NCBI GenBank assembly: GCA_004335835.1
Contig: RWJK01001676.1
Location: 1 to 64,000, forward strand
DNA from: Scenedesmus sp. ARA3
Taxonomy: Eukaryota > Chlorophyta > Chlorophyceae > Sphaeropleales > Scenedesmaceae
Reading direction: 5' to 3'
Length of the DNA: 64,000 nucleotides
In this document: piece by piece, positions 1 to 64,000 of the stretch
How positions within the stretch are numbered: the first letter of the stretch is position 1
How the letters are laid out: every line of letters starts with the position of its first letter
The notes under the pieces: generated by a model
Databases searched by the model: none
Seen by the model: the letters and a program-made list of their open reading frames with translations, nothing else
What the model was told of the DNA's origin: nothing
Made by a program: the position numbers and the translations under genes

Positions 1-42
1 TAAACACATAATGCCGGATATCCGCCATGCCATGAGGGATAT

Positions 43-432
43 TCAGTTTATCCTTGAGATATTTACCAGATAATCGATTATCCTGTGGGATAAACACAGC
101 CTGGCGTCGGTAGGGTTGTTGCTCTGCATGCAAATGTAAACCAAGGTTCCCTTCTCTGTACACCTCTGCAGTGGGAGAAGGGTTAGGCTGCTGCCAGTGT
201 AGCGCTGGGATGATTGGAATGCTGGAGTCGCGTAAGTGCCGTTGGCGGAAGATTCACCAGAGCAAGGTATGTTACATGACTGCGGCATATACATGCATGT
301 GCGGCAGTGATGATCACTTAAGTCTTTCAACTTGAGCAGCCATGAGACAGCTGCAGTAGAACACAATACAGCACCCAAAACATATACCCAACAAATCAAC
401 AACTGTGCAAGGGTGCTTGCCAGCCTCAACAT
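43..432 (-). CDS. Possible secreted or membrane protein exon
   Basis: This is an open frame of 129 codons whose first ~36 residues are strongly hydrophobic (start MLRLASTLAQLLICWVYVLG), like a signal peptide or membrane anchor. A Cys-rich stretch follows, and I recognise no family. The frame may be the first exon of a minus-strand gene that leaves the left edge, because several GT/AG sites would allow splicing. Equally it may be a chance frame downstream of the phosphatase gene, which ends at 817. A perfect 14-bp AT-rich palindrome lies inside it near 71-84. Confidence is low. Confidence 0.22.
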   Translation of the reverse strand: MLRLASTLAQLLICWVYVLGAVLCSTAAVSWLLKLKDLSDHHCRTCMYMPQSCNIPCSGESSANGTYATPAFQSSQRYTGSSLTLLPLQRCTEKGTLVYICMQSNNPTDARLCLSHRIIDYLVNISRIN

Positions 433-816
433 GCGGGAGCCCTCAAGGTGCCACTCACCAACAACAATGCTAGTGCTCCTGGCAAATTCAACTCCTCACC
501 GGCATGCAGGAACAGAGGGACAACTTGTACAACTGCACAGAAGGGTGAAGTACTGTGCAGCAATGTCTGCCTGAAACAATGCTTGCAGGACAGGATACTC
601 TCATATAAGCAACTGCAGCTCTGGCCATGGCTGGCGGCAATGGGCTGCACAGGTGGCATGTAAACTGGTAGCACACAAAACACTCAACAACACGTGTATA
701 ATACACAACATGTAGGCAACACGGGCAACATGATGATACCAGTGCGCTGCATCCATCACAACATACAGGTGGCCTGCTAGAATGGCATCCCACAGATACA
801 ACGGCAGCCAGCCGCC
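433..816. other. Intergenic, 3' flank of the phosphatase gene
   Basis: I see no supported gene here. The stretch lies immediately downstream of the minus-strand phosphatase stop codon and should contain its 3' UTR. A TGTAA motif, the usual chlorophyte poly(A) signal, is read on the minus strand near 270, rather far from the stop codon. Confidence 0.4.
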
Positions 817-880
817 TTACTGTTCAGCTACCCTCACATCCCCTGCTTGCACACCACCTGGCACGCCCTCCCCTGCATGC

Positions 881-924
<44 letters not shown>

Positions 925-2936
925 AGCGCTGCGCTGCTGCATGTGCGCTGCACCCCAGCCCTGGGGCTTAGTCAGCACAAAGGCATCCATGAGGCTGCTG
1001 TCCATGTCACTGACCACCTCACACTTGAGCTCAGTGGCGCTGGCCTCAATGCGCAGGTAGCCCCACCACAGCTTGATGACCTGGCAGCAGCAGCAAGATT
1101 AGCAACAGCAGCAGCAGCAGCGGCGCCAGGGCAATGGCGCGTGGGCGCGTTGATGCAGCGCTTCTGCAAAGAGGCACACTGCTGCGGCTGCAGGCAACAT
1201 AACCATCAATCAGCAGCATAGGCAGCACTTGGCACCTCCTGTGTATCTTTCACAGCACCGCCATAGCAGCGCACGTTGCACTCTGCTGTGTTGCTGCATT
1301 GCACTCTCAGGCTCGGTTCCTCAGCAACATTGCTGACGTCAGTGCATGGAAAACCTTTGCTGCGATACCTTGCCAGTCTGCATTGTGCTGTGGCCTGCTC
1401 TGCCGCTCACCTCCCAGATGTCTGGTGGGTTCAGGTCCACATTCAGCGACAGATCAGCGCCTGCATGTCCAATTACCAGATGCACAGGCGCTGGCGCGTC
1501 ATGAATGACTCTGGGGGGCCCACCCTGGCGCCTCCTGCTGCTGAAGCTCCTGGCATCATGCCAGCTGCTGCTGCTGCTGGAGTGTGTGGGTGCTGGTTCC
1601 TGCTGCTGCGTGTCCTGGCAGCGGTTGTCGTTGACTGGGCAGGTGCGCTGGTAGCTGTGGTGGTGGCCATGCAGAGTGAGGTCCACCTGCAGTCAGCCAG
1701 GCAGCATCTGAGTATGCATGGAAGCGCAACACAACACGGCGCCTGAACCGCAGCACAAAGTACCAAGTCAAATACCTTTCCAACATTCATTCAGCTGCAT
1801 CTTTTTGCTCACCCTGTGCTCAACGAAAGCTTCCTCAAAAGCCGCCCGCAGGGCGATGGCAACAGGCTGGTCTCCTTGGTCAGGCATGTTGAAGGTGCTG
1901 GCGATGTATATGGGCCTGTGGCCGCCCACAATCACCCACGGGGTTACAGACCTGTCCACTGCTGCAAGGTCTGCCAACAGCCAGGCGTGCTGCTCGCTGC
2001 CTGCAAATAGCAAGCACCACACATAGAAGAAGTCACTAAATGAACTCCGAATGCCCGGAAAGAGCTCCTGTGACAGGGATGGTCTTAGCAACAGTACAAT
2101 GTTCTGCCTTGTGTGAACAGCTGCCGCCACAGGCGCACCATACTGTGTGGCGTGTATTACATGCTGCGCTGCGTACATGCCACAGCCACAACTGCGTGAG
2201 CAGTGTCAGCCCATGTCATTGGGAAGTGTTGCGCTGAGCTGAGCACCAACACCAACAAAGTTTCAAGCAGTACACAGCACTATCTTTACAAATGACACAC
2301 TTCCTTGAGCCGTAGCGCTGCAATGCCACACCAAAGAAGAACGGACGCTCTTTAATGTAGTTTGTCAATTAGAGAGGGCCGTCACTGACATAGCAGGGCG
2401 GCACACAAAACGGTAAAAGGCAGAGGTGTTGCTTGTGCCGCACCTGGATGGAAGGGGTGCTCTGTGGAGTACTGTGTGAAGTGGATGGGCCCAAAGTCAA
2501 AGCTGTACCACGGCTTATCGCGCCCGGCCTGGGGCATCACCATGCGGCGTTCCAATGGGATGCCACACTCACCACCTACACGACAGCAACAAAATGCACT
2601 TGTCTTCATATCACAGTGTTTCATGCAGTTGAATGCATGCCAGAGCTTGTCTGCCAGTATCGGTGCAGCTGGGGCATTGTACGGGAGCCTTTGCAACACG
2701 AAAGCGTCTCATGGCGGCACTGCATTGCGAGAAACACACTAGTTTGCGGATGCAGGAATCTTGCAAGGTGAATTGCAGTATGTCACACAACACACCGCGT
2801 ACCTGAGTCGTATGCCTCAATGAACCTGTCCCCGCTGTTGGGCCAGTCGCGCTCGTGGTTGCCGTGCGTGGTCATGTAAGGCACAGATGACACCAGCGGC
2901 TCCATCTGGTGCATGAAGTTGTCCCACTGCGGCAGG

Positions 2937-2967
<31 letters not shown>

Positions 2968-5900
2968 CAAGCAGCTGTGATTACAGCAATTTACAAGTAC
3001 AGCAGACACCATCCCGTGCATGACATTGTCTCACGGCAGCAGCAGCAGCAGCAGTAGCACCAAGAGGAGCAGCAGCAGTCGCTGCAGTTCAGTGCAGGAC
3101 AGCGCCTCAATGCACACATTCTATTGTCTTATGAGTGCTGTCGTTGATTGGAACCTGTGCACACCTGTGTGACGCAGCCGCGCGCGTAGCTGATGTCCCT
3201 GTTGTGCAGCAGCAGCTGGAAGCAGCTGACAGCTGGAGTGCGCCAGCCATACACATCCCACAAAAAACCCAAACAGCATAGCTGGCGACCCAGATTACAA
3301 CCACTGGTCGCTGCAGTTCCGTGCAGGACAACAGCCACGATCGACACATCCATTTGGCATTCCTTCAGTGATAGGGTGCGCTGCCATCAGGTCTAGCCCG
3401 TGCACACCTGTGTGACGTAGCCGCGTGCGTAGCTGATGTCCCCATTGTGCACAAGCAGCTGGAGGCAGCTAGAAATCAGACTGCGCGAGCTATACCCGTC
3501 CGAAACAATAAACTCGATCAGCATTGCTGGCAACCCAGATTACAACCACAGGTCGCCGCAGTTCAGTGCAGGACAGCAGCCACGGTCCACACAATCCTAT
3601 GGCATTCCTTTTAGTGATAGGCTGCGCTGCCATCAAGTGTAACCTGTGCACACCTGTGTGACGTAGCCACGTGCATAGCTGATGTCCCCGTTGTGCACCA
3701 GCAGCTGAAAGTCATGCTGCTGGATGTCCTGCAGCATCCTGCGGCAGCAGCCGCAGCTAGTTAGCAGCCGAGGCGCAGCATCTTGACGCAGCCGAAGCAG
3801 ACACTCTGATGATAGCATGCACGCACTAGCAAACCACTGATGTTGACTTGCAGTACCTGTACTCGACTAGCATCTGCTGCAAAGTTTTGTCCGGATGGTG
3901 TGGTGTTGAGGCTGACCAGCATCTCGGTCTGCTCCATGGAGCCGTCCCCCTCCCCTTGCCCATGTCTGCCGTAATTCGTGTGCATTACACAAGGCAACCG
4001 CAGCTGGCTTTTGTGCATGTGCTGCTGCTGCTGCTGCTGCCCTGGCTGACAGCCCACAATACACTGCCAGGTGCTGCCACCATCCACTGCGTATCACTCT
4101 CATACGCCGGCAGGCCCAATGTGTCAAGCTGGCATCAAGCAGCCTTACCGTGTCGTTGTGTTGAGGCTGACCAGCATCTCACTCTGCTCCATGGAGCCAT
4201 CAACCTCGCCCTGCCCCAGGTCACTGCCCAGAACCTTCAAAAACCACTGAAGCTCGCTACTGTGCAGGTTGTGCTGCTGCTGTTGCTGCTGCCCTGACTG
4301 ACTGACTGCCACACACCACAAGATGCTGTCATCACCCGCTTTTGCATGGCCTTACCAAACTATGTTATAGCCTCAGGTCTGATCAAGCTGGAGTCTTATG
4401 ATTAAAGCCTCACCTTGCTGTGGTGTTGAGGCTGACCAGCATCTCGCTCTGCTCCATGGAGCCATCAACCTCCCCCTGCCCCAGGTCAGCCACTGCCAGC
4501 ACCTTCACACGTGTTTGTGGGCCCACTGGAGGGGCAGCAACAAAAGAGGCCTCAGGCGAGAACCCCCACTCCTGCAAGCAGCAGGCAAGCCACAACAGGT
4601 CAGACACGACGGCTGTTACTGATGACAGAGAGGTCAGCAACTGCCAGCACCTTCACACGTGTTTGTGGGCCCGCTGGAGGAGCAGCAACAAAAGAGGCCT
4701 CAGGCGAAAAGCCCCACTCCTGCAAGCAGCACGTCAGACATGACCGCTGTTTAGTGCTATGCTGGGAAACAGGCGCATACTTTAGCCGCACACACCTTTG
4801 CTGGATCATTAGTTACCCCTGCACAGCACATACTGTACCAACTCACGACCAACTGTACATGTAACAAGCACTGTACAGTACGGTACAGCAAGCTGGTCCC
4901 AGACCGAGCTCATCGCCCAAAACGTCATAGTAGCGTTGACCAGGCATCAAGCCCTCCACAAGAGGCAGCAGGAAACAAGCCACTTGGCCTGCCTAGTGTG
5001 CTAACCCTCTCACCTCATCTCCCACAACTTGAGTACTACTTGTGTGCTACGTTGAATGTAGTAGTCGCGCTGACCAGGGGTCAACCCCTCCACCAGAGCA
5101 TCATGAAACAGGCCTTTGAGCTGCCATGAAAGCAGTCTGTTGTGCTTTCCCCCTCACCTCATCCCCCACAACGTAGTAGTAGCGTTGACCAGGGGTCAAA
5201 CCCTCCACAAGAGCAGCATGGAACAGGCCAGGGTCAACAAACCCAGCATCATTAGCTGGAGGCCCGCAGAGCTCCTGCCTGCTGTATGTGCTGCTGACAG
5301 CTGCAGCGCTGTGGTTGTAGGCTCCTGGAGATGTGCCCCACTTGACTGTGGGGTTGCTGCTGTTCTTGGTGACCCACTGCACCATCATTTGCCTGTGAAA
5401 GGTTGCAGGCACATAATACTTGGTTGTGGGTTTCAGCCAAGGAGTTGCTACAACGATGGCAGATGGCTGCTGCTATGTTGATGGCTGTCATTATTGTCGC
5501 GCTCGTCGGTGCAAGGATACAGGCTACACGTCAGCAGAAGTGCACTCTTGTGCAGCAAGCAGCGCGGCAGCGCAGTATGCAGCTGCAGGGTGCCTACTAC
5601 TACCCCTTCTGGCCCCTCACATGTTATTGCCAGTGAGTCCCGAGTGCAAGGATACAGGTCACACATCAGCAGCAAGCAGCGCGGCTGCGCAGCATAGCAG
5701 CTGTAATCTGCGTACTTGTGTGTTTTAGGTGCTGACAACCCTCACGTGTTATCTCCTGTGAGTGCCAAATGGCGCTGCAGGGGCTCGTTGGGGTTCTGCA
5801 CTCGGATGATTGGGGACAGCGCAGCCAGCTGCGGCGCCATCATGCCGCCCCTGAAGAAGGCAAATTGCATGTCGGACCGGTAGTTGATGAGGCGGAACCT

Positions 5901-6691
5901 GCACCAAAGTTGGCAAGCAGGCAGGCATGTGAGTGTGGCGCAGGCCAGGCAGCAGCACGCTGCTGACGCGGCAGAGAGCATGCCGCACTGCAGGTGTCTG
6001 CAACAGCGCAGCAGCTGAGCGGCTGAACGGTGCGCATAGCCACGACACCTGATGCACAGCTGCAGCTGCCCAGGCTGCTGTTGTGCGCTGCGTCAGGCCG
6101 TACCAAGTGCCTGCACCTGTTTTTGCTGTTGCGGTTCAGGGCAGCAGTAGGTGCATGCCTGAGGTGCAATGCAGCTGGCAGCCAGGAGCTGCTGCGAAGA
6201 GACCATCTCCGATTGCATCAACCCACAGCTGCACAGCAACCTGCTGCCGCATGTGCCCGACCACTGTGCAACTGCAAGGACGATTCAGCTGCTTAACTCT
6301 GCACAAATAACCATCTGCAGGCTTACTTGAGGCGGCCCTCGCCTCTCTTTACGTGGTTCTTGTCCATCGCTGCAATCTGGTACTTTGCAGGAGCAGTCTT
6401 GGTTATGTCTGCTCCTGCAGGCACTATCAATCCTAGCCAGTCTGCATATGATGGCTGCTGTACACCGCTCCAGCTCAGCTCAAACCACTGATGAGAGTGG
6501 CCTGCCTCCAGCACTGTGCTGTTCAAGCGCAACACGATGCTGCTTTCCGGCGCATGCGACGCCGCGTGCAGCTTTATGCGTTCCAACGGGTTGTGTGTCT
6601 CCTGCTGCGATGCGCTGACCCGCATGCAGCTGATGCCCAAGGCACAGACAAGCACCAGCAGCGTCTGCATCCAAGCCATCTTAGGTTGCAT
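817..6691 (-). CDS. Purple acid phosphatase (plant PAP27/PAP24-like)
   Basis: This is a metallophosphoesterase that should hydrolyse phosphate monoesters at acid pH, probably secreted or vacuolar. Ten exons close into one 659-residue frame: 6327-6691, 5746-5898, 5158-5392, 4414-4571, 3654-3738, 2803-2926, 2444-2575, 1813-2000, 1411-1686 and 817-1080. The N terminus is a signal peptide (MAWMQTLLVLVCALGISC). An N-terminal Ib-type domain and a fibronectin-like segment (MMVQWVTKNSSNP) follow. All five PAP metal motifs are visible: ADLG, GDISYA, GNHERD, VGGH and GHHHSY. The C-terminal PAP domain (WGYLRIEAS..) ends in a 13-residue polyGln tail encoded by CAG repeats, which is unusual for the family. 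Length matches plant PAP24/27. Exons 2-5 have tandem partial copies in the adjacent introns. The start is the first Met of a clear signal peptide, with a second Met four codons on. The divergent neighbour starts about 1 kb away. Confidence 0.94.
3168..3738 (-). repeat. Exon-fragment array, phosphatase exon 5 (GDISYA exon)
   Basis: The intact exon (3654-3738) is followed downstream by two diverged copies at about 3407-3470 and 3168-3230, with a period of about 240 bp. Each keeps the sequence coding LLVHNGDISYARG..VTQ and the splice donor, but lacks the exon's 5' half and acceptor. Confidence 0.85.
3903..4722 (-). repeat. Exon-fragment array, phosphatase exon 4 (DLG exon)
   Basis: The intact exon is 4414-4571. 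Two 3' fragments with donor, coding DGSMEQxEMLVSLNTT, lie downstream at about 4158-4220 and 3903-3960. One 5' fragment with acceptor lies upstream at about 4640-4722. The latter is nearly identical to the exon, so it is recent. Confidence 0.85.
4903..5392 (-). repeat. Exon-fragment array, phosphatase exon 3
   Basis: The intact exon (5158-5392) is followed downstream by two copies of its last ~80 bp, coding HAALVEGLTPGQRYYYVVG and including the donor, at about 5030-5105 and 4903-4975. A smaller fragment of exon 2 lies near 5612-5640. Confidence 0.8.
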
Positions 6692-7734
6692 GGCTGACCG
6701 AGCAGCACCAGAGGTTCGATCTGCTTCCAGTCAATGCAATTGACATTGGCGGAGCGAGTATATGCAACCGAATCTTTGAATTGCGGGGCAAGGGTGGTTT
6801 GGGGGAGGGCCCAAGACCGCCCAGAACGCAATTCACGTATGCTCAAACGCTGAAATGCTGCACACAGGTCATGTTGACAAACCAACCGCGTTCGGCACCG
6901 GTACTGTCACTACACTAGGGTTCTTTATTTGAAGTCAAGTGCCACTGGCACTCAGCGCCATGTCCCCAGGCACTGCAGCACTGTTTGCTGAGCAAGCACA
7001 CTGCGGGTGCTGTTGTTGCAGTACACTCAAGGTTTTCAGTGCCGTTTAGCAGCCGTGGGCCAGGGCTCGTGAGGTTGATTGTCAGCTGACGCTGCAGGTG
7101 CAGCAGCAGGCCGCCTGCATGCGCGTGCCCATAAAGGCCATGTACAGCTGCCACCGTACACACGCTAGCTGTGATGGTGGCTGAGCTTGAAGCTTAGCCT
7201 GTGAAAGCTGACTAAATAGACGAGCAACAGCTGCTGCCTGCTGAATGCATCAACTAAGTCACTTGGAAGTTCTGCCATCATCTTTCGCCCCAACCGCCAA
7301 AAGCTTCAATCAACTTCGAACAGTTCAGGTTACTTTTCAGCATGACGGTAGTACCATGTCCTTGCTGTGCAAGGAGCAGTGCTTTGTCGAGTCCAACAGT
7401 GAGTCCAACATAGTCAGTGTCCAGTTGCAGGTTTCGAGGCAGTCGCGCTGTCATATGCTGCCCTTCAGTTCAGAGCATGCCAACTTACCGACATTCGGTT
7501 TGCTGTGAAAGGATTAGAGTTGAGCAACGGCATCTTTCAGACCCTCGTGGGCCGGCATTGTGACACCTTGGACACACGCCACTTGCGCGTCGTCGCCCCA
7601 GCACAGGTATCTGCTTAGTACCCGTCGATAGCAGCTCTTTTGATTAAAATCATTTAGTACTTGCTGGCAACAAATCTTGAGTTTGCAGTAAGCAAACATA
7701 ATAAGCAGGTGTGCTGTAGGCGCGCTCGGTCAGC
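6692..7734. promoter_or_regulatory. Divergent intergenic region between phosphatase and MYND genes
   Basis: About 1 kb separates the start codons of two divergently transcribed genes and must hold both promoters and 5' UTRs. I find no convincing TATA box or other named element, and no supported ORF. Confidence 0.45.
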
Positions 7735-9471
7735 ATGCGGCCTGCCGAGCGTGCGAGGCATGCAGAAAACGCAGCAAGCAAGCTGAGAAGCGTGGTGAAC
7801 AGCCCCCAAGTAAGGCAGCTGCTCCAGCGACCCCTGCCTGATCAACCAACAGCAGCACAGCAGGCAGTGCTGGCCAGCTGCAGCAGCAGCCTGCAGCAGC
7901 TTTGCTCAGCCCTGCCTGAAGTGTCCAACAGCGAATCAGGCTGGGTAGCAGCACCCCAGCTGCTACAACGCGTGCTGCGTCGCCAGCCAGTCTACAGCGC
8001 ACGTGTACTGCTGGTATCCCTGCAGCAGCAGCAGCAGCAGCTGCAGCAGCTGGCTGCAGCGCTGCAGAGTGTTCCTGGCAGCAGCAGCAGCAGCGTGCAG
8101 GCTGGCTCCATGGCAGGACTCTGGCATGCTGGTCTACAAGTAATTTATAGGGTTGCTCAGGTGCTGTGCCACAGCTGCGGCAGCTTTCCAGACACGAGCG
8201 GAAGCAGCCATGATGCGACTAGTCGCAGTACTGCTTCTCAGCTCAAAGTCGACATGACGCAGCAGTTGCTTCAGTCAGGTGGGTGCTGCTGAGGATCATG
8301 GTTCCGGCACTCTTCCCTGGTTGGCTCATGCGTACAAGAACATGACTTTGAAACTGCATGAGGGGTGATCCCCATTGATAGTGCTTAGCACACCGAGCGT
8401 TACACGGCGCACTCCATTATTGGAGGGAAGAATGAGCAAGGAACAAACTGCATACAGAATGCCACACAAGCTTGTGTCAAGTCTCTTCTGGCAGCGTAGC
8501 ATAACGTCAGCCAACACTGCTTTATTCGGCTTCTTTCCTTCAAGCCCATAAGAAGCAACTCCTGAGGGCAAATTCTGACTGCTGCTTGCTGCGTAGGTGT
8601 GCTTATATGCTGGCCATCGCTTATGCAGCTGCTGCTGCAGCAGCGGCAGCAGCAACTGTCAACTGGGTGTGAAGGCGACTGTCCAGCGCTGCTTCAGACA
8701 TTTGAGTTCATGTATCTGCTGCCCAGCATGTGGATTGCGGCGATGCCTCATGTGCCATCACAGGTCGCCACTTTGGTGCAAGCAGCACAGCTGCTGCTGC
8801 CGCAGCTGCAATGCTATGGCAGGCTCTTGACAACAGGTGCAGTAGCAGCCGCAATGACAGCAGATGCCAGCGGCCGCGATTCAAATGTGTGGGGGACTTA
8901 CAACAAATTGCAGTTGGTATGTGGAGTCCTTGTCTTTCAGCTGTGTGCTCTGGCTGACACAGCAGCAGCAGCAACTCCGGTTGCCAGCTTGCTGCTTGAG
9001 CCTGCAGTGACACAGCTGCTGCTGCAGCTGCTGCCAGTATACAACATGCTGCTGCACAACGAGCACAGTAAGCAGCAGCAGCAGCAGCAGCAAGTGAGGG
9101 TGTCTAACAATAAGCAGCTGCGTGCAGACCTGCTGCCCATCCCTGCCTTCCACCAGCATCCTGACATGCTGCTGCTGCTGCCAGGCGGCCAGGCCTATTT
9201 AGATACAGCAGCTCTTGTGGTGACTACTACATGTGGCGACAGTGTTTCCACAATGAGGCATGTCAGCATTACACATGCTGACATGCTTGGACAGGCACTA
9301 GATTTAATCTCGCGTCACCGTTATGTGCAGCAGCAGGGCAGCCGGAGCAGAAGTATTGACGCCCCTGTGCTGTCAGCAGCTGCTGTGCGGGTAGTTCTGC
9401 AGCTGCAGCTGCTGGCTGCAGGCGCAGTGCAGCAGCAGCAGCAACAGCAGCAGCAGCACCAGCACCAGCAC

Positions 9472-9542
<71 letters not shown>

Positions 9543-10606
9543 ATCACAGCCTGGCGAAACAGCAGGTCACCCATGGACAGTGCTGGAATCTAGCACGGCA
9601 ATACTGCACGCGCAACTGAAAGCATTCCTGCAGATCAGCCACAGTGGCCTGCCGTCTGAGCTGCTGCAGCAGGCTGGGCTGCAGCTGCTGCCGGCGCTGG
9701 CGGCGCCGCTGCAGCAGCTGCAGCTGACTGCGGATGATGAAGACTGGAAGACCTTTGCAGTGGATGTGGCTGCAGGCACAGAGCACGGCGCCTTCGGCCA
9801 GCAACTGTTGGCGCTGAAAGCTGCTGCTCCTGGCTTGCCACTGTCAGAACTTGGGCTAGCAACAACATCCGGTGAGGAGTTGCAGCTGCTGAAGACCCTC
9901 TGGCTTTTCTGTGTCGTGCATTTTTGTCACATGTGTTGTACCCATTTCGCTGGTTAGCTAGCTAGCTGCGTGCTTTTGCTGCCACATTTGAGGCATAGTG
10001 CACTTTGTATTGCTGCCTAGCTAACTGTTTGGGCGGGCCGTCTGCAATGTCTGTTCTGTTCGTTGCAAGTGAGCCATGTGAATGCCCTTTTACTTCATTA
10101 CAGCAGTGTGTTGGGATCATATCAGACACATGGAGAGTCTCACAGCATCTGCTTCTCTGATATTTCATGCTCCGCAGGGGTGGAGGCATCACCAATGTTC
10201 AGCCTGGCAGCAGCACACCCGCAGGCCTTCACAGCCCTCATTGACTGCTACCTGCGCTCACCAGTGCTGCAGGCAGAAGACATACTTGCAGCTACTGAGG
10301 TGCTTGCGCACGCAGCAGTTGCAGTGCTAGGCTCCGCTGCTATGCCGCTTGGGGCACTACACGACACAGCAGCAGTGGCAGGCTTGGCTTCTGCTGTCAC
10401 GAGCTTTGTGAAACGCATAGTACAGCTAATCAAGGCAGCAATCACGCTGCAAGGCCGGGCAGCAGCTGCAGCAGCACAACATGTTGGGCCTGCAGCAACA
10501 GCAGCAAACTTTCCGGCTGCAATCTTGTTCATAGCTCCTGTACTGGATGGCATCTTAGCTGATAGTCTTGCGATTGCTTCACAGCATGTCAGCGACATTG
10601 TCACCA

Positions 10607-10643
<37 letters not shown>

Positions 10644-11026
10644 GGTTGCTGCCAGCACTGCCCTGCTTTCTGTCGGTGCTGCACGAAGCCTTGTGCAGCT
10701 GGCAGATGCAATGCAGGCAGCAGGGCCGCAGCTGCTATTCAAATGCATCAAGGCACGGCCACAGTACAAGGGCAAGGGGAAATCACGGCAGGGCGACGTG
10801 TTTATCACTGCCATCGCATATGAACTTTTCGGCAGCAGTGCAATGCACAATGCAGCCGGCCAGTGGCACCTGTGGCAGGCACAGATGCTGCATGCCATGC
10901 TGCAGGTGGTGCGCGCTTTCACAAGGACTAGCGCTGCGCCACCAGCAACAGAAGCAGCACCAGCAGAGGTTACAGCCACCACAGCACCTGCAGCAGCAGC
11001 AGTAGGACCCTCAGCTGCTGGTGCTG

Positions 11027-11067
<41 letters not shown>

Positions 11068-11496
11068 CCTGGCCTCCCAGGCTGCACCCAGCAGGTCAGC
11101 TGGAGCTACCTGCTGCGCCTGCAGCAGTGCAGCCCGCGCTGGGCAGCAGCAGTGGCAGCGTTTGATGCCAAGTGGCCTGGCTGGCTTGATGAGTTCACTC
11201 CAACGTTCCCTGCTACAGGCGAAGCCAGAAGCAAAGAGGCCATGCAGCACACTGAGCAGCAGTACACAGATGCCCTGGAGCTGTGCAGGGCACTGGCAGC
11301 TGCTGGGCCGCTGCCGCTGGTGTGCAACAACCCCGGGTGTCAGAACCTGCAGCGAGTGAGAGAGGCTGCGGCTGCCAGCAAGCGCTGTGCTCGCTGCAAG
11401 TGTTGCTACTGCAATGCTGGTTGCCAGACGGCTGACTGGAAGCGGCACAAGCATGCATGCAAGGCCATGGATGCTGCTGGGGCAACATGCGTGTAA
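7735..11496 (+). CDS. Large MYND zinc-finger protein
   Basis: Three long exons (7735-8278, 8597-9871, 10178-11496) close into a 1045-residue frame. Most of the protein is Leu/Ala/Gln-rich and looks all-helical (armadillo-like by eye). It is interrupted by polyGln and Gln-His runs (9430-9540) and polySer runs near 10611 and 11030. The last ~50 residues are a MYND finger with ligands in CNNPGC, CARCKCCYC and CQTADWKRHKHAC. MYND fingers usually mediate protein-protein contacts, and no SET or other catalytic domain is visible. The function is unknown. The start is the first Met of the frame. Unlike the short-exon genes around it, this gene shows no exon-fragment arrays. A second gene of the same architecture lies at 52716-56835. 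Confidence 0.85.
9430..9540 (+). repeat. Coding CAG/CAC repeat (polyGln/His)
   Basis: A run of CAG codons is interrupted by alternating CAC-CAG. It encodes about 37 residues of Gln with four spaced His inside MYND protein 1. The interruptions suggest an older, stabilised expansion. Confidence 0.9.
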
Positions 11497-12644
11497 GGTT
11501 TGTCATGCCTGCAGTTGTAAGGTTTGTTGTAAGGTTTGTCACGCCTGCAGTTGCTGGGGCGGTGCGACACTACAGCGGTTCACACTGTGCCTGTGACTCT
11601 GCTGGTTCTGGAGAGGCGGCTGATGGTAGCTGCTATGCAGCTAAGCAGATTCTGATGGGAGAGCCGCTTCGGGGACGTATTGTTTGGCGTGGCAGGTCTG
11701 AAAGATTGTGCCCATGTTCGTGCTTCTGTGTTGCACTGTGGGCAGCAGTGCAGCATCTGGCCCGGCCAGTTGCCTGGCCTGGCCCTAGGGCCTAGGGCCG
11801 TGGCTATGCCATATGGTGAGCTTGTGAAGGCGACGCAGCCGATGCCACAAGAGGTGGGCTGTGTGCTTGCTGCATGTTGAGCCTGGACCTGAGAATCTGC
11901 ATGACAATTTTCTTTGCTGGGGTGCCATTGCAACGGCAGCAATTGCTGGTTGCTGGCCCGCTGTTAGCAGCAGCCGGCAGAGCTGCTGGTGGTGTGAAGG
12001 TAGCTGATGTGCCATCCTTTCGTAGTTTTGATGATGAGATGCAGCCTGTGCAGCTATTCACAGCAGGTGTGTCGGACACACAGTGGACGAGTTTCCTGTC
12101 ATTTGGTGGTATAAAAAAGGGCAGCAGCATAGCATGTTATGGTGGCTCCTGGTGGGCGGGCCGCAGCTGTGTGCAGCATACCTGGGGCCCTGGCAGCTTG
12201 AAGGTTTGTTGGACTGCAGCAAGCATTGTGCGTATGGAACTGCTTTTGCTCGTGCGTGCTTGTGAAACTAGGACATAACCATACACAATGGTCGTGTAAA
12301 TTTGCGTCAGAGAAGTTGAAGCTGTCCACCAGGACGCTGCCAATGCGCTGCCAGTGGCAGTGACCCTCCTGTTCTCACTGGTGTCGACACTGGTGACGTC
12401 ATCTAGCTGGATGGTGTCATCAACCACTTGCTAGGGTTTTCAGGTGCAGGGGTGCGAAGGAGGTGCAGCAGTGTATCGTTGTGTTCAGTATCCAACACGA
12501 GACTGTGGTGTACTTCCTGCTTGATATACCGAAACATTTGATGTGGGCTGCTGGTGCAACATCCACTGCAGAAGTCTCGAGCAAGTCACTGTCGCACCAT
12601 CTGGACTGATCTTCCGTATATACATTATTTACCTCAGTTGAATC
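11497..12644. other. Intergenic, 3' flank of MYND gene
   Basis: I see no supported gene. The first 60 bases contain TGTAAGGTTTGT three times (about 11493, 11517 and 11529). TGTAA is the common chlorophyte poly(A) signal, so these may mark the 3' end of the MYND transcript. Open frames at 11874-12278 look like chance. Confidence 0.4.
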
Positions 12645-15360
12645 ATGTTTGCTCGACAGCAGCATCTGGCTGCTCGCAGAGGCTCCGCACGACACCCATG
12701 TGCGCTGCTGTCGTGTACAACAGCTCAACCATGCATAGCAGCAGCAGATCTCGCTAGGAATAGGACAAGACGGTGTTATGTCAAGTGCCGAGGGGCCATG
12801 ACGGAGCAGCAGAGCACTGCTGCTTCTGCTGCGCCATGGGCAGTTCCGTTGCTTGCGGTGAGAGCAAACAGCCAGCACTGCAGGATCGTCATTGCAAAGC
12901 TCTGGCCGTTGTACTCATTCGTTTATTATGCTGCAGGGAGCCTTGCTTACAGCAGCACAGGCAGCCCCAGCATGGGCTAGCAGTGAGCTGCTATCAACTG
13001 CCAGCAGGTATGTGTGCCCCAGCAGCTGCCTGGCAACCTGCTGAGCAGCAAACACACAAGTATCTTTTTCATTTTGCTTGATGCTTCCGGCAGGAGCTGT
13101 TGCTGATGCGCTAATGGCAATGTGGCCCATGCACCCCATGACCCTACAACACCCCCCACTGCGCCTGCTCCATTTGCTGCTCCCATGTTGCAGCCAAGCG
13201 CCTGCAGCACTGCAGCAGGAGCACAGCATGCAGCAGCACATGCAGCAGCTGCCAAACGCTCCACAGCTGACGTCAGAGCCCCAGCAGCAGCTTTTCTGCA
13301 AGCAGCAGCAGGTGCAGGAGCTGTTTCAAGTGGGCGAGGGCCGCACGCACTGGCTCCTGCAAGTGCTGGGCATCGGCGTGGTCAACATCCTGGGGCTGTG
13401 GGCAGTGCTCAAGGTCCTGCAGATCAGCAAGGACAGTGAGTGGCATTTGCTCATAGGCGGTGACTTCCTCTGCTGAGCAGCATCAGCAGCAACATGCATG
13501 TCAAAGTCAAAGTGCTGCAGATCAGCAAGGACAGTGAGTCGCATTTTCTTATAGGTCATGGCTGTTCAGGCTAGCAGTGCAGCACAGCAGCATGCCTTGC
13601 AGAGCTCGCAGCAGCTGTGTTTAGGTATACAAGCGCAGCTGTCCGTGGTGGGCTCTGGTGTGGATGGATGCGGGATGCTAGCAGTACCTGCACTGGCTCC
13701 TGCAAGTGCTGGGCATTGGCGTGGTCGGCATCCTGGGGCTTTGGGCTGTTTTGAAGGTTCTGCAGATCAGCAAAGACAGTGAGTCGCATGTTTTCAGCTG
13801 GGATGCTTTGCAGCATGCCCTGCAATATGCACAGCAGTTGTAGTAGATGTCCAGTTGCAGCTGTCTTGCAACGGTGGGCTTTGGTGCAAGTGCTGGGCAT
13901 AGGCGTGGTCAACATCCTGGGGCTGTGGGCGGTGCTGGAAGTGCTGCAGATCAGCAAGGACAGTGAGTGGCAAGTAGCAGTAGTACTACTAGTAGCGAGC
14001 TTGCAAATTGATGTATCACTCCCAGGAGCGCTGCTATGACTGTGGTGGTCTTTCATAGGCCGTGGCTTCAAGGCAGCAGTTCTGCGCAGCATGCGCTGCT
14101 GAGTGCTCAGCAGTCGCAAGATGTATCCAGGCGCAGCTGTCCACCATGGGCAGTGTGGAGTGTGACAATGATACTGCAGTACTAGCAAGTGATATATCAG
14201 TTGCGCAGCAAAGGTTGTTGACTGCTTCACTCTGCTTCCCTGCCACAGCTGCCAGGCTTTTACCCTGTTTTTGTTGTCACCCTAACGCTGGCCGCACTCG
14301 CTGTGCTTGCTGATGTGCCATGCTGCCTGTGCCTCATCTGTTTGTGCATCTGCCTCCGCTTCTGTGCTGCAGCGAGCACGCCTGTGACGGTGCTGCGGGT
14401 GCATGCGGGGCTGCGCGTGGAGGGGCGCCAGCTGCAGGAGCGGCTGCACTTCCTGCAGGGCATGCTGCCAGTGGAGCACGGCATGTTCTTCAGCCTGGAA
14501 GGTGGGCTGAAGTTTTGCTTTTATGGGCACATGCTGGTCCCAAATTTTGGCTGCACTTTTTGCAGGACATGCTGCCTGTGGAGCACGGCATGTTCTTCCT
14601 GCTGGAGGGTGAGCTGAGATTGTCTTGAACGGTTTTGCTGCAATTACATTGCACAAGGGTGCGCTTGGTATGAAATAGAACTGGGGTGCATGCCAGCAGC
14701 ATAACAGCGGCAGTGTTATGGGCGCTGCTGCCAGCTTCGGTTGGGGCGCGCTGCATTTCCTGCTGTGGAACACCCTCAGAGCTTGGCTGACTCTTGCCTC
14801 GCGGAATGCTGCTGTAATGATTGTGCAGAAGCCATCCAGCTGCTGTGCAACCCGCCACGCGGCACCCAGTTGGCATATGCTGACCTGGCAGTTAAACCCC
14901 TGAGCTCCAAGTTGGACGGGTGAGCCATAGCTGCAGCATGTTGCTGAATGGACCTGCAGATGAGGGAGTCGGAGCAAAAAACTCACGGCGTTTGCAGTCT
15001 GCATGCTGTACGTGCAGCATGTGCCGTGTTATGCTCCTTAGATGCCAGCGTTCTAATGCTTTATAAATCAGCTACGGCTTGCTGGTGGTTGGGAAAGTGA
15101 TTGTACCCAGCAAACGTATGCTGACCTGGCGCTCACACCGTTGAGCTCCAAGCTGGATGGGTGAGCATGACCAGAGCGATGACAGACATGGCAGACGTGC
15201 TGCTGGGTTCTTCTGCAGAAAAGGGTTCTGGCACGCTTGCAATGCAGCTCATGCCGTAAGGGTTGTATATTCAAGGGTTTTTCCAGCAGCCAGCGTTCTT
15301 GCCATATGGCGCGTGACATGCCAGCTGCCGTTGCTGCTGCGGTGGCTGCTAAATGTTTTG

Positions 15361-15392
<32 letters not shown>

Positions 15393-15810
15393 AGCTATGA
15401 CCTGTTCAAGAAGTACGCTGCTGCCGAGCAGGAGACAGCCATCGCAGAGGAGGCCAGCCACGTGCAGCACGGCAGCAGGCCAGCAGCTCCGCAGCACAGG
15501 AACACTCTGCAGCGCCTGATGGGAGGTGCGCCTAGGCTCATGTCTTTCGTAGGAATGGTGATGTGTATAGGATCAGTCAGTCTGCTGTCATTTTTCGCCT
15601 GCAGCACAAGTAACACGCTGCAGCGCCCGATGGGAGGTGCGGCCTGGCTGTTGCTGCACAGCGGATGTTTGTGTTTGGTGTCACTTGATTTGCGCTGCAG
15701 CAGCAGGAAGGCTGGCTGCGCGTGCATGCTATCTGTTTATGCTGCTGCGTGCTGGTAGCATCTCCAGTTTCTGTCTATATGTCGTCTCGGGTAGTTATAT
15801 GTAATCCTTA

Positions 15811-15845
<35 letters not shown>

Positions 15846-16683
15846 CAGCCGCTGAGACGCAGGACGTTGAGGAGAGCACCAGCTGCGTGGTGGTGACGCT
15901 GGTGATGCTGGCTGAGGGCACAGTCAGCATGCCAAGTGATGTCATCAGGGACGTGCAGACCTTCAAGAACGCCATGAAGCAGGTGCGTGGACTGATTGCG
16001 GATGCCACGGCTGCCGGATGATGATGTGTATGGTTGTGATTGTTTTGGCAGCATGAGCATGCCTTTTACACGCACATGCCTTCTTGCCTGTGCCAGTCTC
16101 CAGCTGTGCGTGGGCCTGCGCAGCAGGCAGCTGCTGGCAGTGGAGCTGCTGCTAGCTTACTACGTGGCCATTGCAAGCACCAAATCCTGCGCTGCTGTGT
16201 CTTTCTACCTGTGCCATGTCTGCAGCTGTGTGGTGGGCTGCGCTCTGGTCAGCTGCTGGCAGTGGAGCTGCTGATGACGCCTGACGACCCAGCTGACTTC
16301 CTCTCTGAGGCGCAGCTGCAGGAGGTGAGGCAGCATTACTGAAAGTAGTCGCCATTGAGTGTTGATATGGGGCTTGCTTGCGCAAGTATGGTGGCTGAAG
16401 GCCCTGCAATTTCTTGTCTGAGCGCAACTGCAGGCGGTGAGGCAGGATTTTGTGCAGCAGCAGCAGCAGCACGCTGAAGTTGTCAATGTTGGCATGCTTG
16501 GAGCGGGATCTGGTTTGATCTGCTCTTTGTGGTGTGGTCTGCTGCTGCTGCTGCTGCTGCCACTTGCAGGACTACCCCTTCTTCACCGATCTGCAGACAG
16601 GCAAGCGGCTGGACGCACTGCGGCAGCAGGCACCACAGCAGGGCGGTGCGGGCAGCAGCGCAGCTGCACCTGCGGGCGCTTGA
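12645..16683 (+). CDS. DUF1517 protein, probably plastid-targeted (FLAP1-like family)
   Basis: Nine exons close into 432 residues: 12645-12857, 12937-12982, 13094-13435, 14373-14501, 14829-14919, 15395-15525, 15849-15982, 16226-16324 and 16570-16683. The N terminus is Arg/Ser/Ala-rich, like a transit peptide, with a second Ala-rich stretch (LLTAAQAAPAWAS). A hydrophobic helix (residues ~175-195, VLGIGVVNILGLWAVLKVL) precedes the conserved region. The C-terminal half carries the DUF1517 signatures CVVVTLVMLAEG, RSGQLLAVELLMTP and DYPFFTDL. In this cyanobacterial/plastid family, plant FLAP1 is linked to acclimation to fluctuating light. Extending that role to this gene is inference. Exons 3, 4, 5, 6, 8 and 9 have partial tandem copies. 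The first 71 codons are the least certain part. Confidence 0.85.
13352..13975 (+). repeat. Exon-fragment array, DUF1517 exon 3 (membrane helix)
   Basis: The 3' part of exon 3 with its donor recurs downstream at about 13512-13535 (short), 13689-13780 and 13885-13970. The two long copies keep the same reading frame through the hydrophobic helix and differ from the exon mostly at codon third positions. Replacements are N to G in one copy and K to E in the other. Confidence 0.88.
14440..15640 (+). repeat. 3' fragments of DUF1517 exons 4, 5 and 6
   Basis: Each of three consecutive exons is followed by one copy of its 3' end plus donor: exon 4 at about 14561-14609 (MLPVEHGMFF), exon 5 at about 15105-15162 (YADLA..PLSSKLDG) and exon 6 at about 15605-15636 (NTLQR.MGG). 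Confidence 0.85.
16093..16324 (+). repeat. 5' fragment of DUF1517 exon 8
   Basis: A copy of the acceptor and first ~55 bp of exon 8, coding LCVGLRSRQLLAVELL, lies upstream of the intact exon at about 16093-16152. It follows the opposite polarity to the 3' fragments of exons 3-6. Confidence 0.82.
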
Positions 16684-17035
16684 ATTGCAACTAGCCATGC
16701 GGCAGCAGGCCCCGCAGCAGCAGCAGGGCGGCAGTAGCAACAGCGCAGCTGCACCTGCGGGCGCATAACACGATCAGCCATGCGGCAGCAGGCCCGGCAG
16801 CAGCAGCAGGGCGGCACTAGCAACAGCACAGCTGCACCTGCGGGCGCATAACACGATCAGCCATGCGGCAGCAGGCCCGGCAGCAGGCATTGCAGCAGCC
16901 GGGCGGCACTAGCAGCAGCGCAGCTGCACCTGCGGGTGCATAACACGACCAGCCATGCGGCAGCAGGCCCGGCAGCAGGCATGGCAGCAGCAGGGCGGCG
17001 TCAGCAGCAGCGCAGCTGCACCTGCGGGCGCATCA
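16625..17035 (+). repeat. ~80-bp tandem repeats of DUF1517 terminal exon end
   Basis: The sequence coding the C terminus (..SAAAPAGA) is repeated about five times with a period near 80 bp. Most later copies carry their own stop codon (GCA TAA). The first stop, at 16681-16683, ends the protein, so the copies form the proximal 3' UTR. Confidence 0.85.
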
Positions 17036-18552
17036 AACACAAGCTGGCGTGCATTCAACAACTCACAGCAATCCTGCAGCGCTTGGCAAGCAGCGGTTGC
17101 TTGTTACTGAGAAGTTGTCAACGCCGCTGCACGCGTTGATGCGGTATGATGGATTTGTGTTTCGTTGCTACACTGATGCGCCACGAGCCGTATCTGCCAC
17201 TATGCCTAGCTGTTAAGCCTAGCTACTACGTCTAGTGTTGGTGGTTTGGTGAGGGATTTGGGTTTTGAAGTAGTGTTGTCACAACACTCAACACTGTTGT
17301 GCCTGCCAACCAGGGCGCTCAGCTGATGCGTGTACTCAATCATCAATGCATGCGAGCTACTACACATGGTGTTGCCATTGTGGCAGGGTTTGTTCAAGAG
17401 TATTGTTGCTGCCCATCAGGCAGCTGGGCTGCGGCAGCAACTGCTGCTGTTTTTGTGCGCAAATCTTAGCTTGGCACGCAAGGAACACCCTTGCTGGGAC
17501 ATGGCTTGGAGCAACTGTACTAAGCGCCACCGCATAATCTTTGTATGGTAGTAACAGGGGCGGCAGCAGTGGGAGCTTGGCTGGCAGTATGCTGTTATAA
17601 CATGGCGTAATGCTGCTCTGGTATTTGATGTGTGTGCCTCTGGCAGGTGTTGGCAAGCCATTGTTTGCAAGCCACCTGCAGATAATACTAGGCTGTTGTT
17701 CAAACGTCCGTAGTAGTTTGTGGCATTTGCGTCAGCTGTGCTTGTGTGTCCAGGGCTTGTTGCTGGCGCCCTGCCCCCTTCTAAAATGGACAGTGAGCCA
17801 CTGTCAGCATTTTACTCCGTCAAGATCACTGCAATGATGCTGCCAGTCCTGCACCCTTTGTAAGAGAGAAGGAGCAGGGATGATTGCTCCTGTGTGTCAT
17901 CTAGCAGTACCAGACTTGTATGTTGTTGATGCGCAGAGTTATCTGCCTTGAGCGCTGGCAGCAGTGCGTGTGTGAGCAGAGCGTAGTAACCTGGTGTGCG
18001 GTGTGTGTTGGCTTGGTCAAAGGCGTGCGAGGCATCATTTTGCAAGCTTCTTCAGCAGAGCGCCTGGGGGTGTTGGCGTATGTGCTGCAACATTCGGGCG
18101 GCTCACAAAGTTCTGTCCCCCTCTCGCCTGAATTGTGCACCGCACCACCCTTGAACCCATGTCCTTCATCGGTTGTTCACAGCACGTGTGGTTTGCACAA
18201 GTGCAGCAGCACTTCTTCAGTCCTTTTCATGCCTGCTTTTGTGCTGCTGCCACTGGTATAGCAGTACATGGGGTGGCTTGTCAAGTCACGTGCACGGATA
18301 CACCTGTGTCCAATGGCCAAGCCCTAAACACTGCATGCCGCGTGCAATGGCTCTGTAAGCTTGATAACCCCTTGCCTTCCAGGGAAAGCTTCTACTGTCA
18401 GTCTGAACTGTTACTTTCAAGCTACTAGATGACTTGTACGAGGCTAGCACAGCCACACGCATCTTGCTGCTCCCAGCAGAACAGCAGCAGCAAGACCATC
18501 ACAATCTGAACACGTGCGTCTCGTGACCTCCGTCGTACCTATTATTAGTTGA
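17036..18552. other. Intergenic
   Basis: I see no supported gene between the DUF1517 3' repeats and the Nudix start codon. A TGTAA motif occurs near 17858. Short AT-richer stretches are present and the open frames look like chance. Confidence 0.4.
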
Positions 18553-21500
18553 ATGCGTGCTTCTTTTGCGTTGAGCAACAGGCTCAGCGGAAACAGCTCA
18601 GCGATCCACGCTAGACGCGCCAGCTCACGTTCAGCCGATCAAACAGTGAGAGCCATGGCAAACGCAGCCGGAGACCTTTATCCGCATGGCCTGAAAAGCT
18701 TAAGCCCAGGTGCGACGTGCAGTACATACGCTGCGTGGCATGGATGCATGGATACAACATCAGCAGCAGCAGTGGCAGCAGCAGCAGCAGGAGCAGGAGC
18801 ATCAGAGGCAGTGCATTTGCAGCACCACAACAGTAACTAGAATATGAAGTATGGTACAGTGAAGCATGCACGTGGCGTTTATATTGGAGTGGTTGCATAG
18901 CTGTTGCATAGTATGAGCTCCATGATGCAGGCACATCATGTGTGCTGCACCTGCCGCACCGGCGCTGCTGCTGCTGCATGCCAGCCCCCTGACACCCTTG
19001 AGCTAGTAATAGCCATGCAAAGCCCATGGCACTGCCACTCATGCCCCTTGTGGTGCTGAACACATTCGCTGCGCTCCTGTCACTGCTGTCCCATCCTGCA
19101 AACTCCCGGTCACAGCCACAACAGTAGAGAAGACGCTGCAGCGGCTAGGCAGCAAGTTTGAGGTTGTGCCTCTGCCTGGGGACTCTGCCTTTGTGCGGCC
19201 AGCCTCCATCCTGTATGAACTTGATGGTGAGCTGCATGTAACGAAGGCCAGCTGTATGAACTTGATTAAAATTATGCAAGTGTGGATGCTGCTCCATGAC
19301 GCTTAGTCTGTAACACTGCTGCTGCCGCTGCTGCTATTGCTGGTGGTTGTACTGCTGCTGCTGTTGCCGTCCTGCAGGCAAGCAGCGGCGTTGGGACATC
19401 ATCCAGGCGCACTCCAGCGTGGCATGCGTGCTGTACCACAGCGACATGGATGCGTTTTTAGTGGTGAGCAGCAGCTGTGCTGCAGCTGCTGGCTGTGTGT
19501 TTGCTGCCTGTGCGCACCTGCTGTGTATATTGAGGTTGTGGCGTGCGTGCTGTGCCATGCTGACATGCACGTGTTCCTGGTGGTGAGCAGCAGCTGTTGA
19601 CAGCACTATTGCGTTTTGCACGTAAGCAGTCTACATGCAAGCAAGCTAGCGCAGCGGTAGGTAAACAAACCAGGTTAGCTGTGTGTGTGCTGCCTGTGTT
19701 GAACCTGCTGTGTGTGTGCTCAGGGCACGGCATGCGTGCTGTGTGTTTGCTGCCTGTGCAAACGTGCTGTGTGTGCGTTGAGGGCTTGGGATTTAGCCTG
19801 CTGCCGTGTTTGCTGCTGATGTGGCTGTTCACCCCTGCTGGCTGCTGCTGGTCCTGCTGCTGCTGCTGCTGCTGCTGCTGCAGGTGAGGCAGTTCTGGCC
19901 TGCAGTGTACGTGCTTGTGGGCTTAGGGTTCAGCCTGCTGCGCCGTGTGTTCTCACCTGTACTGACGGCTGCTGCTGCTGGACGTGTGCTGCTGTAGGTG
20001 CGGCAGTTCAGGCCTGCAGTGTACGCGCACAGGCTGCGGGAAGCAGCAGCAGATGGCAAGCCAGCACCAGACAGGACGGCAGGTGGGCTGTTGCAAATCC
20101 GGCCATGGTGCTGCATAATATCAGTTGTAGTTATAGTTGGAAACCCACTCGCATGCCACACCTACCATGCAGCTGATCATCGCACGATTGTTGCATGCAG
20201 CTGGGGATGCTATACCATAGCACCAGACAGCACCGCAGGTGTGCAGGGTCTCTGGCATGCACCAAGCACTGAGTTTTGTACACTGCTGCTGCTGCTGCTG
20301 CTGCTGTTGCGCAGGCTTCACCATTGAGCTGTGTGCCGGGCTTGTAGACAAGGCCAAGAGCCTGTCGCAGATTGTGGTGGAGGAGATCCATGAAGAGGTG
20401 AGGGCAGTACAACCAGGCAGTACAAGTTGGCAGTACAGTCAGGCAGTACATGTACTGACGGTACAGTAAGGCAGTGCAGTCCGGCAGTACATGCAGGCAG
20501 CACAACCAGGAAGCACAGCCAGGCAGTACATGTCAGCAGCAGCTTGCCACAGATAGTGGTGGAGGAGACCTACGAAGAGGTCAGGGCAGTACAGGCAGGC
20601 ATTACAATGATAGTACAGACAGGCGGTACAGGCAGGCAGTACAATGATAGTACAGGCAGGCGGTACAGGCAGGCAGTACAACCAGGAAGCGCAGTCATGC
20701 AGTACATGCAAGCAGCAGCCTGCCACAGATAGTGGTGAAGGAGATGCACGAAGTGGTGAGGCCAGAACAGCCAGGCAGTACAGCCAGGCAGTACAGTCAG
20801 GCAGTACAATCAGGCAGCACAGTCAGGCAGTAAATGCCAGCAGCAGCCTGCCACAGATAGTGATGGAGGAGATACATAAAGATGTGAGAGCAGTACATGA
20901 CAGTACAGCCAAGCATCACATGCAAGCAGCACATGCAGGCAGCAAGTGCCAGGCGGCACCAGTGCATGAAATGATTTGCCCGCCGAGTCTGATCATTTGG
21001 TGTGAGGCAGCATCACTGGATCGACTTGCATTAGCTGCTTTTTTCTTAATCAAACAGTTTATGTTGGTGTAATTATGTCACTCATACGCAAATGTGGCTG
21101 TGCTGCAGGTGGGCTATGACGTGTCAGTGGAGGACGTGCGCCAGGTGTCAGCAGCGGTGGCAGCAGCAGGCAACAACGGCGCCATCAGCTCCATGTTCTA
21201 TGCACAGGTGCGGCGCATTGGTTCGGCCAGCAGGCTTGGTGAATAGAGGCCTAGTGGTTGGCTTACACCATGTTCTACGCACAAGTGCGGCCTGGCTGGC
21301 TCAGCTAATCTGAGGTTTGGCGCGGTGTGAGGAAGGCAGCAGCAGCAACAGCAGCTGCAGTGCTGCTGCATTACCATGCCTGCTTCGTGGCAGCAACTGC
21401 ACCGTGTGGCCCTGGAAAGCGCATTGGCAGCAGCACGCGCGTCAGCATAGCAGCCACGTGGGCACTGCCCTATGTACAATATGAACTTACCCTCGTTTGC

Positions 21501-22071
21501 ATTCAATCTGTGTTGTTCTGTGCCTTGCGCAATGAGTGGCACACAAAGCTTGACAACAGCAGGCGCTTACGTGCTTGCGCCTGTGCAGCCCCGTCCTGCT
21601 GCATGATCATGCTCGCTGCCTTGGACATAAAACATATTGTTTCTTCCTTCCTTCCGGTCCTCTGCCTGTTGCACTTAACATCCAGCTGACCACAGCAAGC
21701 GCATGAACGCAGGCGGCGGCCTGCATGCCACCTGCTGCCCCACGTTATATGCTCTGTACCGAACTGTTCTGCCTGGTGTGTTACGCGCACAGGTGGACAA
21801 CAGCAAGCGCGTGAATGCCGGTGGCGGCCTTGAGCACACTGGAGAGGCAATCGAGGTGCTGGCGCTGCCATTCGCAGCCGTGCCGGCATTTGTGCTTGAC
21901 ATAACTATCCCCAAGAGCACGGGGCTCATGTTTGGGCTGCTGTGGGCACACACTGGGTTGCTGAGTGGCGAGTTGCCGGGGCGGGCTGCTAGCTTGGAGG
22001 GTGGGGAGCTGTCATTAAAGGCGACTGCTGAGGGTGATGCACTGACGCTCAAGTCTGTGCTGCCCTCATGA
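18553..22071 (+). CDS. Nudix hydrolase, NUDT14-like (UDP-/ADP-sugar pyrophosphatase)
   Basis: This enzyme should cleave nucleotide sugars such as UDP-glucose to sugar phosphate and NMP. Seven exons close into 299 residues: 18553-18709, 19116-19226, 19378-19463, 19998-20082, 20315-20397, 21109-21207 and 21793-22071. The first ~40 residues are Arg/Ser/Ala-rich, like a plastid or mitochondrial transit peptide. The core aligns by eye with human NUDT14: VRQFRPAVYAHRLRE, then ELCAGLVDKAKSLSQIVVEE, then EEVGYDV, then GGGLEHTGEAIEVL and IPKSTGLMFGLLWAH. The Nudix box keeps the EExGU glutamates but has Glu where the usual Arg stands. The Gly-rich 'GGGL' segment is typical of the UGPPase subgroup. Most exons have partial copies, and the Nudix-box exon has three. 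Confidence 0.9.
19882..20082 (+). repeat. 5' fragment of Nudix exon 4
   Basis: A copy of the acceptor (with a long CTG tract) and the start of exon 4, coding VRQFWPAVYV, lies at about 19882-19925, upstream of the intact exon at 19998-20082. A 3' fragment of exon 3 with donor lies at about 19545-19585. Confidence 0.8.
20315..20905 (+). repeat. Nudix-box exon fragments in a CAGGCAGTACA minisatellite
   Basis: The 3' end of exon 5, coding PQIVVEEIHEE plus donor, is copied at about 20541-20580, 20718-20756 and 20848-20886. The copies are embedded in dozens of short units of the form CAGGCAGTACAN, the first lying just after the authentic donor. Confidence 0.85.
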
Positions 22072-22330
22072 GCCTGATTGAGGGGCTAAATCTGGGTTCT
22101 GTGCTGCCTGTTTGAGGCATGATGGTTGGTTAAATGCAAGTCTGTTTGTGCAGCCCCTGGTGCTGCGGGGTGGAGCATGGGGCTCATGTTTGGGCTGCTG
22201 TGGGCGCACAATGCGCTGCTGAGTGGCGAGCTGCCTGGGCGTGCTGCAAGCATGGAGGGCGGGACTTTATATTTGAAGGCGACTGCTGAGGGTGATGCCC
22301 TGGAGCTGAAGTCTGTGCTGCCCTCACGAG
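21683..22330 (+). repeat. Fragments of Nudix terminal exon on both sides
   Basis: The intact terminal exon is 21793-22071. A 5' fragment (coding the SKRxNAGGGL region) lies upstream at about 21683-21730. A 3' fragment of ~150 bp, coding MGLMFGLLWAHNALLSGELP and onward, lies downstream at about 22175-22330. A small exon 6 fragment lies at 21268-21288. Confidence 0.85.
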
Positions 22331-23700
22331 GCGATAGGGGGCTGTTGCAGCCTGTTATGGCCTGTTGCTGGCGCATGGAATCGCCTCGTCATGCAGCGCT
22401 ATCAATGTGAAAGAGGCAGTGGCACATTTAAGAAGGTCATTGCCCAGCAGCTGCTGCAGAGGCCCTGTGATGACCCAGCCGGCAGCTAGTATGCATCATC
22501 GACCAACAAAGGCACTTGACTTATGGTGCATCATGGCCGACTGTGACCAGCAGCAGCATGGGTGTGGTGGCATGCCATGGTGTGCACAGCAGCATGGGTG
22601 TGGGACAGCCTGACTGGCTCATGGAAACTTCGTTTTGAACAGTCCAGCCTGTTACGACACATATACTACTTCTGACTACCTGCATGCACGCTGTAACTCT
22701 TTATCCTGTTTTCGTACATCAGCTGCAGCATACCGCCTCATGCACTACACAGCGTTCGCCGTAAAGACACATCCGAAGCATTCAACCTGGTCTTGAACCA
22801 GTCAGTCGTGTTACAGGCCAGCCTGTGCTGTTGATGCCATCATGGCAAGATGTCAGCACTGCTGAGCTCTGCAGCAGGCTGGCAGCTGAGCTCTGCAGCA
22901 GGCTGGCAGCCAGGCCATTATGCGGTTATATTGATCCTGGGTTATATTTGTTAACCTGCAGGACAGCCGCTGCTGATGCCCATGTTGGCTGCTGCAATCC
23001 ATGTTATACCGGCATGGTCTGGCTGCACCTTGTCTGGTTTCAGTGGATCTGATCCCACAGCTGACTGCGCTTATGGAAGCACTGGAACTGGCGCTTGCCA
23101 CATGCAGTTTGCCGGCATGATCTGATTGCACTTTGGTTGGTTCCAGTGTATCTTGTCCCATGCTTGGCTGCGCTTTTGGAATGAGTGGAACTGGCGCTTG
23201 CAAGTGTCCGCGCTGTGCATCAGGGTCAGTCGTTTGCGAACAGTGGAAGAGCAGCAGCAGCTGATGGCAACAATATTCCCTTCTGTGTTGAGCCACGCCG
23301 TTCTGCACTCCTCCGCAGCTTAAGGTTGTAAGCAGGACGTCCCCAGCTTGCTTGTTACACAACCACCGCCCCCAATGCCATAGACAACTTTCGCTCGCCC
23401 AGCAGGCTTGTTAGATATTTGCAACTATCAAAACCTCATGCTTGCAGCGTGCACCAATGCGCATGGTCGAAGCTCATGCATCCTGTGACAACATGCAGAC
23501 CAAGCAAAGCAACATGCATCCAAGGTTGATGACCAACCAAGCCAAAGCAACAAGCAACAAAGCCACTGGCTTGCGCTTCGCTGAAGCAAAAATGCAATTC
23601 ACTTGGACGGCCCAGTGTACACCAGGCTGTGTGCTGTGTTCCCTATAGGGAACTCAGTTGATGCATCAGCAGCAGCGGCCACAGCCCAGCGGCTGCTGAT
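22331..23700. other. Intergenic, convergent 3' flanks
   Basis: I see no supported gene. A ~100-bp imperfect direct duplication is visible at about 23010-23106 and 23112-23207 (GCCGGCATG..CTGGCGCTTGC). A TGTAA motif lies near 22690. Confidence 0.45.
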
Positions 23701-23719
23701 GCATCAGCTAAAGGCATAT

Positions 23720-25223
23720 GCCTTCGCTTGCAGCGACAGCCGCAGGCTTGGCCAACCCCACAACCTGGCGGGTGGTGAGGCCACTATCAATCAGCAGTGC
23801 ACAGCCGGTGGTGAAGGTGATCTTGGCCAACTTGAACTCAAAAGTCCATCTACATCCCACCTCACTGTGCCCAGCAGCAACAGCTGCACACTTCCACTGT
23901 GGCAAAGCAACATTACTTTGCTGCTGCAGCAGCCGCAGGCTTTGCCAGCCCCACAGCCTGGCAGGTGGTGAGGCCACCATCCACCGGCAGCGCACAGCTG
24001 GTGAAGGTGGTCTTGGGGTGCACCAGCCAGGCCGCCGCCACAGCCGCAACCACACAACAAAAAGCCATCCACAATCGGCCAACAGCAATATCCACCAACA
24101 TACATCTCTCTGTGCACAGCAGCAGCGCCTGCACGACGCCCTCATAGTGACGATAGCCTTCACTTCGCTGCTGCAGCAGCAGCAGGCTTGGCCAGCCCCA
24201 CAGCCTGGCAGGTGGTGAGGCCTCCATCCACCGGCAGCGCGCAGCCAGTGGTGAAGGTGGTCTTGGGGTGCACCAGCCAGGCGGCCACAGCCACAACCAC
24301 ACATGTAAAATCCATCCACCGTCAATCAACAGCCATCCGCCCATATCCATCTGTTTGCACAGCGGCAGCGCCGGCACGACTCCCTCATAGTGATGATAGC
24401 CTTCACTTTGCTGCAGCGGCAGCAGCAGGTTTTGCCAGCCCCACAGCCTGGCAGGTGGTGAGGCCACTATCAACCAGCAGAGCGCAGCCGGTGGTGAAGG
24501 TGGTCTTGGCCAACCCAACAACTTTAGAGAATATTAAGTCCATCCACAGCCACCTCACTGTGCACAGCAGCAACAGCAGCACACTTCCTCTGTGGCAAAG
24601 CAACATTACTTTGCTGCAGCAGCAGCAGCAGGCTTGGCCAGTCCCACGGCCTGGCAGGTGGTCAGCCCACCATCCACTGGCAGCGCACAGCCGGTGGTGA
24701 AGGTGGTCTTGGGGTACACCAGCCAGGCGGCCACAACCACAACCATAACCACAAAACCAAAAGCCATCCACAATCGATCAACAGCCAACCACCAACATCC
24801 ATCTGTCTGTGCACAGCAGCAGCGCCGGCACACTTCTGTGACAGTCATAGTGATGTCTTCACTTTGCAGCAGCAGCCGCAGGCTTTGCCAGACCAACAGC
24901 CTGGCAGGTGGTGAGGCCACCGTCCACTGGCAGTGCACAGCCGGTGGTGAAGGTGGTCTTGGCCAACCCATCAACTCAGAAGTCCATCCACATCCACCTC
25001 ATTGTGCGCAGCAGCAACAGCAGCACACTTCTCCTGTGGCACAGCAACATTACTTTGCTGCAGCAGCAGCAGCAGGCTTGGCCAGACCAACGGCCTGGCA
25101 GGTGGTCAGGCCTCCATCCACTGGCAGCGCACAGCCGGTGGTGAAGGTGGTCTTGGGGTGCACCAGCCAGGCAGCGGCCCAGGCAATGTCTTCGGGGGTG
25201 GCCAGGCGCTTCAGCGGGTACAG
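23720..25223 (-). repeat. SDR terminal-exon array, 3' copies
   Basis: The intact terminal exon is 25050-25223. Six further copies of its 3' two thirds lie downstream at about 24865-24975, 24605-24735, 24400-24520, 24165-24300, 23920-24050 and 23720-23840, with a period of 200-245 bp. Most keep the open frame TTFTTGCALPVDGGLTTCQA.. and several keep the terminal AAAAAAK plus TAA stop. Confidence 0.9.
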
Positions 25224-28200
25224 CTGCAGACACAGCATAATCAAAACACACAACATCTTGAGCATGGAAAATCATGAAAGAGTTTCATGTGTTTCTCATG
25301 GTATGAACCAGGCGGAGTCCCAAGCAATGTTTCCAGGGGTGGCCAGGCGCTTGCCAAGCGTCAGTGACAGGGTATCGCTGCGCAGAGCAATTGGGCAAAC
25401 AACAGTTAAATGAGTCCTGATACATACAGATGCCCAGCCATGGAAAATGTCCTGCTCCTGGGTGGCCCTTAGGGCATATAGCAGAGTGAGCACAACGGTG
25501 AGATGAATGCAAGAGTTGCTACAGTGGTTTTGATGCAGGTGCACAAGAAAGGCGGCCGCCCAGGCAATGTCCAACCAGGCGCTTGAGGTACAACTGTGCG
25601 CCACAATCATTGCAATGTGTCAACAGACTCACAAATTAGATTTGGCCAAGATTGTGAAGCACTTTGCATTGCAATTGCAGTAGTGCTCAGCCAAATCCTT
25701 ATTTGCAAATTCAAAGGATTGTCTGAATTGAACGGCCTGCAACTACCCAGACAATGCCTGCAGGCGCGGTGAGATGATGATCCAGTAAACACCTGTGCGT
25801 GGTAAAATGGGAGCACAGCAAGTGGCAATGAAGCAGCAGCAATTAGTCATCAGGAGGTGCTGGCCCAAGCAATGCCTGTGCAAGTGGCCAGCGGCCACCC
25901 AGGCTTGACAAATGTTACAGGGCTAGGAAAGTGCTGGCCGTCTGCATACACCAGATGATGTACTCCACGCAGGCAGCGCTCCCTTGCACCAGATTGATGC
26001 TTCGCAAGTCCAAAAGTGTCCCTATGACACTGCATTAGAGTAACATGTTGCAAGAAATGGGCTCACATGCACATGTGCTTCGTCTTCAGAATAAAGAGCA
26101 ACAACTTGCAGGGCATGCACTGCTGCAGAGTTTCCACCCAAGAACCTCACAGCAGCACACCACAGCACCGCAGTGCTTCAAATACTCCCTCCTAAGTTGC
26201 ACAGCAGCTAGTCCAGCACCACTAGGCTGTTGCTAGCTTGTTGTTTTGCATATGTATGGACGATATCTGCAAGTATGATGGTATGCAAAACACGAAGGCA
26301 ACCATGAGCTCAGGTGTCAAGGCATCGCACTGGCATGTTATCTCATTTATGAAACACACCTCCCTCTACTGTAGGTGCTGCACTGACGTTTTCCAAGTAT
26401 GGGCGGGGTTGTGGTGGCGGTTCAGCTGCGGTGCTGAACCTGACCTCAACCTCGCCCCTACATGAAAACATCCCAGCCCTAGCTGCCGCCCTCATCTCGG
26501 CAGCGGCCTTGCCCATTGCAATGGCCTGTGACATCTTGCTGCTAGCAGCTGATTTGAGTCTCAACCCCAAGCCCCACACCCTAGCACCATGACCTCTCAA
26601 TCTACAAACAACCCTCCCTAGATTATGGGTGCTGCACTGACGTTTTCCAAGTACGGGTGTGGGTGAGGTGGCGGTTCAGCTGCTCCTCTGAACAGCACCT
26701 CAACCTCGCCCCTACATGAAGAACCTCCCAGCCCCTAGCTTGCACCCTCACCTCGGCAGTGGCCTTGCCCAAAGCAACGGCCTGCGACACCTTGCTGCTG
26801 GCAGCCACTATGGATTTATCGTTGAGCCCCACACCCCAAACTTAGCCATGCGATGAGCTTGAAATCTTACTGCGGCGCTGGCCCTGCACAGCTTGGCATG
26901 GCATCACCGTGAGCATGTAAACACTCTTTTTGCCCACAAGCTTTCAGGCACTAAAGTCTCAACATACTCACCTCGGCGCTGGCCAGCTCCGAGCACGTGG
27001 ACACCCCGCTGCTTGAAGGGCCCTCCATCAGGCCTGATGGCCTAGGCTGGCAGCTGTCACCTGCTAACCTTCATCACTAAACCCTGCAGGAAGCAAGTAC
27101 CCTAAACCCCAACCTGAACCCTTCCCTCAGCGCTGGCCTTGCCCAGCTCAGGGTCCTTGGACACCTCGCTGCTCGGAGGAGATTCCACCAGGCCAGCAGC
27201 TGTGACCTGCTAAGCCCCAACCCTAAACCCTGCAGGAAAAAAGTACCCCAAACCCTAGTTTAAACCCTCACCTCAGCGCTGGCCTTGCCCAGCTCAGGGT
27301 CCTTTGAAACCTCACTGCTTGGAGGAGATTCCACCAGGCCAGCAGCCACGCAGTTGATGCGCACGTTGCTGGCTGCATACGTGGCGGCAGCACTGCGGTG
27401 CATGGCTGCAGAAGCAGAAGCAGCAGCAGCAGCAGCATGGCATGGGAGGATCAGTCAGTGGCGGCAGCGGTGCGGTGCTTGGCTGCAGAAATGACATTGG
27501 TCGCGACAGAAACCTCACACTCCACCGCGCCCTTAGCAGGCGCCCGTGCCTCGTGGTTCTTCATGCCGTAGTGCACCATGGCAGCACTGACCAATCATGA
27601 TTGATATCACTGCCTACAACAATAGAACAGATAGCCAGAAACTCATCTTCCACGGCGCCCTTGGCTGCTGCCCATGCCTCGTGGTTCTTCGTGCCATAGT
27701 GTACCACAGCGGCACCCGAACACAACCCAAAACACGTTCCAAATATGCAAACAGGTGCATTTCGCGACTATGCTTTGCTTTTGTCCGCTACAAACAACTT
27801 CAACTCACCCTCAACGGCGCCCTTGGCAGCTGCCCATGCCTCGTGGTTCTTCATGCCGTAGTGCACCACGGCAGCGCCCACGCAGGCGATGCTGCCACCA
27901 CCGCCCTCAGCAAGGGCTGGGGCAGCAACCTTGAGCACATTGAAGGAGGTGGCCAGGTTGTCCTGCAAGGACAGCAGCGGCGCAGGAACATTTTTCACAA
28001 CTATGACTGTTTCCAAAACAGACAAGCAGCTCGGCCGCCGCCAGGGTGTCCTACAAGAAAAGAGAAACGAACCCCAAAATGAAACATCTTAGTGCATCAA
28101 ATGTTTCAGCAGCGCCCACGCAGGCAATGCTGCCGCCGCCACCCTCAGCAAGGGCAGGGGCACCGACCATCAACACGTTGAAGGAGGTGGCCTGGTTGTC

Positions 28201-29239
28201 CTGCATGGCACCGGCCACAACAGAAAACAACAGAAAATGTCATGTTTGGGTGTTTGAACCCCGCGTCAAGCAGTTAACACGGCGCAAAATGGTACCAAAT
28301 GTTTCAGGGTGTACCAGGCAACAGGAGGTGCGGTTGAACGAGGACGCTTGAGTTCTCTACAGGCCTCCTCGCTCAAGCGTTCCTACTGTTGCTAGGCTTT
28401 CTTCTGTAGTAAACTCGATATTCTCCATTTTTGGCCGCTACCAAATAGTCAGTTTTTAGTCTAGTTCCCAGGAGGGTTTGTTGCTGTGCCACATCTTGAT
28501 ATGCAGCTGTAAACGCAGCAGCGTGTGGCGCAACAGCATGAGGCAAGTGTATGCTTGCTGTCAAGTAGCAGACCTCGTAGACACTTTGCGAGTCATATCG
28601 TATAAGAATAGAAGGCACCCAGCAACGCGGGATGTAACAGTGTCATGACAACTTGATGACACATGATGACGCACCTGCATCATTGTCATGACGTCAGCGT
28701 CCTCCAGGTCCTCCATCGCGCAGTAGTGGTAATCGCCCATGAGGTTGACCACACCCAGGATCCCCTCTCCCTTGTACTTCTCAAACACCTGGGTCACCTG
28801 TGTTACACGGGGCAGGGTTTTGCAGCAAAACAATGTGTCAGGGTTTTGGGAGAATGACTTGACGCTCACGCCCAGAATGCCCTGATCCTCATACAGAAAC
28901 GACCTGGGTCACGTGCAGTGGGATTTATCCTTCATTGGGCTTTGATAGCAAAGCATTCTGTCAGCAAATAAAATTAAATAAACTATGCGCTAGCAATGTC
29001 AAGCAGCGCCAAAAAAATGCACCCGCTTGATGTCCGTGGCGTCATTTGCCTTGCAAAATATGCATAGGGCTGTGCAATCAACCACTTTGATCATTGCAAG
29101 AAGCACCCAACTCTGTTGGCACCCCGACACCTCACTTGCTTGATGTCCTTGGCGTCAACCGCCATGGCAGTCACGTTCTCAAACTGCTTTTCAACCTCCT
29201 TGCACTTCTCATCGTCAGTGCCGATGGCAACAACCTGGT

Positions 29240-29271
<32 letters not shown>

Positions 29272-29427
29272 CACGTTCTCAAACTGCTTCTCCACCTGCT
29301 TGCACTTCTCATCGTCAGTGCCGATGGCAACAACCTGGTGCAGCAGCAGCAGCAGCAGTCACGTTCTCAAACTGCTTCTCCACCTTCTTGCACTTCTCTT
29401 CGTCAGTGCCAATGGCAACAACCTGGT

Positions 29428-29460
<33 letters not shown>

Positions 29461-29482
29461 GCAACAGCAACGGAGGAAGCAC

Positions 29483-29518
<36 letters not shown>

Positions 29519-32500
29519 CAGCAGTCACGTTCTCAAACTGCTTCTCCACCTCCTTGCACTTCTCTTTGTCAGTGCCAATGGCAACAACCTGGTGCGGCGG
29601 CAGCGGCAGCAGCAGCAGCAGCAGCAGCAGTGGCAGCGGCAGCGGCAGCGGCGGCAGCAGCAGCAGCAACAACAAAAGACTTGCCGACTTCGGTGCCACA
29701 TGATTGACTGTAGCAGGAAATAGGGCTGGAGGCCAGCAGCACAGCCTTGAGATGAAGGACAGGAACACAATAGATCAAGGGTGTGTTGCTGGGTGCTGCA
29801 GCAGCAGCAGCAGCAGTGAGATGTGGACAGCAACACTCTTGCCGCCATTCTCACTGACGCTGGTGTTGCAGCAGCATTGATGGCAGCAGTGGCGCAGCAA
29901 GCTGAAGCAGCATTCACATCCCCACGCACTGCCAAACAACCCCAACAAAGCAATTGTGGTCCTGCCACCCTCACCGTGATGCCCTCACCCATGCAAGCAT
30001 GTGCATGCTGCCTTGAAACGCAAATTTGCGAATTTGGTGTCATTGGCAATGTGGGTCGGGCACTGCGGAGCTTGGAGCTTCAGCTGTGGCCGACCCACCG
30101 TGCCAATGACACCACTGCCGGCAACGATAGCCAAAAGAATGCTACTAGAAGGCACCAGCTTCGTTCATCAATGGCCCATTGACTTTGAATTATACACTGC
30201 TGCAGGTTGGGGATTGTGGTTTCTTTGGCTCGCAAGCAGGCTGTTGCAAGGAAGCCAGGAAAATCACATTCCTTGACGTGCAGCGGTGTCCACATGGCGA
30301 GCCGCCTGCTGTTGAAAATCAATCGCAAAAAACATGCTCACGCCTTGTGTTGCTGCCATTCCCACCTTGATGCCCTCGCCCATGACAGCCTCCTTCGCCT
30401 GGTTCACCCTGGTAGTAGCGTGCATTGTCAATGGTTGCCGTCAGCACGTACTGAAGGCCACAACTGACAGTGCACTCTGCCACGAGGCACTAGCTTCAAA
30501 CAGCGAACCACCTAAACTACCACCCCAAGCATGTGACGGCGTCATCCTGCTGCTGCAACACCAAACTCAATTTATGCGACCTCACAGCTTGAGATGCTGC
30601 CCCCCCCCACCTTGATGCCCTCGCCCATGACAGGCTCCATCGCCTGGCTCACACCCTGGTGGTAGCGTGCATTGTCAATGGTTGCCGGCAGTACACTACT
30701 ACAGGCAACAAATGACAATGCACGCTACTACCAGGCACTAGCTTAAAACAGCAGACCACCTAAACTACCACCCCAAGCCTGCGTTGGTGTCATCCTGCGG
30801 TTGCAACACCAAACTCAAAACCGCAACCTCACAGCTTGAGATGCTGCCCCCCTCCCACCTTGATGCCCTCGCCCATGACAGCCTCCTTCACCACGAAATT
30901 CAGCAGCGCCTGGCCCACAGTGCCAGTGGCGCCAAACACAATTAGCACTGCAAGCACATCACAGATGCAAGCGACGCAGCGGGCAGGGCAGACAGCAGGT
31001 GAGTGTTCAGCAGCGCCTGGCCCACAGTGCCGGGGGCCCCAAACACAATCAGCACTGCAAGCACATCACAGATGCAAGCGACGCAGCAGGCAGGTCAGAC
31101 AGCAGGTGAGTGTTCAGCAGCGCCTGGCCCATAGTGCCAGTAGCCCCAAAGTGCAAGCAGAAATCAGCACTGCAAGCAGAAAGATAAGCAATTCAAAGCA
31201 GCAGGCAGGGCAGGCAGCCGCAGGTGAGAGTGCAGCAGCGCCTGGCCGACAGTGCCAGTGGCGCCAAACACAATCAGCACTGCAGCAAGGAACAGAGCAC
31301 AGCCAAGCAGATTGCAGAGAAGGCAGCAGGTGAGGGTTCAGCCGTGCGAATGGGCCCAAACACAATCAGCACTGCAAGGAGAACGATGCATGCAAGCGAC
31401 GCAGCAGGCAGGGCAGGCAGCAGCAGGTCAGAGTTCAGCAGCGCCTGGCCCACAGTGCCCGTGGCACCAAAGACAATCAGCACTGCAGGAAAGCAGCAAA
31501 GCAAGCAGCCACGCAGATTGCAGAGCAGGCAGCAGATGACTCATCCTCGGAGGGTTCAGCCGCGCCCATGGCCCCAAGCACAGTCAGCACTGCAAGGATA
31601 ACGATGGATGCAATCAAAGCAGCAGGGCAGGGCAGACAGCAGCAGGCGAGAGTCCAGCAGTGCCTGGCCCACCATGCCATTGACCCAAAACACAATCAAC
31701 AGAACTGCAGAAATAACAACAGCCAAAGCAGCAGACAGATGGGACGTGGCAGGCCTGTGCACTCGGCGCCCACAAACAGCCTGTTCCCATAGCGAGCTCT
31801 ATTGCACACACATGCATGGACCCTGCTGGTATGCATGCATGCCTAGCTGCATGTTTCAACGTTGTGTAGGGGTCGAGCAGAAGCGGTTCTGCTGACTGCC
31901 GTACACAGCGTAAAAGTATGCAGTGCGCGCGTGGCTGCATTCACTGCCAGGCCGCAATGATCTGCTGCAGGTGACCTTGATAAGCTGATACTCTAAATGA
32001 TTGCGACCCGCTGCACACAATCAAGCTCCACCACAAAACCAATGCATGCAGCCTGCTGGTATGCGCACATGCCTAGCTGCAAAGTCAACGGTGTGTCGGA
32101 GTTGGGAGAAGCTGTTGCTCCACCCAGAGCACAGACACAGCGTAGAAATATGCAGTGCACACATGGCTGTGCTCACTGCCAGGCCATTGTGATCTGCTGA
32201 CACAACCGTGATCGGCTGCATGCAGTCATGATCTGCTGCCTACGATGTTTATCACTACATGCGATCACAATCTTCCCCATGCGATCACCGTCTGCTGCAT
32301 GCAGATCTGCTGCATGCAATCACTACCTGCTGCATGCAAACCTGCTGCATGCAATCACTATCTGCTGGGCGTAAGCACGATCGGCTGCATGATCTGCTAC
32401 TGATGTCAGCCTGAGGCACAGCCTGCATGATCTGCTGCTGAAATGAACCAAAGCGTGCAAGCATGAGTGGCTGCTTGCTTCACGTTTTTCAATAGGCGGC

Positions 32501-32856
32501 AATGGCAGCTTGGCAGCAACATGCAGCGCAGAACGCTACGAACCTGCTGCAACTGAGGTTGATCTGGCCAAAGTTGAACCTTGGATGCTGCCTCGCTAGC
32601 TGGAATTCAGCGAGTGCATCATCTATCATGCTTGCATGCAACTAAAGGAGTTGATATTGCAGATATTTCACACGTTTGCCTGTGAAGGCGTTGCTGCTGC
32701 ATGGATCAGCTGTTCAGCGCTGCCGCTGCTGCTACTGGTCTGCAGCAGATCTGCCAATGCTGCTGCTGTTACGTCTAATCAGGATCTGCTGCCCTCGCTG
32801 CCTCCTAGTAAAGTTTCAGATCCTCTAACATCATGCTCACCCTTCTTGTCGGACAT
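25050..32856 (-). CDS. Divergent short-chain dehydrogenase/reductase (SDR)
   Basis: Seven exons close into 262 residues: 32841-32856, 30859-30947, 29136-29234, 28675-28797, 27809-27962, 27272-27405 and 25050-25223. The protein starts MSDKKVLIVFGATGTVGQAL, so the Rossmann NAD(P)-binding loop is GATGTVG. The C-terminal part reads LATPEDIAWAAAWLVHP, then TTGCALPVDGGL, as in classical SDRs. At the active site the usual Y-x-x-x-K is W-A-A-A-K (NHEAWAAAK), and the serine position in SIACVGAAV has no serine. Lys is kept. Either the enzyme uses a different chemistry or it only binds nucleotide. The first coding exon is only 16 bp, followed by a ~1.9 kb intron. Every exon except the first is accompanied by partial copies, which inflates a 0.8 kb CDS to 7.8 kb. 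Confidence 0.9.
25310..25910 (-). repeat. SDR terminal-exon array, 5' copies
   Basis: Three or four degenerate copies of the 5' part of the terminal exon (KRLATPEDIAW) lie upstream of it at about 25310-25400, 25530-25600, 25730-25760 and 25855-25910. They carry no 3' part. Confidence 0.7.
26380..27500 (-). repeat. SDR exon 6 fragment array
   Basis: The intact exon is 27272-27405. Four 3' fragments coding SSEVSKxxELGKAxAE with donors lie downstream at about 27120-27190, 26970-27040, 26735-26820 and 26495-26560. The last two sit in a larger ~250-bp duplication. One 5' fragment with acceptor lies upstream at about 27450-27487. Confidence 0.82.
27525..28205 (-). repeat. SDR exon 5 fragment array
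   Basis: The intact exon is 27809-27962. 3' fragments coding VHYGxKNHEAWAAAKGAVE lie downstream at about 27650-27710 and 27525-27590. A 5' fragment with acceptor lies upstream at about 28100-28205. Confidence 0.83.
29015..29600 (-). repeat. SDR exon 3 fragment array with CAG tracts
   Basis: The intact exon is 29136-29234. Three 5' fragments coding VVAIGTDxEKCKEVEKQFEN lie upstream at about 29268-29340, 29358-29430 and 29523-29600. Each is preceded on the sense strand by a (CTG)n acceptor tract. One 3' fragment (KDIK) lies downstream at about 29015-29040. Confidence 0.87.
29968..31692 (-). repeat. SDR Rossmann-loop exon array
   Basis: The intact exon 2 is 30859-30947. Seven 5' fragments coding VLIVFGATGTVGQALLN lie upstream at about 31011, 31114, 31237, 31330, 31437, 31553 and 31655, with a period of 95-125 bp. 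Each has an acceptor. Three 3' fragments (MGEGIK plus donor) lie downstream near 30608, 30363 and 29968. Confidence 0.9.
31790..32230. repeat. ~235-bp duplication in SDR intron 1
   Basis: Sequences at about 31805-31980 and 32040-32215 are diverged direct copies (CATGCATG..CTGCTGGTATG to CACTGCCAGGCC). Further right, 32200-32440, short units containing GATCTGCTGCATGC recur irregularly. No coding potential is seen. Confidence 0.7.
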
Positions 32857-34101
32857 GATGACGGCACTTTGGAAGCTCAGGGCGCTTGATCTCGGTAAGG
32901 TCAGATAGTGTCAGGACCGATATGCAGCACCAGAAGCAGCAGCAGCAGCAGCAGCAGTGAACTGATGGCGTGTGTGGCGTGACGCTGGAATTTGCTTGGC
33001 ATGTTCTTCGGAATCTCACATCGTCGCACGGCGAAGCAATCGCGAGGCATCGAGCGGCGTCACTGATGAGGTCAGCGATGGTCAAGGGGTCAAACAGTGA
33101 AACAAAGAATGCCAATATTGATTAAGAAGGAGCCAACAATATAATGATTTCCGTTACAACTTCGAGCTTCATTCCATGGCCGGAACGAAAGTGCAGTACC
33201 ATTGGTCCAATGATTGGACTCGACCCTCACATATGTACAGGCAATACCACAGACGCAACCAAAGGAGCACCTTTACTTATTTACCAACACAAAGCGGATT
33301 CACAGTGTGGGTACAATTCAACTACAAGCAGCCTCACAAAATATGCACAAGTGTACAGCTGCGTCATCGTACATCACGCAACGTAGTACTACTACTGGCA
33401 GCAACAATCAAACAACTGCCGCAGTGCTGCAGCGTCACTGCCGGCTTACAATTGCCAGCTGTAAAATAGACAAGCCATAAGCAAAGAGCCAAACCCCAAG
33501 GAAAAGATATCCCGATATAGTTTTAGCATAGCATGGTTGTGTGCAACATGCCAGACAATCACCAATACATTCAGGCAGTGGAACAGGACCTCTCTCAAAC
33601 ACACAGGAAGTAGCAAGCCGCAATTACCATGCTGCCCAAGGCCTCGGGACACATTACACTAGTCTGCAACAACCACGAGTATGGGTCATGTGTTCATCAC
33701 ACTACCAATGCAGCCATCCCACAGCTGCTCTCTCTAGCGCCTGCTGCCATTGTTCCTGCTGCCTCCATCGCCCTGCTGCTGCTGCTGCTGCTGCTGCCTC
33801 CTGCAAGCAGCAGAACCTCTGTAGGTGTTTGAACCACAAGAATGCCACCTCCCGCTGCACACAGCATCCCTCTGCCATCTGTCATGTGCTGCTCTGCACA
33901 CAGTGCCTGCTGCTGCATAAGCATACTTGCAGCGAGCTCTGCTGCCCCGGCTGTCACTGCTGCTGCTGCTGTGGCTGCTGACGTGTGCCGCTGCTGCTGC
34001 TAAATTTGTTGTTCCAAGGTTTGAGTCGAGCCTGGGGCCGCGGGTGCAGTACATGCGGCTGCCGCAATCTTCGCCATCCCGCCGCACAGTTCCTGCAAGC
34101 A
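32857..34101. other. Region between SDR start and subtilase stop
   Basis: The SDR gene reads leftward from 32856 and the subtilase ends at 34102, also reading leftward. The stretch therefore holds the SDR promoter and 5' UTR and the subtilase 3' UTR. I see no supported gene. An Arg/Ser-rich frame at 33734-34108 begins beside the subtilase stop after a CTG tract and could be an unrecognised 3' exon. Confidence 0.35.
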
Positions 34102-34625
34102 TTACCACAGCAGCAGCAGCAGCAGCAGCAGCAGCAATCTGGGTTTGAAAGGCTGACGGAGGAGCCGGCTGAGCAGGAGGCGAGAAGGGGAAGGTGAAGG
34201 AGACCGCTGAGCAGGAGGCGGTTTAGGGCTGTGACTGGGGCTGGGTTTAGGGCTGGGTTTAGGGCTGGGGCTTGGACTAGGGTTTGGGCTTGCAGGAGGG
34301 TATCCCGCGTCCTCCGGGTGCATTGCTTGATCGCAGGCAAATGCAGCAGCGGCATCTAAGATGCCTCCGCCGATGGTTTTGGAGCCTGTGGGGTTAGGTT
34401 TGACCGGGGCTGTTGCGCTGCTGATGAGGCAGCTGACAACTTGGCGGGCTGAGGCATCTGGGAAGGCGTTGCGGATGAGAGTGGCAACGCCGGAAACATA
34501 CGGGGCAGCCTGCGAGCAGCAGCAAACAGCAGCAAGCTCACATATTGGCACCTTGGACCGCGCAAATGCCTCTGGGAAGGCGTTGCGGATGAGTGTTGCC
34601 ACGCCAGCAACGTAGGGGGCAGCCT
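34102..34625 (-). repeat. 5' fragment of subtilase terminal exon
   Basis: A copy of the acceptor and first ~65 bp of exon 9 (AAPYVAGVATLIRNAFPEA) lies upstream of the intact exon (34102-34509), at about 34560-34625. A 3' fragment of exon 8 with donor lies at about 34870-34930. Confidence 0.82.
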
Positions 34626-36742
34626 GTAAGCAGCAGCAGAGTATGCATTCCCGAAGCTTGCTTGAGTGGGAAGCTTCCTCCATCAAAATGAGTTTTACTG
34701 CAAGCAGCAAACACTTCACTGCACCGCGGATGGTGCCGCGGAGGGTGCTGCAGATAGCTCCACAACTGCAGCATGCGTGGCACCCTGACCAACCATACGC
34801 AGCGAAGCTGTGCTGTTGTCAAACCAATAGAATCTCACATGTCGGGTGAGTCTGCATGGAATTGACAAATGATGTGAGAAGCTCGCCATGCTTGTGCCAT
34901 GCCATGTGTCATAGGCCCACACGTCTGTCACAGCCAATGCTGGTCTTGAAGTCATAAATGATCACAATACTTCAAAGCACAGCTCTGTTTGTATTTTCTG
35001 GAAGCTCACCACGCTTGTGCCGTCCCAGGTATCGTCCGCCCACAGGTCTGTCACGGGGTCGCTGCCCCCGTAATTAGTAAGCACATCAGATGCGACGTTC
35101 ACGCCGGGAGCTGCAGCCAGCGGGAGGCAGCAGCAGCAGCCAGCAGCAGCAGCAGGACTCAGCGGTTTTGGATGATTCATGATTAGGCGCAGAGCACCTG
35201 ATGGTGCACTTGGAACATGCACAAAAGGCGTCGTCTGTATGTGTCTGCGCACCTGCAATTTTGACGCCTGGGCACCAGTTGCTCCAGTCAGCGAGCCGGT
35301 CAAACTTATCGACCGCAGCCACAGCGATGACGCAGTCCGGGAAAGTCAACGCAAACCTTGCAGGAAAGACGCCATCGACGGGCTTGCCATCGACCAATCC
35401 TGCTGCATCGGTTGCGATGCCTTCGTTGCCAGCAGCCACCACTGCAGCAGCATATACGACAAGTTCAGGCAGAAAGCGGGTCAGGGCACAAAGGTTCCCT
35501 GCCAGCAACTGACCTTCAGTCTGCTGGCAATGGAGCTGGCACAATGTGTTGGCTGACCGCATGCACCAGCAAGTGTTGCTGCCGCCGCGAATGCTGTACA
35601 CTGAGCTGAGTTTATACATCAGCGCACATCCTCACTCACCAATGATGCCATCCTTATCGCACACGTTTTGCTTGAAAGCGTCCTGCCACATCGAAAACTG
35701 GCTGCTGGTGCCTGTTGCTCCCAGCGACAGGTTGATCACCCAGTGCGCTGACTGACTGCTGGCGTGGGCCAGGCAGCTGGCCACGTCCTGCAGGAAAATG
35801 TAAAAAAGGCAAACCAATACGCAATAAATGCAAACCTGTGCACCTTTCAAGCACAGCTGGACCATGGAGATGTTGCGAGCAGGTGCAGTCACCATTGATG
35901 AGGGCAGAAAGCAGATGAGTTGGACACTGGATTGTAAATTCAGCATCAGGTTGGGAACACGACGCAGAGCATCAGGCGGTTAACAATAATTATAAATTGT
36001 GTATGTGGTGGAAGCCTCTACTGGCAGCTCCTTCTGCACGGCATGCTTTTGGTGTGCAGCGCAGCCGCCTCAAAAGTCACAATGCGTCGGTTGTGCTACA
36101 TCCCCGGCTTATGCGGCTTTCATAAAACGGAATAGCATTTGTAAGTCAGGCACCGTCCCTGCAGAGCACGCTACGTTGCTGCCGTTGAAAGCCCCAGCCA
36201 TCTAGCCGCCTTACCTTCAGTGTTGCTGTGACGCTGTCGCTGCTTGCGCCCGTCCCTCTGCCGAAGCAGTTGCAGGACAGCATGCTGCTGCGGGCTGGTC
36301 CCACCACCCCTGCAATGCCTCTGCTGTAGCCATTGTTCCAGGCCCCAGCCATCACACCCATCATGAAAGTGCCGTGGTCACTGCCCAGATCTCCAAGGTA
36401 CTTGTTTGCAGCACCTGATGAACAGCAGCAGCAGCAGCACATGTGGTCAGGCGCAAGCCATGACACCCATGATGAAAGTGCCGTGATCGCTGCCCAGGTC
36501 TCCAAGGTTCTTGTTTGCAGCACCTATTGAACAGCAGCAGCAGCAGCAGTGTCAGGCCCCAGTCATCACACCCATCATGAAAGTGCCGTGGTCACTGCCC
36601 GATCTCCAAGGTTCTTGTTGGCAGCACCTGATGAACAGCAGCAGCAGCAGCAGCAGAAGTGGTCAGCCGCCAGCCATGACACCCATGATGAAGGTGCCAT
36701 GGTCACTGCCCAGGTCTCCAAGGTTCTTTGCAGCACCTGATG

Positions 36743-36790
<48 letters not shown>

Positions 36791-37351
36791 GACAACCGAA
36801 GGCAGCACATGTGGTAAGCCGCAACCATAACACCCATCATGAACGTGCCGCGATCGCTGCCCAGATCTCCAAGCTTCTTGTTTGCAGCACCTGATAAACG
36901 GCAGCAGCAGCAGTGTCAGGCCCCCGCCATCACACCCTTCATGAAAGTGCCGTGATCACTGCCTAGATCCCGGAGGTTCTTGTTGGCAGCACCTGATGAA
37001 CAGCAGCAGCAGCAGCAGCACATGTGGTCAGGCGCAAGCCATGATGAAGGTGCCATCGTCGCTGCCCAGAACCCCGAGGTTCTTGTTTGCAGCACCTGAT
37101 GCACAGCAGCAGCAGCAGCAGCAGAAGGCAGCACATATGGTTAGCCGCCAACCATCACACCCAACATGAAAGTGCCATGGTCACTGCCCAGGTCTCCAAG
37201 GTTCTTATTTGCAGCACCTGATCAACAGCAGCAGCAGCAGCAGCGACAGCAGAAGGCAGCACATATGGTTAGCCGCCAACCATCACACCCAACATGAAAG
37301 TGCCATGGTCACTGCCCAGGTCTCCAAGGTTCTTGTCTGCAACACCTGATG

Positions 37352-37384
<33 letters not shown>

Positions 37385-37839
37385 GTCAGGCCCCAGCCAT
37401 CACACCCATCATTAAAGTGCCATGGTCACTGCTCAGGTCTCCAAGGTTCTTGGTTGCAGCACCTGCAAAGCAGCAGCAGCAGCAGCAGCAGAAGGCAGCA
37501 GACAAGGTCAGGCCCCAGCCATCACACCCATCATGAAAGTGCCATGATCGCTGCCCAGGTCTCCAAGGTTCTTGTTTGCAGCACCTGATCAACAGCAGCG
37601 GCAGCAGCAGCAGCAGTGTCAGGCCCCAGCCATCACACCCATCATTAAAGTGCCATGGTCACTNNNNNNNNNNNNNNNNNNNNNNNNNNNNNNNNNNNNN
37701 NNNNNNNNNNNNNCAGCAGCAGCAGCAGCAGAAGGCAGCAGACAAGGTCAGGCCCCAGCCATCACACCCATCATGACAGTGCCGTGATCGCTGTCCAGGT
37801 CTCCAAGGTTCTTGGTTGCAGCACCTGATCAACAGCAGC

Positions 37840-37874
<35 letters not shown>

Positions 37875-38815
37875 TTGCAGTGGCAGCAATGCACACAGCA
37901 ATGACCAAAACACCCCATTCCCCTGACACCAGCCCCCTGCATCCTGTGTGCCTATAGGTATGTCTCTCGCATGACTGTGCTACTGGACAGCTGTGCCTGC
38001 GTGATCAGCCCACTTGGAGCGCCAGGAGCCTTCAGGCAGGGGAGCTTCTGGACCAGCATTGCTTGCAGGTGCGCAGTTGTGCATTTACCATGCCTAAAAC
38101 TGTCATTTTAGTAGCCAGCAGCTCCAGCCTCACCTGCCGCCGGTGTGTTGTTTGTGCTGTTGAAAGTGGCAGACAGTGCCTTGCTTGTCTGCCCTGGAAA
38201 GTCAAGGTGGGAGTAGTCAACGCCAGTGTCAACAACCGTTGCGCGCCGAGAGAAGTTCGAAAGGGGTACCAGGCCCTGCCGCCTCCATAAATCTGCCATG
38301 TTGATCCTGTTCATGCCCCAGAGCTGCTTACAGACTCCGTTAGGGCACTCGGAAGGCAGTGACGCAATGGTGACTGTGCTGCCAGTGAGTGGTGGGTCTG
38401 CAGAATCAGCAGCAGCAGCAGAAGCTGCTGCTGCTGCTGTGCGGGTGCCTCGTGGGGATGACCTGATAGGATCGGGCGGAATTATGGGAGCGTCCGCGCT
38501 GATGGTCTCAAATAAGGACAGACCTGCAGCATAGCAGCAGCAGCAGTGGTCTGCAGTGTGATCGGTTCGCTGTGTCAAAGGCATTTGATGCATGAACATG
38601 TAACTGCTGGCTGCTGCTGCCAAGCACGTCACTTGCTGAGCGCCTGGCGTTGCATGCATCAATGCCGTTTGTTCTCTGCGTTACTATCATTGAACTATCC
38701 CAGCAGCTGCAACCAACCACAATTATTCAACTAACCTCAAACCGCTCACCAGCTGCAGACATGGCCCCAGCAACGCCGCTGGGACGTATCAGCCCCTGCA
38801 CAGCCCCTCCTGGGC

Positions 38816-38858
<43 letters not shown>

Positions 38859-39216
38859 AGTGCTGGCGTCCCGCTGGAAGCCCAGCCAGCAGTGCGCTGC
38901 CAGAGGCTCCTGGAAGGTGAGGCCTTGCAGTGATGCCTGCTGGATGGCTGCTTGCAGGTCAACATCTGCGAGCATCATTGGCAGTTATTCACGTCACATA
39001 TTGACATGTCAAGGCGCGTTACGCAGGGAAGCTGGCAGGCCGAGGTTTCATTATGTATGTACAATACGTGCTAACAATACGTGGAGTTTGTCCGAGTCGT
39101 GCTGAGTCACTGATGCTCAAGGGGATGCTCAGAGCCAGCAGCTGCCTGGTTGTTCAGTATTCAACAGCCGTAGCAGTCAGGTTGAAGGAAAGCACTCATC
39201 TCACACCTAGAGCCTG

Positions 39217-39256
<40 letters not shown>

Positions 39257-39923
39257 GCCGCGCAATGCTGAAGCGTCAGGCGCTGATGAAGTCACTGCAG
39301 GACAGTACCATTGTTTGTTTGCCCGCGCTCACCTGCCACCAAGCCTGTGTCTGGGTTGCACACGGCAGGGCTGAGCTTGACCTGCACGCTTGCACCAGCA
39401 GCATCTGCAGCATGCGGCACAGCAGGAGAGACAACAGCATTTGCAGCATTGCAGCAGCCGGACGTGGCAGCGCGCAGCAGGCCAAGCGACAAAGACGCAC
39501 TGTGTATTGCACTACAAGAGTTTATTGAGTCAGACAAGGCCCGGTGGTGTGGTGATGCGGTTCTGCTGATGATTTCATGCTGTTTGAGTGTAACTGCCGA
39601 CTGTCACTTCAGTGAAGGGCACATGCAGCCAATCCGTTGCAGCCGCCCAGTGCTGCTCGCACTACCAGGCACAAGATGCGCGCTTGCTTGACCACTGCGC
39701 TGCAGAGCCATGAACAGGCTGGTGCGCTCAATGTGATCATGCAAATGACGAGTTGCTGCTGCTGTTGCTGCACTGGCAGCTGTGATTGTCCTAGCATCTG
39801 TCTCTGTTGCATGCCGTGCAGGAGGGCAAGCAGCACACTCAGCATGGGCTCACCTGCTGACACAGATGCTGCAAAGTAGGTCAAACATAGCAAGCCCACG
39901 GAGAGCACGTGCTTCTGGCGCAT
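34102..39923 (-). CDS. Secreted subtilisin-like serine protease (S8)
   Basis: Nine exons close into 597 residues: 39854-39923, 39333-39404, 38750-38965, 38134-38523, 36215-36414, 35640-35787, 35253-35441, 35010-35110 and 34102-34509. Exon 1 is a signal peptide (MRQKHVLSVGLLCLTYFAAS). The S8 catalytic set is complete: Asp in VVDTGVDYSH (exon 4), His in SDHGTF (exon 5), oxyanion Asn in VAAGNEG (exon 7) and Ser in GTSVAAPYVSG across the exon 8/9 junction. The C terminus is a Ser-Pro-Lys-rich tail (PSPSPKPSPKPSPSHSPK) typical of hydroxyproline-rich algal wall proteins. It is followed by a CTG-encoded run of Leu and then TAA. A role in cell-wall turnover or daughter-cell release is possible but inferred only from class and tail. 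The His exon has the longest fragment array in the window. Confidence 0.9.
36215..37850 (-). repeat. Subtilase catalytic-His exon array (~12 copies)
   Basis: The intact exon 5 is 36215-36414. At least eleven 5' fragments lie upstream (to ~37830), spaced 105-155 bp. Each starts after a CTG-tract acceptor and codes GAANKxLGDLGSDHGTFxMG. Some copies break the frame (near 36600), and some lose the His (to Arg near 36862, to Asp near 37060). A 50-N gap (37664-37713) lies inside, so the true number is uncertain. Confidence 0.9.
37664..37713. other. Assembly gap (50 N)
   Basis: Exactly 50 N lie inside the subtilase exon-fragment array. The size is probably a placeholder, and one or more copies may be missing or collapsed. 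Confidence 0.95.
38821..38861 (-). repeat. Coding triplet repeat (polyAla) in subtilase prodomain
   Basis: About 13 GCA/CAG-register triplets encode polyAla in exon 3 of the subtilase, between the prodomain-like segment (DLQAAIQQASLQG) and SPGGAVQGL. Confidence 0.8.
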
Positions 39924-40990
39924 CCTGCAGCTGCTTGTATGAGGCTGGGATGCTGAGAGGCTGATGGATGAGTGCTGCAGCCAGCTGCCACAACCACTGC
40001 ACAGAGATGCTGCTCCTCTGCTGTGCAATTGTATAATAACACTGCAGTGTCGACCTGATTTTACCTGCGGATTGAAGAAGTGCAAAAGTTTGCGGAGGTA
40101 ACCAGAAGGGTAAGGGCGGGCTCCCGCCACAGAAGCCATGCACGATTGATCCGGCTGGATGACTGTTGTATTTGAATTTTTTACGTGAATGCAAGAGGTT
40201 ATGCAGTTCATGGCATCCTCACGAGCAAACTGGAGTGCCGACAAATTTGCCGCGCCGGAGGAACTCACTTGCACAGTGAAAGCGGACTCATCGGTTGCCA
40301 GGTGCTAACTTCACTGAAAAGCACGACATCGACTGAATGGTGGCAGCGAAGCACACCGACATATGTTACATCCACCAGCACCCGGCACATGCCCTTGCAT
40401 GTGTGCCGGTCCGGGGCAGCCGCGTCCGTGCGTAATCGCAGCACACCGCAGCAAGCCACCAAACCATATTGCACATGTATAAAAGATGACCAATTTCAAA
40501 TGCGTTGCAACCTGATCTAGGTGCTGTGATCACAAACGAGTGTAGCTCATTATGGTGGGCTGCTGCAGCAGCAATGCCATTGACTGTGGGCCTGTTCATG
40601 TGCAACAAACAATCTCACCACATGCATCCAAAGTACTTGGTGATATTTTTATGCATAGAGACCTGCTAGGCATGGCTGTGCGGCACGATCAGCAACACAC
40701 AAACAGACTCTGCACCAACAAGGGACACCGCTGCTGCACATACAGTGCATGCTGCTCTGGCTTCTGTGCGCCCGCACAGTCGCAAACACGCTGAGCTGCC
40801 GCCGCTAGCACAACAGTGCATTTCAGGCCACCAGCAGCAGCTGCCATGCAACATTGTGACAGCAACTTTGAACTGGACATGCTGCCGGAGCCAATGAAGT
40901 GCACCTGTGCAGCGTGCTGGTATGCACATGCCGCAGCGAGAGTGGTGGCCTGATGCGCCTGCATTGGCTTGGCAACAAGCGAGGCTCCAT
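39924..40990. other. Subtilase 5' flank and GST 3' flank
   Basis: I see no supported gene. The subtilase promoter should lie at the left end. The right end runs into degenerate copies of the GST terminal exon. Confidence 0.4.
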
Positions 40991-41014
40991 TCACGGGAGC
41001 ATGCAAATGGGGGT

Positions 41015-42045
41015 AAGTCGCACCACAGCGGTGCGCGGTGGTTGAAGACGAGTGACACACCATAGTGCGCATACACCTTGCGGCGGCTCGCCTCGCCAGC
41101 AGAGACAAGCAACGCTTGAAAGACATCAGGGTTACCACAGCGGCGCACGGTGGTTGAACACCAATGACACGCCGTAGTGCGCATACACCTTGAGCAGCTC
41201 TTACCTATAGTCCCTCTGGGTCACACAGAGGCGGTGGTTGATCACAACAATTAAAACCAACTCTGCCTGCTGCTGCAGTACAGGCAGTTAGCCTGGCGCG
41301 TTGTCTTATTGTGTTCACCACAGCGGCGCGTGGTGGTTGAACACCAGCAACACGCAACAGTGCACACAACCTACATTGCTGTTCTCACCACAGCGGGGCC
41401 CGGTGGTTAAAGACAAGTGACACGCCATAGTGTGCATACACCTTCAGCAGCTCTTCCAGATAGTCCAGCCCCTCTGGGTGCACCACAGAGGGGGTAGTTG
41501 AACACAAAGAGTGACAACAACACCGCCTGCTGCTGCATGAAAGGCAGCTAGCCTACGCCTTGCCTCAGTGTGTCCACCAGAGCGGCGCGCCGTGGTTGAA
41601 CACCAGCAACACGCGGTAGTGCGCACACCCTGCGTTGCTGTTCTCACCACAGCGGTGCGCGGTGGTTGAACACCAGCAACACACCGTAGTGTGCATACAC
41701 CTTGTCTATTCTCCCTCGCTGTGCTTAGCAGTTCATGCCACCTGGCCCTGCTTGTCTCACCACAGCGGTGCGCGGTGGTTGAAGACGATTGACACTCCAT
41801 AGTGTGCATACACCTTCAGCAGCTCCTCCCTATGCTCAGCAGTCCACGCGACCTTCCCTGCTTTGTCTCACCACAGCGGGGCGCGATGATTGAACACTAA
41901 TGACACTCCGTAGTGCGCATACACCTTCAGCAGCTCTTCCCGATAGTCCAGCCCCTCTGGGTGCACCAGCGTGGCAGCCACTGCGGGGTGGCTTTTCAGG
42001 GCTTTGCAGTACTGGCGCAGCCGCACCGCAGCAGGGCCATTGTAC
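41015..42045 (-). repeat. GST terminal-exon array, 3' copies
   Basis: Downstream of the intact exon (41868-42045) are about seven copies of its 3' end at roughly 41755-41833, 41645-41705, 41575-41635, 41385-41462, 41325-41370, 41130-41200 and 41015-41085. Several code LLKVYAHYGVSLVFNHRAPL with a stop in the same place (TGA or TAA). Others are frameshifted or lack the stop. Confidence 0.9.
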
Positions 42046-45000
42046 CTGTGCGCAGCAGTGTAGAAACAAGGACGCTTTGGTGAGCATTGGATAGGCTGAC
42101 ACTAGTAAACATGGTGGGTTTCTAGAGTCTTGCAGTACTGCCGCAGCCACGCAACAGCAGGGCCCTTGTACCTGCGCACAGCAATTAAAGACGAAGCTGG
42201 AAAAGGTTAGTCTGATACTGTACTACTGTTGGTGTGCAGGCCGAGGTTCCAGGGCCTAGCAGTGTCAGCGTGGCAGCTGATGCCCCGCACTTGCAGCACT
42301 GCATGAGAAAAAGGAGTGCGGTGATTCAGCCCCTCTGGGTGCACACACGTGGCAGCCACTGCGGGGTGCGCATATAAGCCCATGTAGTACTGCCGCAGGC
42401 GCGCAGCATCAGGGCCCTTGTACCTGCAGCATAGACATGTGCAGAAGTGGCAAAGACACTCAAGACACGCTACTGCTACTAGGACGCCATTTCAGGGCCC
42501 TGCAGTGCTGCTGCCGCAGCCGCGCAACAGCAAAGCCTTCGCACCTGCAGCAGGGTGTGCAGCAGTTTGGACGGCAATAAGATGGGCTGGTGCTGCTAGG
42601 GTGCGCCTCTAGAGCCTTGCAGTGCTGCCGCAGCCGCGCAGCACAGCCGCAGGGCCTTTATACCTGCAGCAGAGTGTGCAGCAGTTTGATCGGCAGTGAG
42701 ATGGGCTGGTGCTGCTAGGGTGCGCCCCTAGGGCCTTGCAGTACTGCCAATGCGTGCGCAGCAGCAAGGCCCTTGTACCTACTCGTGTGTAGTACACAGA
42801 GTGTGCAGCAGTCTGGAAACAAGGACTTTTTGGTGAGCATTGGATGACTGATACTACCTTCAACCGCACTGTTCACCCACATAATCCACATAACGCCGCA
42901 CAGCGTGCGGCTGCCCGTGATTTACGGACATCATCAACACCACCAAGCCAAAGAGCGCAAGCCATGCTTACCTGTAGTCTGCGTAGTGCCGCAGGATGTA
43001 CAGCCGCAGCAGGTGTGGCGCCACCGCGCAGTCCACCAGCGACAGCCGGTCTGACAGTGCCAGTGGTTAGTTGCTGCTCAGTTCGCCCAGCAGCAGCATG
43101 CACGCCATACCTGTCTCTAGTTTTTAGAAAGTATGCGTCATGCCGCAGCTCCCCTAATGTATCCACACCAGCAGTCATAACAACCGCACTCAACTTACCT
43201 GTAGTCGGCGTAGTGCCGCAAGATGTACAGCCGCAGCAGGTGCGGCGCCACCGCGCAGTCCACCAGCGACAGCCGGTCAGACAGCGCCAGGGGTCCCTTG
43301 CTGCTCATGCGGCTCATCAGCCATGTTATTTCATCATCGAGGCGCGCAGCTGCCGCCTCCTGCAAATGCAAAATAAACACATGGTACCACAGTTGATGGA
43401 TAAGAGCAGTGCTCATGTGGCCCACCAGCCAGGTCATTGTGTTGCCACAGTTGCTGCCGCCTCCTGCACTGCACAAACATGCAGCATGGCACCATTGTTG
43501 GTATGTTGGTGCTCGTGCGGGCGCGCAGTCCACCAGCGACAGCCGGTCAGACAGCGCCAGGGGTCCCTTGCTGCTCATGCGGCTCATCAGCCACGTTAAT
43601 TCGTCATCGAGGCGCGCTGCTGCCGCCTCCTGCAGACGCAAACAGTGCGTGGTGCTGTTATTGATGGGTAAGGGCGGTGCTCATGCGGCTCATGAGCCAT
43701 GTTATTTCATCGTCAAGGCGTGCTGCTGCTGCTTCTTGCGGACACAACAACGTGCATGGCACCAAGATGGCACTGTTGTTATTGTGTTGGTGCTCATGTG
43801 GCTTGTCAGCCATGCTATTTCATTTTTAACCGCAGCTGCTGCCTCCTGCGCATGCGCCATACGTCAGTCTCGATGACCAGGTGGTCTAACCTCTTGTGTT
43901 GTACATGGTGAGTGCGGAGCCTCTTGGCGTGTGTCATGCAGCACATGTTCACCAGCAGCGATGCAACTCCGCCATACAGACAGCCTGTTCACTGCTTGCT
44001 GCAAGCGCGCACATGCTATGACGGGTGACACGTGTTGACGGCTGCATATCGTGCCAGCATAGTATCCTCGCTGTCATGCTGTTTCCTTGTGCAAGCAGAG
44101 CATGTCAGCCCTGCACTACACTGCATCTGTGCAAACACAGCATGATCCAAAAAGGAACAGCCAGCTTTCGCAACAGCAGATTGCACACTGCATACCTTCT
44201 AGGGGGAACAAGCAGAGCCTTACCTGCACTGACTGGGTGTCGCGCTGGTCTTTCAGCACGCGTATGAAAGCTGTTACAAACTCGTTACTGACGCGGTGCG
44301 TCAGCAAGCGCGCAGCAGCACGCCCCACAGGGTCACTCGGTAGCAGCTGCAGGCACGGAGGGAAACACATGGCAGAGCCGCAGCAGCGGCAGGCGCAAGG
44401 CATTGATTGGCGGGCAGCAGTGCCACATTGTGCTTACTGGCAGCAGAAGAGCGCAGCTCTTTGTCAGGGTACATCAGTTGCGCGCAGTACAGCTGTCAAG
44501 TGGTCAAACCTGGTGTACTGAACAAACCGCAGGCACAGCCATGCAACATGGCCATGCATCGCATGCTGCATGTGAAGCCTTCATCTAATACTCTATGCTG
44601 CAGTATGCACGGCCAGCAAGTGCCCTGCGCTGTAATTGCAGGGATACTGTCGGCAAGTTGCTATGGCAATGCGGCTGCAGCGGACAACAAAGCCAGACAC
44701 TCACTGGTGGGTCAGGAAACTTGTCTTCAAGGTATTCATTGCACACTAGGGACTCCCGCACAACCACAGCATCAAGGCCAGCAGCAGCTGCCACAGCTGC
44801 CTGTGTGTCCCAAGTGCTGCTGCTGCTGCTGCTGCCGCTGCTGCTGCCGCTGCTGCTGCTGTTGCTTTTCCATGCCATGAAGGGTACAAGTCCCTCAGGA
44901 TTCAAGTCCAGCAGCCATTGGGGTTTACTGGTGAAGAGCTCCTGAAAACTCAGCTCGTGCACTGCAAAGTGAGCAGCAGGCTGCAGCAGCAGCAGCAGCA

Positions 45001-45392
45001 GCAGGAGAGACATTGCTGACCTGCAGCACTGCGCACTTCAACCCCAATTTCATTATCTGCTGCTTCTTACTGCACTGCAGCCTTGGGCTTGCGGTAGTTA
45101 TGCATGCAGGTGCTGCTTTTGCAATGCCCAGTAGACCCTGGTATACTGCCAGCACAAGGGAGACCTGCAACCTTCCTTGCAGTACTGCTGCTGCTGGTAG
45201 AGCCACTTGCTGTACATGGCTCTGCTGCAATGCATGCGCATGCTGCAGCTGATGTTGATGTTGTTGACGCAGTGCTCATGCTGCATCTCGCCTCACCTTC
45301 TTGGCATTTGCTGCGATCAGCACACGCTGCGCAAAAGGGCAGAACCAGCTGCTGAAGATGATGGGTGTGGAGCTGAGAACTGGTGCAGCCAT
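41868..45392 (-). CDS. Cys-type glutathione S-transferase (omega/lambda-like)
   Basis: Five exons close into 277 residues: 45297-45392, 44705-44980, 44224-44346, 43199-43359 and 41868-42045. The thioredoxin-fold domain begins APVLSSTPIIFSSWFCPFAQ. The CPFA motif with Cys as likely catalytic residue points to omega/lambda GSTs, which act as thiol transferases or dehydroascorbate reductases rather than Ser-type conjugating GSTs. NPEGLVPF and RESLVCNEYLEDKFPDP mark the glutathione site. A Ser/Gly/Ala-rich insert of ~30 residues ([19 protein letters not shown]), encoded by triplet repeats, splits these two motifs and is not usual in the family. The all-helical domain ends NHRAPLW. The start chosen gives a normal GST N terminus; the frame stays open upstream to 45518 through a Ser/Arg-rich stretch. 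Exons 4 and 5 are flanked by long fragment arrays. Confidence 0.88.
42128..42782 (-). repeat. GST terminal-exon array, 5' copies
   Basis: Upstream of the intact exon, five copies of its 5' end (YNGPAAVRLRQYCKAL) with an acceptor recur at about 42128-42172, 42380-42425, 42495-42545, 42610-42665 and 42730-42782. Confidence 0.85.
42970..43855 (-). repeat. GST exon 4 fragment array
   Basis: The intact exon is 43199-43359. A 3' fragment with donor (APHLLRLYILRHYADYR) lies downstream at about 42970-43062. 5' fragments coding EAAAARLDDExTWLMSRMSS lie upstream at about 43408-43455, 43515-43640, 43680-43740 and 43795-43855. Confidence 0.87.
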
Positions 45393-45955
45393 GCTGCTGT
45401 TGCTGCTGCTGCTGAACCTGCAGTCGCTCCTGCTGCTGCTGCTGCTACTCCTGTTGCTGTTGCTGCGCTTGCTCCTGCTGTTCCTGCAGTTCCTGCTGCT
45501 GCTGCTGCGGTGTGTCAACTGCGCGTGCAGCTTATTGCCCTAGGGCAGGAGGCCTCCCAGCTCTGCAGCTGTTGAGGGCTTGCTCATGCCAACAGCAGCT
45601 GATGCCTTCAAGGTTGTGCTGGCTTGCTGAGCACCTTTTCACTGCAGTGCTAGGCTGGTGCTACAGCTAGGGCTAGGGCTTGAAGTGAACAGGTCTGCTG
45701 CTTCAGTCGGTCTGGCACACTCTTCAGCCTGTTGATTACAGCAGTGTTGAGATCAGAGGATCAGTGCTGAGAAACACGCCCTGGCAATGTCCGAGCGTGG
45801 TTGCGTGTGTCCGATCACGAGCATTCGTCAGCACACTCGTCATGGGCAACACAGTGTCAGCAGCACACCAAGAGCACAAACTCGACGGGACATGACCACG
45901 GTCTCCGGCGCACAGGGGCAAAAGCCAAACAACATTGTTGTCAGAAGCAAAACAT
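45393..45955. other. GST 5' flank
   Basis: I see no supported gene between the GST start and the tRNA. The first part may be 5' UTR or upstream coding sequence, because the GST frame is open to 45518. The rest should hold the promoter. Confidence 0.4.
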
Positions 45956-46027
45956 CGCCACCGCCGGGAATTGAACCCGGGCCTCCTGCGTGACAGGCAG
46001 GGATACTGACCACTATACTACGGCGAC
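45956..46027 (-). tRNA. tRNA-Asp (GTC)
   Basis: This is a 72-nt cloverleaf on the minus strand. The acceptor stem pairs GTCGCCG with CGGTGGC and includes two G-T wobbles. T8-A9 is followed by a D arm starting GTATAGTGG. The anticodon stem-loop is CTGCCTGTCACGCAG with anticodon GTC, and the T arm is CCGGGTTCAATTCCCGG. The discriminator is G. There is no intron, and CCA is not encoded, as expected for a nuclear tRNA gene. It sits alone between the GST and hydrolase genes. Confidence 0.96.
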
Positions 46028-46549
46028 ACCACGCAGCTGGTGGTGCGGGACAGACATCTCAAAGAGGGCGGTTCCGGCGTTGATGCACTTTCAACAAATC
46101 AGCAATTTACAAAGCCTGAAGTTGGTGGTTGCCCTTTCGAATCCCGCCGAAAACTCACTGCTGGCAGCACTTTATTTTCCACTTCTCGTATGAGGATACA
46201 TTTTCTGGGGGCGAACTGTGTGGAGTGAGGAAGGCGGCTGTGCTAGCATGGCCATATGCCGAAACTTACACACGGGGGCCATTTCTCTGGGGTTGGGCCT
46301 CACATGAGTGACGGTCTGTGCTGAGCTTCCTGCAGTTTTGCTGTGTTTTCGGGTGTTCGTTGCAACGTAGTTGCCTGTGCACACCGTGTAACCCCTCTTC
46401 TCTTCGCCGAAAACTCATTTTCTTGCCTCCTTTCCTCAGGTCAGCAAGGCTGCCCCGCGGCGGCCGCTTTGCCTGTGCACCTGACCTCTCTCGTGCACAC
46501 CAAGTGACCCATTTCATAAGCACTGGTCCGCGATATACGCCCTGGCACA
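46028..46549. other. Intergenic between tRNA-Asp and hydrolase gene
   Basis: I see no supported gene. The short phrase GCCGAAAACTCA occurs twice (about 46146 and 46405). The right end is the hydrolase 3' UTR. Confidence 0.4.
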
Positions 46550-48154
46550 TCACGCCTGCTGTGTGAGATGCTGCCAGGTGTGCAGCACAAAGCCCTCCAC
46601 TGCCTGCAGCAACTGCTGCTGCCGTCCTGCAAACCAGTGATCAGCGCCCTCCACTTCAACCAGCTGCGATCCTGCAAGCACAATGGCAGCCAGCAGCAGA
46701 TGTGGACACCCGCGATGGGTGCGTGTCATGCAGCAGCAGCAAAGGTGATGTGCAGGCAGTTGAAGCTCCCCTAAGCGTTGTGCTGTCAACTGCTGTGTGG
46801 GTTTGCAGGTGCCGTGCTGGCTGCCAGCTGTGCTGCATCTGTCTCTTCATGACGCTGTATATCCATACAACCCAGCAGACACCGGTTGACATATGCATCG
46901 CAGGAATCATTTGGCAGCCGAGAGACAGGGCCCAGGCCCCGCGGCGGGTGGCATGTGTGTGCAACCGCCATGATGTTATGCATGATACCAGGACCTGCAT
47001 CCACACACTTTGCTCAGGACATCAAACCGTATGCTGACCAGCACCCCACCTGCAATGCTGCCTGCCAGCTGCACTATTACTCAAAGCTTCACAGGTGGGG
47101 TCGCAGGCGCCATGCAGCACCAGCACACGGACCGCAACCATACCTGTTCCTGCCCATGAAACTATGTCCTTGCACGCCCTCAAACGCAAACCACCATTCA
47201 CCCCACCTGCTATGCTGGCTGCCAGCTGTGCCGCATCCGAAGCTTCAAAAATCGGGTCGCAGGCGCCGTGCAGCAGCAGCACACGGACAGCAACAAGACC
47301 TGTCCCTGCCCTTGAACAAGATACTAGCGCCCCTTCCATCGCAAACCCCCATTCACCCGATTTGCGATGCTGCCTGCCAGCTGTGCTGCATCTGATGCTT
47401 ACACATGCGCGCCGTTGCTGCATGCGTCCATATATACACAAATACCAACCAAGTCCAACAACCCCACCTGCTATGTCGCCTGCCAGCTGTGCTGCATCTG
47501 ACGCTTCACAGATCGGGTCACAGGCGCCATGCAGCACCAGCACTGACGGCCGCGGCTGCCGGGTGCTGATGCGGCTACATGCCCCTGCAACATCCAGGGA
47601 GAAGCGCTCCTCCATTTCCTGCAGGCACACACCACACACAGCAGGGCATTAAGGCATCTGCAAGTACTGAGCAAAAAACATGCTCCTCCTCCACCCAGCT
47701 CATACATGCTGTGTTGCCGCCGCCCTGCTTGTGTGTTTCCAAATGCAGTCTACTTGCAGTCTACTGGCATGCTCCCGCCACCTTCAGGCAGAAGCGCCCT
47801 CCATCCCTGTGGACACAACCACGTGCAGCAGAGCATACATGCTCCAGGCATGTTGGCTGTAGGCTGCTGTTTGGTGGCTGCTGACAGCGTTACATGGCCA
47901 AGCATGCACTACTAGACACGGCATGGCATGGCCGTGTTCAAGCATGCAAGCAGCGGACCAGTGCTGCTGTGAGCATGCCATGCACGAATCCGTCAAGGGC
48001 GCATGCATGCTCTTAAGGTATGCAACAGCTCCAGTGGTGAACTCACTTCCGCAGTCAGCTGCCAGTGTATGGCTGCCCTGTCCCCGTCCCGCTTGGCCAC
48101 CTGCTGCCATGGGCCACTGTCCCGCAGCTGCTGCAGCACATCAGGGCCATACCT

Positions 48155-48203
<49 letters not shown>

Positions 48204-49464
48204 CAGCAGCAGCACATCTGGACCGTACCTGCATGCATGAGTGTGCAGGGCAGGTGCCTATAGGCGGCTCCAAGGGCTGCTGCAGTTTGCGAGGCACTCG
48301 GGGGGTACCGATGTCTGGCTAAGGAAGCGTTGCTCAGCAGGCGGTGCATGTGCTGCTTACATGTCCAAGGTTGTGCACGATGTACATGTCTGACCTTATG
48401 AAAGCCACCACTGCCTCTGTGTGACAACTGTACTCGAGAGGTCCGTAGCAACATGCATGCACCAAAGCAGCATACTCATGACGCTACAGCAAGTTGTGAC
48501 TGGCCGCCGCAATGCTGCGTCAACAGCACGCATGCTCTGGTGCATATGCACACCTGGTGCTTGCATATCACACACGGCAAGTGCGGTCTCCAAGGTCATG
48601 CGAAGTGCAGCAAGATGACAATGCCATGCCATGCACTATGGTCAACAAGCACTGATGCGTTGTACACACACCTCTGCACCATGTTGAGTGTCAGGTCGAA
48701 CCGCCCTGCCACCAGCACCATCATCGTGATGTCCCCACGCTGCCCTCCATACAGCGTGGCATTGATCGCACCCCGGCTGTGGCCTGCAGCAGTGTGCCAG
48801 CCGCAGCCAGCAACCGCAAACAGCAGGCTTCACAATCATGACTGTTACTAACAGCTAGGCAGGCCCTGCGGGCATTGCGGTTGGGACGCCAGGAAGTGCC
48901 CATTGCTAAATCATGTGTTGCGGTTTCTAGAGGCAGCAGCTGCCGAGGTGGCACAGAGTAGAAGCAGAGCTGGCAGCATCAGCTGCATGCCTCCTGCTGC
49001 CTTGGCCACTCACCCAGCAGCAGCACGACCTGCTTGTCATGCTGCTGCTCCAAGAAAGCCTTGGCAGCAGCCATCTGCTCCACTTCCTGCAAGCAGCAGC
49101 GGCAGCAGATGGTGTGGCCGCCAGTGCACGCTACCGGTTTACCATACAATGCTGCTGGATGTCGCTAAATGCCAAACCGGCTCTCATGATGGGGTTTGAG
49201 GCCAAATTTGCCCGCTGCCACTCTTGCCATGTTGGATGTGCCAACCAGTCCATGGCCATGTGCCAGGGCGGACGTCCTGACACGAGTCAGCAAACATGCT
49301 CACCTGCATGAAGTCTCCAAATTCAATCCAGTCCAAATCCAATCCAAATCCAAATCCAAACCAATCAAATCTGCTCACCTGCATGAAGCCGCCAAACCTG
49401 AAGGCGCCGCTGCTGTCCATGTTTCCTGCATAGTCAAAGCGCAGGCTGCTCTGCACGCAGGGGT

Positions 49465-49524
<60 letters not shown>

Positions 49525-49574
49525 NNNNNNNNNNNNNNNNNNNNNNNNNNNNNNNNNNNNNNNNNNNNNNNNNN

Positions 49575-49630
<56 letters not shown>

Positions 49631-50051
49631 CATGTGGTGAGGGATTTTGCAGAGACCTTTAGTAGGCAAGCAAGCCACTGCAACCCGGTGCATGTTGTGC
49701 CACAAACAAATTTCTTCTGCTCCTCTTGTCAGTTTAAGCATCATGGCAGTACCTGACCGCTACACCAGATCATGCTGCCTGTTTCTGCTTGGTCATTCAG
49801 CCGGCATGTTGCACAGTGTCTCTTGCAGATTTATGACATGGTGCTGCTCTCTCCATCGCTCTGTGCGGGCAGTGCCACAGCTGAAACCCCAATAGTCAGT
49901 GCCTGCTGTCTATGAGTGCCAGCCGTTTCGGCGCTGCGCACCATGCCAAGCCGTGTAGCCAAGTGCGCTGCTATTGCAGGAAAGTGGAAGCCGTTCTTGT
50001 GGGACGCGAAGCCATGACACAGGATGGCGCAGTGCTGCGCAGTGAAAGGCG

Positions 50052-50083
<32 letters not shown>

Positions 50084-50208
50084 TCTGCAGGTGCTGCTGC
50101 TTCTGAGGGCGGTGCTGCTGCAGCACCTGCTGCTGGCTCAGTCAAGATGCCTGCTAGGGTTTCACCGCATGGGCTGCTGAACGTCACAGGTGTCTCCTGC
50201 AGCAGCAT
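46550..50208 (-). CDS. Alpha/beta hydrolase, serine esterase-type
   Basis: Seven exons close into 300 residues: 49942-50208, 49379-49450, 49014-49086, 48672-48783, 48047-48152, 47468-47618 and 46550-46671. The fold landmarks are in order: CHGFASHKNGFHF (oxyanion-loop HG), LRFDYAGNMDSSGAFRFG, nucleophile elbow GHSRGA (Ser about residue 119), VLVLHGACDP (acid Asp) and GADHWF (His). The triad therefore looks complete. The pattern FDYxGNxxSxGxFxFG is shared with plant and bacterial serine-hydrolase esterases of unknown substrate. A polyAla/Pro insert (residues ~20-45, GCT/GCA repeats) lies between strand 1 and the HG loop. The start at 50208 is the first ATG; the frame is open slightly further upstream. 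Exons 2, 5 and 6 have fragment copies. Confidence 0.88.
47040..47815 (-). repeat. Hydrolase exon 6 (acid Asp) fragment array
   Basis: The intact exon is 47468-47618. 3' fragments coding VLxLHGACDPxxEASDAAQL lie downstream at about 47205-47290 and 47040-47115, with a shorter one near 47345-47400. A 5' fragment lies upstream at about 47770-47815. Confidence 0.85.
48160..48232. repeat. (CAG)n tract at hydrolase exon 5 acceptor
   Basis: About 14 CAG units on the plus strand, which are CTG on the sense strand, lie just upstream of the exon 5 acceptor. They separate it from a 5' exon fragment coding YGPDVL at 48210-48232. Confidence 0.8.
49465..49627. repeat. Long (CAG)n tract broken by an assembly gap
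   Basis: About 20 CAG units, 50 N (49525-49574) and about 18 further CAG units lie in hydrolase intron 1, ending near the exon 2 acceptor on the sense strand. The true length is at least 38 units and is unknown. It is the longest triplet tract in the window. Confidence 0.93.
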
Positions 50209-50782
50209 TGTGTCCTGTGGCTGATCTTTCACAAGTTTTAGGCTCTTGTGCTGGGCTATAGAGAGGTGCTGGGCTATAGAGAGGTGCTGGGGCTGATGAG
50301 GTTTGCTCTGAGAGGTCTACTGAGCATGCGTGTGGTTACTGAACTAGGAGAGTTGATGCGAGCAGTGCATGTTATGTGGCACAAGGTCAAGGTGTTGACT
50401 GGGAGCTAAAGCTGCTTGACGTACATAATTGCACTCTGCTCTGAGTTTGAGCAGGGAGCTGGTCCAGCGGTTTCGGCAGGTGTGCAGGCAACTGACAACC
50501 CCAACTGACAGGCGCGACACCAGCCAGCAGGATTCAACAAGCGGCAGGGAAATGCCAGTGCTACACTGGTTCATTGTTTCGTTCGCGATTGGCGTCCTTA
50601 CCCGGCGACCAACGAAAGCCCTGTGCACCTGCTGCCTGCTGCTCCTTCGTTGCTCTGTAACAGGCGTATCTATGTTTACTATTGCTTATTGACATATTAT
50701 CACCTTGTCTTTGTATTGATCAGCTGCGTTTTATACGCTCGTCTGTAGATAGAACTGCCAACCGAACAGCAGCAGTAGCAGC
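50209..50782. promoter_or_regulatory. Divergent promoter region, hydrolase / SPC3
   Basis: These 574 bp lie between the divergent hydrolase and signal peptidase subunit genes. A perfect direct repeat of GTGCTGGGCTATAGAGAG occurs twice near 50250-50287. No TATA element is assigned. Confidence 0.5.
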
Positions 50783-51751
50783 ATGCACACAGCCTGGACG
50801 AGGGCCAACACGGTCCTAACCTTCTTCGCAACCGTATTATCGGTGCTGTGCGTGGTGGTAACCGTCACAGATGTGTTCCACAAGTCGGACCCGCCTATCT
50901 CAGTAGAGCTCAAGGAGGTAAGCAGCAGCACTGCAGCAGTGCTCTCTGCAGAGCAGCAGTTGTTCAGCTGCCAGTGACACTACTGTTTATTATTGGAAAC
51001 GTGGGATGTTACTTGCGTTATAGCACGATCACTGCAGGCTATCATTCATCTGCTCAGCAGCGGCTGCAACCTCTGCGTGACAGTGTGGGGATGTACTGCA
51101 ACGACTGATCAGCGGTTGTGTTGCAGCAGTGTCCGCACATAAATCAGCTAGACACGCGGTTGTTTGCAACCAAAACACATTTCAGTATCACTAGCAGGGC
51201 GGATATCACAGTGTTGCAAATCTCCACAGCAAGTGCAGTCGCGCGCCGCAACCCCCAACAGCACTGCCGTATTTCTTGTCAGCCGTGTAACGCCCCGTGG
51301 CAGTTGTTTGCCGTCTTGATCAAGATCTCACTTCTTTGCTGCTGCAATCCATGCTTCACTGCTGGTGTGTCACCAGGTGAAGCGCCTGGTCACGCACCGT
51401 GGCAGGCAGGACCAGGCGGCGCTATCGATGCGGCTGGATGCAGACCTGCGCCCCGCATTCAGCTGGAACACGAAGCAGCTCTTCGTGTTTGTACAAGCTG
51501 ACTACGTCACACCTGAAAACGCAATCAACCAGGTCGTGCTTTGGGACAAGATCATAGAGAACAAGGCAGATGCACATTTGAAGATCCGGGCGCTGCGGCA
51601 GAAGTATGCATTCATTGACCAGGGGCGCAACTTGCGGGGCCTGCCGCTGAATCTGACAGTGGCGTGGAATGTGATGCCCAAAGTGGGGCGGCTGTTCACG
51701 CGCTCGAAAACGTTTGCTGTAGGCACATTGCCAGATGAGTACACGGCATAG
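50783..51751 (+). CDS. SPC3: Signal peptidase complex subunit 3 (SPC22/23 family)
   Basis: This is a subunit of the ER signal peptidase that stabilises the complex and the catalytic subunit. Two exons (50783-50917 and 51377-51751) give 169 residues, close to the usual 170-180. An N-terminal type II membrane anchor (VLTFFATVLSVLCVVVTV, residues ~11-28) precedes the lumenal domain. Conserved family blocks are FSWNTKQLFVFVQADY, NAINQVVLWDKII and LPLNLTVAWNVMPKVG. The Met start is followed directly by the family pattern xxRANTVLTF. A fragment of the 3' end (GTLPEEYTA) is repeated just downstream at about 51828-51870. It is the least repeat-affected gene here, with one intron. Confidence 0.95.
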
Positions 51752-52715
51752 CATGCCGCATAGCAGCTGTGGCAGCTGTAGCAGCGCAGTAGCTGTACCT
51801 GTTTGTTGCTTGTTGGAGGGGTGGGTGGGCACATTGCCTGAGGAGTACACAGCAAAGCATGCGGCGTAGCAGCTGCAGCAGTGTGTGTGGAGGGGTCGCG
51901 AGGGGTGGGGTTTGGGTGCGCGTGCTTGCATCCGCTGATAAACCATGCAAACCAAGCTGCTGTTGCACATTTGGTGCACTTGGTTGATGAACGTCACCAG
52001 GAACCGCTATGTGATTCTATGCGGGCTGGTTTTCAGGCCTCCTCATGATCATCGATGAGGAGGACTGGCCATGGAAGCTGCTCTATGCGGGCTGGTTTTC
52101 AGGATGACATTTGTTAGTGCTGTCTTTGTAAGGACCAGTGGCCCAATTTTTGTTCAGGTTGGCTGCTCTCTTGCTGCTCCGAAATGAGCCTGTCGTTGGC
52201 TCCCCAAACGGGCAAGATCATCGTGTGTAACTTTCACCGGCTAGTTCACTAGGAGTGTGGGCGGTGTGATCTAGATCTTGATCTGCAGCCAGACTCAGAT
52301 CTGCACCTGCTGGCCAGCAATGGGGGTATGTGATCTAGATCTTGCTCTGCCGCCATATCTACATCTGCACCTGCTGGCCAGCAGATGACGCTGCACACAC
52401 CATTTTGCCCGAATGAGGTTTTCTGTTACCAGGGGGAGCGGAATCCTATTGCACACACCATGCACGACACGCTGCGCTACTGTTCAAAGTATGCTGCAAT
52501 ACATTATAATACAATTCGAAGGACGGACCTGCCTCAGGCACTAGCCCAACGAGCCAAACATGTTAGGATGCAACGTTGCATGTTGATGGCTATGCTGCCG
52601 CACAAATTGTCGGCAACCCTGCATGACACCAGCATAGCATTGGAGCTGCATGACTTAGAACTTGAATGAAAACTTGGATCTACAACCAGCACTAGCCCTG
52701 CTGCTGCTGCTGGCA
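51752..52715. other. Convergent 3' flanks with short duplications
   Basis: I see no supported gene. A copy of the SPC3 3' end lies at 51828-51870. Two further local direct duplications are visible, one around 52015-52110 (CTATGCGGGCTGGTTTTCAG) and one around 52265-52385 (GTGATCTAGATCTTG.. to CACCTGCTGGCCAGCA). A TGTAA motif lies near 52225. Confidence 0.5.
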
Positions 52716-52719
52716 TCAT

Positions 52720-52759
<40 letters not shown>

Positions 52760-55392
52760 CTGCTGCGTCCTTTAGCGTGCTGCAGGCCTGCTTGTGCCCT
52801 GCCTTCCAGAACGCCTTGTTGCACTCAGCGCTGCACAGCTGCACTGCACGGCAGCCGCTGCACACGGTGCCCTTTCCAGCCACCAGCTCTTGCTCCGACA
52901 GCTTGGTGCAGTTGGTGCAGCCAGGGTTGGCGCAGCACAGCGGCCCCAGTAGCGCCAGCTGCGTGCAGACAGCTGCAGCAAGCTGCAGCATCTCGCTCAC
53001 AACAGCAGCAGGGAGCAGCTGCTTCAGATATGCCGTCAAGCCGCCAACCCCAACTACTCTGTGTGAGCCGCGTTGCATCTCATTGGCTGTTTCCACCACA
53101 CCAGCCGCCCGCAGCTGCCGCTGCAGGCGCTGCTGCAGCTGCACCACATCTGCCATATGTTGCGGGTTGCTGCTACTGCTGCTGCTGCTGCTGCCCCCTG
53201 CCCCTTAAGGCATCAGGATGCCGATACCCGCTACGCATGTCATCATGCTAGTGATCGCCACGGGGACATTGGCCAACGCCTCTGCGTCCTCCAGCTGCTG
53301 CTGCTGCTGCTGCTGCGGGTCTGCTGCTGCTGCTGCTGAGGATGCAGCAGGCGATTTATACTGCTGCAGCAGTGCTGCTGCAGCCACGTGCAGCGCCCTG
53401 CCCGCCATCAGCAGCATCTGCAGCCTATCTTGGCCTGCAGTTGCTGCTGTAGAGGTAGCCAAGACGATCGCATCTGCAACGCTTGCATGAATCGCTGTGC
53501 TGCTCGCTTGTACAAACACCAGCAGGGGAGGTATTGTGCCAGCGTGTAGGCACTTGCGTGTTGCTTTTAGGCAGGTCAGCAGCAGAGAGGGCTGCCAGGT
53601 GACACCACACCCGACTTCCAGCTCAAACTTCCTGCCGCGTGATTCCAATGCACTCTGTGTCACAAGCCGCATAGAATTCAGCACATCAGGCAGCAGCACA
53701 GATAGCATTGTCCAGCGTGCTGTGCTGCCATCTGCAAGCCTTACTGCTGCCTCCAGTGCTGCTTCTACTGCTGCCTGGTTGCGCCGAAACACTCCAAGCA
53801 CCAGGTCAGGGCTGCCTGCACACGGCAAACAAGATGTTATGTTATGTGATGTCACGTTACAACACGTTACAAAACACAGCATGGTCTCAGCTCACAGATA
53901 CGCACGAGGTCAGTGCTATGCGAATGCCAAATCATATGCTGCTGCTAACATAGTTCATGTGAAACACTTGTTGATGGTGCCTATCCATGCACACTGACCC
54001 GCAATCACACGATTCATGTGAGAGTCACAAGTGCGATTGTAACCCATGCCATATGTGCGATGCAAACACCTGAAAACCTGGTGATATGAGATGTTGTACA
54101 TAGGAGCACAGCACTTGATTCCAAAGTGACCGCAATGCTTACATGCAGCATGCCAGCTTTCTGTCAACAGCTGGCCAGCACGACACGCCTCTTACCATGT
54201 CGCAGCACCACCAGCACCAGCACCACATAGTTCCATGCAACCCTGTTGTTCTCGTCTGCTGCAGCTCGGCCTGCCTGACCCTCCCCTGCCCCATCCCTCA
54301 GCAGCTGCATCACTGCAGGTGCCAGCTGCAGCAGCAGCCGCACAACCAGCCCATCAGCTACTGCTGCTGCGGCTTGCGACACGCCCCCTGCTGCAGCAGC
54401 TGCTGCTGCTGGGTGGCCATCATCTGAAATCGGCAGTAGCTCGGGGTGCTGCATCTCAATGGCTTTGACGGGAAAACCGAGTGCAGGCGGAAGCACTCCC
54501 TGGTTGCGTAACGGCTGCAGCAGCGCCAGGTCGGCACCTGTCAGCAGCAGCGGCAGCAGCAGCTCGCACGCACGTGGCAGCATACTGTCGCTGCTGCTGC
54601 CCCTGCTGGCCGATGCAGCGGCTGCCGTGCTGCGGGGCCGCAGCTGCTGCTGCTGCGCATGCTGCACCAGCAGGTGGTACGTGCCTTCCAGGATTGTCGG
54701 CGCGTCGCTTGCAAGGTCAGCGAAGATAGCTGAGATGTCTTCAGGGAAGCTCAGGGGCTGCTGCAGCACGGGCGCCAGCGCAGCAAGCAGCCCCATGTGG
54801 TACGCTGGCACATCTGAGTCTACTATATCACGGCTGCTGCCAGCCTGCGCGCCAGATGAGCTGCTGCTGCCTCTGTTACTGCTGCTGCTGCTGCTGCTGC
54901 CCCTGCTGCTGCTGCCTGCTCCTCTAGCAGCAGGCACAGCGTTATCCTGCAGCTGCCTGAAGTTTGCTGCTGTGGCTGCTATGTACAGCAGCAGCTGCTG
55001 CACCAGCTCATCATTGCTGCATGCCTTGGCTAAAAACACACCAGCTGAGAGGTTCGCTGCCGCCCGCAGCGTGAACGGCCCAAAGTGTGCGGCACGCGCG
55101 AGCAAGCGCTCTACTAAATGAGGCGTGGGTGCAGTAGCAGCTGGTAGCAAGCCAGCTGGCAATCCCCGCCGGCCCCGCCTGCTGCTGCTGCTGCTGCCTG
55201 CAGTTGTCAGTGTCAGCGTCTCAATCAGGGCCCATTCCAGCCTTGCAACTGGCAGCGCGAGTGCTGCACATGTTGGCACTGAAACCTTGCCATGCAGCAT
55301 AGCAATGAGCCTGTCAAGGATGCTTGTGCAGAAGGTCCACACCCCCAGCATGGACAGCCCTACGCCGCGCATGTACAGCAGCCAATCTTCAC

Positions 55393-55432
<40 letters not shown>

Positions 55433-56835
55433 GATGTGCTGCAGCTCTGCAGCTGTCCATTTCATGCCGACTTCCAGGCTGCCCATCAAGCCTGCAGAAG
55501 CAGCGGCAAGGAAGTACAGTGCAGGTTGAGTGCAGTGCAGGTTGGTGCAATGCCCAGGCATCGCCTGCACTGAATCTGCTTTGCATGCAGCAGTGAGGCA
55601 GAGGTGCTGACAGCAGGCAGCAGACAACACTCTGTCCACAAAGAATTTGCATTCTACTTGTAAGCAGTTTGAACTGCAGTGCTGTGCTGGTGATGCTGAT
55701 GCAACCTGCTGCAATGCCAGCAGCATGTCATTGGCAGGCGCTGCACTCACAACTCAAGACATTGAATAAATGAGTCTGCCATTGGCCCCCCAAACGGGCG
55801 AGGGTACCCATGTGTAACGTTTTGAAACTTCGAATTGCGAAAATGTGAACAGTGCTGAGCAGCAGGCTGCTGCATGGCCTCACCAGACTCAACATCCATC
55901 TGCTTGGCCAGTGCATCCGCTATCACTGTACAATCAGTACAGTCAGTCACAAACCTTTCTAGCAAGAGGTGAAGCCAGAAGACGGAGCCACTCCCAAAGG
56001 ACCTTAGCTGATTCCTAATCATTGAATGCAGACCCACAAGCCAGGTTCAAATACGGCCAAAACCTTGAACACAAAAGCACTTGCTTGGACCCACCAGACT
56101 CAACATCCATCTGCTTGGCCATTGCATCCGCTATCACTGTACATTCAGTACAATCAGTCACAGACTTTTCTAGCAAGAGGTGAACCCAGAAGGCGGAGCC
56201 ACTCCCAAACCACCTCAGCTAACCAGTGAGTGCAGACCCACAAGCCAAGTCCAAGTACGGCCAAAACTTTGAACACAAAAGCACTTGCTTGGCCTCACCT
56301 GACTCGACAATCATCTGCTTGGCCATTGCATCCGCTATCAGCGGGTTCCTTATGAAGGGAGTGAGGCCTGGGGGCAAAGCATCCAGCAGGTGTGCAGCAG
56401 GTGCGCCGCTAGGCTTGCTGCAGCAAGCCTAGGACCTGCACTTGCGCTGGGCACACTGCTGCTGCTGCTGCTCCTGCTGCTGCTGCTGTTACCACTGCCA
56501 TGGTGCGTGCCGCCTGCGGGCTCTGTGCTGTCAGCAGTGCCCTGGTCGAGGTACTGATTCGAGCAAAGGAATCTGAGCAGCTTGCAGGCTACAGAGCACA
56601 GCAGCTGCAGCATTGCTGCGTCCTGTGCGGCGGGCTGGGTGCTGAAACTTGGGTTGAACCCCTGGCTGAACATGTCGCCTCGCTTCAGCCATTTGCCGTC
56701 TAACGCCGATAGCTGCATGCTGTTTAGTTCTTCAAGCCATGCGAAGACCTGCGGAGCCTCATTGGAGCTAGCCTGTTGTCTCGCTGCTGCTGCTGCTGCT
56801 GCTGCAGCAGCAGCGGCACCAGCTCGTGCACGCAT
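52716..56835 (-). CDS. Second MYND zinc-finger protein, frame interrupted
   Basis: Exons 52716-53815 and 54196-55491 are phase-consistent. An N-terminal exon (to 56835, ending at donor 56299) joins them in phase. The body is Leu/Ala-rich and helical by eye, with polyGln, polySer and Ser-Arg-Gly runs. The C-terminal MYND finger has CCANPGCTNC, CSGCRAVQLC and CNKAFWKAGHKQAC, followed by a short polyGln tail and TGA. Architecture and length (~970 residues) match the MYND gene at 7735. Two problems stand out. A TAA at 53205-53207 interrupts the same frame just before the MYND part, and the N-terminal exon needs a frame change near 56400 to reach FIRNPLIADAMAKQM. Small unseen introns, assembly error or pseudogenisation are possible. 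Confidence 0.7.
55887..56350 (-). repeat. MYND gene 2 exon fragment array
   Basis: The exon end coding IADAxAKQMxVESG plus donor (at 56299-56350) is repeated downstream at about 56094-56165 and 55887-55965, with a period near 207 bp. The two downstream copies share a longer stretch with each other. Confidence 0.8.
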
Positions 56836-57260
56836 CTCGGTCGCTTACGTTAACACAGCGTTCATTGACACCTGCTCACGAGTCGTTGTTCTTGCGGCTG
56901 CAGAACGTCTCGGCCTCGTCAACGTTCCTTTGAGAGCGCCACACTTCACAGCCTGTTCTCCGGTATCACCCTGACGTGTAGCCAATGTACACTACATGAG
57001 TCAAAGAAGCCAACGTCCTGGCCTTTGTTCTGTGTTGGTCAGCAGTAGAACCTCCAGCAAGCACACAGGTTTACACCAGTGGAACCCTAGTAGTGACTCC
57101 ATTGGAGTCACTCCACTGGTCCTGGCAGGGGGTGCCGTTGACTGTGGCCGACCGTGACTTCATTTGAAGCTCTCGAGGTCGACATCAGACCACAGATACA
57201 CACCTGGCAGCGGCCATGGAGCTCATTTGCCCTTAAAAGCATGCAGCATGTTACAACATG
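56836..57260. other. Intergenic with foldback sequence
   Basis: I see no supported gene. An inverted repeat occupies 57075-57120. Inner arms of 10 bp (AGTGACTCCA and its complement) flank one base. Outer 8-bp arms (ACCAGTGG and its complement) flank those. Confidence 0.5.
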
Positions 57261-57269
57261 TAATTACAC

Positions 57270-58429
57270 AGCCGCTACGAGCTGCGCCAGCTCCTTGGAG
57301 CAGTTGCGCACCACGCCAGCGCAGCATGCTTGAGCCAAACTTACAGCTAGTGCAGCATGTTCTGCGCTACTGTCGGGCGCCCATCAGCATTAAACACGCG
57401 TGCACCAAACTCCAGCAGCTCCTTGGAGCAGTCGCGTCTAGGCCGCCAGACACAGCATTGCTTGAAGGTGCGCAGCTTTGCTTTTTTCATGTTAGACGTT
57501 CCATAATACAAGCCAGCTCAGCACACTCTGGCCCGCTGCCCAGCTGCTGGATCAGCAGACTCTTCCCAAGTCCCCAACGAGCCAGCTACTGCAGCTTGCA
57601 ATGCGACCTGGCTTGGCAGGGCCCCCCAGCCGGCCAGCGTGGCAAAATTTTCATCAGTGCAGCAAAAACCTCAGTTGGCCCAAGCCGCAGCCTGGTCTAT
57701 GCCGCTGCTGGCTTGGCAGGTGGCTGCAGGCGGCCAGCGTGATAAACTTTTCATCAGTGCAGCATGTTCTGAGCAACCGGCGGCCGCCCATTTGCATTGC
57801 TGACGCGCACCCCAAACTCCAGCAGCTCCTTGGAGCAGCGCTGCGACAGCCAGCCATGGAATAGCCAGCGCTACACCCTCTGCGCTTCTGCAAAGCTGCG
57901 GTTTTTTGTTGTAAAAAACCCCAGTTGGCCCAAGCCGCAGCCGGGCTTATGCAGCTGCTGGCTTGGCAGGTGGCTGCAGGCGGCCAGCGTAATAAACTTC
58001 TCAATCAGTGCAGCATATTCTGCGCCACAGGTGGCCGCCCATTTGCATTGCTGACGCGTGCCCCAAACTCCAGCAGCTCCTTGGAGCAGTCGTGTGTATC
58101 CAGCTGCCGGTGCGGCAGGAGGCCCCAGGACACCATCAGCGCAGCATGATATGCGCTACTCTGCGCCACTGCGCAGCAGCAGACTTGGTGGGGTGCCACA
58201 GCCAGCGCCTGCCACAGCCGACTCATCAGTGCAGCATGTTCTGCGCCACAGGTGGCCGCCCATTTGCATTGCTGACGCGTGCCCCAAACTCCAGCAGCTC
58301 CTTGGAGCAGTCGTGTGTATCCAGCTGCAGCTCAATGAAGCACACGTGGTCGGTCTTGTCTTTGAGAGCTGTCTGCAGCGCGGCGATAAGCTCCGGCTCT
58401 GTGGCTGCCTTGACAGCGTACAGCTTGCC
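57270..58429 (-). repeat. PDC terminal-exon array, 3' copies
   Basis: The intact exon is 58226-58429. 3' copies coding [20 protein letters not shown] lie downstream at about 58008-58095, 57768-57838 and 57345-57440, with a shorter one at 57270-57310. A ~90-bp spacer (GGCTTGGCAGGTGGCTGCAGG..) is repeated with them near 57590, 57700 and 57950. A 5' copy with acceptor lies upstream at about 58565-58690. Confidence 0.87.
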
Positions 58430-61400
58430 CTGCAGGCGCAGCAATATTATAGCACGCAGGTGGTCGCCCGATGGAGTTACTGGTTTGCTTGATTGGCAGC
58501 AGGATGGTCTTGATGAAGGCAGGCAGGAAGGAAGGCAGGCAGGCAGGCAGGCAGGCACAGCACTGAGTGTGTCCAGCTGCAGCTCGATGAAGCACACGTG
58601 TTCCTGCTTCTCATTCATGATCAGCGCTGTCTGCAGCGCGGCAATGAGCTCCGGCTCTGTTGCGGCCTTGACAGCATACAGCTTGCCCTGTGGCGTGATA
58701 CGCGGTGTGCAGACAGTGCACCAGGCAGTAAGACAGGCAAGCAGTGCGGCAGGCGTACAGGCAGTACATCAGGCAGCACAGCAGGCATTTCAGCAGGCAG
58801 GCAGTACATGAAGCAGCACATGCCTGCATGGCATCTGCGTTCAAGCTTCGTGCCCGCAACGTGTTACCCTGCTTACGCATTCATGTTTCTGGTGATACTT
58901 GCAGCCTCAGCGCAGCTGTCGGGTTTGTCACCATGCTGCTTGGCTACTTGATTTTCTATGCACGGCTGCATGAACCCCAGGAAGGCAAATCGAGGGCCTC
59001 AGGCCTGTCACTCACGCTGCCGTTGTGCAGTGCCTTGACCATGCCCACGTAGTCCCAGTTCTGGATCATGTTGTACGGGCCTGCGAATGCGATGGGCACA
59101 TCACAGCAGCAGCAAAAAAAAGCAGCAGCAGCAGCGGCAGTGGCAGCAATGACAAGTTGCGGTTTATGTGGTAGCCTGCGAATGCGCAATGCATGTAAGG
59201 CCCTTGCCGCCAGCAGCGAACATACAGAAGCTAATCACTGGCCAGTCAAAAAGCATGCTGCCAAGGCAGCAGCAGCAGCAGCGCTAACAACATCACCGCT
59301 GCGTCTCACCGTCATGGATCTCTATCTCTATGGTGTAGCCCTTGTTGTTCATGAGCAGGATGATGGGCGTGGCGCCAAAGCGGATCATGCTGCTCACATC
59401 CTGCGGTGCACAAGGTTTGCGGCGTGCCGGGAAGCACACGCAGCCGGACAGACAGGCTGTCTGTTGTACACGCTTGTTGTAGGAACAGAACACAGGCAGG
59501 AAGCACACAGTGCAAGTGCCAGGTGCACGTCAACTACACAATGTACACTCATGCACATGTATTGTAGAAAACAGTAGCCGTGGCCTCACACGCACTCACC
59601 TGTGCAGTCATCTGGAACGAGCCGTCCTTGATCATGCTGATCAGCCGCTTTCCCTCAGCAGCAGCGCCCAGGCTGTAGCCCAATAAACACCTGCTCTGTC
59701 ATCTGTTACACACCTGCTCTGTCATCTGTTACACACCTGCTCTGTCATCTGTTACACACCTGCTCTGTCATCTGTTACACACCTGCTCTGTCATCTGTTA
59801 CACACCTGCTCTGTCATCTGTTACACACCTGCTCTGTCATCTGTTACACACCTGCTCTGTCATCTGTTACACACCTGCTCTGTCATCTGTTACACACCTG
59901 CTCTGTCATCTGTTACACACCTGCTCTGTCATCTGTTACACACCTGCGCTATCATCATTGACCCACACCCTTCTGCCGTCACCTGGGACACACATGTGTC
60001 ATCATTTCGGCTACCCACTCCAACCCTGCTGTCAACCGGGACACACCAACGTCACCACCTGAGACACGCACCTGTGCGGTCATCTGGAAGGAGCCGTCCC
60101 CGATCATGCTGATCAGCCGCTTGCCGTCAGCAGCAGCGCCCAAGCTGTAGCCCAAGGTGGCCCCAACACTCCAGCCGATGCTGCCGTAGCGCATCTGCAC
60201 CTCAAACCCTGAACCCTTGGGCAGGTTGAGCTTGAGCGCGTTGAACCAGGAGTCACCAGTCTCGGCGAGGATGCAGGTGTCTGGGGTCAAGCACTCCTGC
60301 AATCAAAGCAGTGCAGCAGCAGTGCGGCATGGTTGGCTGAGCAAGCAGTAGGTTGAGTTTGAGGGCGTTGAACCAGGAGTCACCTGTATCGGCCAGGATG
60401 CAAGTGTTTGTTGTCAGGCACTCCTGCAAGCAGAGCAGCGTGGACCACAGCAGTGCGGCGAGGTTGTTGAGCGGCATAGGGTGTTAGGGTGTTGAAGCAG
60501 CTGTCGCCTTTCCGTGCAGGGACGCAGGTGTCTGGGGCGATGAACTCTTAGCTTACTTGCGAGATGCAGGGCTGCCTGGCAGTCAGTTACTCGCTCACGT
60601 GCCAGTAACTGAGCTCACCTGCACCCGCCGGATCATGTTTGTTGTCGTCAGCTAGCGTGTCTGCATGCTGCCCCTAACATAACAAACAGCCGCCCCACCA
60701 ACCCGCACGCAGCGGATCATGTTGGCTGTGGTGAGTAGCTCCGCGTCCAACATGTCTGCAGGCTGCCCCTAACAAACACACAGCAAGTGAACGTACCTGC
60801 ACGCGACGGATCATGTTTGCCGTGGTCAGCGGCTCTGCTGCGTCGAGGGTGTCGGCCCGTTCCAGCCGCCTGCTGGGGTGCACCATGCGCCTGAAGTTGG
60901 TGATGGAAGCTGCATTTGGGGACACAACCTTGGCCAGAGCACTCAGGTAGTCCTGCAGGGATCAAAACAAGGATAGAACGGAACGCGTACAAAACAATTT
61001 TCGTCAGCGCCGCAAGTGTGTGATGAATGCTGGGTTGGGGGACACCAGCTGCAGCTTCAAGTTGGCCAGCCAAGACAGGTAGTCCTGCAGTGCATGCTTT
61101 AACAAAAGGGTGCAGAAGCAATGCATATGTGACTACTAATCAACAACAGCATGGCCAACAAGACTGATGCAAGGCAGGTTTGCCCCACCTCTTACATATG
61201 ATGCAAGCCCTGCCACCTGTTGGGTACTTGTGCCTCTTACAGATGCCTTGCGCAAAGTATGCTCACCACCTACTTGGTGTAGAAGCCATAAAAAGTTGTG
61301 TGGCGCATCTCACCTCAATCTCGACGCAGCCGAATGTCTCCCCTCCCTTGACAGTGACCCGGCGCTGGTCCACATCAATGAGCTTCTCCGGCTTGAGCAG

Positions 61401-63945
61401 CAGGCTGTAGCCCTGGTGGCAGCAGCAGCAGCAGCAGGTGACAGCAGCAGCAACAGTTGTCAGACACGGCAGCTGGCAGCAATGCCGTTGAAGCAGGGTG
61501 AGCAGCAGCATTGGACATACGCAGCAGCCGCTAGCAGTGGCATTGCACCACCTTGAACAGCAACAGCAGCAGCAGCAGCAGCAGCAGTAGTCGCAGCATG
61601 CGCATGCATACACCCAAGCTCTGGGCAGCGGCAGTGGTTGCAGCAAGTATCACAGCAGCAGGCGCACCGACCCTTGCTGCATGAAGCGCACAGACAGTAC
61701 CACACACAACGATGCCTTCAGGCAGTGCCAGCAGTGATACAGGCAAAACAGCTTTGTGCCCTCACCAGTGTGCTGTAGTCTGTGCGCACAAAGCCGACAG
61801 CAATGACAGTGCCACACACAGCATTGGATGTGTGCAAAGTAAGCGCGGGCACCCTTTACAAAAGAAATAATGTGCTGTGCCAGCAGTAGCACAGGCACAA
61901 CACTGTTGTGTTGTCACCAGTGTGCCGTAATTTGTGCGCATAAAGCCACATCAATATAACACCATAATGTGCGCTGCCACCATCGATAGAAGCAGCAGCG
62001 TGGTGTAGTGTAGCAGACTACTTGCCAGTGTGCTGTAGTCGGTGCGCACGAAGCCCACCGCAATGACCACGTCAGCACCCTCCACAGTCTCATTGCAGCC
62101 CTCGGAGCTGATGCTGCCCCAGTAGTGGCCTGCAGCAGCAGCAGCAGCGGCAGCAGCAGCAGCAGCAGCAGCAGCAGTGGTTATCTGGTGACACATACAC
62201 TTCTCAGGTCACGGAGGTCATGGTCACCATATAACCTCCTTCTATAGTGCCGCCATCCCGTGCCAGCCTAAACCGCACAGCTCTCAGTGACTGACGTACG
62301 CAGGGGCTGACGGCACATAGACGCCATACTCTACACAACATACAACACTGCACTACATTTGCTCTCACCGATGTAGCTGGGGTGGTCTTCCGGGAACATC
62401 CCCTTTGCGTCAGCAGTCACAGCCACAGCGCAGCCCATCATCAGCAACATGTCACCAACACAACCCACAGTCATACAGGCCACGATCTTACCTATGTAAT
62501 TAGGGTGGTCCTCAGGGAACATGCCCTTTGCGTCAGCAGTCACAGCCACAGCACAGCCCAGCGCGTCAGCCAGCGCCAGAAAAGCCGCCTGGCGGCTGCC
62601 GGCCCTCAAGCGTGGCCCGCCCAGCAGCACCGGCTTCACCGCTGCCGCCAGCACCTGGCGAAGTGAACCAAACAGCAGATTCAGCGGCACAGCACGGTGC
62701 ACAGCAGTTAGGCAGCAGCAAGCACTCATTCAAGCACACACACAGACAGAAGTGCACATTTGGCCAGCAGGAAGGCAGCCCAGCGCATCAGCCAGCGCCA
62801 GAAAAGCCGCCTGGCGGCCGCCGGCCCTAAGGCGCGGCCCGCCCAGCAGCACCGGCTTGACTGCACTGGCCAGCACCTGGTGAAACAGACCGTAGAAAAG
62901 TCAGCGGCCCGGCCCGGCACACAGCAGGTTGGTCAGGCAGCGGCCGGGAGGCATGCAGCCTTCAAGGCAGACAAAGATGGCCGACGAATTGCCACAGGCA
63001 GGCAGATCAGCATGCAGCCAGCGCCAGAAAGGCTGCCTGGCGGCTGCCGGCCCTGAGGCGCGGCCCGCCCAGCAGCACCGGCTTCACTGCTGTTGTCAGC
63101 ACCTAGTCTACAGCCGAGATAAGTAACATATAAGCATGCAATGCATGCGTGACAACTGCCTTTCAGCCGCCTGCTACCTTGTTGCTGGCCTCCACTGCCT
63201 CTGCCAGGGAGTGGGCGTTGGTGCTGAGCAGCGTTGGGTTCATGGGGATGGGTGGCACGGTGAAGGAGGGGTGTGACAGGCCGGCAAGGTTGCAGCAGAT
63301 CTCGATGTAGGCGGGCTTCTTTTGCTTCTGCAAGGGTGAGGGTGCAGCAGTAGAAAGCATTAGACACATATATATGACAGGCAAGACACTCACCATGCGT
63401 AAAACTGCCTGATCACAAGCCAGTTGGAACATGCAGGTTAGCCTTGTTCGATTAGGGTCGTGAAGCAGCTTTGCTAGATGGTGACCAAGACTATGAACTG
63501 GCCCTGCTCTGTGACTGCTGCCTTGAATGCTGCACGGATGCAGCCAACACCGCTGCTGACAGCCGTGGGACCTAACCTCCCCCAGCACTCCTAAATCCCA
63601 TGCAGCGGCAATACTGAACCCCGCCCACCAGTGCCTCGCTAATTGCATAGTCGATCTGGTGGTGGGCCTGTGCCAGGTGCTGAACCACCACCGCAGCACA
63701 TGTCACCTCCTTGAATGCCCTGCAAGCAGCAGATACAGTGAACAGAAACACAACCTTGTCTTTGTCTGCAGGTGGCTTGATTAGACTAACAGCTGCAGAT
63801 CTGCGTGCAAAAACATGCACATGACGGCATGTGCGCAGCATCTGTGCTATGGCTTGCAAGCACTTCTGCAACATATGGGTAGCTGCGTTGGCGCTGCTTT
63901 GTCAGGAAATACTCTGCATAACACTGCTGCTGCTGCTGCTGCTGG

Positions 63946-63981
<36 letters not shown>

Positions 63982-64000
63982 GCACCTGTACTGCTGGGTG
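58226..64000 (-). CDS. Pyruvate decarboxylase (5' end beyond window)
   Basis: This is a thiamine-diphosphate enzyme converting pyruvate to acetaldehyde in ethanol fermentation. Visible exons are phase-consistent: 63986-64000 (partial), 63629-63719, 63178-63327, 62492-62654, 62026-62129, 61314-61412, 60797-60952, 60072-60296, 59310-59400, 59016-59080 and 58226-58429. They code the end of the N-terminal domain ([30 protein letters not shown]), the middle domain ([33 protein letters not shown]) and the C-terminal TPP-binding domain. The TPP motif is [17 protein letters not shown]. The C terminus reads [15 protein letters not shown]. The similarity is strongest to plant and Chlamydomonas-type PDC. 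The exon ending at 62026 uses a GC donor (GCAAGT). Fragment arrays flank at least five exons. Confidence 0.93.
59601..60545 (-). repeat. PDC TPP-motif exon fragment array
   Basis: The intact exon is 60072-60296. A 3' fragment with donor ([16 protein letters not shown] region) lies downstream at about 59601-59682. 5' fragments ([23 protein letters not shown]) lie upstream at about 60345-60425 and 60490-60545. Confidence 0.87.
59687..59945. repeat. 23-bp minisatellite, ~11 near-identical units
   Basis: The unit is CACCTGCTCTGTCATCTGTT plus ACA, repeated about eleven times with essentially no divergence. It begins where the PDC exon 3' fragment ends and resembles the reverse strand of the exon-donor junction (CACCTGTGCAGTCATCTGG). 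Confidence 0.92.
60610..61088 (-). repeat. PDC exon fragments (ANMIRRVQ exon)
   Basis: The intact exon is 60797-60952. 3' fragments (TANMIRRVQ plus donor) lie downstream at about 60699-60745 and 60610-60645. A 5' fragment (DYLSWLANL.., VSPNPAFIT) lies upstream at about 61015-61088. Confidence 0.83.
61765..62129 (-). repeat. PDC exon fragments (VRTDYSTL exon)
   Basis: The intact exon is 62026-62129. 3' fragments coding [10 protein letters not shown] lie downstream at about 61918-61945 and 61765-61800. Both fragments carry GT donors, whereas the intact exon carries GC. Confidence 0.8.
62367..63105 (-). repeat. PDC exon fragments (AVKPVLLGG exon)
   Basis: The intact exon is 62492-62654. A 3' fragment with donor ([18 protein letters not shown]) lies downstream at about 62367-62450. 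5' fragments ([20 protein letters not shown]) lie upstream at about 62780-62880 and 63010-63105. Confidence 0.87.

Follow-up and report, generated by a model that had tools for sequence, protein, structure and literature searches.

Partial copies of exon ends beside the exons of unrelated nuclear genes in Tetradesmus obliquus or a very close strain

Many exons in the window (the whole 64,000-nucleotide stretch of DNA analysed here, nuclear DNA of Tetradesmus obliquus or of a strain very near to it) are accompanied by diverged partial copies of their own ends. Of the 79 exons of nine genes, 39 have such copies in the introns next to them or in 3' flanks, and the position of the copies follows one rule: in 109 edge alignments, without exception, copies of the 5' part of an exon lie upstream of it (52/52) and copies of the 3' part lie downstream (57/57). 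This placement suggests that DNA is repaired or duplicated here by a process with a preference for exons, one that RNA splicing conceals.

The gene set comprised PAP, DUF1517, Nudix, SDR, subtilase, GST, hydrolase and PDC, i.e. eight of the nine genes named in the sequence-only reading (MYND2 was left out), together with one paralog located outside the window. Models were built by spliced alignment against proteins of T. obliquus or near relatives (Table 1). In six of the eight modelled window genes the real exons match T. obliquus proteins at 96-99.7% identity; for the Nudix gene only a Scenedesmus sp. record matched (86%). The weakest model is that of the subtilase gene, with 581/676 codons and 22 indel events against P0126; in one region, scanning all six frames against Pfam yielded just one match, a weak one to subtilase. 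The earlier claim that the intact exons join into full ORFs agrees with the spliced alignments, though the subtilase model needs many indels to do so.

Table 1. Modelled genes of the window and partial exon copies found beside their exons
Feature	Positions	Strand	Remarks
PAP (purple acid phosphatase) gene	820-6691	-	10 coding exons; spliced alignment to P0145, 643/649 codons identical
PAP exon 5 (3654-3738) 3' part copy, downstream	3078-3461	-	self alignment, 80%
PAP exon 4 3' part, two copies, downstream	3896-3970, 4141-4239	-	87-88% identical
PAP exon 4 (4414-4571) 5' part copy, upstream	4631-4731	-	95% over 101 nt
PAP exon 3 (5158-5392) 3' part copy, downstream	4909-5114	-	
DUF1517 gene	12798-16680	+	9 coding exons; spliced alignment to P0148, 334/347 codons
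DUF1517 exon 3 (13194-13435) 3' part, three copies, downstream	13507-13975	+	
DUF1517 exon 4 3' part copy, downstream	14549-14617	+	87%
DUF1517 exon 5 3' part copy, downstream	15117-15166	+	84%
DUF1517 exon 6 3' part copy, downstream	15601-15649	+	86%
DUF1517 exon 8 (16226-16324) 5' part copy, upstream	16087-16151	+	83%
DUF1517 exon 8 3' part copy, downstream	16411-16449	+	85%
DUF1517 last exon 3' end, copy array past stop codon	16698-17040	+	
Nudix gene	18553-22068	+	7 coding exons; spliced alignment to P0147 (Scenedesmus sp.) and transcript-type record P0150
Nudix exon 3 3' part copy, downstream	19538-19597	+	80%
Nudix exon 5 3' part, copy array, downstream	20541-20944	+	
Nudix exon 7 5' part copy, upstream	21688-21722	+	86%
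Nudix last exon 3' part copy, downstream	22173-22343	+	84% over 173 nt
SDR gene	25053-30966	-	6 coding exons; exon 1 5' border more likely 30947; P0121, P0123, P0124, P0128
SDR last exon (25053-25223) 3' part copies, downstream	23718-24962	-	
SDR exon 5 (27272-27405) 3' part copies, downstream	26352-27200	-	outer copies linked only via intermediate copies
SDR exon 4 3' part, two copies, downstream	27507-27717	-	87-89%
SDR exon 4 5' part copy, upstream	28109-28208	-	87%; partly predicted as exon in P0121
SDR exon 2 (29136-29234) 5' part, three copies, upstream	29274-29588	-	92-95%; two predicted as exons in P0121
SDR exon 1 3' part copies, downstream	30305-30655	-	30655-30611 is a predicted exon in P0121
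SDR exon 1 5' part, copy array, upstream	31006-31737	-	
Subtilase gene	33765-39381	-	8 modelled exons, weakest model; P0126
Subtilase exon 8 5' part copy, upstream	34546-34638	-	81%
Subtilase exon 7 3' part copy, downstream	34878-34931	-	81%
Subtilase exon 4 (36215-36414) 5' part, 12 upstream copies	36445-37829	-	13 rows including the real exon
GST gene	41871-45392	-	5 coding exons; P0125, P0129, P0130
GST last exon 3' part copies, past stop codon	41017-41833	-	
GST exon 5 5' part copies, upstream	42113-42856	-	
GST exon 4 (43199-43359) 3' part copy, downstream	42967-43080	-	92% over 114 nt
GST exon 4 5' part copies, upstream	43522-43855	-	43629-43534 is a predicted exon in P0125
Alpha/beta hydrolase gene	46553-50208	-	7 coding exons; P0193, 290/296 codons
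Hydrolase exon 6 3' part copies, downstream	47042-47405	-	
Hydrolase exon 6 5' part copy, upstream	47768-47836	-	76%
PDC (pyruvate decarboxylase) gene	58229-64000	-	window part of 14 exons, continuing to 65803 on the same contig; P0001, 568/572 whole codons identical
PDC last exon 3' part copies, past stop codon	57349-58107	-	nearest 99% identical
PDC exon 14 5' part copy, upstream	58567-58690	-	13/15 differences at third codon positions
PDC exon 11 3' part copy, downstream	59593-59683	-	91%
PDC exon 11 5' part copy, upstream	60350-60509	-	78%
PDC exon 10 3' part copies, downstream	60603-60744	-	
PDC exon 8 3' part copies, downstream	61722-61955	-	61779-61766 predicted as exon in P0002
PDC exon 7 (62492-62654) 3' part copy, downstream	62363-62437	-	88%
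PDC exon 7 5' part, two copies, upstream	62776-63107	-	

Together with 15 exon-internal alignments, the nine genes gave 124 exon-to-copy alignments, none of which covers a whole exon. The earlier wording has to be corrected accordingly: the copies are always partial, and the side on which they lie is set by which end was copied. Among the 122 alignments of coding sequence to the non-coding DNA of its own gene, none is inverted and none spans an exon junction. The copies mostly lie 85-270 bp away, and repeat offsets, both in the window and at other loci, concentrate at 100-150 and 225-275. The uncopied remainder of the exon is always at least 30 nt (57 copies), whereas uniformly placed breakpoints would leave a mean of 13 copies below 25 nt, and the copied fraction never exceeds 0.72. 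The two edges of one exon tend to be copied together (18 exons at both, 6 and 15 at a single edge, 40 at none; odds ratio 8.0, p = 1.4e-4). We also considered near-complementary 5' and 3' copies, which would look like an exon split at one point as if inserted into itself; the pattern stands out in the PDC paralog, but over 18 exons it does not reach significance (p = 0.08 to 0.41), and it was rejected.

Homology usually ends shortly beyond the exon edge, extending at most 22 nt into the intron in 27/43 cases (masked sequence) or 36/55 (unmasked). Many copies carry the splice dinucleotide and a few further intron bases; the dinucleotide is retained in 19/23 upstream copies of internal acceptors and in 23/27 downstream copies of donors. 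Of 43 edges, 14 have copies that abut and did not enter the test of the spacer between exon and copy; the spacer was duplicated at 6 (z at least 4), borderline at 5 and without a detectable copy beyond the exon copy at 18. The term "stutter" used earlier therefore suits the 20/43 edges that resemble plain tandem duplication including intron (the 14 abutting ones and the 6 with a duplicated spacer), but not those 18. Some families are head-to-tail arrays of one unit, e.g. at subtilase exon 4, and many families have a single copy. Judged by eye, most copies of the subtilase array meet an in-frame stop right after the break, one reads on, and one contains an assembly gap (N).

Self-comparison of the window with microsatellites masked, the alignment proposed earlier, confirmed the presence of local direct repeats: it returned 179 alignments, of which, counted by eye, 4 are inverted and 1 joins distant loci, the remainder all being direct and less than 1.5 kb apart. 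An exon edge is touched by 50 of the 61 repeat families, compared with 28.5 ± 2.9 (at most 37) when the exon map was rotated 1000 times, and the observation is therefore not due to chance. Only 7/61 families lack coding sequence. A copy at least 80% identical exists for 29.9% of 12,147 coding bases in these nine chosen genes, eight of them from a repeat-rich region, and 16.6% of their intron bases are recognisably exon-derived. The reported tie of dense copies to the exons of unrelated genes was thus borne out (eight of the named genes modelled; the 39 exons include those of the paralog). The density is uneven across the genome: 15-42% of each window segment consists of local direct repeats, but only 7.2% of 179,157 bases elsewhere (20 stretches, range 0-27%, one of them adjoining the window). 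The 13 aldehyde-dehydrogenase matches scored, out of 62 candidates, held no clear partial copy. Insertion of introners or transposons was rejected: just one of the 179 self-alignments of the window joins distant loci, and matches of the array query on other contigs are short (30-55 bases) and probably CAG runs. Telomere-type 9-mers, CCCTAAACC and GGTTTAGGG, are over-represented in the window and the adjoining 10 kb (6 versus 0.2 expected) and in other loci (10 versus 0.4 expected); they were dismissed as marks of break repair, just one being found between a copy and its exon.

Differences between copies and exons fall on the three codon positions as 71/65/250, a third-position share of 65%, in a tally where a phase warning at subtilase exon 8 affects one copy. 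The share is 78% among copies at least 92% identical and drops to 49% below 80% identity. AT-biased decay was rejected as its source because third-position changes are symmetric in GC and AT (93 versus 86). Changes unique to a single copy are distributed 7/7/7 in the subtilase array and 44/45/85 over 15 families. With subtilase left out, 91/108 amino-acid differences in the copies match no residue among the few homologs compared, and 4/108 are shared with another T. obliquus record. The 50 exon-only copies, whose alignments may hold up to 25 non-exon bases, contain 19 gaps, 16 of them not multiples of three. The earlier suggestion that the copies may be useful is not borne out by the 91/108 unmatched differences and the even subtilase counts, though the counts over 15 families are uneven.

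Several copies, in differing numbers, are also present in proteins predicted from other T. obliquus assemblies (P0121, P0125 and P0002), where they are probably false exons. The start motif of SDR exon 4, found in the window as one upstream copy and the exon itself, has five occurrences in the predicted protein P0122 and two in P0121; the SDR copies are missing from the proteins of three relatives, one of which is a transcript-type record. Between assemblies, 4/102 residues differ in copies versus 7/1105 in real exons.

Based on these observations, we suggest, with a probability of somewhat less than one half (about 0.47), that the copies arise from exon-initiated break repair which continues beyond the exon edge, possibly with a diverged allele as its template, and whose products are tolerated; the repair step is what we infer. 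Partial copies would be made at the DNA level by recurrent local duplication that begins or ends within the exon and has its opposite end in the intron beside it, thereby repeating a piece of the exon together with its edge. The process may start with a DNA break inside the exon, after which one broken end would invade a diverged allele, where only the exon would be similar enough to pair, continue its copying beyond the exon into intron sequence and then be end-joined to the other broken end, leaving the old exon end stranded in the intron. Some copies would later amplify as ordinary tandem arrays and then decay. By established splicing rules a partial copy, having one splice site, is not includable as an exon and the protein therefore stays intact; both splice sites remain on the complete exon alone, which is why copies would be tolerated, and whole-exon and exon-internal duplications would be selected away. 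In favour of this reading we count the geometry, the exon bias, the 18 spacers lacking a copy, the joint copying of both edges and the varying occurrence of copies in other assemblies; the minimum uncopied remainder and the maximum copied fraction favour an in-exon break with a need for homology, and the third-position differences a diverged template. Against it we count the 20 tandem-like edges and the 5 borderline ones, the 4/108 differences matching T. obliquus records, the non-significant splitting of exons by near-complementary copies, the uneven repeat density, the result for aldehyde dehydrogenase and the simplifying assumptions of the simulation described below. The wider proposal, that this alga has a distinct repair route primed by exon homology between diverged alleles, and that its introns are built up from exon sequence and preserve pieces of earlier alleles, is tentative and rather unlikely.

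A simpler process would be unbiased short tandem duplication everywhere, with splicing filtering out harmful events and edge copies only staying recognisable longer because one partner is conserved. The geometry and the absence of whole-exon copies would follow from it directly, and the clustered offsets and the tandem-like edges, some in clear arrays, speak for it too. In a simulation, tandem duplications were placed at random and then filtered for their effect on splicing; each gene received a single event, indels arose at a constant rate, the sequence was shuffled without masking, and gene conversion was assumed absent. The simulated model fails four measures, i.e. exon bias (52-57% of families intron-only versus 7/61 observed), third-codon excess (43% versus 65%), the stretch of at least 30 nt left uncopied (24% of simulated copies cover more than 0.72 of the exon versus 0/57) and homology ending near the exon edge (extension of at most 22 nt in 29%). 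The first scoring was stricter than the search of the real genes, and a rerun at three thresholds gave 57% intron-only families each time. The objection that introns without exons might duplicate just as often thus fails in the nine genes, and unbiased duplication, unlikely in our estimate, is disfavoured. Retention for function, as decoy splice sites, switches for unproductive splicing or redundant alternative exon ends under coding constraint, would account for a third-position excess that is greatest in the most similar copies, for the kept splice dinucleotides and for the prediction of some copies as exons in public gene models. However, it fits poorly with copies at half of the exons of unrelated genes (39/79), the neutral subtilase changes, the stops met by most upstream subtilase copies, the frame-breaking gaps, the higher share of differing residues between assemblies and the omission of SDR copies from relatives' proteins, and we regard it as improbable.

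If short-read assembly had collapsed or misjoined the haplotypes, third-position differences and unalignable spacers would be expected, and the assembly does consist of 1567 contigs, with an N gap within the subtilase array. Yet the same copies occur in the same places in proteins from records with several-megabase contigs (63/66, 31/32 and 4/4 residues identical), and dozens of misjoins with one strict geometry would be required; an artefact, the possibility raised with the first description of the copies, is very improbable. Only a slight chance is left for intron gain, in which an AGGT-bearing exon segment is duplicated and the piece between becomes an intron. That model does predict partial exon copies inside introns (PMC4974935; PMC2891723), but it wants a copy of the downstream exon at the intron start and one of the upstream exon at its end. 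PDC introns 2, 3, 6, 7, 10, 11 and 13, read in whole or in part, did not show this order, each copy in them lying nearest its own exon. Moreover, seven intron positions with their phase are common to PDC and its paralog, and copies of the exon compared are closer to the exon of their own gene than to the paralog; those introns are therefore probably older than the copies, and intron gain appears disfavoured for them. Re-entry of exon pieces into the genome as cDNA would agree with copies that stop near exon edges (36/55 extending at most 22 nt), but no copy spans an exon-exon junction or is inverted (0/122 each) and many include the splice dinucleotide plus some further bases of the intron, so that RNA-mediated copying is effectively refuted.

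Several known systems resemble parts of this pattern. Tandem exon duplication, which yields mutually exclusive exons (Ivanov and Pervouchine 2022, PMC9013439), likewise repeats exon sequence beside the exon within a gene, often unannotated; in that case it is entire exons, each bearing both splice sites, that turn into alternative exons, whereas all copies found in the alga are partial. In the same source about 2% of exonic bases in human, 0.08% in fly and 0.06% in worm have a homolog of at least 80% identity in their own gene, compared with 29.9% here, obtained by a related but not identical method from chosen genes mostly of a repeat-rich region. In the potato RdRp case (PMC4974935) a duplicated segment across an intron-exon border also leaves exon sequence in an intron, but a new intron arises, while in the alga existing introns take up copies, and the copy order is opposite. 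Partial exon duplication has been held responsible for seven apomorphic introns in Drosophila (PMC2891723), against copies at 39/79 exons here. Small tandem duplications formed by fill-in at DNA breaks (Schimmel 2021, PMC8355091) share with our proposal a break repair that gives local direct duplications, and all 122 coding-to-noncoding alignments are direct; the abstract of that paper names no preference for exons and no diverged template. The titles and abstract openings listed, with subscription papers mostly beyond reach, contain no account of such exon-edge copies from Tetradesmus, Scenedesmus or green algae.

The presence of the copies as probable false exons in predicted T. obliquus proteins means that annotation is corrupted, which is relevant for a production alga. 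The arrays also offer a natural assay of how splicing picks the full exon among many near-identical decoys, and the mechanism of short tandem duplication might be read from many dated events. If the pattern is genome-wide, a large share of this alga's intron growth would come from its own exons, far above what is reported for human, fly and worm.

The window is dense in local direct repeats, as its self-alignment revealed, and the exon-bound partial copies in unrelated genes described by the sequence-only reading were borne out: 50 of the 61 repeat families touch an exon edge, compared with 28.5 ± 2.9 (maximum 37) when the exon map was rotated 1000 times inside each gene. The window is a 64-kb part of a 123,776-base contig (C1278) of an assembly of 87.3 Mb in 1567 contigs. 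The PDC gene agrees with T. obliquus proteins at 99.3-99.7%, and four genes of the window (PDC, hydrolase, GST and SDR) have matches in the T. obliquus records OEZ85_000852, 855, 856 and 858; the source is therefore T. obliquus itself or a strain very close to it. Eight window genes were modelled with a purpose-written spliced protein-to-DNA aligner against proteins of T. obliquus or near relatives; with a PDC paralog on another contig they comprise 79 exons. All models derive from protein records that are predicted or transcript-type rather than from RNA reads of this strain. The 14-exon PDC model is identical to P0001 (a PDC record) at 568 of 572 whole codons, and the weakest model is that of the subtilase, with 22 indel events.

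When exons of the nine genes were compared with non-coding DNA, all 52 alignments of 5' parts lay upstream of their exon and all 57 of 3' parts downstream; 15 were exon-internal and none covered a whole exon. None of the 122 coding-to-non-coding alignments was inverted or spanned an exon junction. A further 121 alignments joined non-coding DNA to non-coding DNA, many of them copy to copy. Eighteen exons are copied at both ends, 6 at the 5' end only, 15 at the 3' end only and 40 at neither, so both-end copying is over-represented (odds ratio 8.0, p = 1.4e-4). At least 80% identical copies exist for 29.9% of the 12,147 coding bases, and 16.6% of the 35,156 bases of intron can still be recognised as derived from exons. 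The splice dinucleotide mostly survives: with first exons set aside, 19 of the 23 upstream copies have AG, and 23 of the 27 downstream copies have GT or GC. Six more downstream copies have no donor to score because they derive from last exons. Both in the window and at other loci, the distances between repeats concentrate in two ranges, 100-150 and 225-275 bp.

Other features of the window are listed below. The CAGTACAG-type minisatellites form the only repeat pair linking distant loci within it. CAG/CTG trinucleotide runs are very common throughout, often directly 5' of 3' splice sites (CTGCTG...CAG), and in the subtilase and PDC exon 4 arrays they lie between the units. The window and the adjoining 10 kb contain more telomere-type motifs CCCTAAACC/GGTTTAGGG than expected (6 versus 0.2), as do other loci (10 versus 0.4).

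Coordinates of individual features within the window
Feature	Position	Strand	Remarks
CAGTACAG-type minisatellite	20483-20541		Nudix array
CAGTACAG-type minisatellite	58760-58818		near PDC last exon
Imperfect palindromes, ~80 bp	30035-30114 and 30655-30735		SDR gene region; minus-strand self-alignments
tRNA-Asp (GTC) gene	45955-46028	minus	between GST and hydrolase genes
Duplication, 211-bp period, 87%	55871-56340		may be the location of the MYND2 of the sequence-only reading
23-bp minisatellite, ~11.7 copies, 99% matches	59687-59956		PDC intron 11, between exon 11 and its 3' copy
PDC exon 8	62129-62026		following intron modelled with GC donor (CTG|GCAAGT); copy ending at 61766 has GT

The phenomenon extends beyond the window. 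The PDC paralog carries its own set of copies, and for the one exon compared these are 85-90% identical to the exon of their own gene versus 79-82% to that of the paralog. Searching the genome for the chaperonin family yielded 72 matches, spread over 11 contigs; at three loci examined, two picked for overlapping and one for non-overlapping matches, direct and inverted local repeats stood at 54:1, 8:0 and 32:3, and wherever exon matches allowed a reading by eye the copy geometry was window-like. By contrast, no clear partial copy was seen in the 13 scored aldehyde-dehydrogenase matches (13 of 62 candidates). In 20 sampled stretches, local direct repeats cover 7.2% on average, six stretches having none.

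The copy geometry itself follows from any local duplication that spares one intact exon. At 14 of 43 edges in eight genes the copies abut or overlap the exon's own repeat, which means that intron was duplicated along with the exon piece; the spacer is clearly duplicated at 6 more edges, borderline at 5, and without trace of duplication at 18. Taken alone, the edges are thus well accounted for by plain tandem duplication in about half of the cases, and decay of old introns may explain edges lacking a duplicated spacer. Exon copies remain recognisable longer, and for this reason 2400 random tandem duplications were simulated in these gene structures, protein-disturbing ones excluded, then evolved and screened with a search similar to the real one, with a rerun at three score thresholds. 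The neutral model fails on four measures. Intron-only families, which on the sequence-only reading should not be as frequent as exon-linked ones, number 7 of 61 in the nine genes versus 52% (659 of 1274 detected) or, in the rerun, 57% in simulation. Third positions hold 65% of differences (71/65/250 by codon position, 57 copies) versus 43% simulated; the observed share drops from 78% among the closest copies to 49% among the most diverged ones. No copy out of 57 covers more than 0.72 of its exon versus 24% simulated, and the uncopied remainder is never below 30 nt, while uniform breakpoints would put a mean of 13 of the 57 under 25 nt. Finally, intron reach is at most 22 nt at 27 of 43 masked edges (eight genes) and 36 of 55 unmasked ones, versus 29%.

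These failures point to a process that begins in exons, depends on exon homology of some tens of bases and copies a synonymously diverged coding sequence. All four measures would be satisfied if break repair primed on a diverged allele's exon and ran past the exon edge; intron-only copies would be few because the introns of such an allele are too different for priming. Copies diverge by 5.4% at positions 1 and 2 and by 19.8% at position 3, which by our arithmetic leaves a third-position difference of ~0.10 beyond decay, and this would be the divergence of the template. We infer a diverged allele in this role; the amino-acid sequences of other T. obliquus records depart from the window's by up to 3-4%, so diverged lineages exist. 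Among known kinds of event, short tandem duplication through break repair comes nearest. The copies do not fit whole-exon tandem duplication, intron gain by duplication, retrocopies or mobile elements, since in each case a defining feature that was tested is absent. Titles and abstracts in the literature searched revealed no case of copies tied so strictly to exon ends at such a density.

Once formed, the copies appear to evolve neutrally. Single-copy changes fall 7/7/7 by codon position in the subtilase array, although over all 15 families tested the distribution is 44/45/85. Of the 19 gaps in 50 exon-only copies, 16 are not multiples of three, and for 91 of 108 amino-acid differences no compared homolog has the same residue. 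Between assemblies, copies differ at 4 of 102 residues and real exons at 7 of 1105, by a hand count that excludes four mis-modelled SDR start codons and is small and biased towards copies predicted as exons.

That the copies are an artefact of this assembly is ruled against by three T. obliquus records. P0121 (SDR, on a 3.9-Mb contig) has four copies predicted as exons, which agree with the window copies at 63 of 66 residues; P0125 (GST) holds one copy inside the predicted protein (31 of 32 residues identical) and P0002 (PDC) a mini-exon derived from a copy (4 of 4). Copy number seems to vary within the species, judging from predicted proteins, since the start motif of SDR exon 4 occurs five times in P0122 (SDR, OEZ86 record set), twice in P0121, and in the window as the exon and one upstream copy. 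As partial exon copies have been taken as exons in the public predicted proteins P0121, P0122, P0125 and P0002, the annotations of this species may contain numerous spurious insertions that stay in frame.
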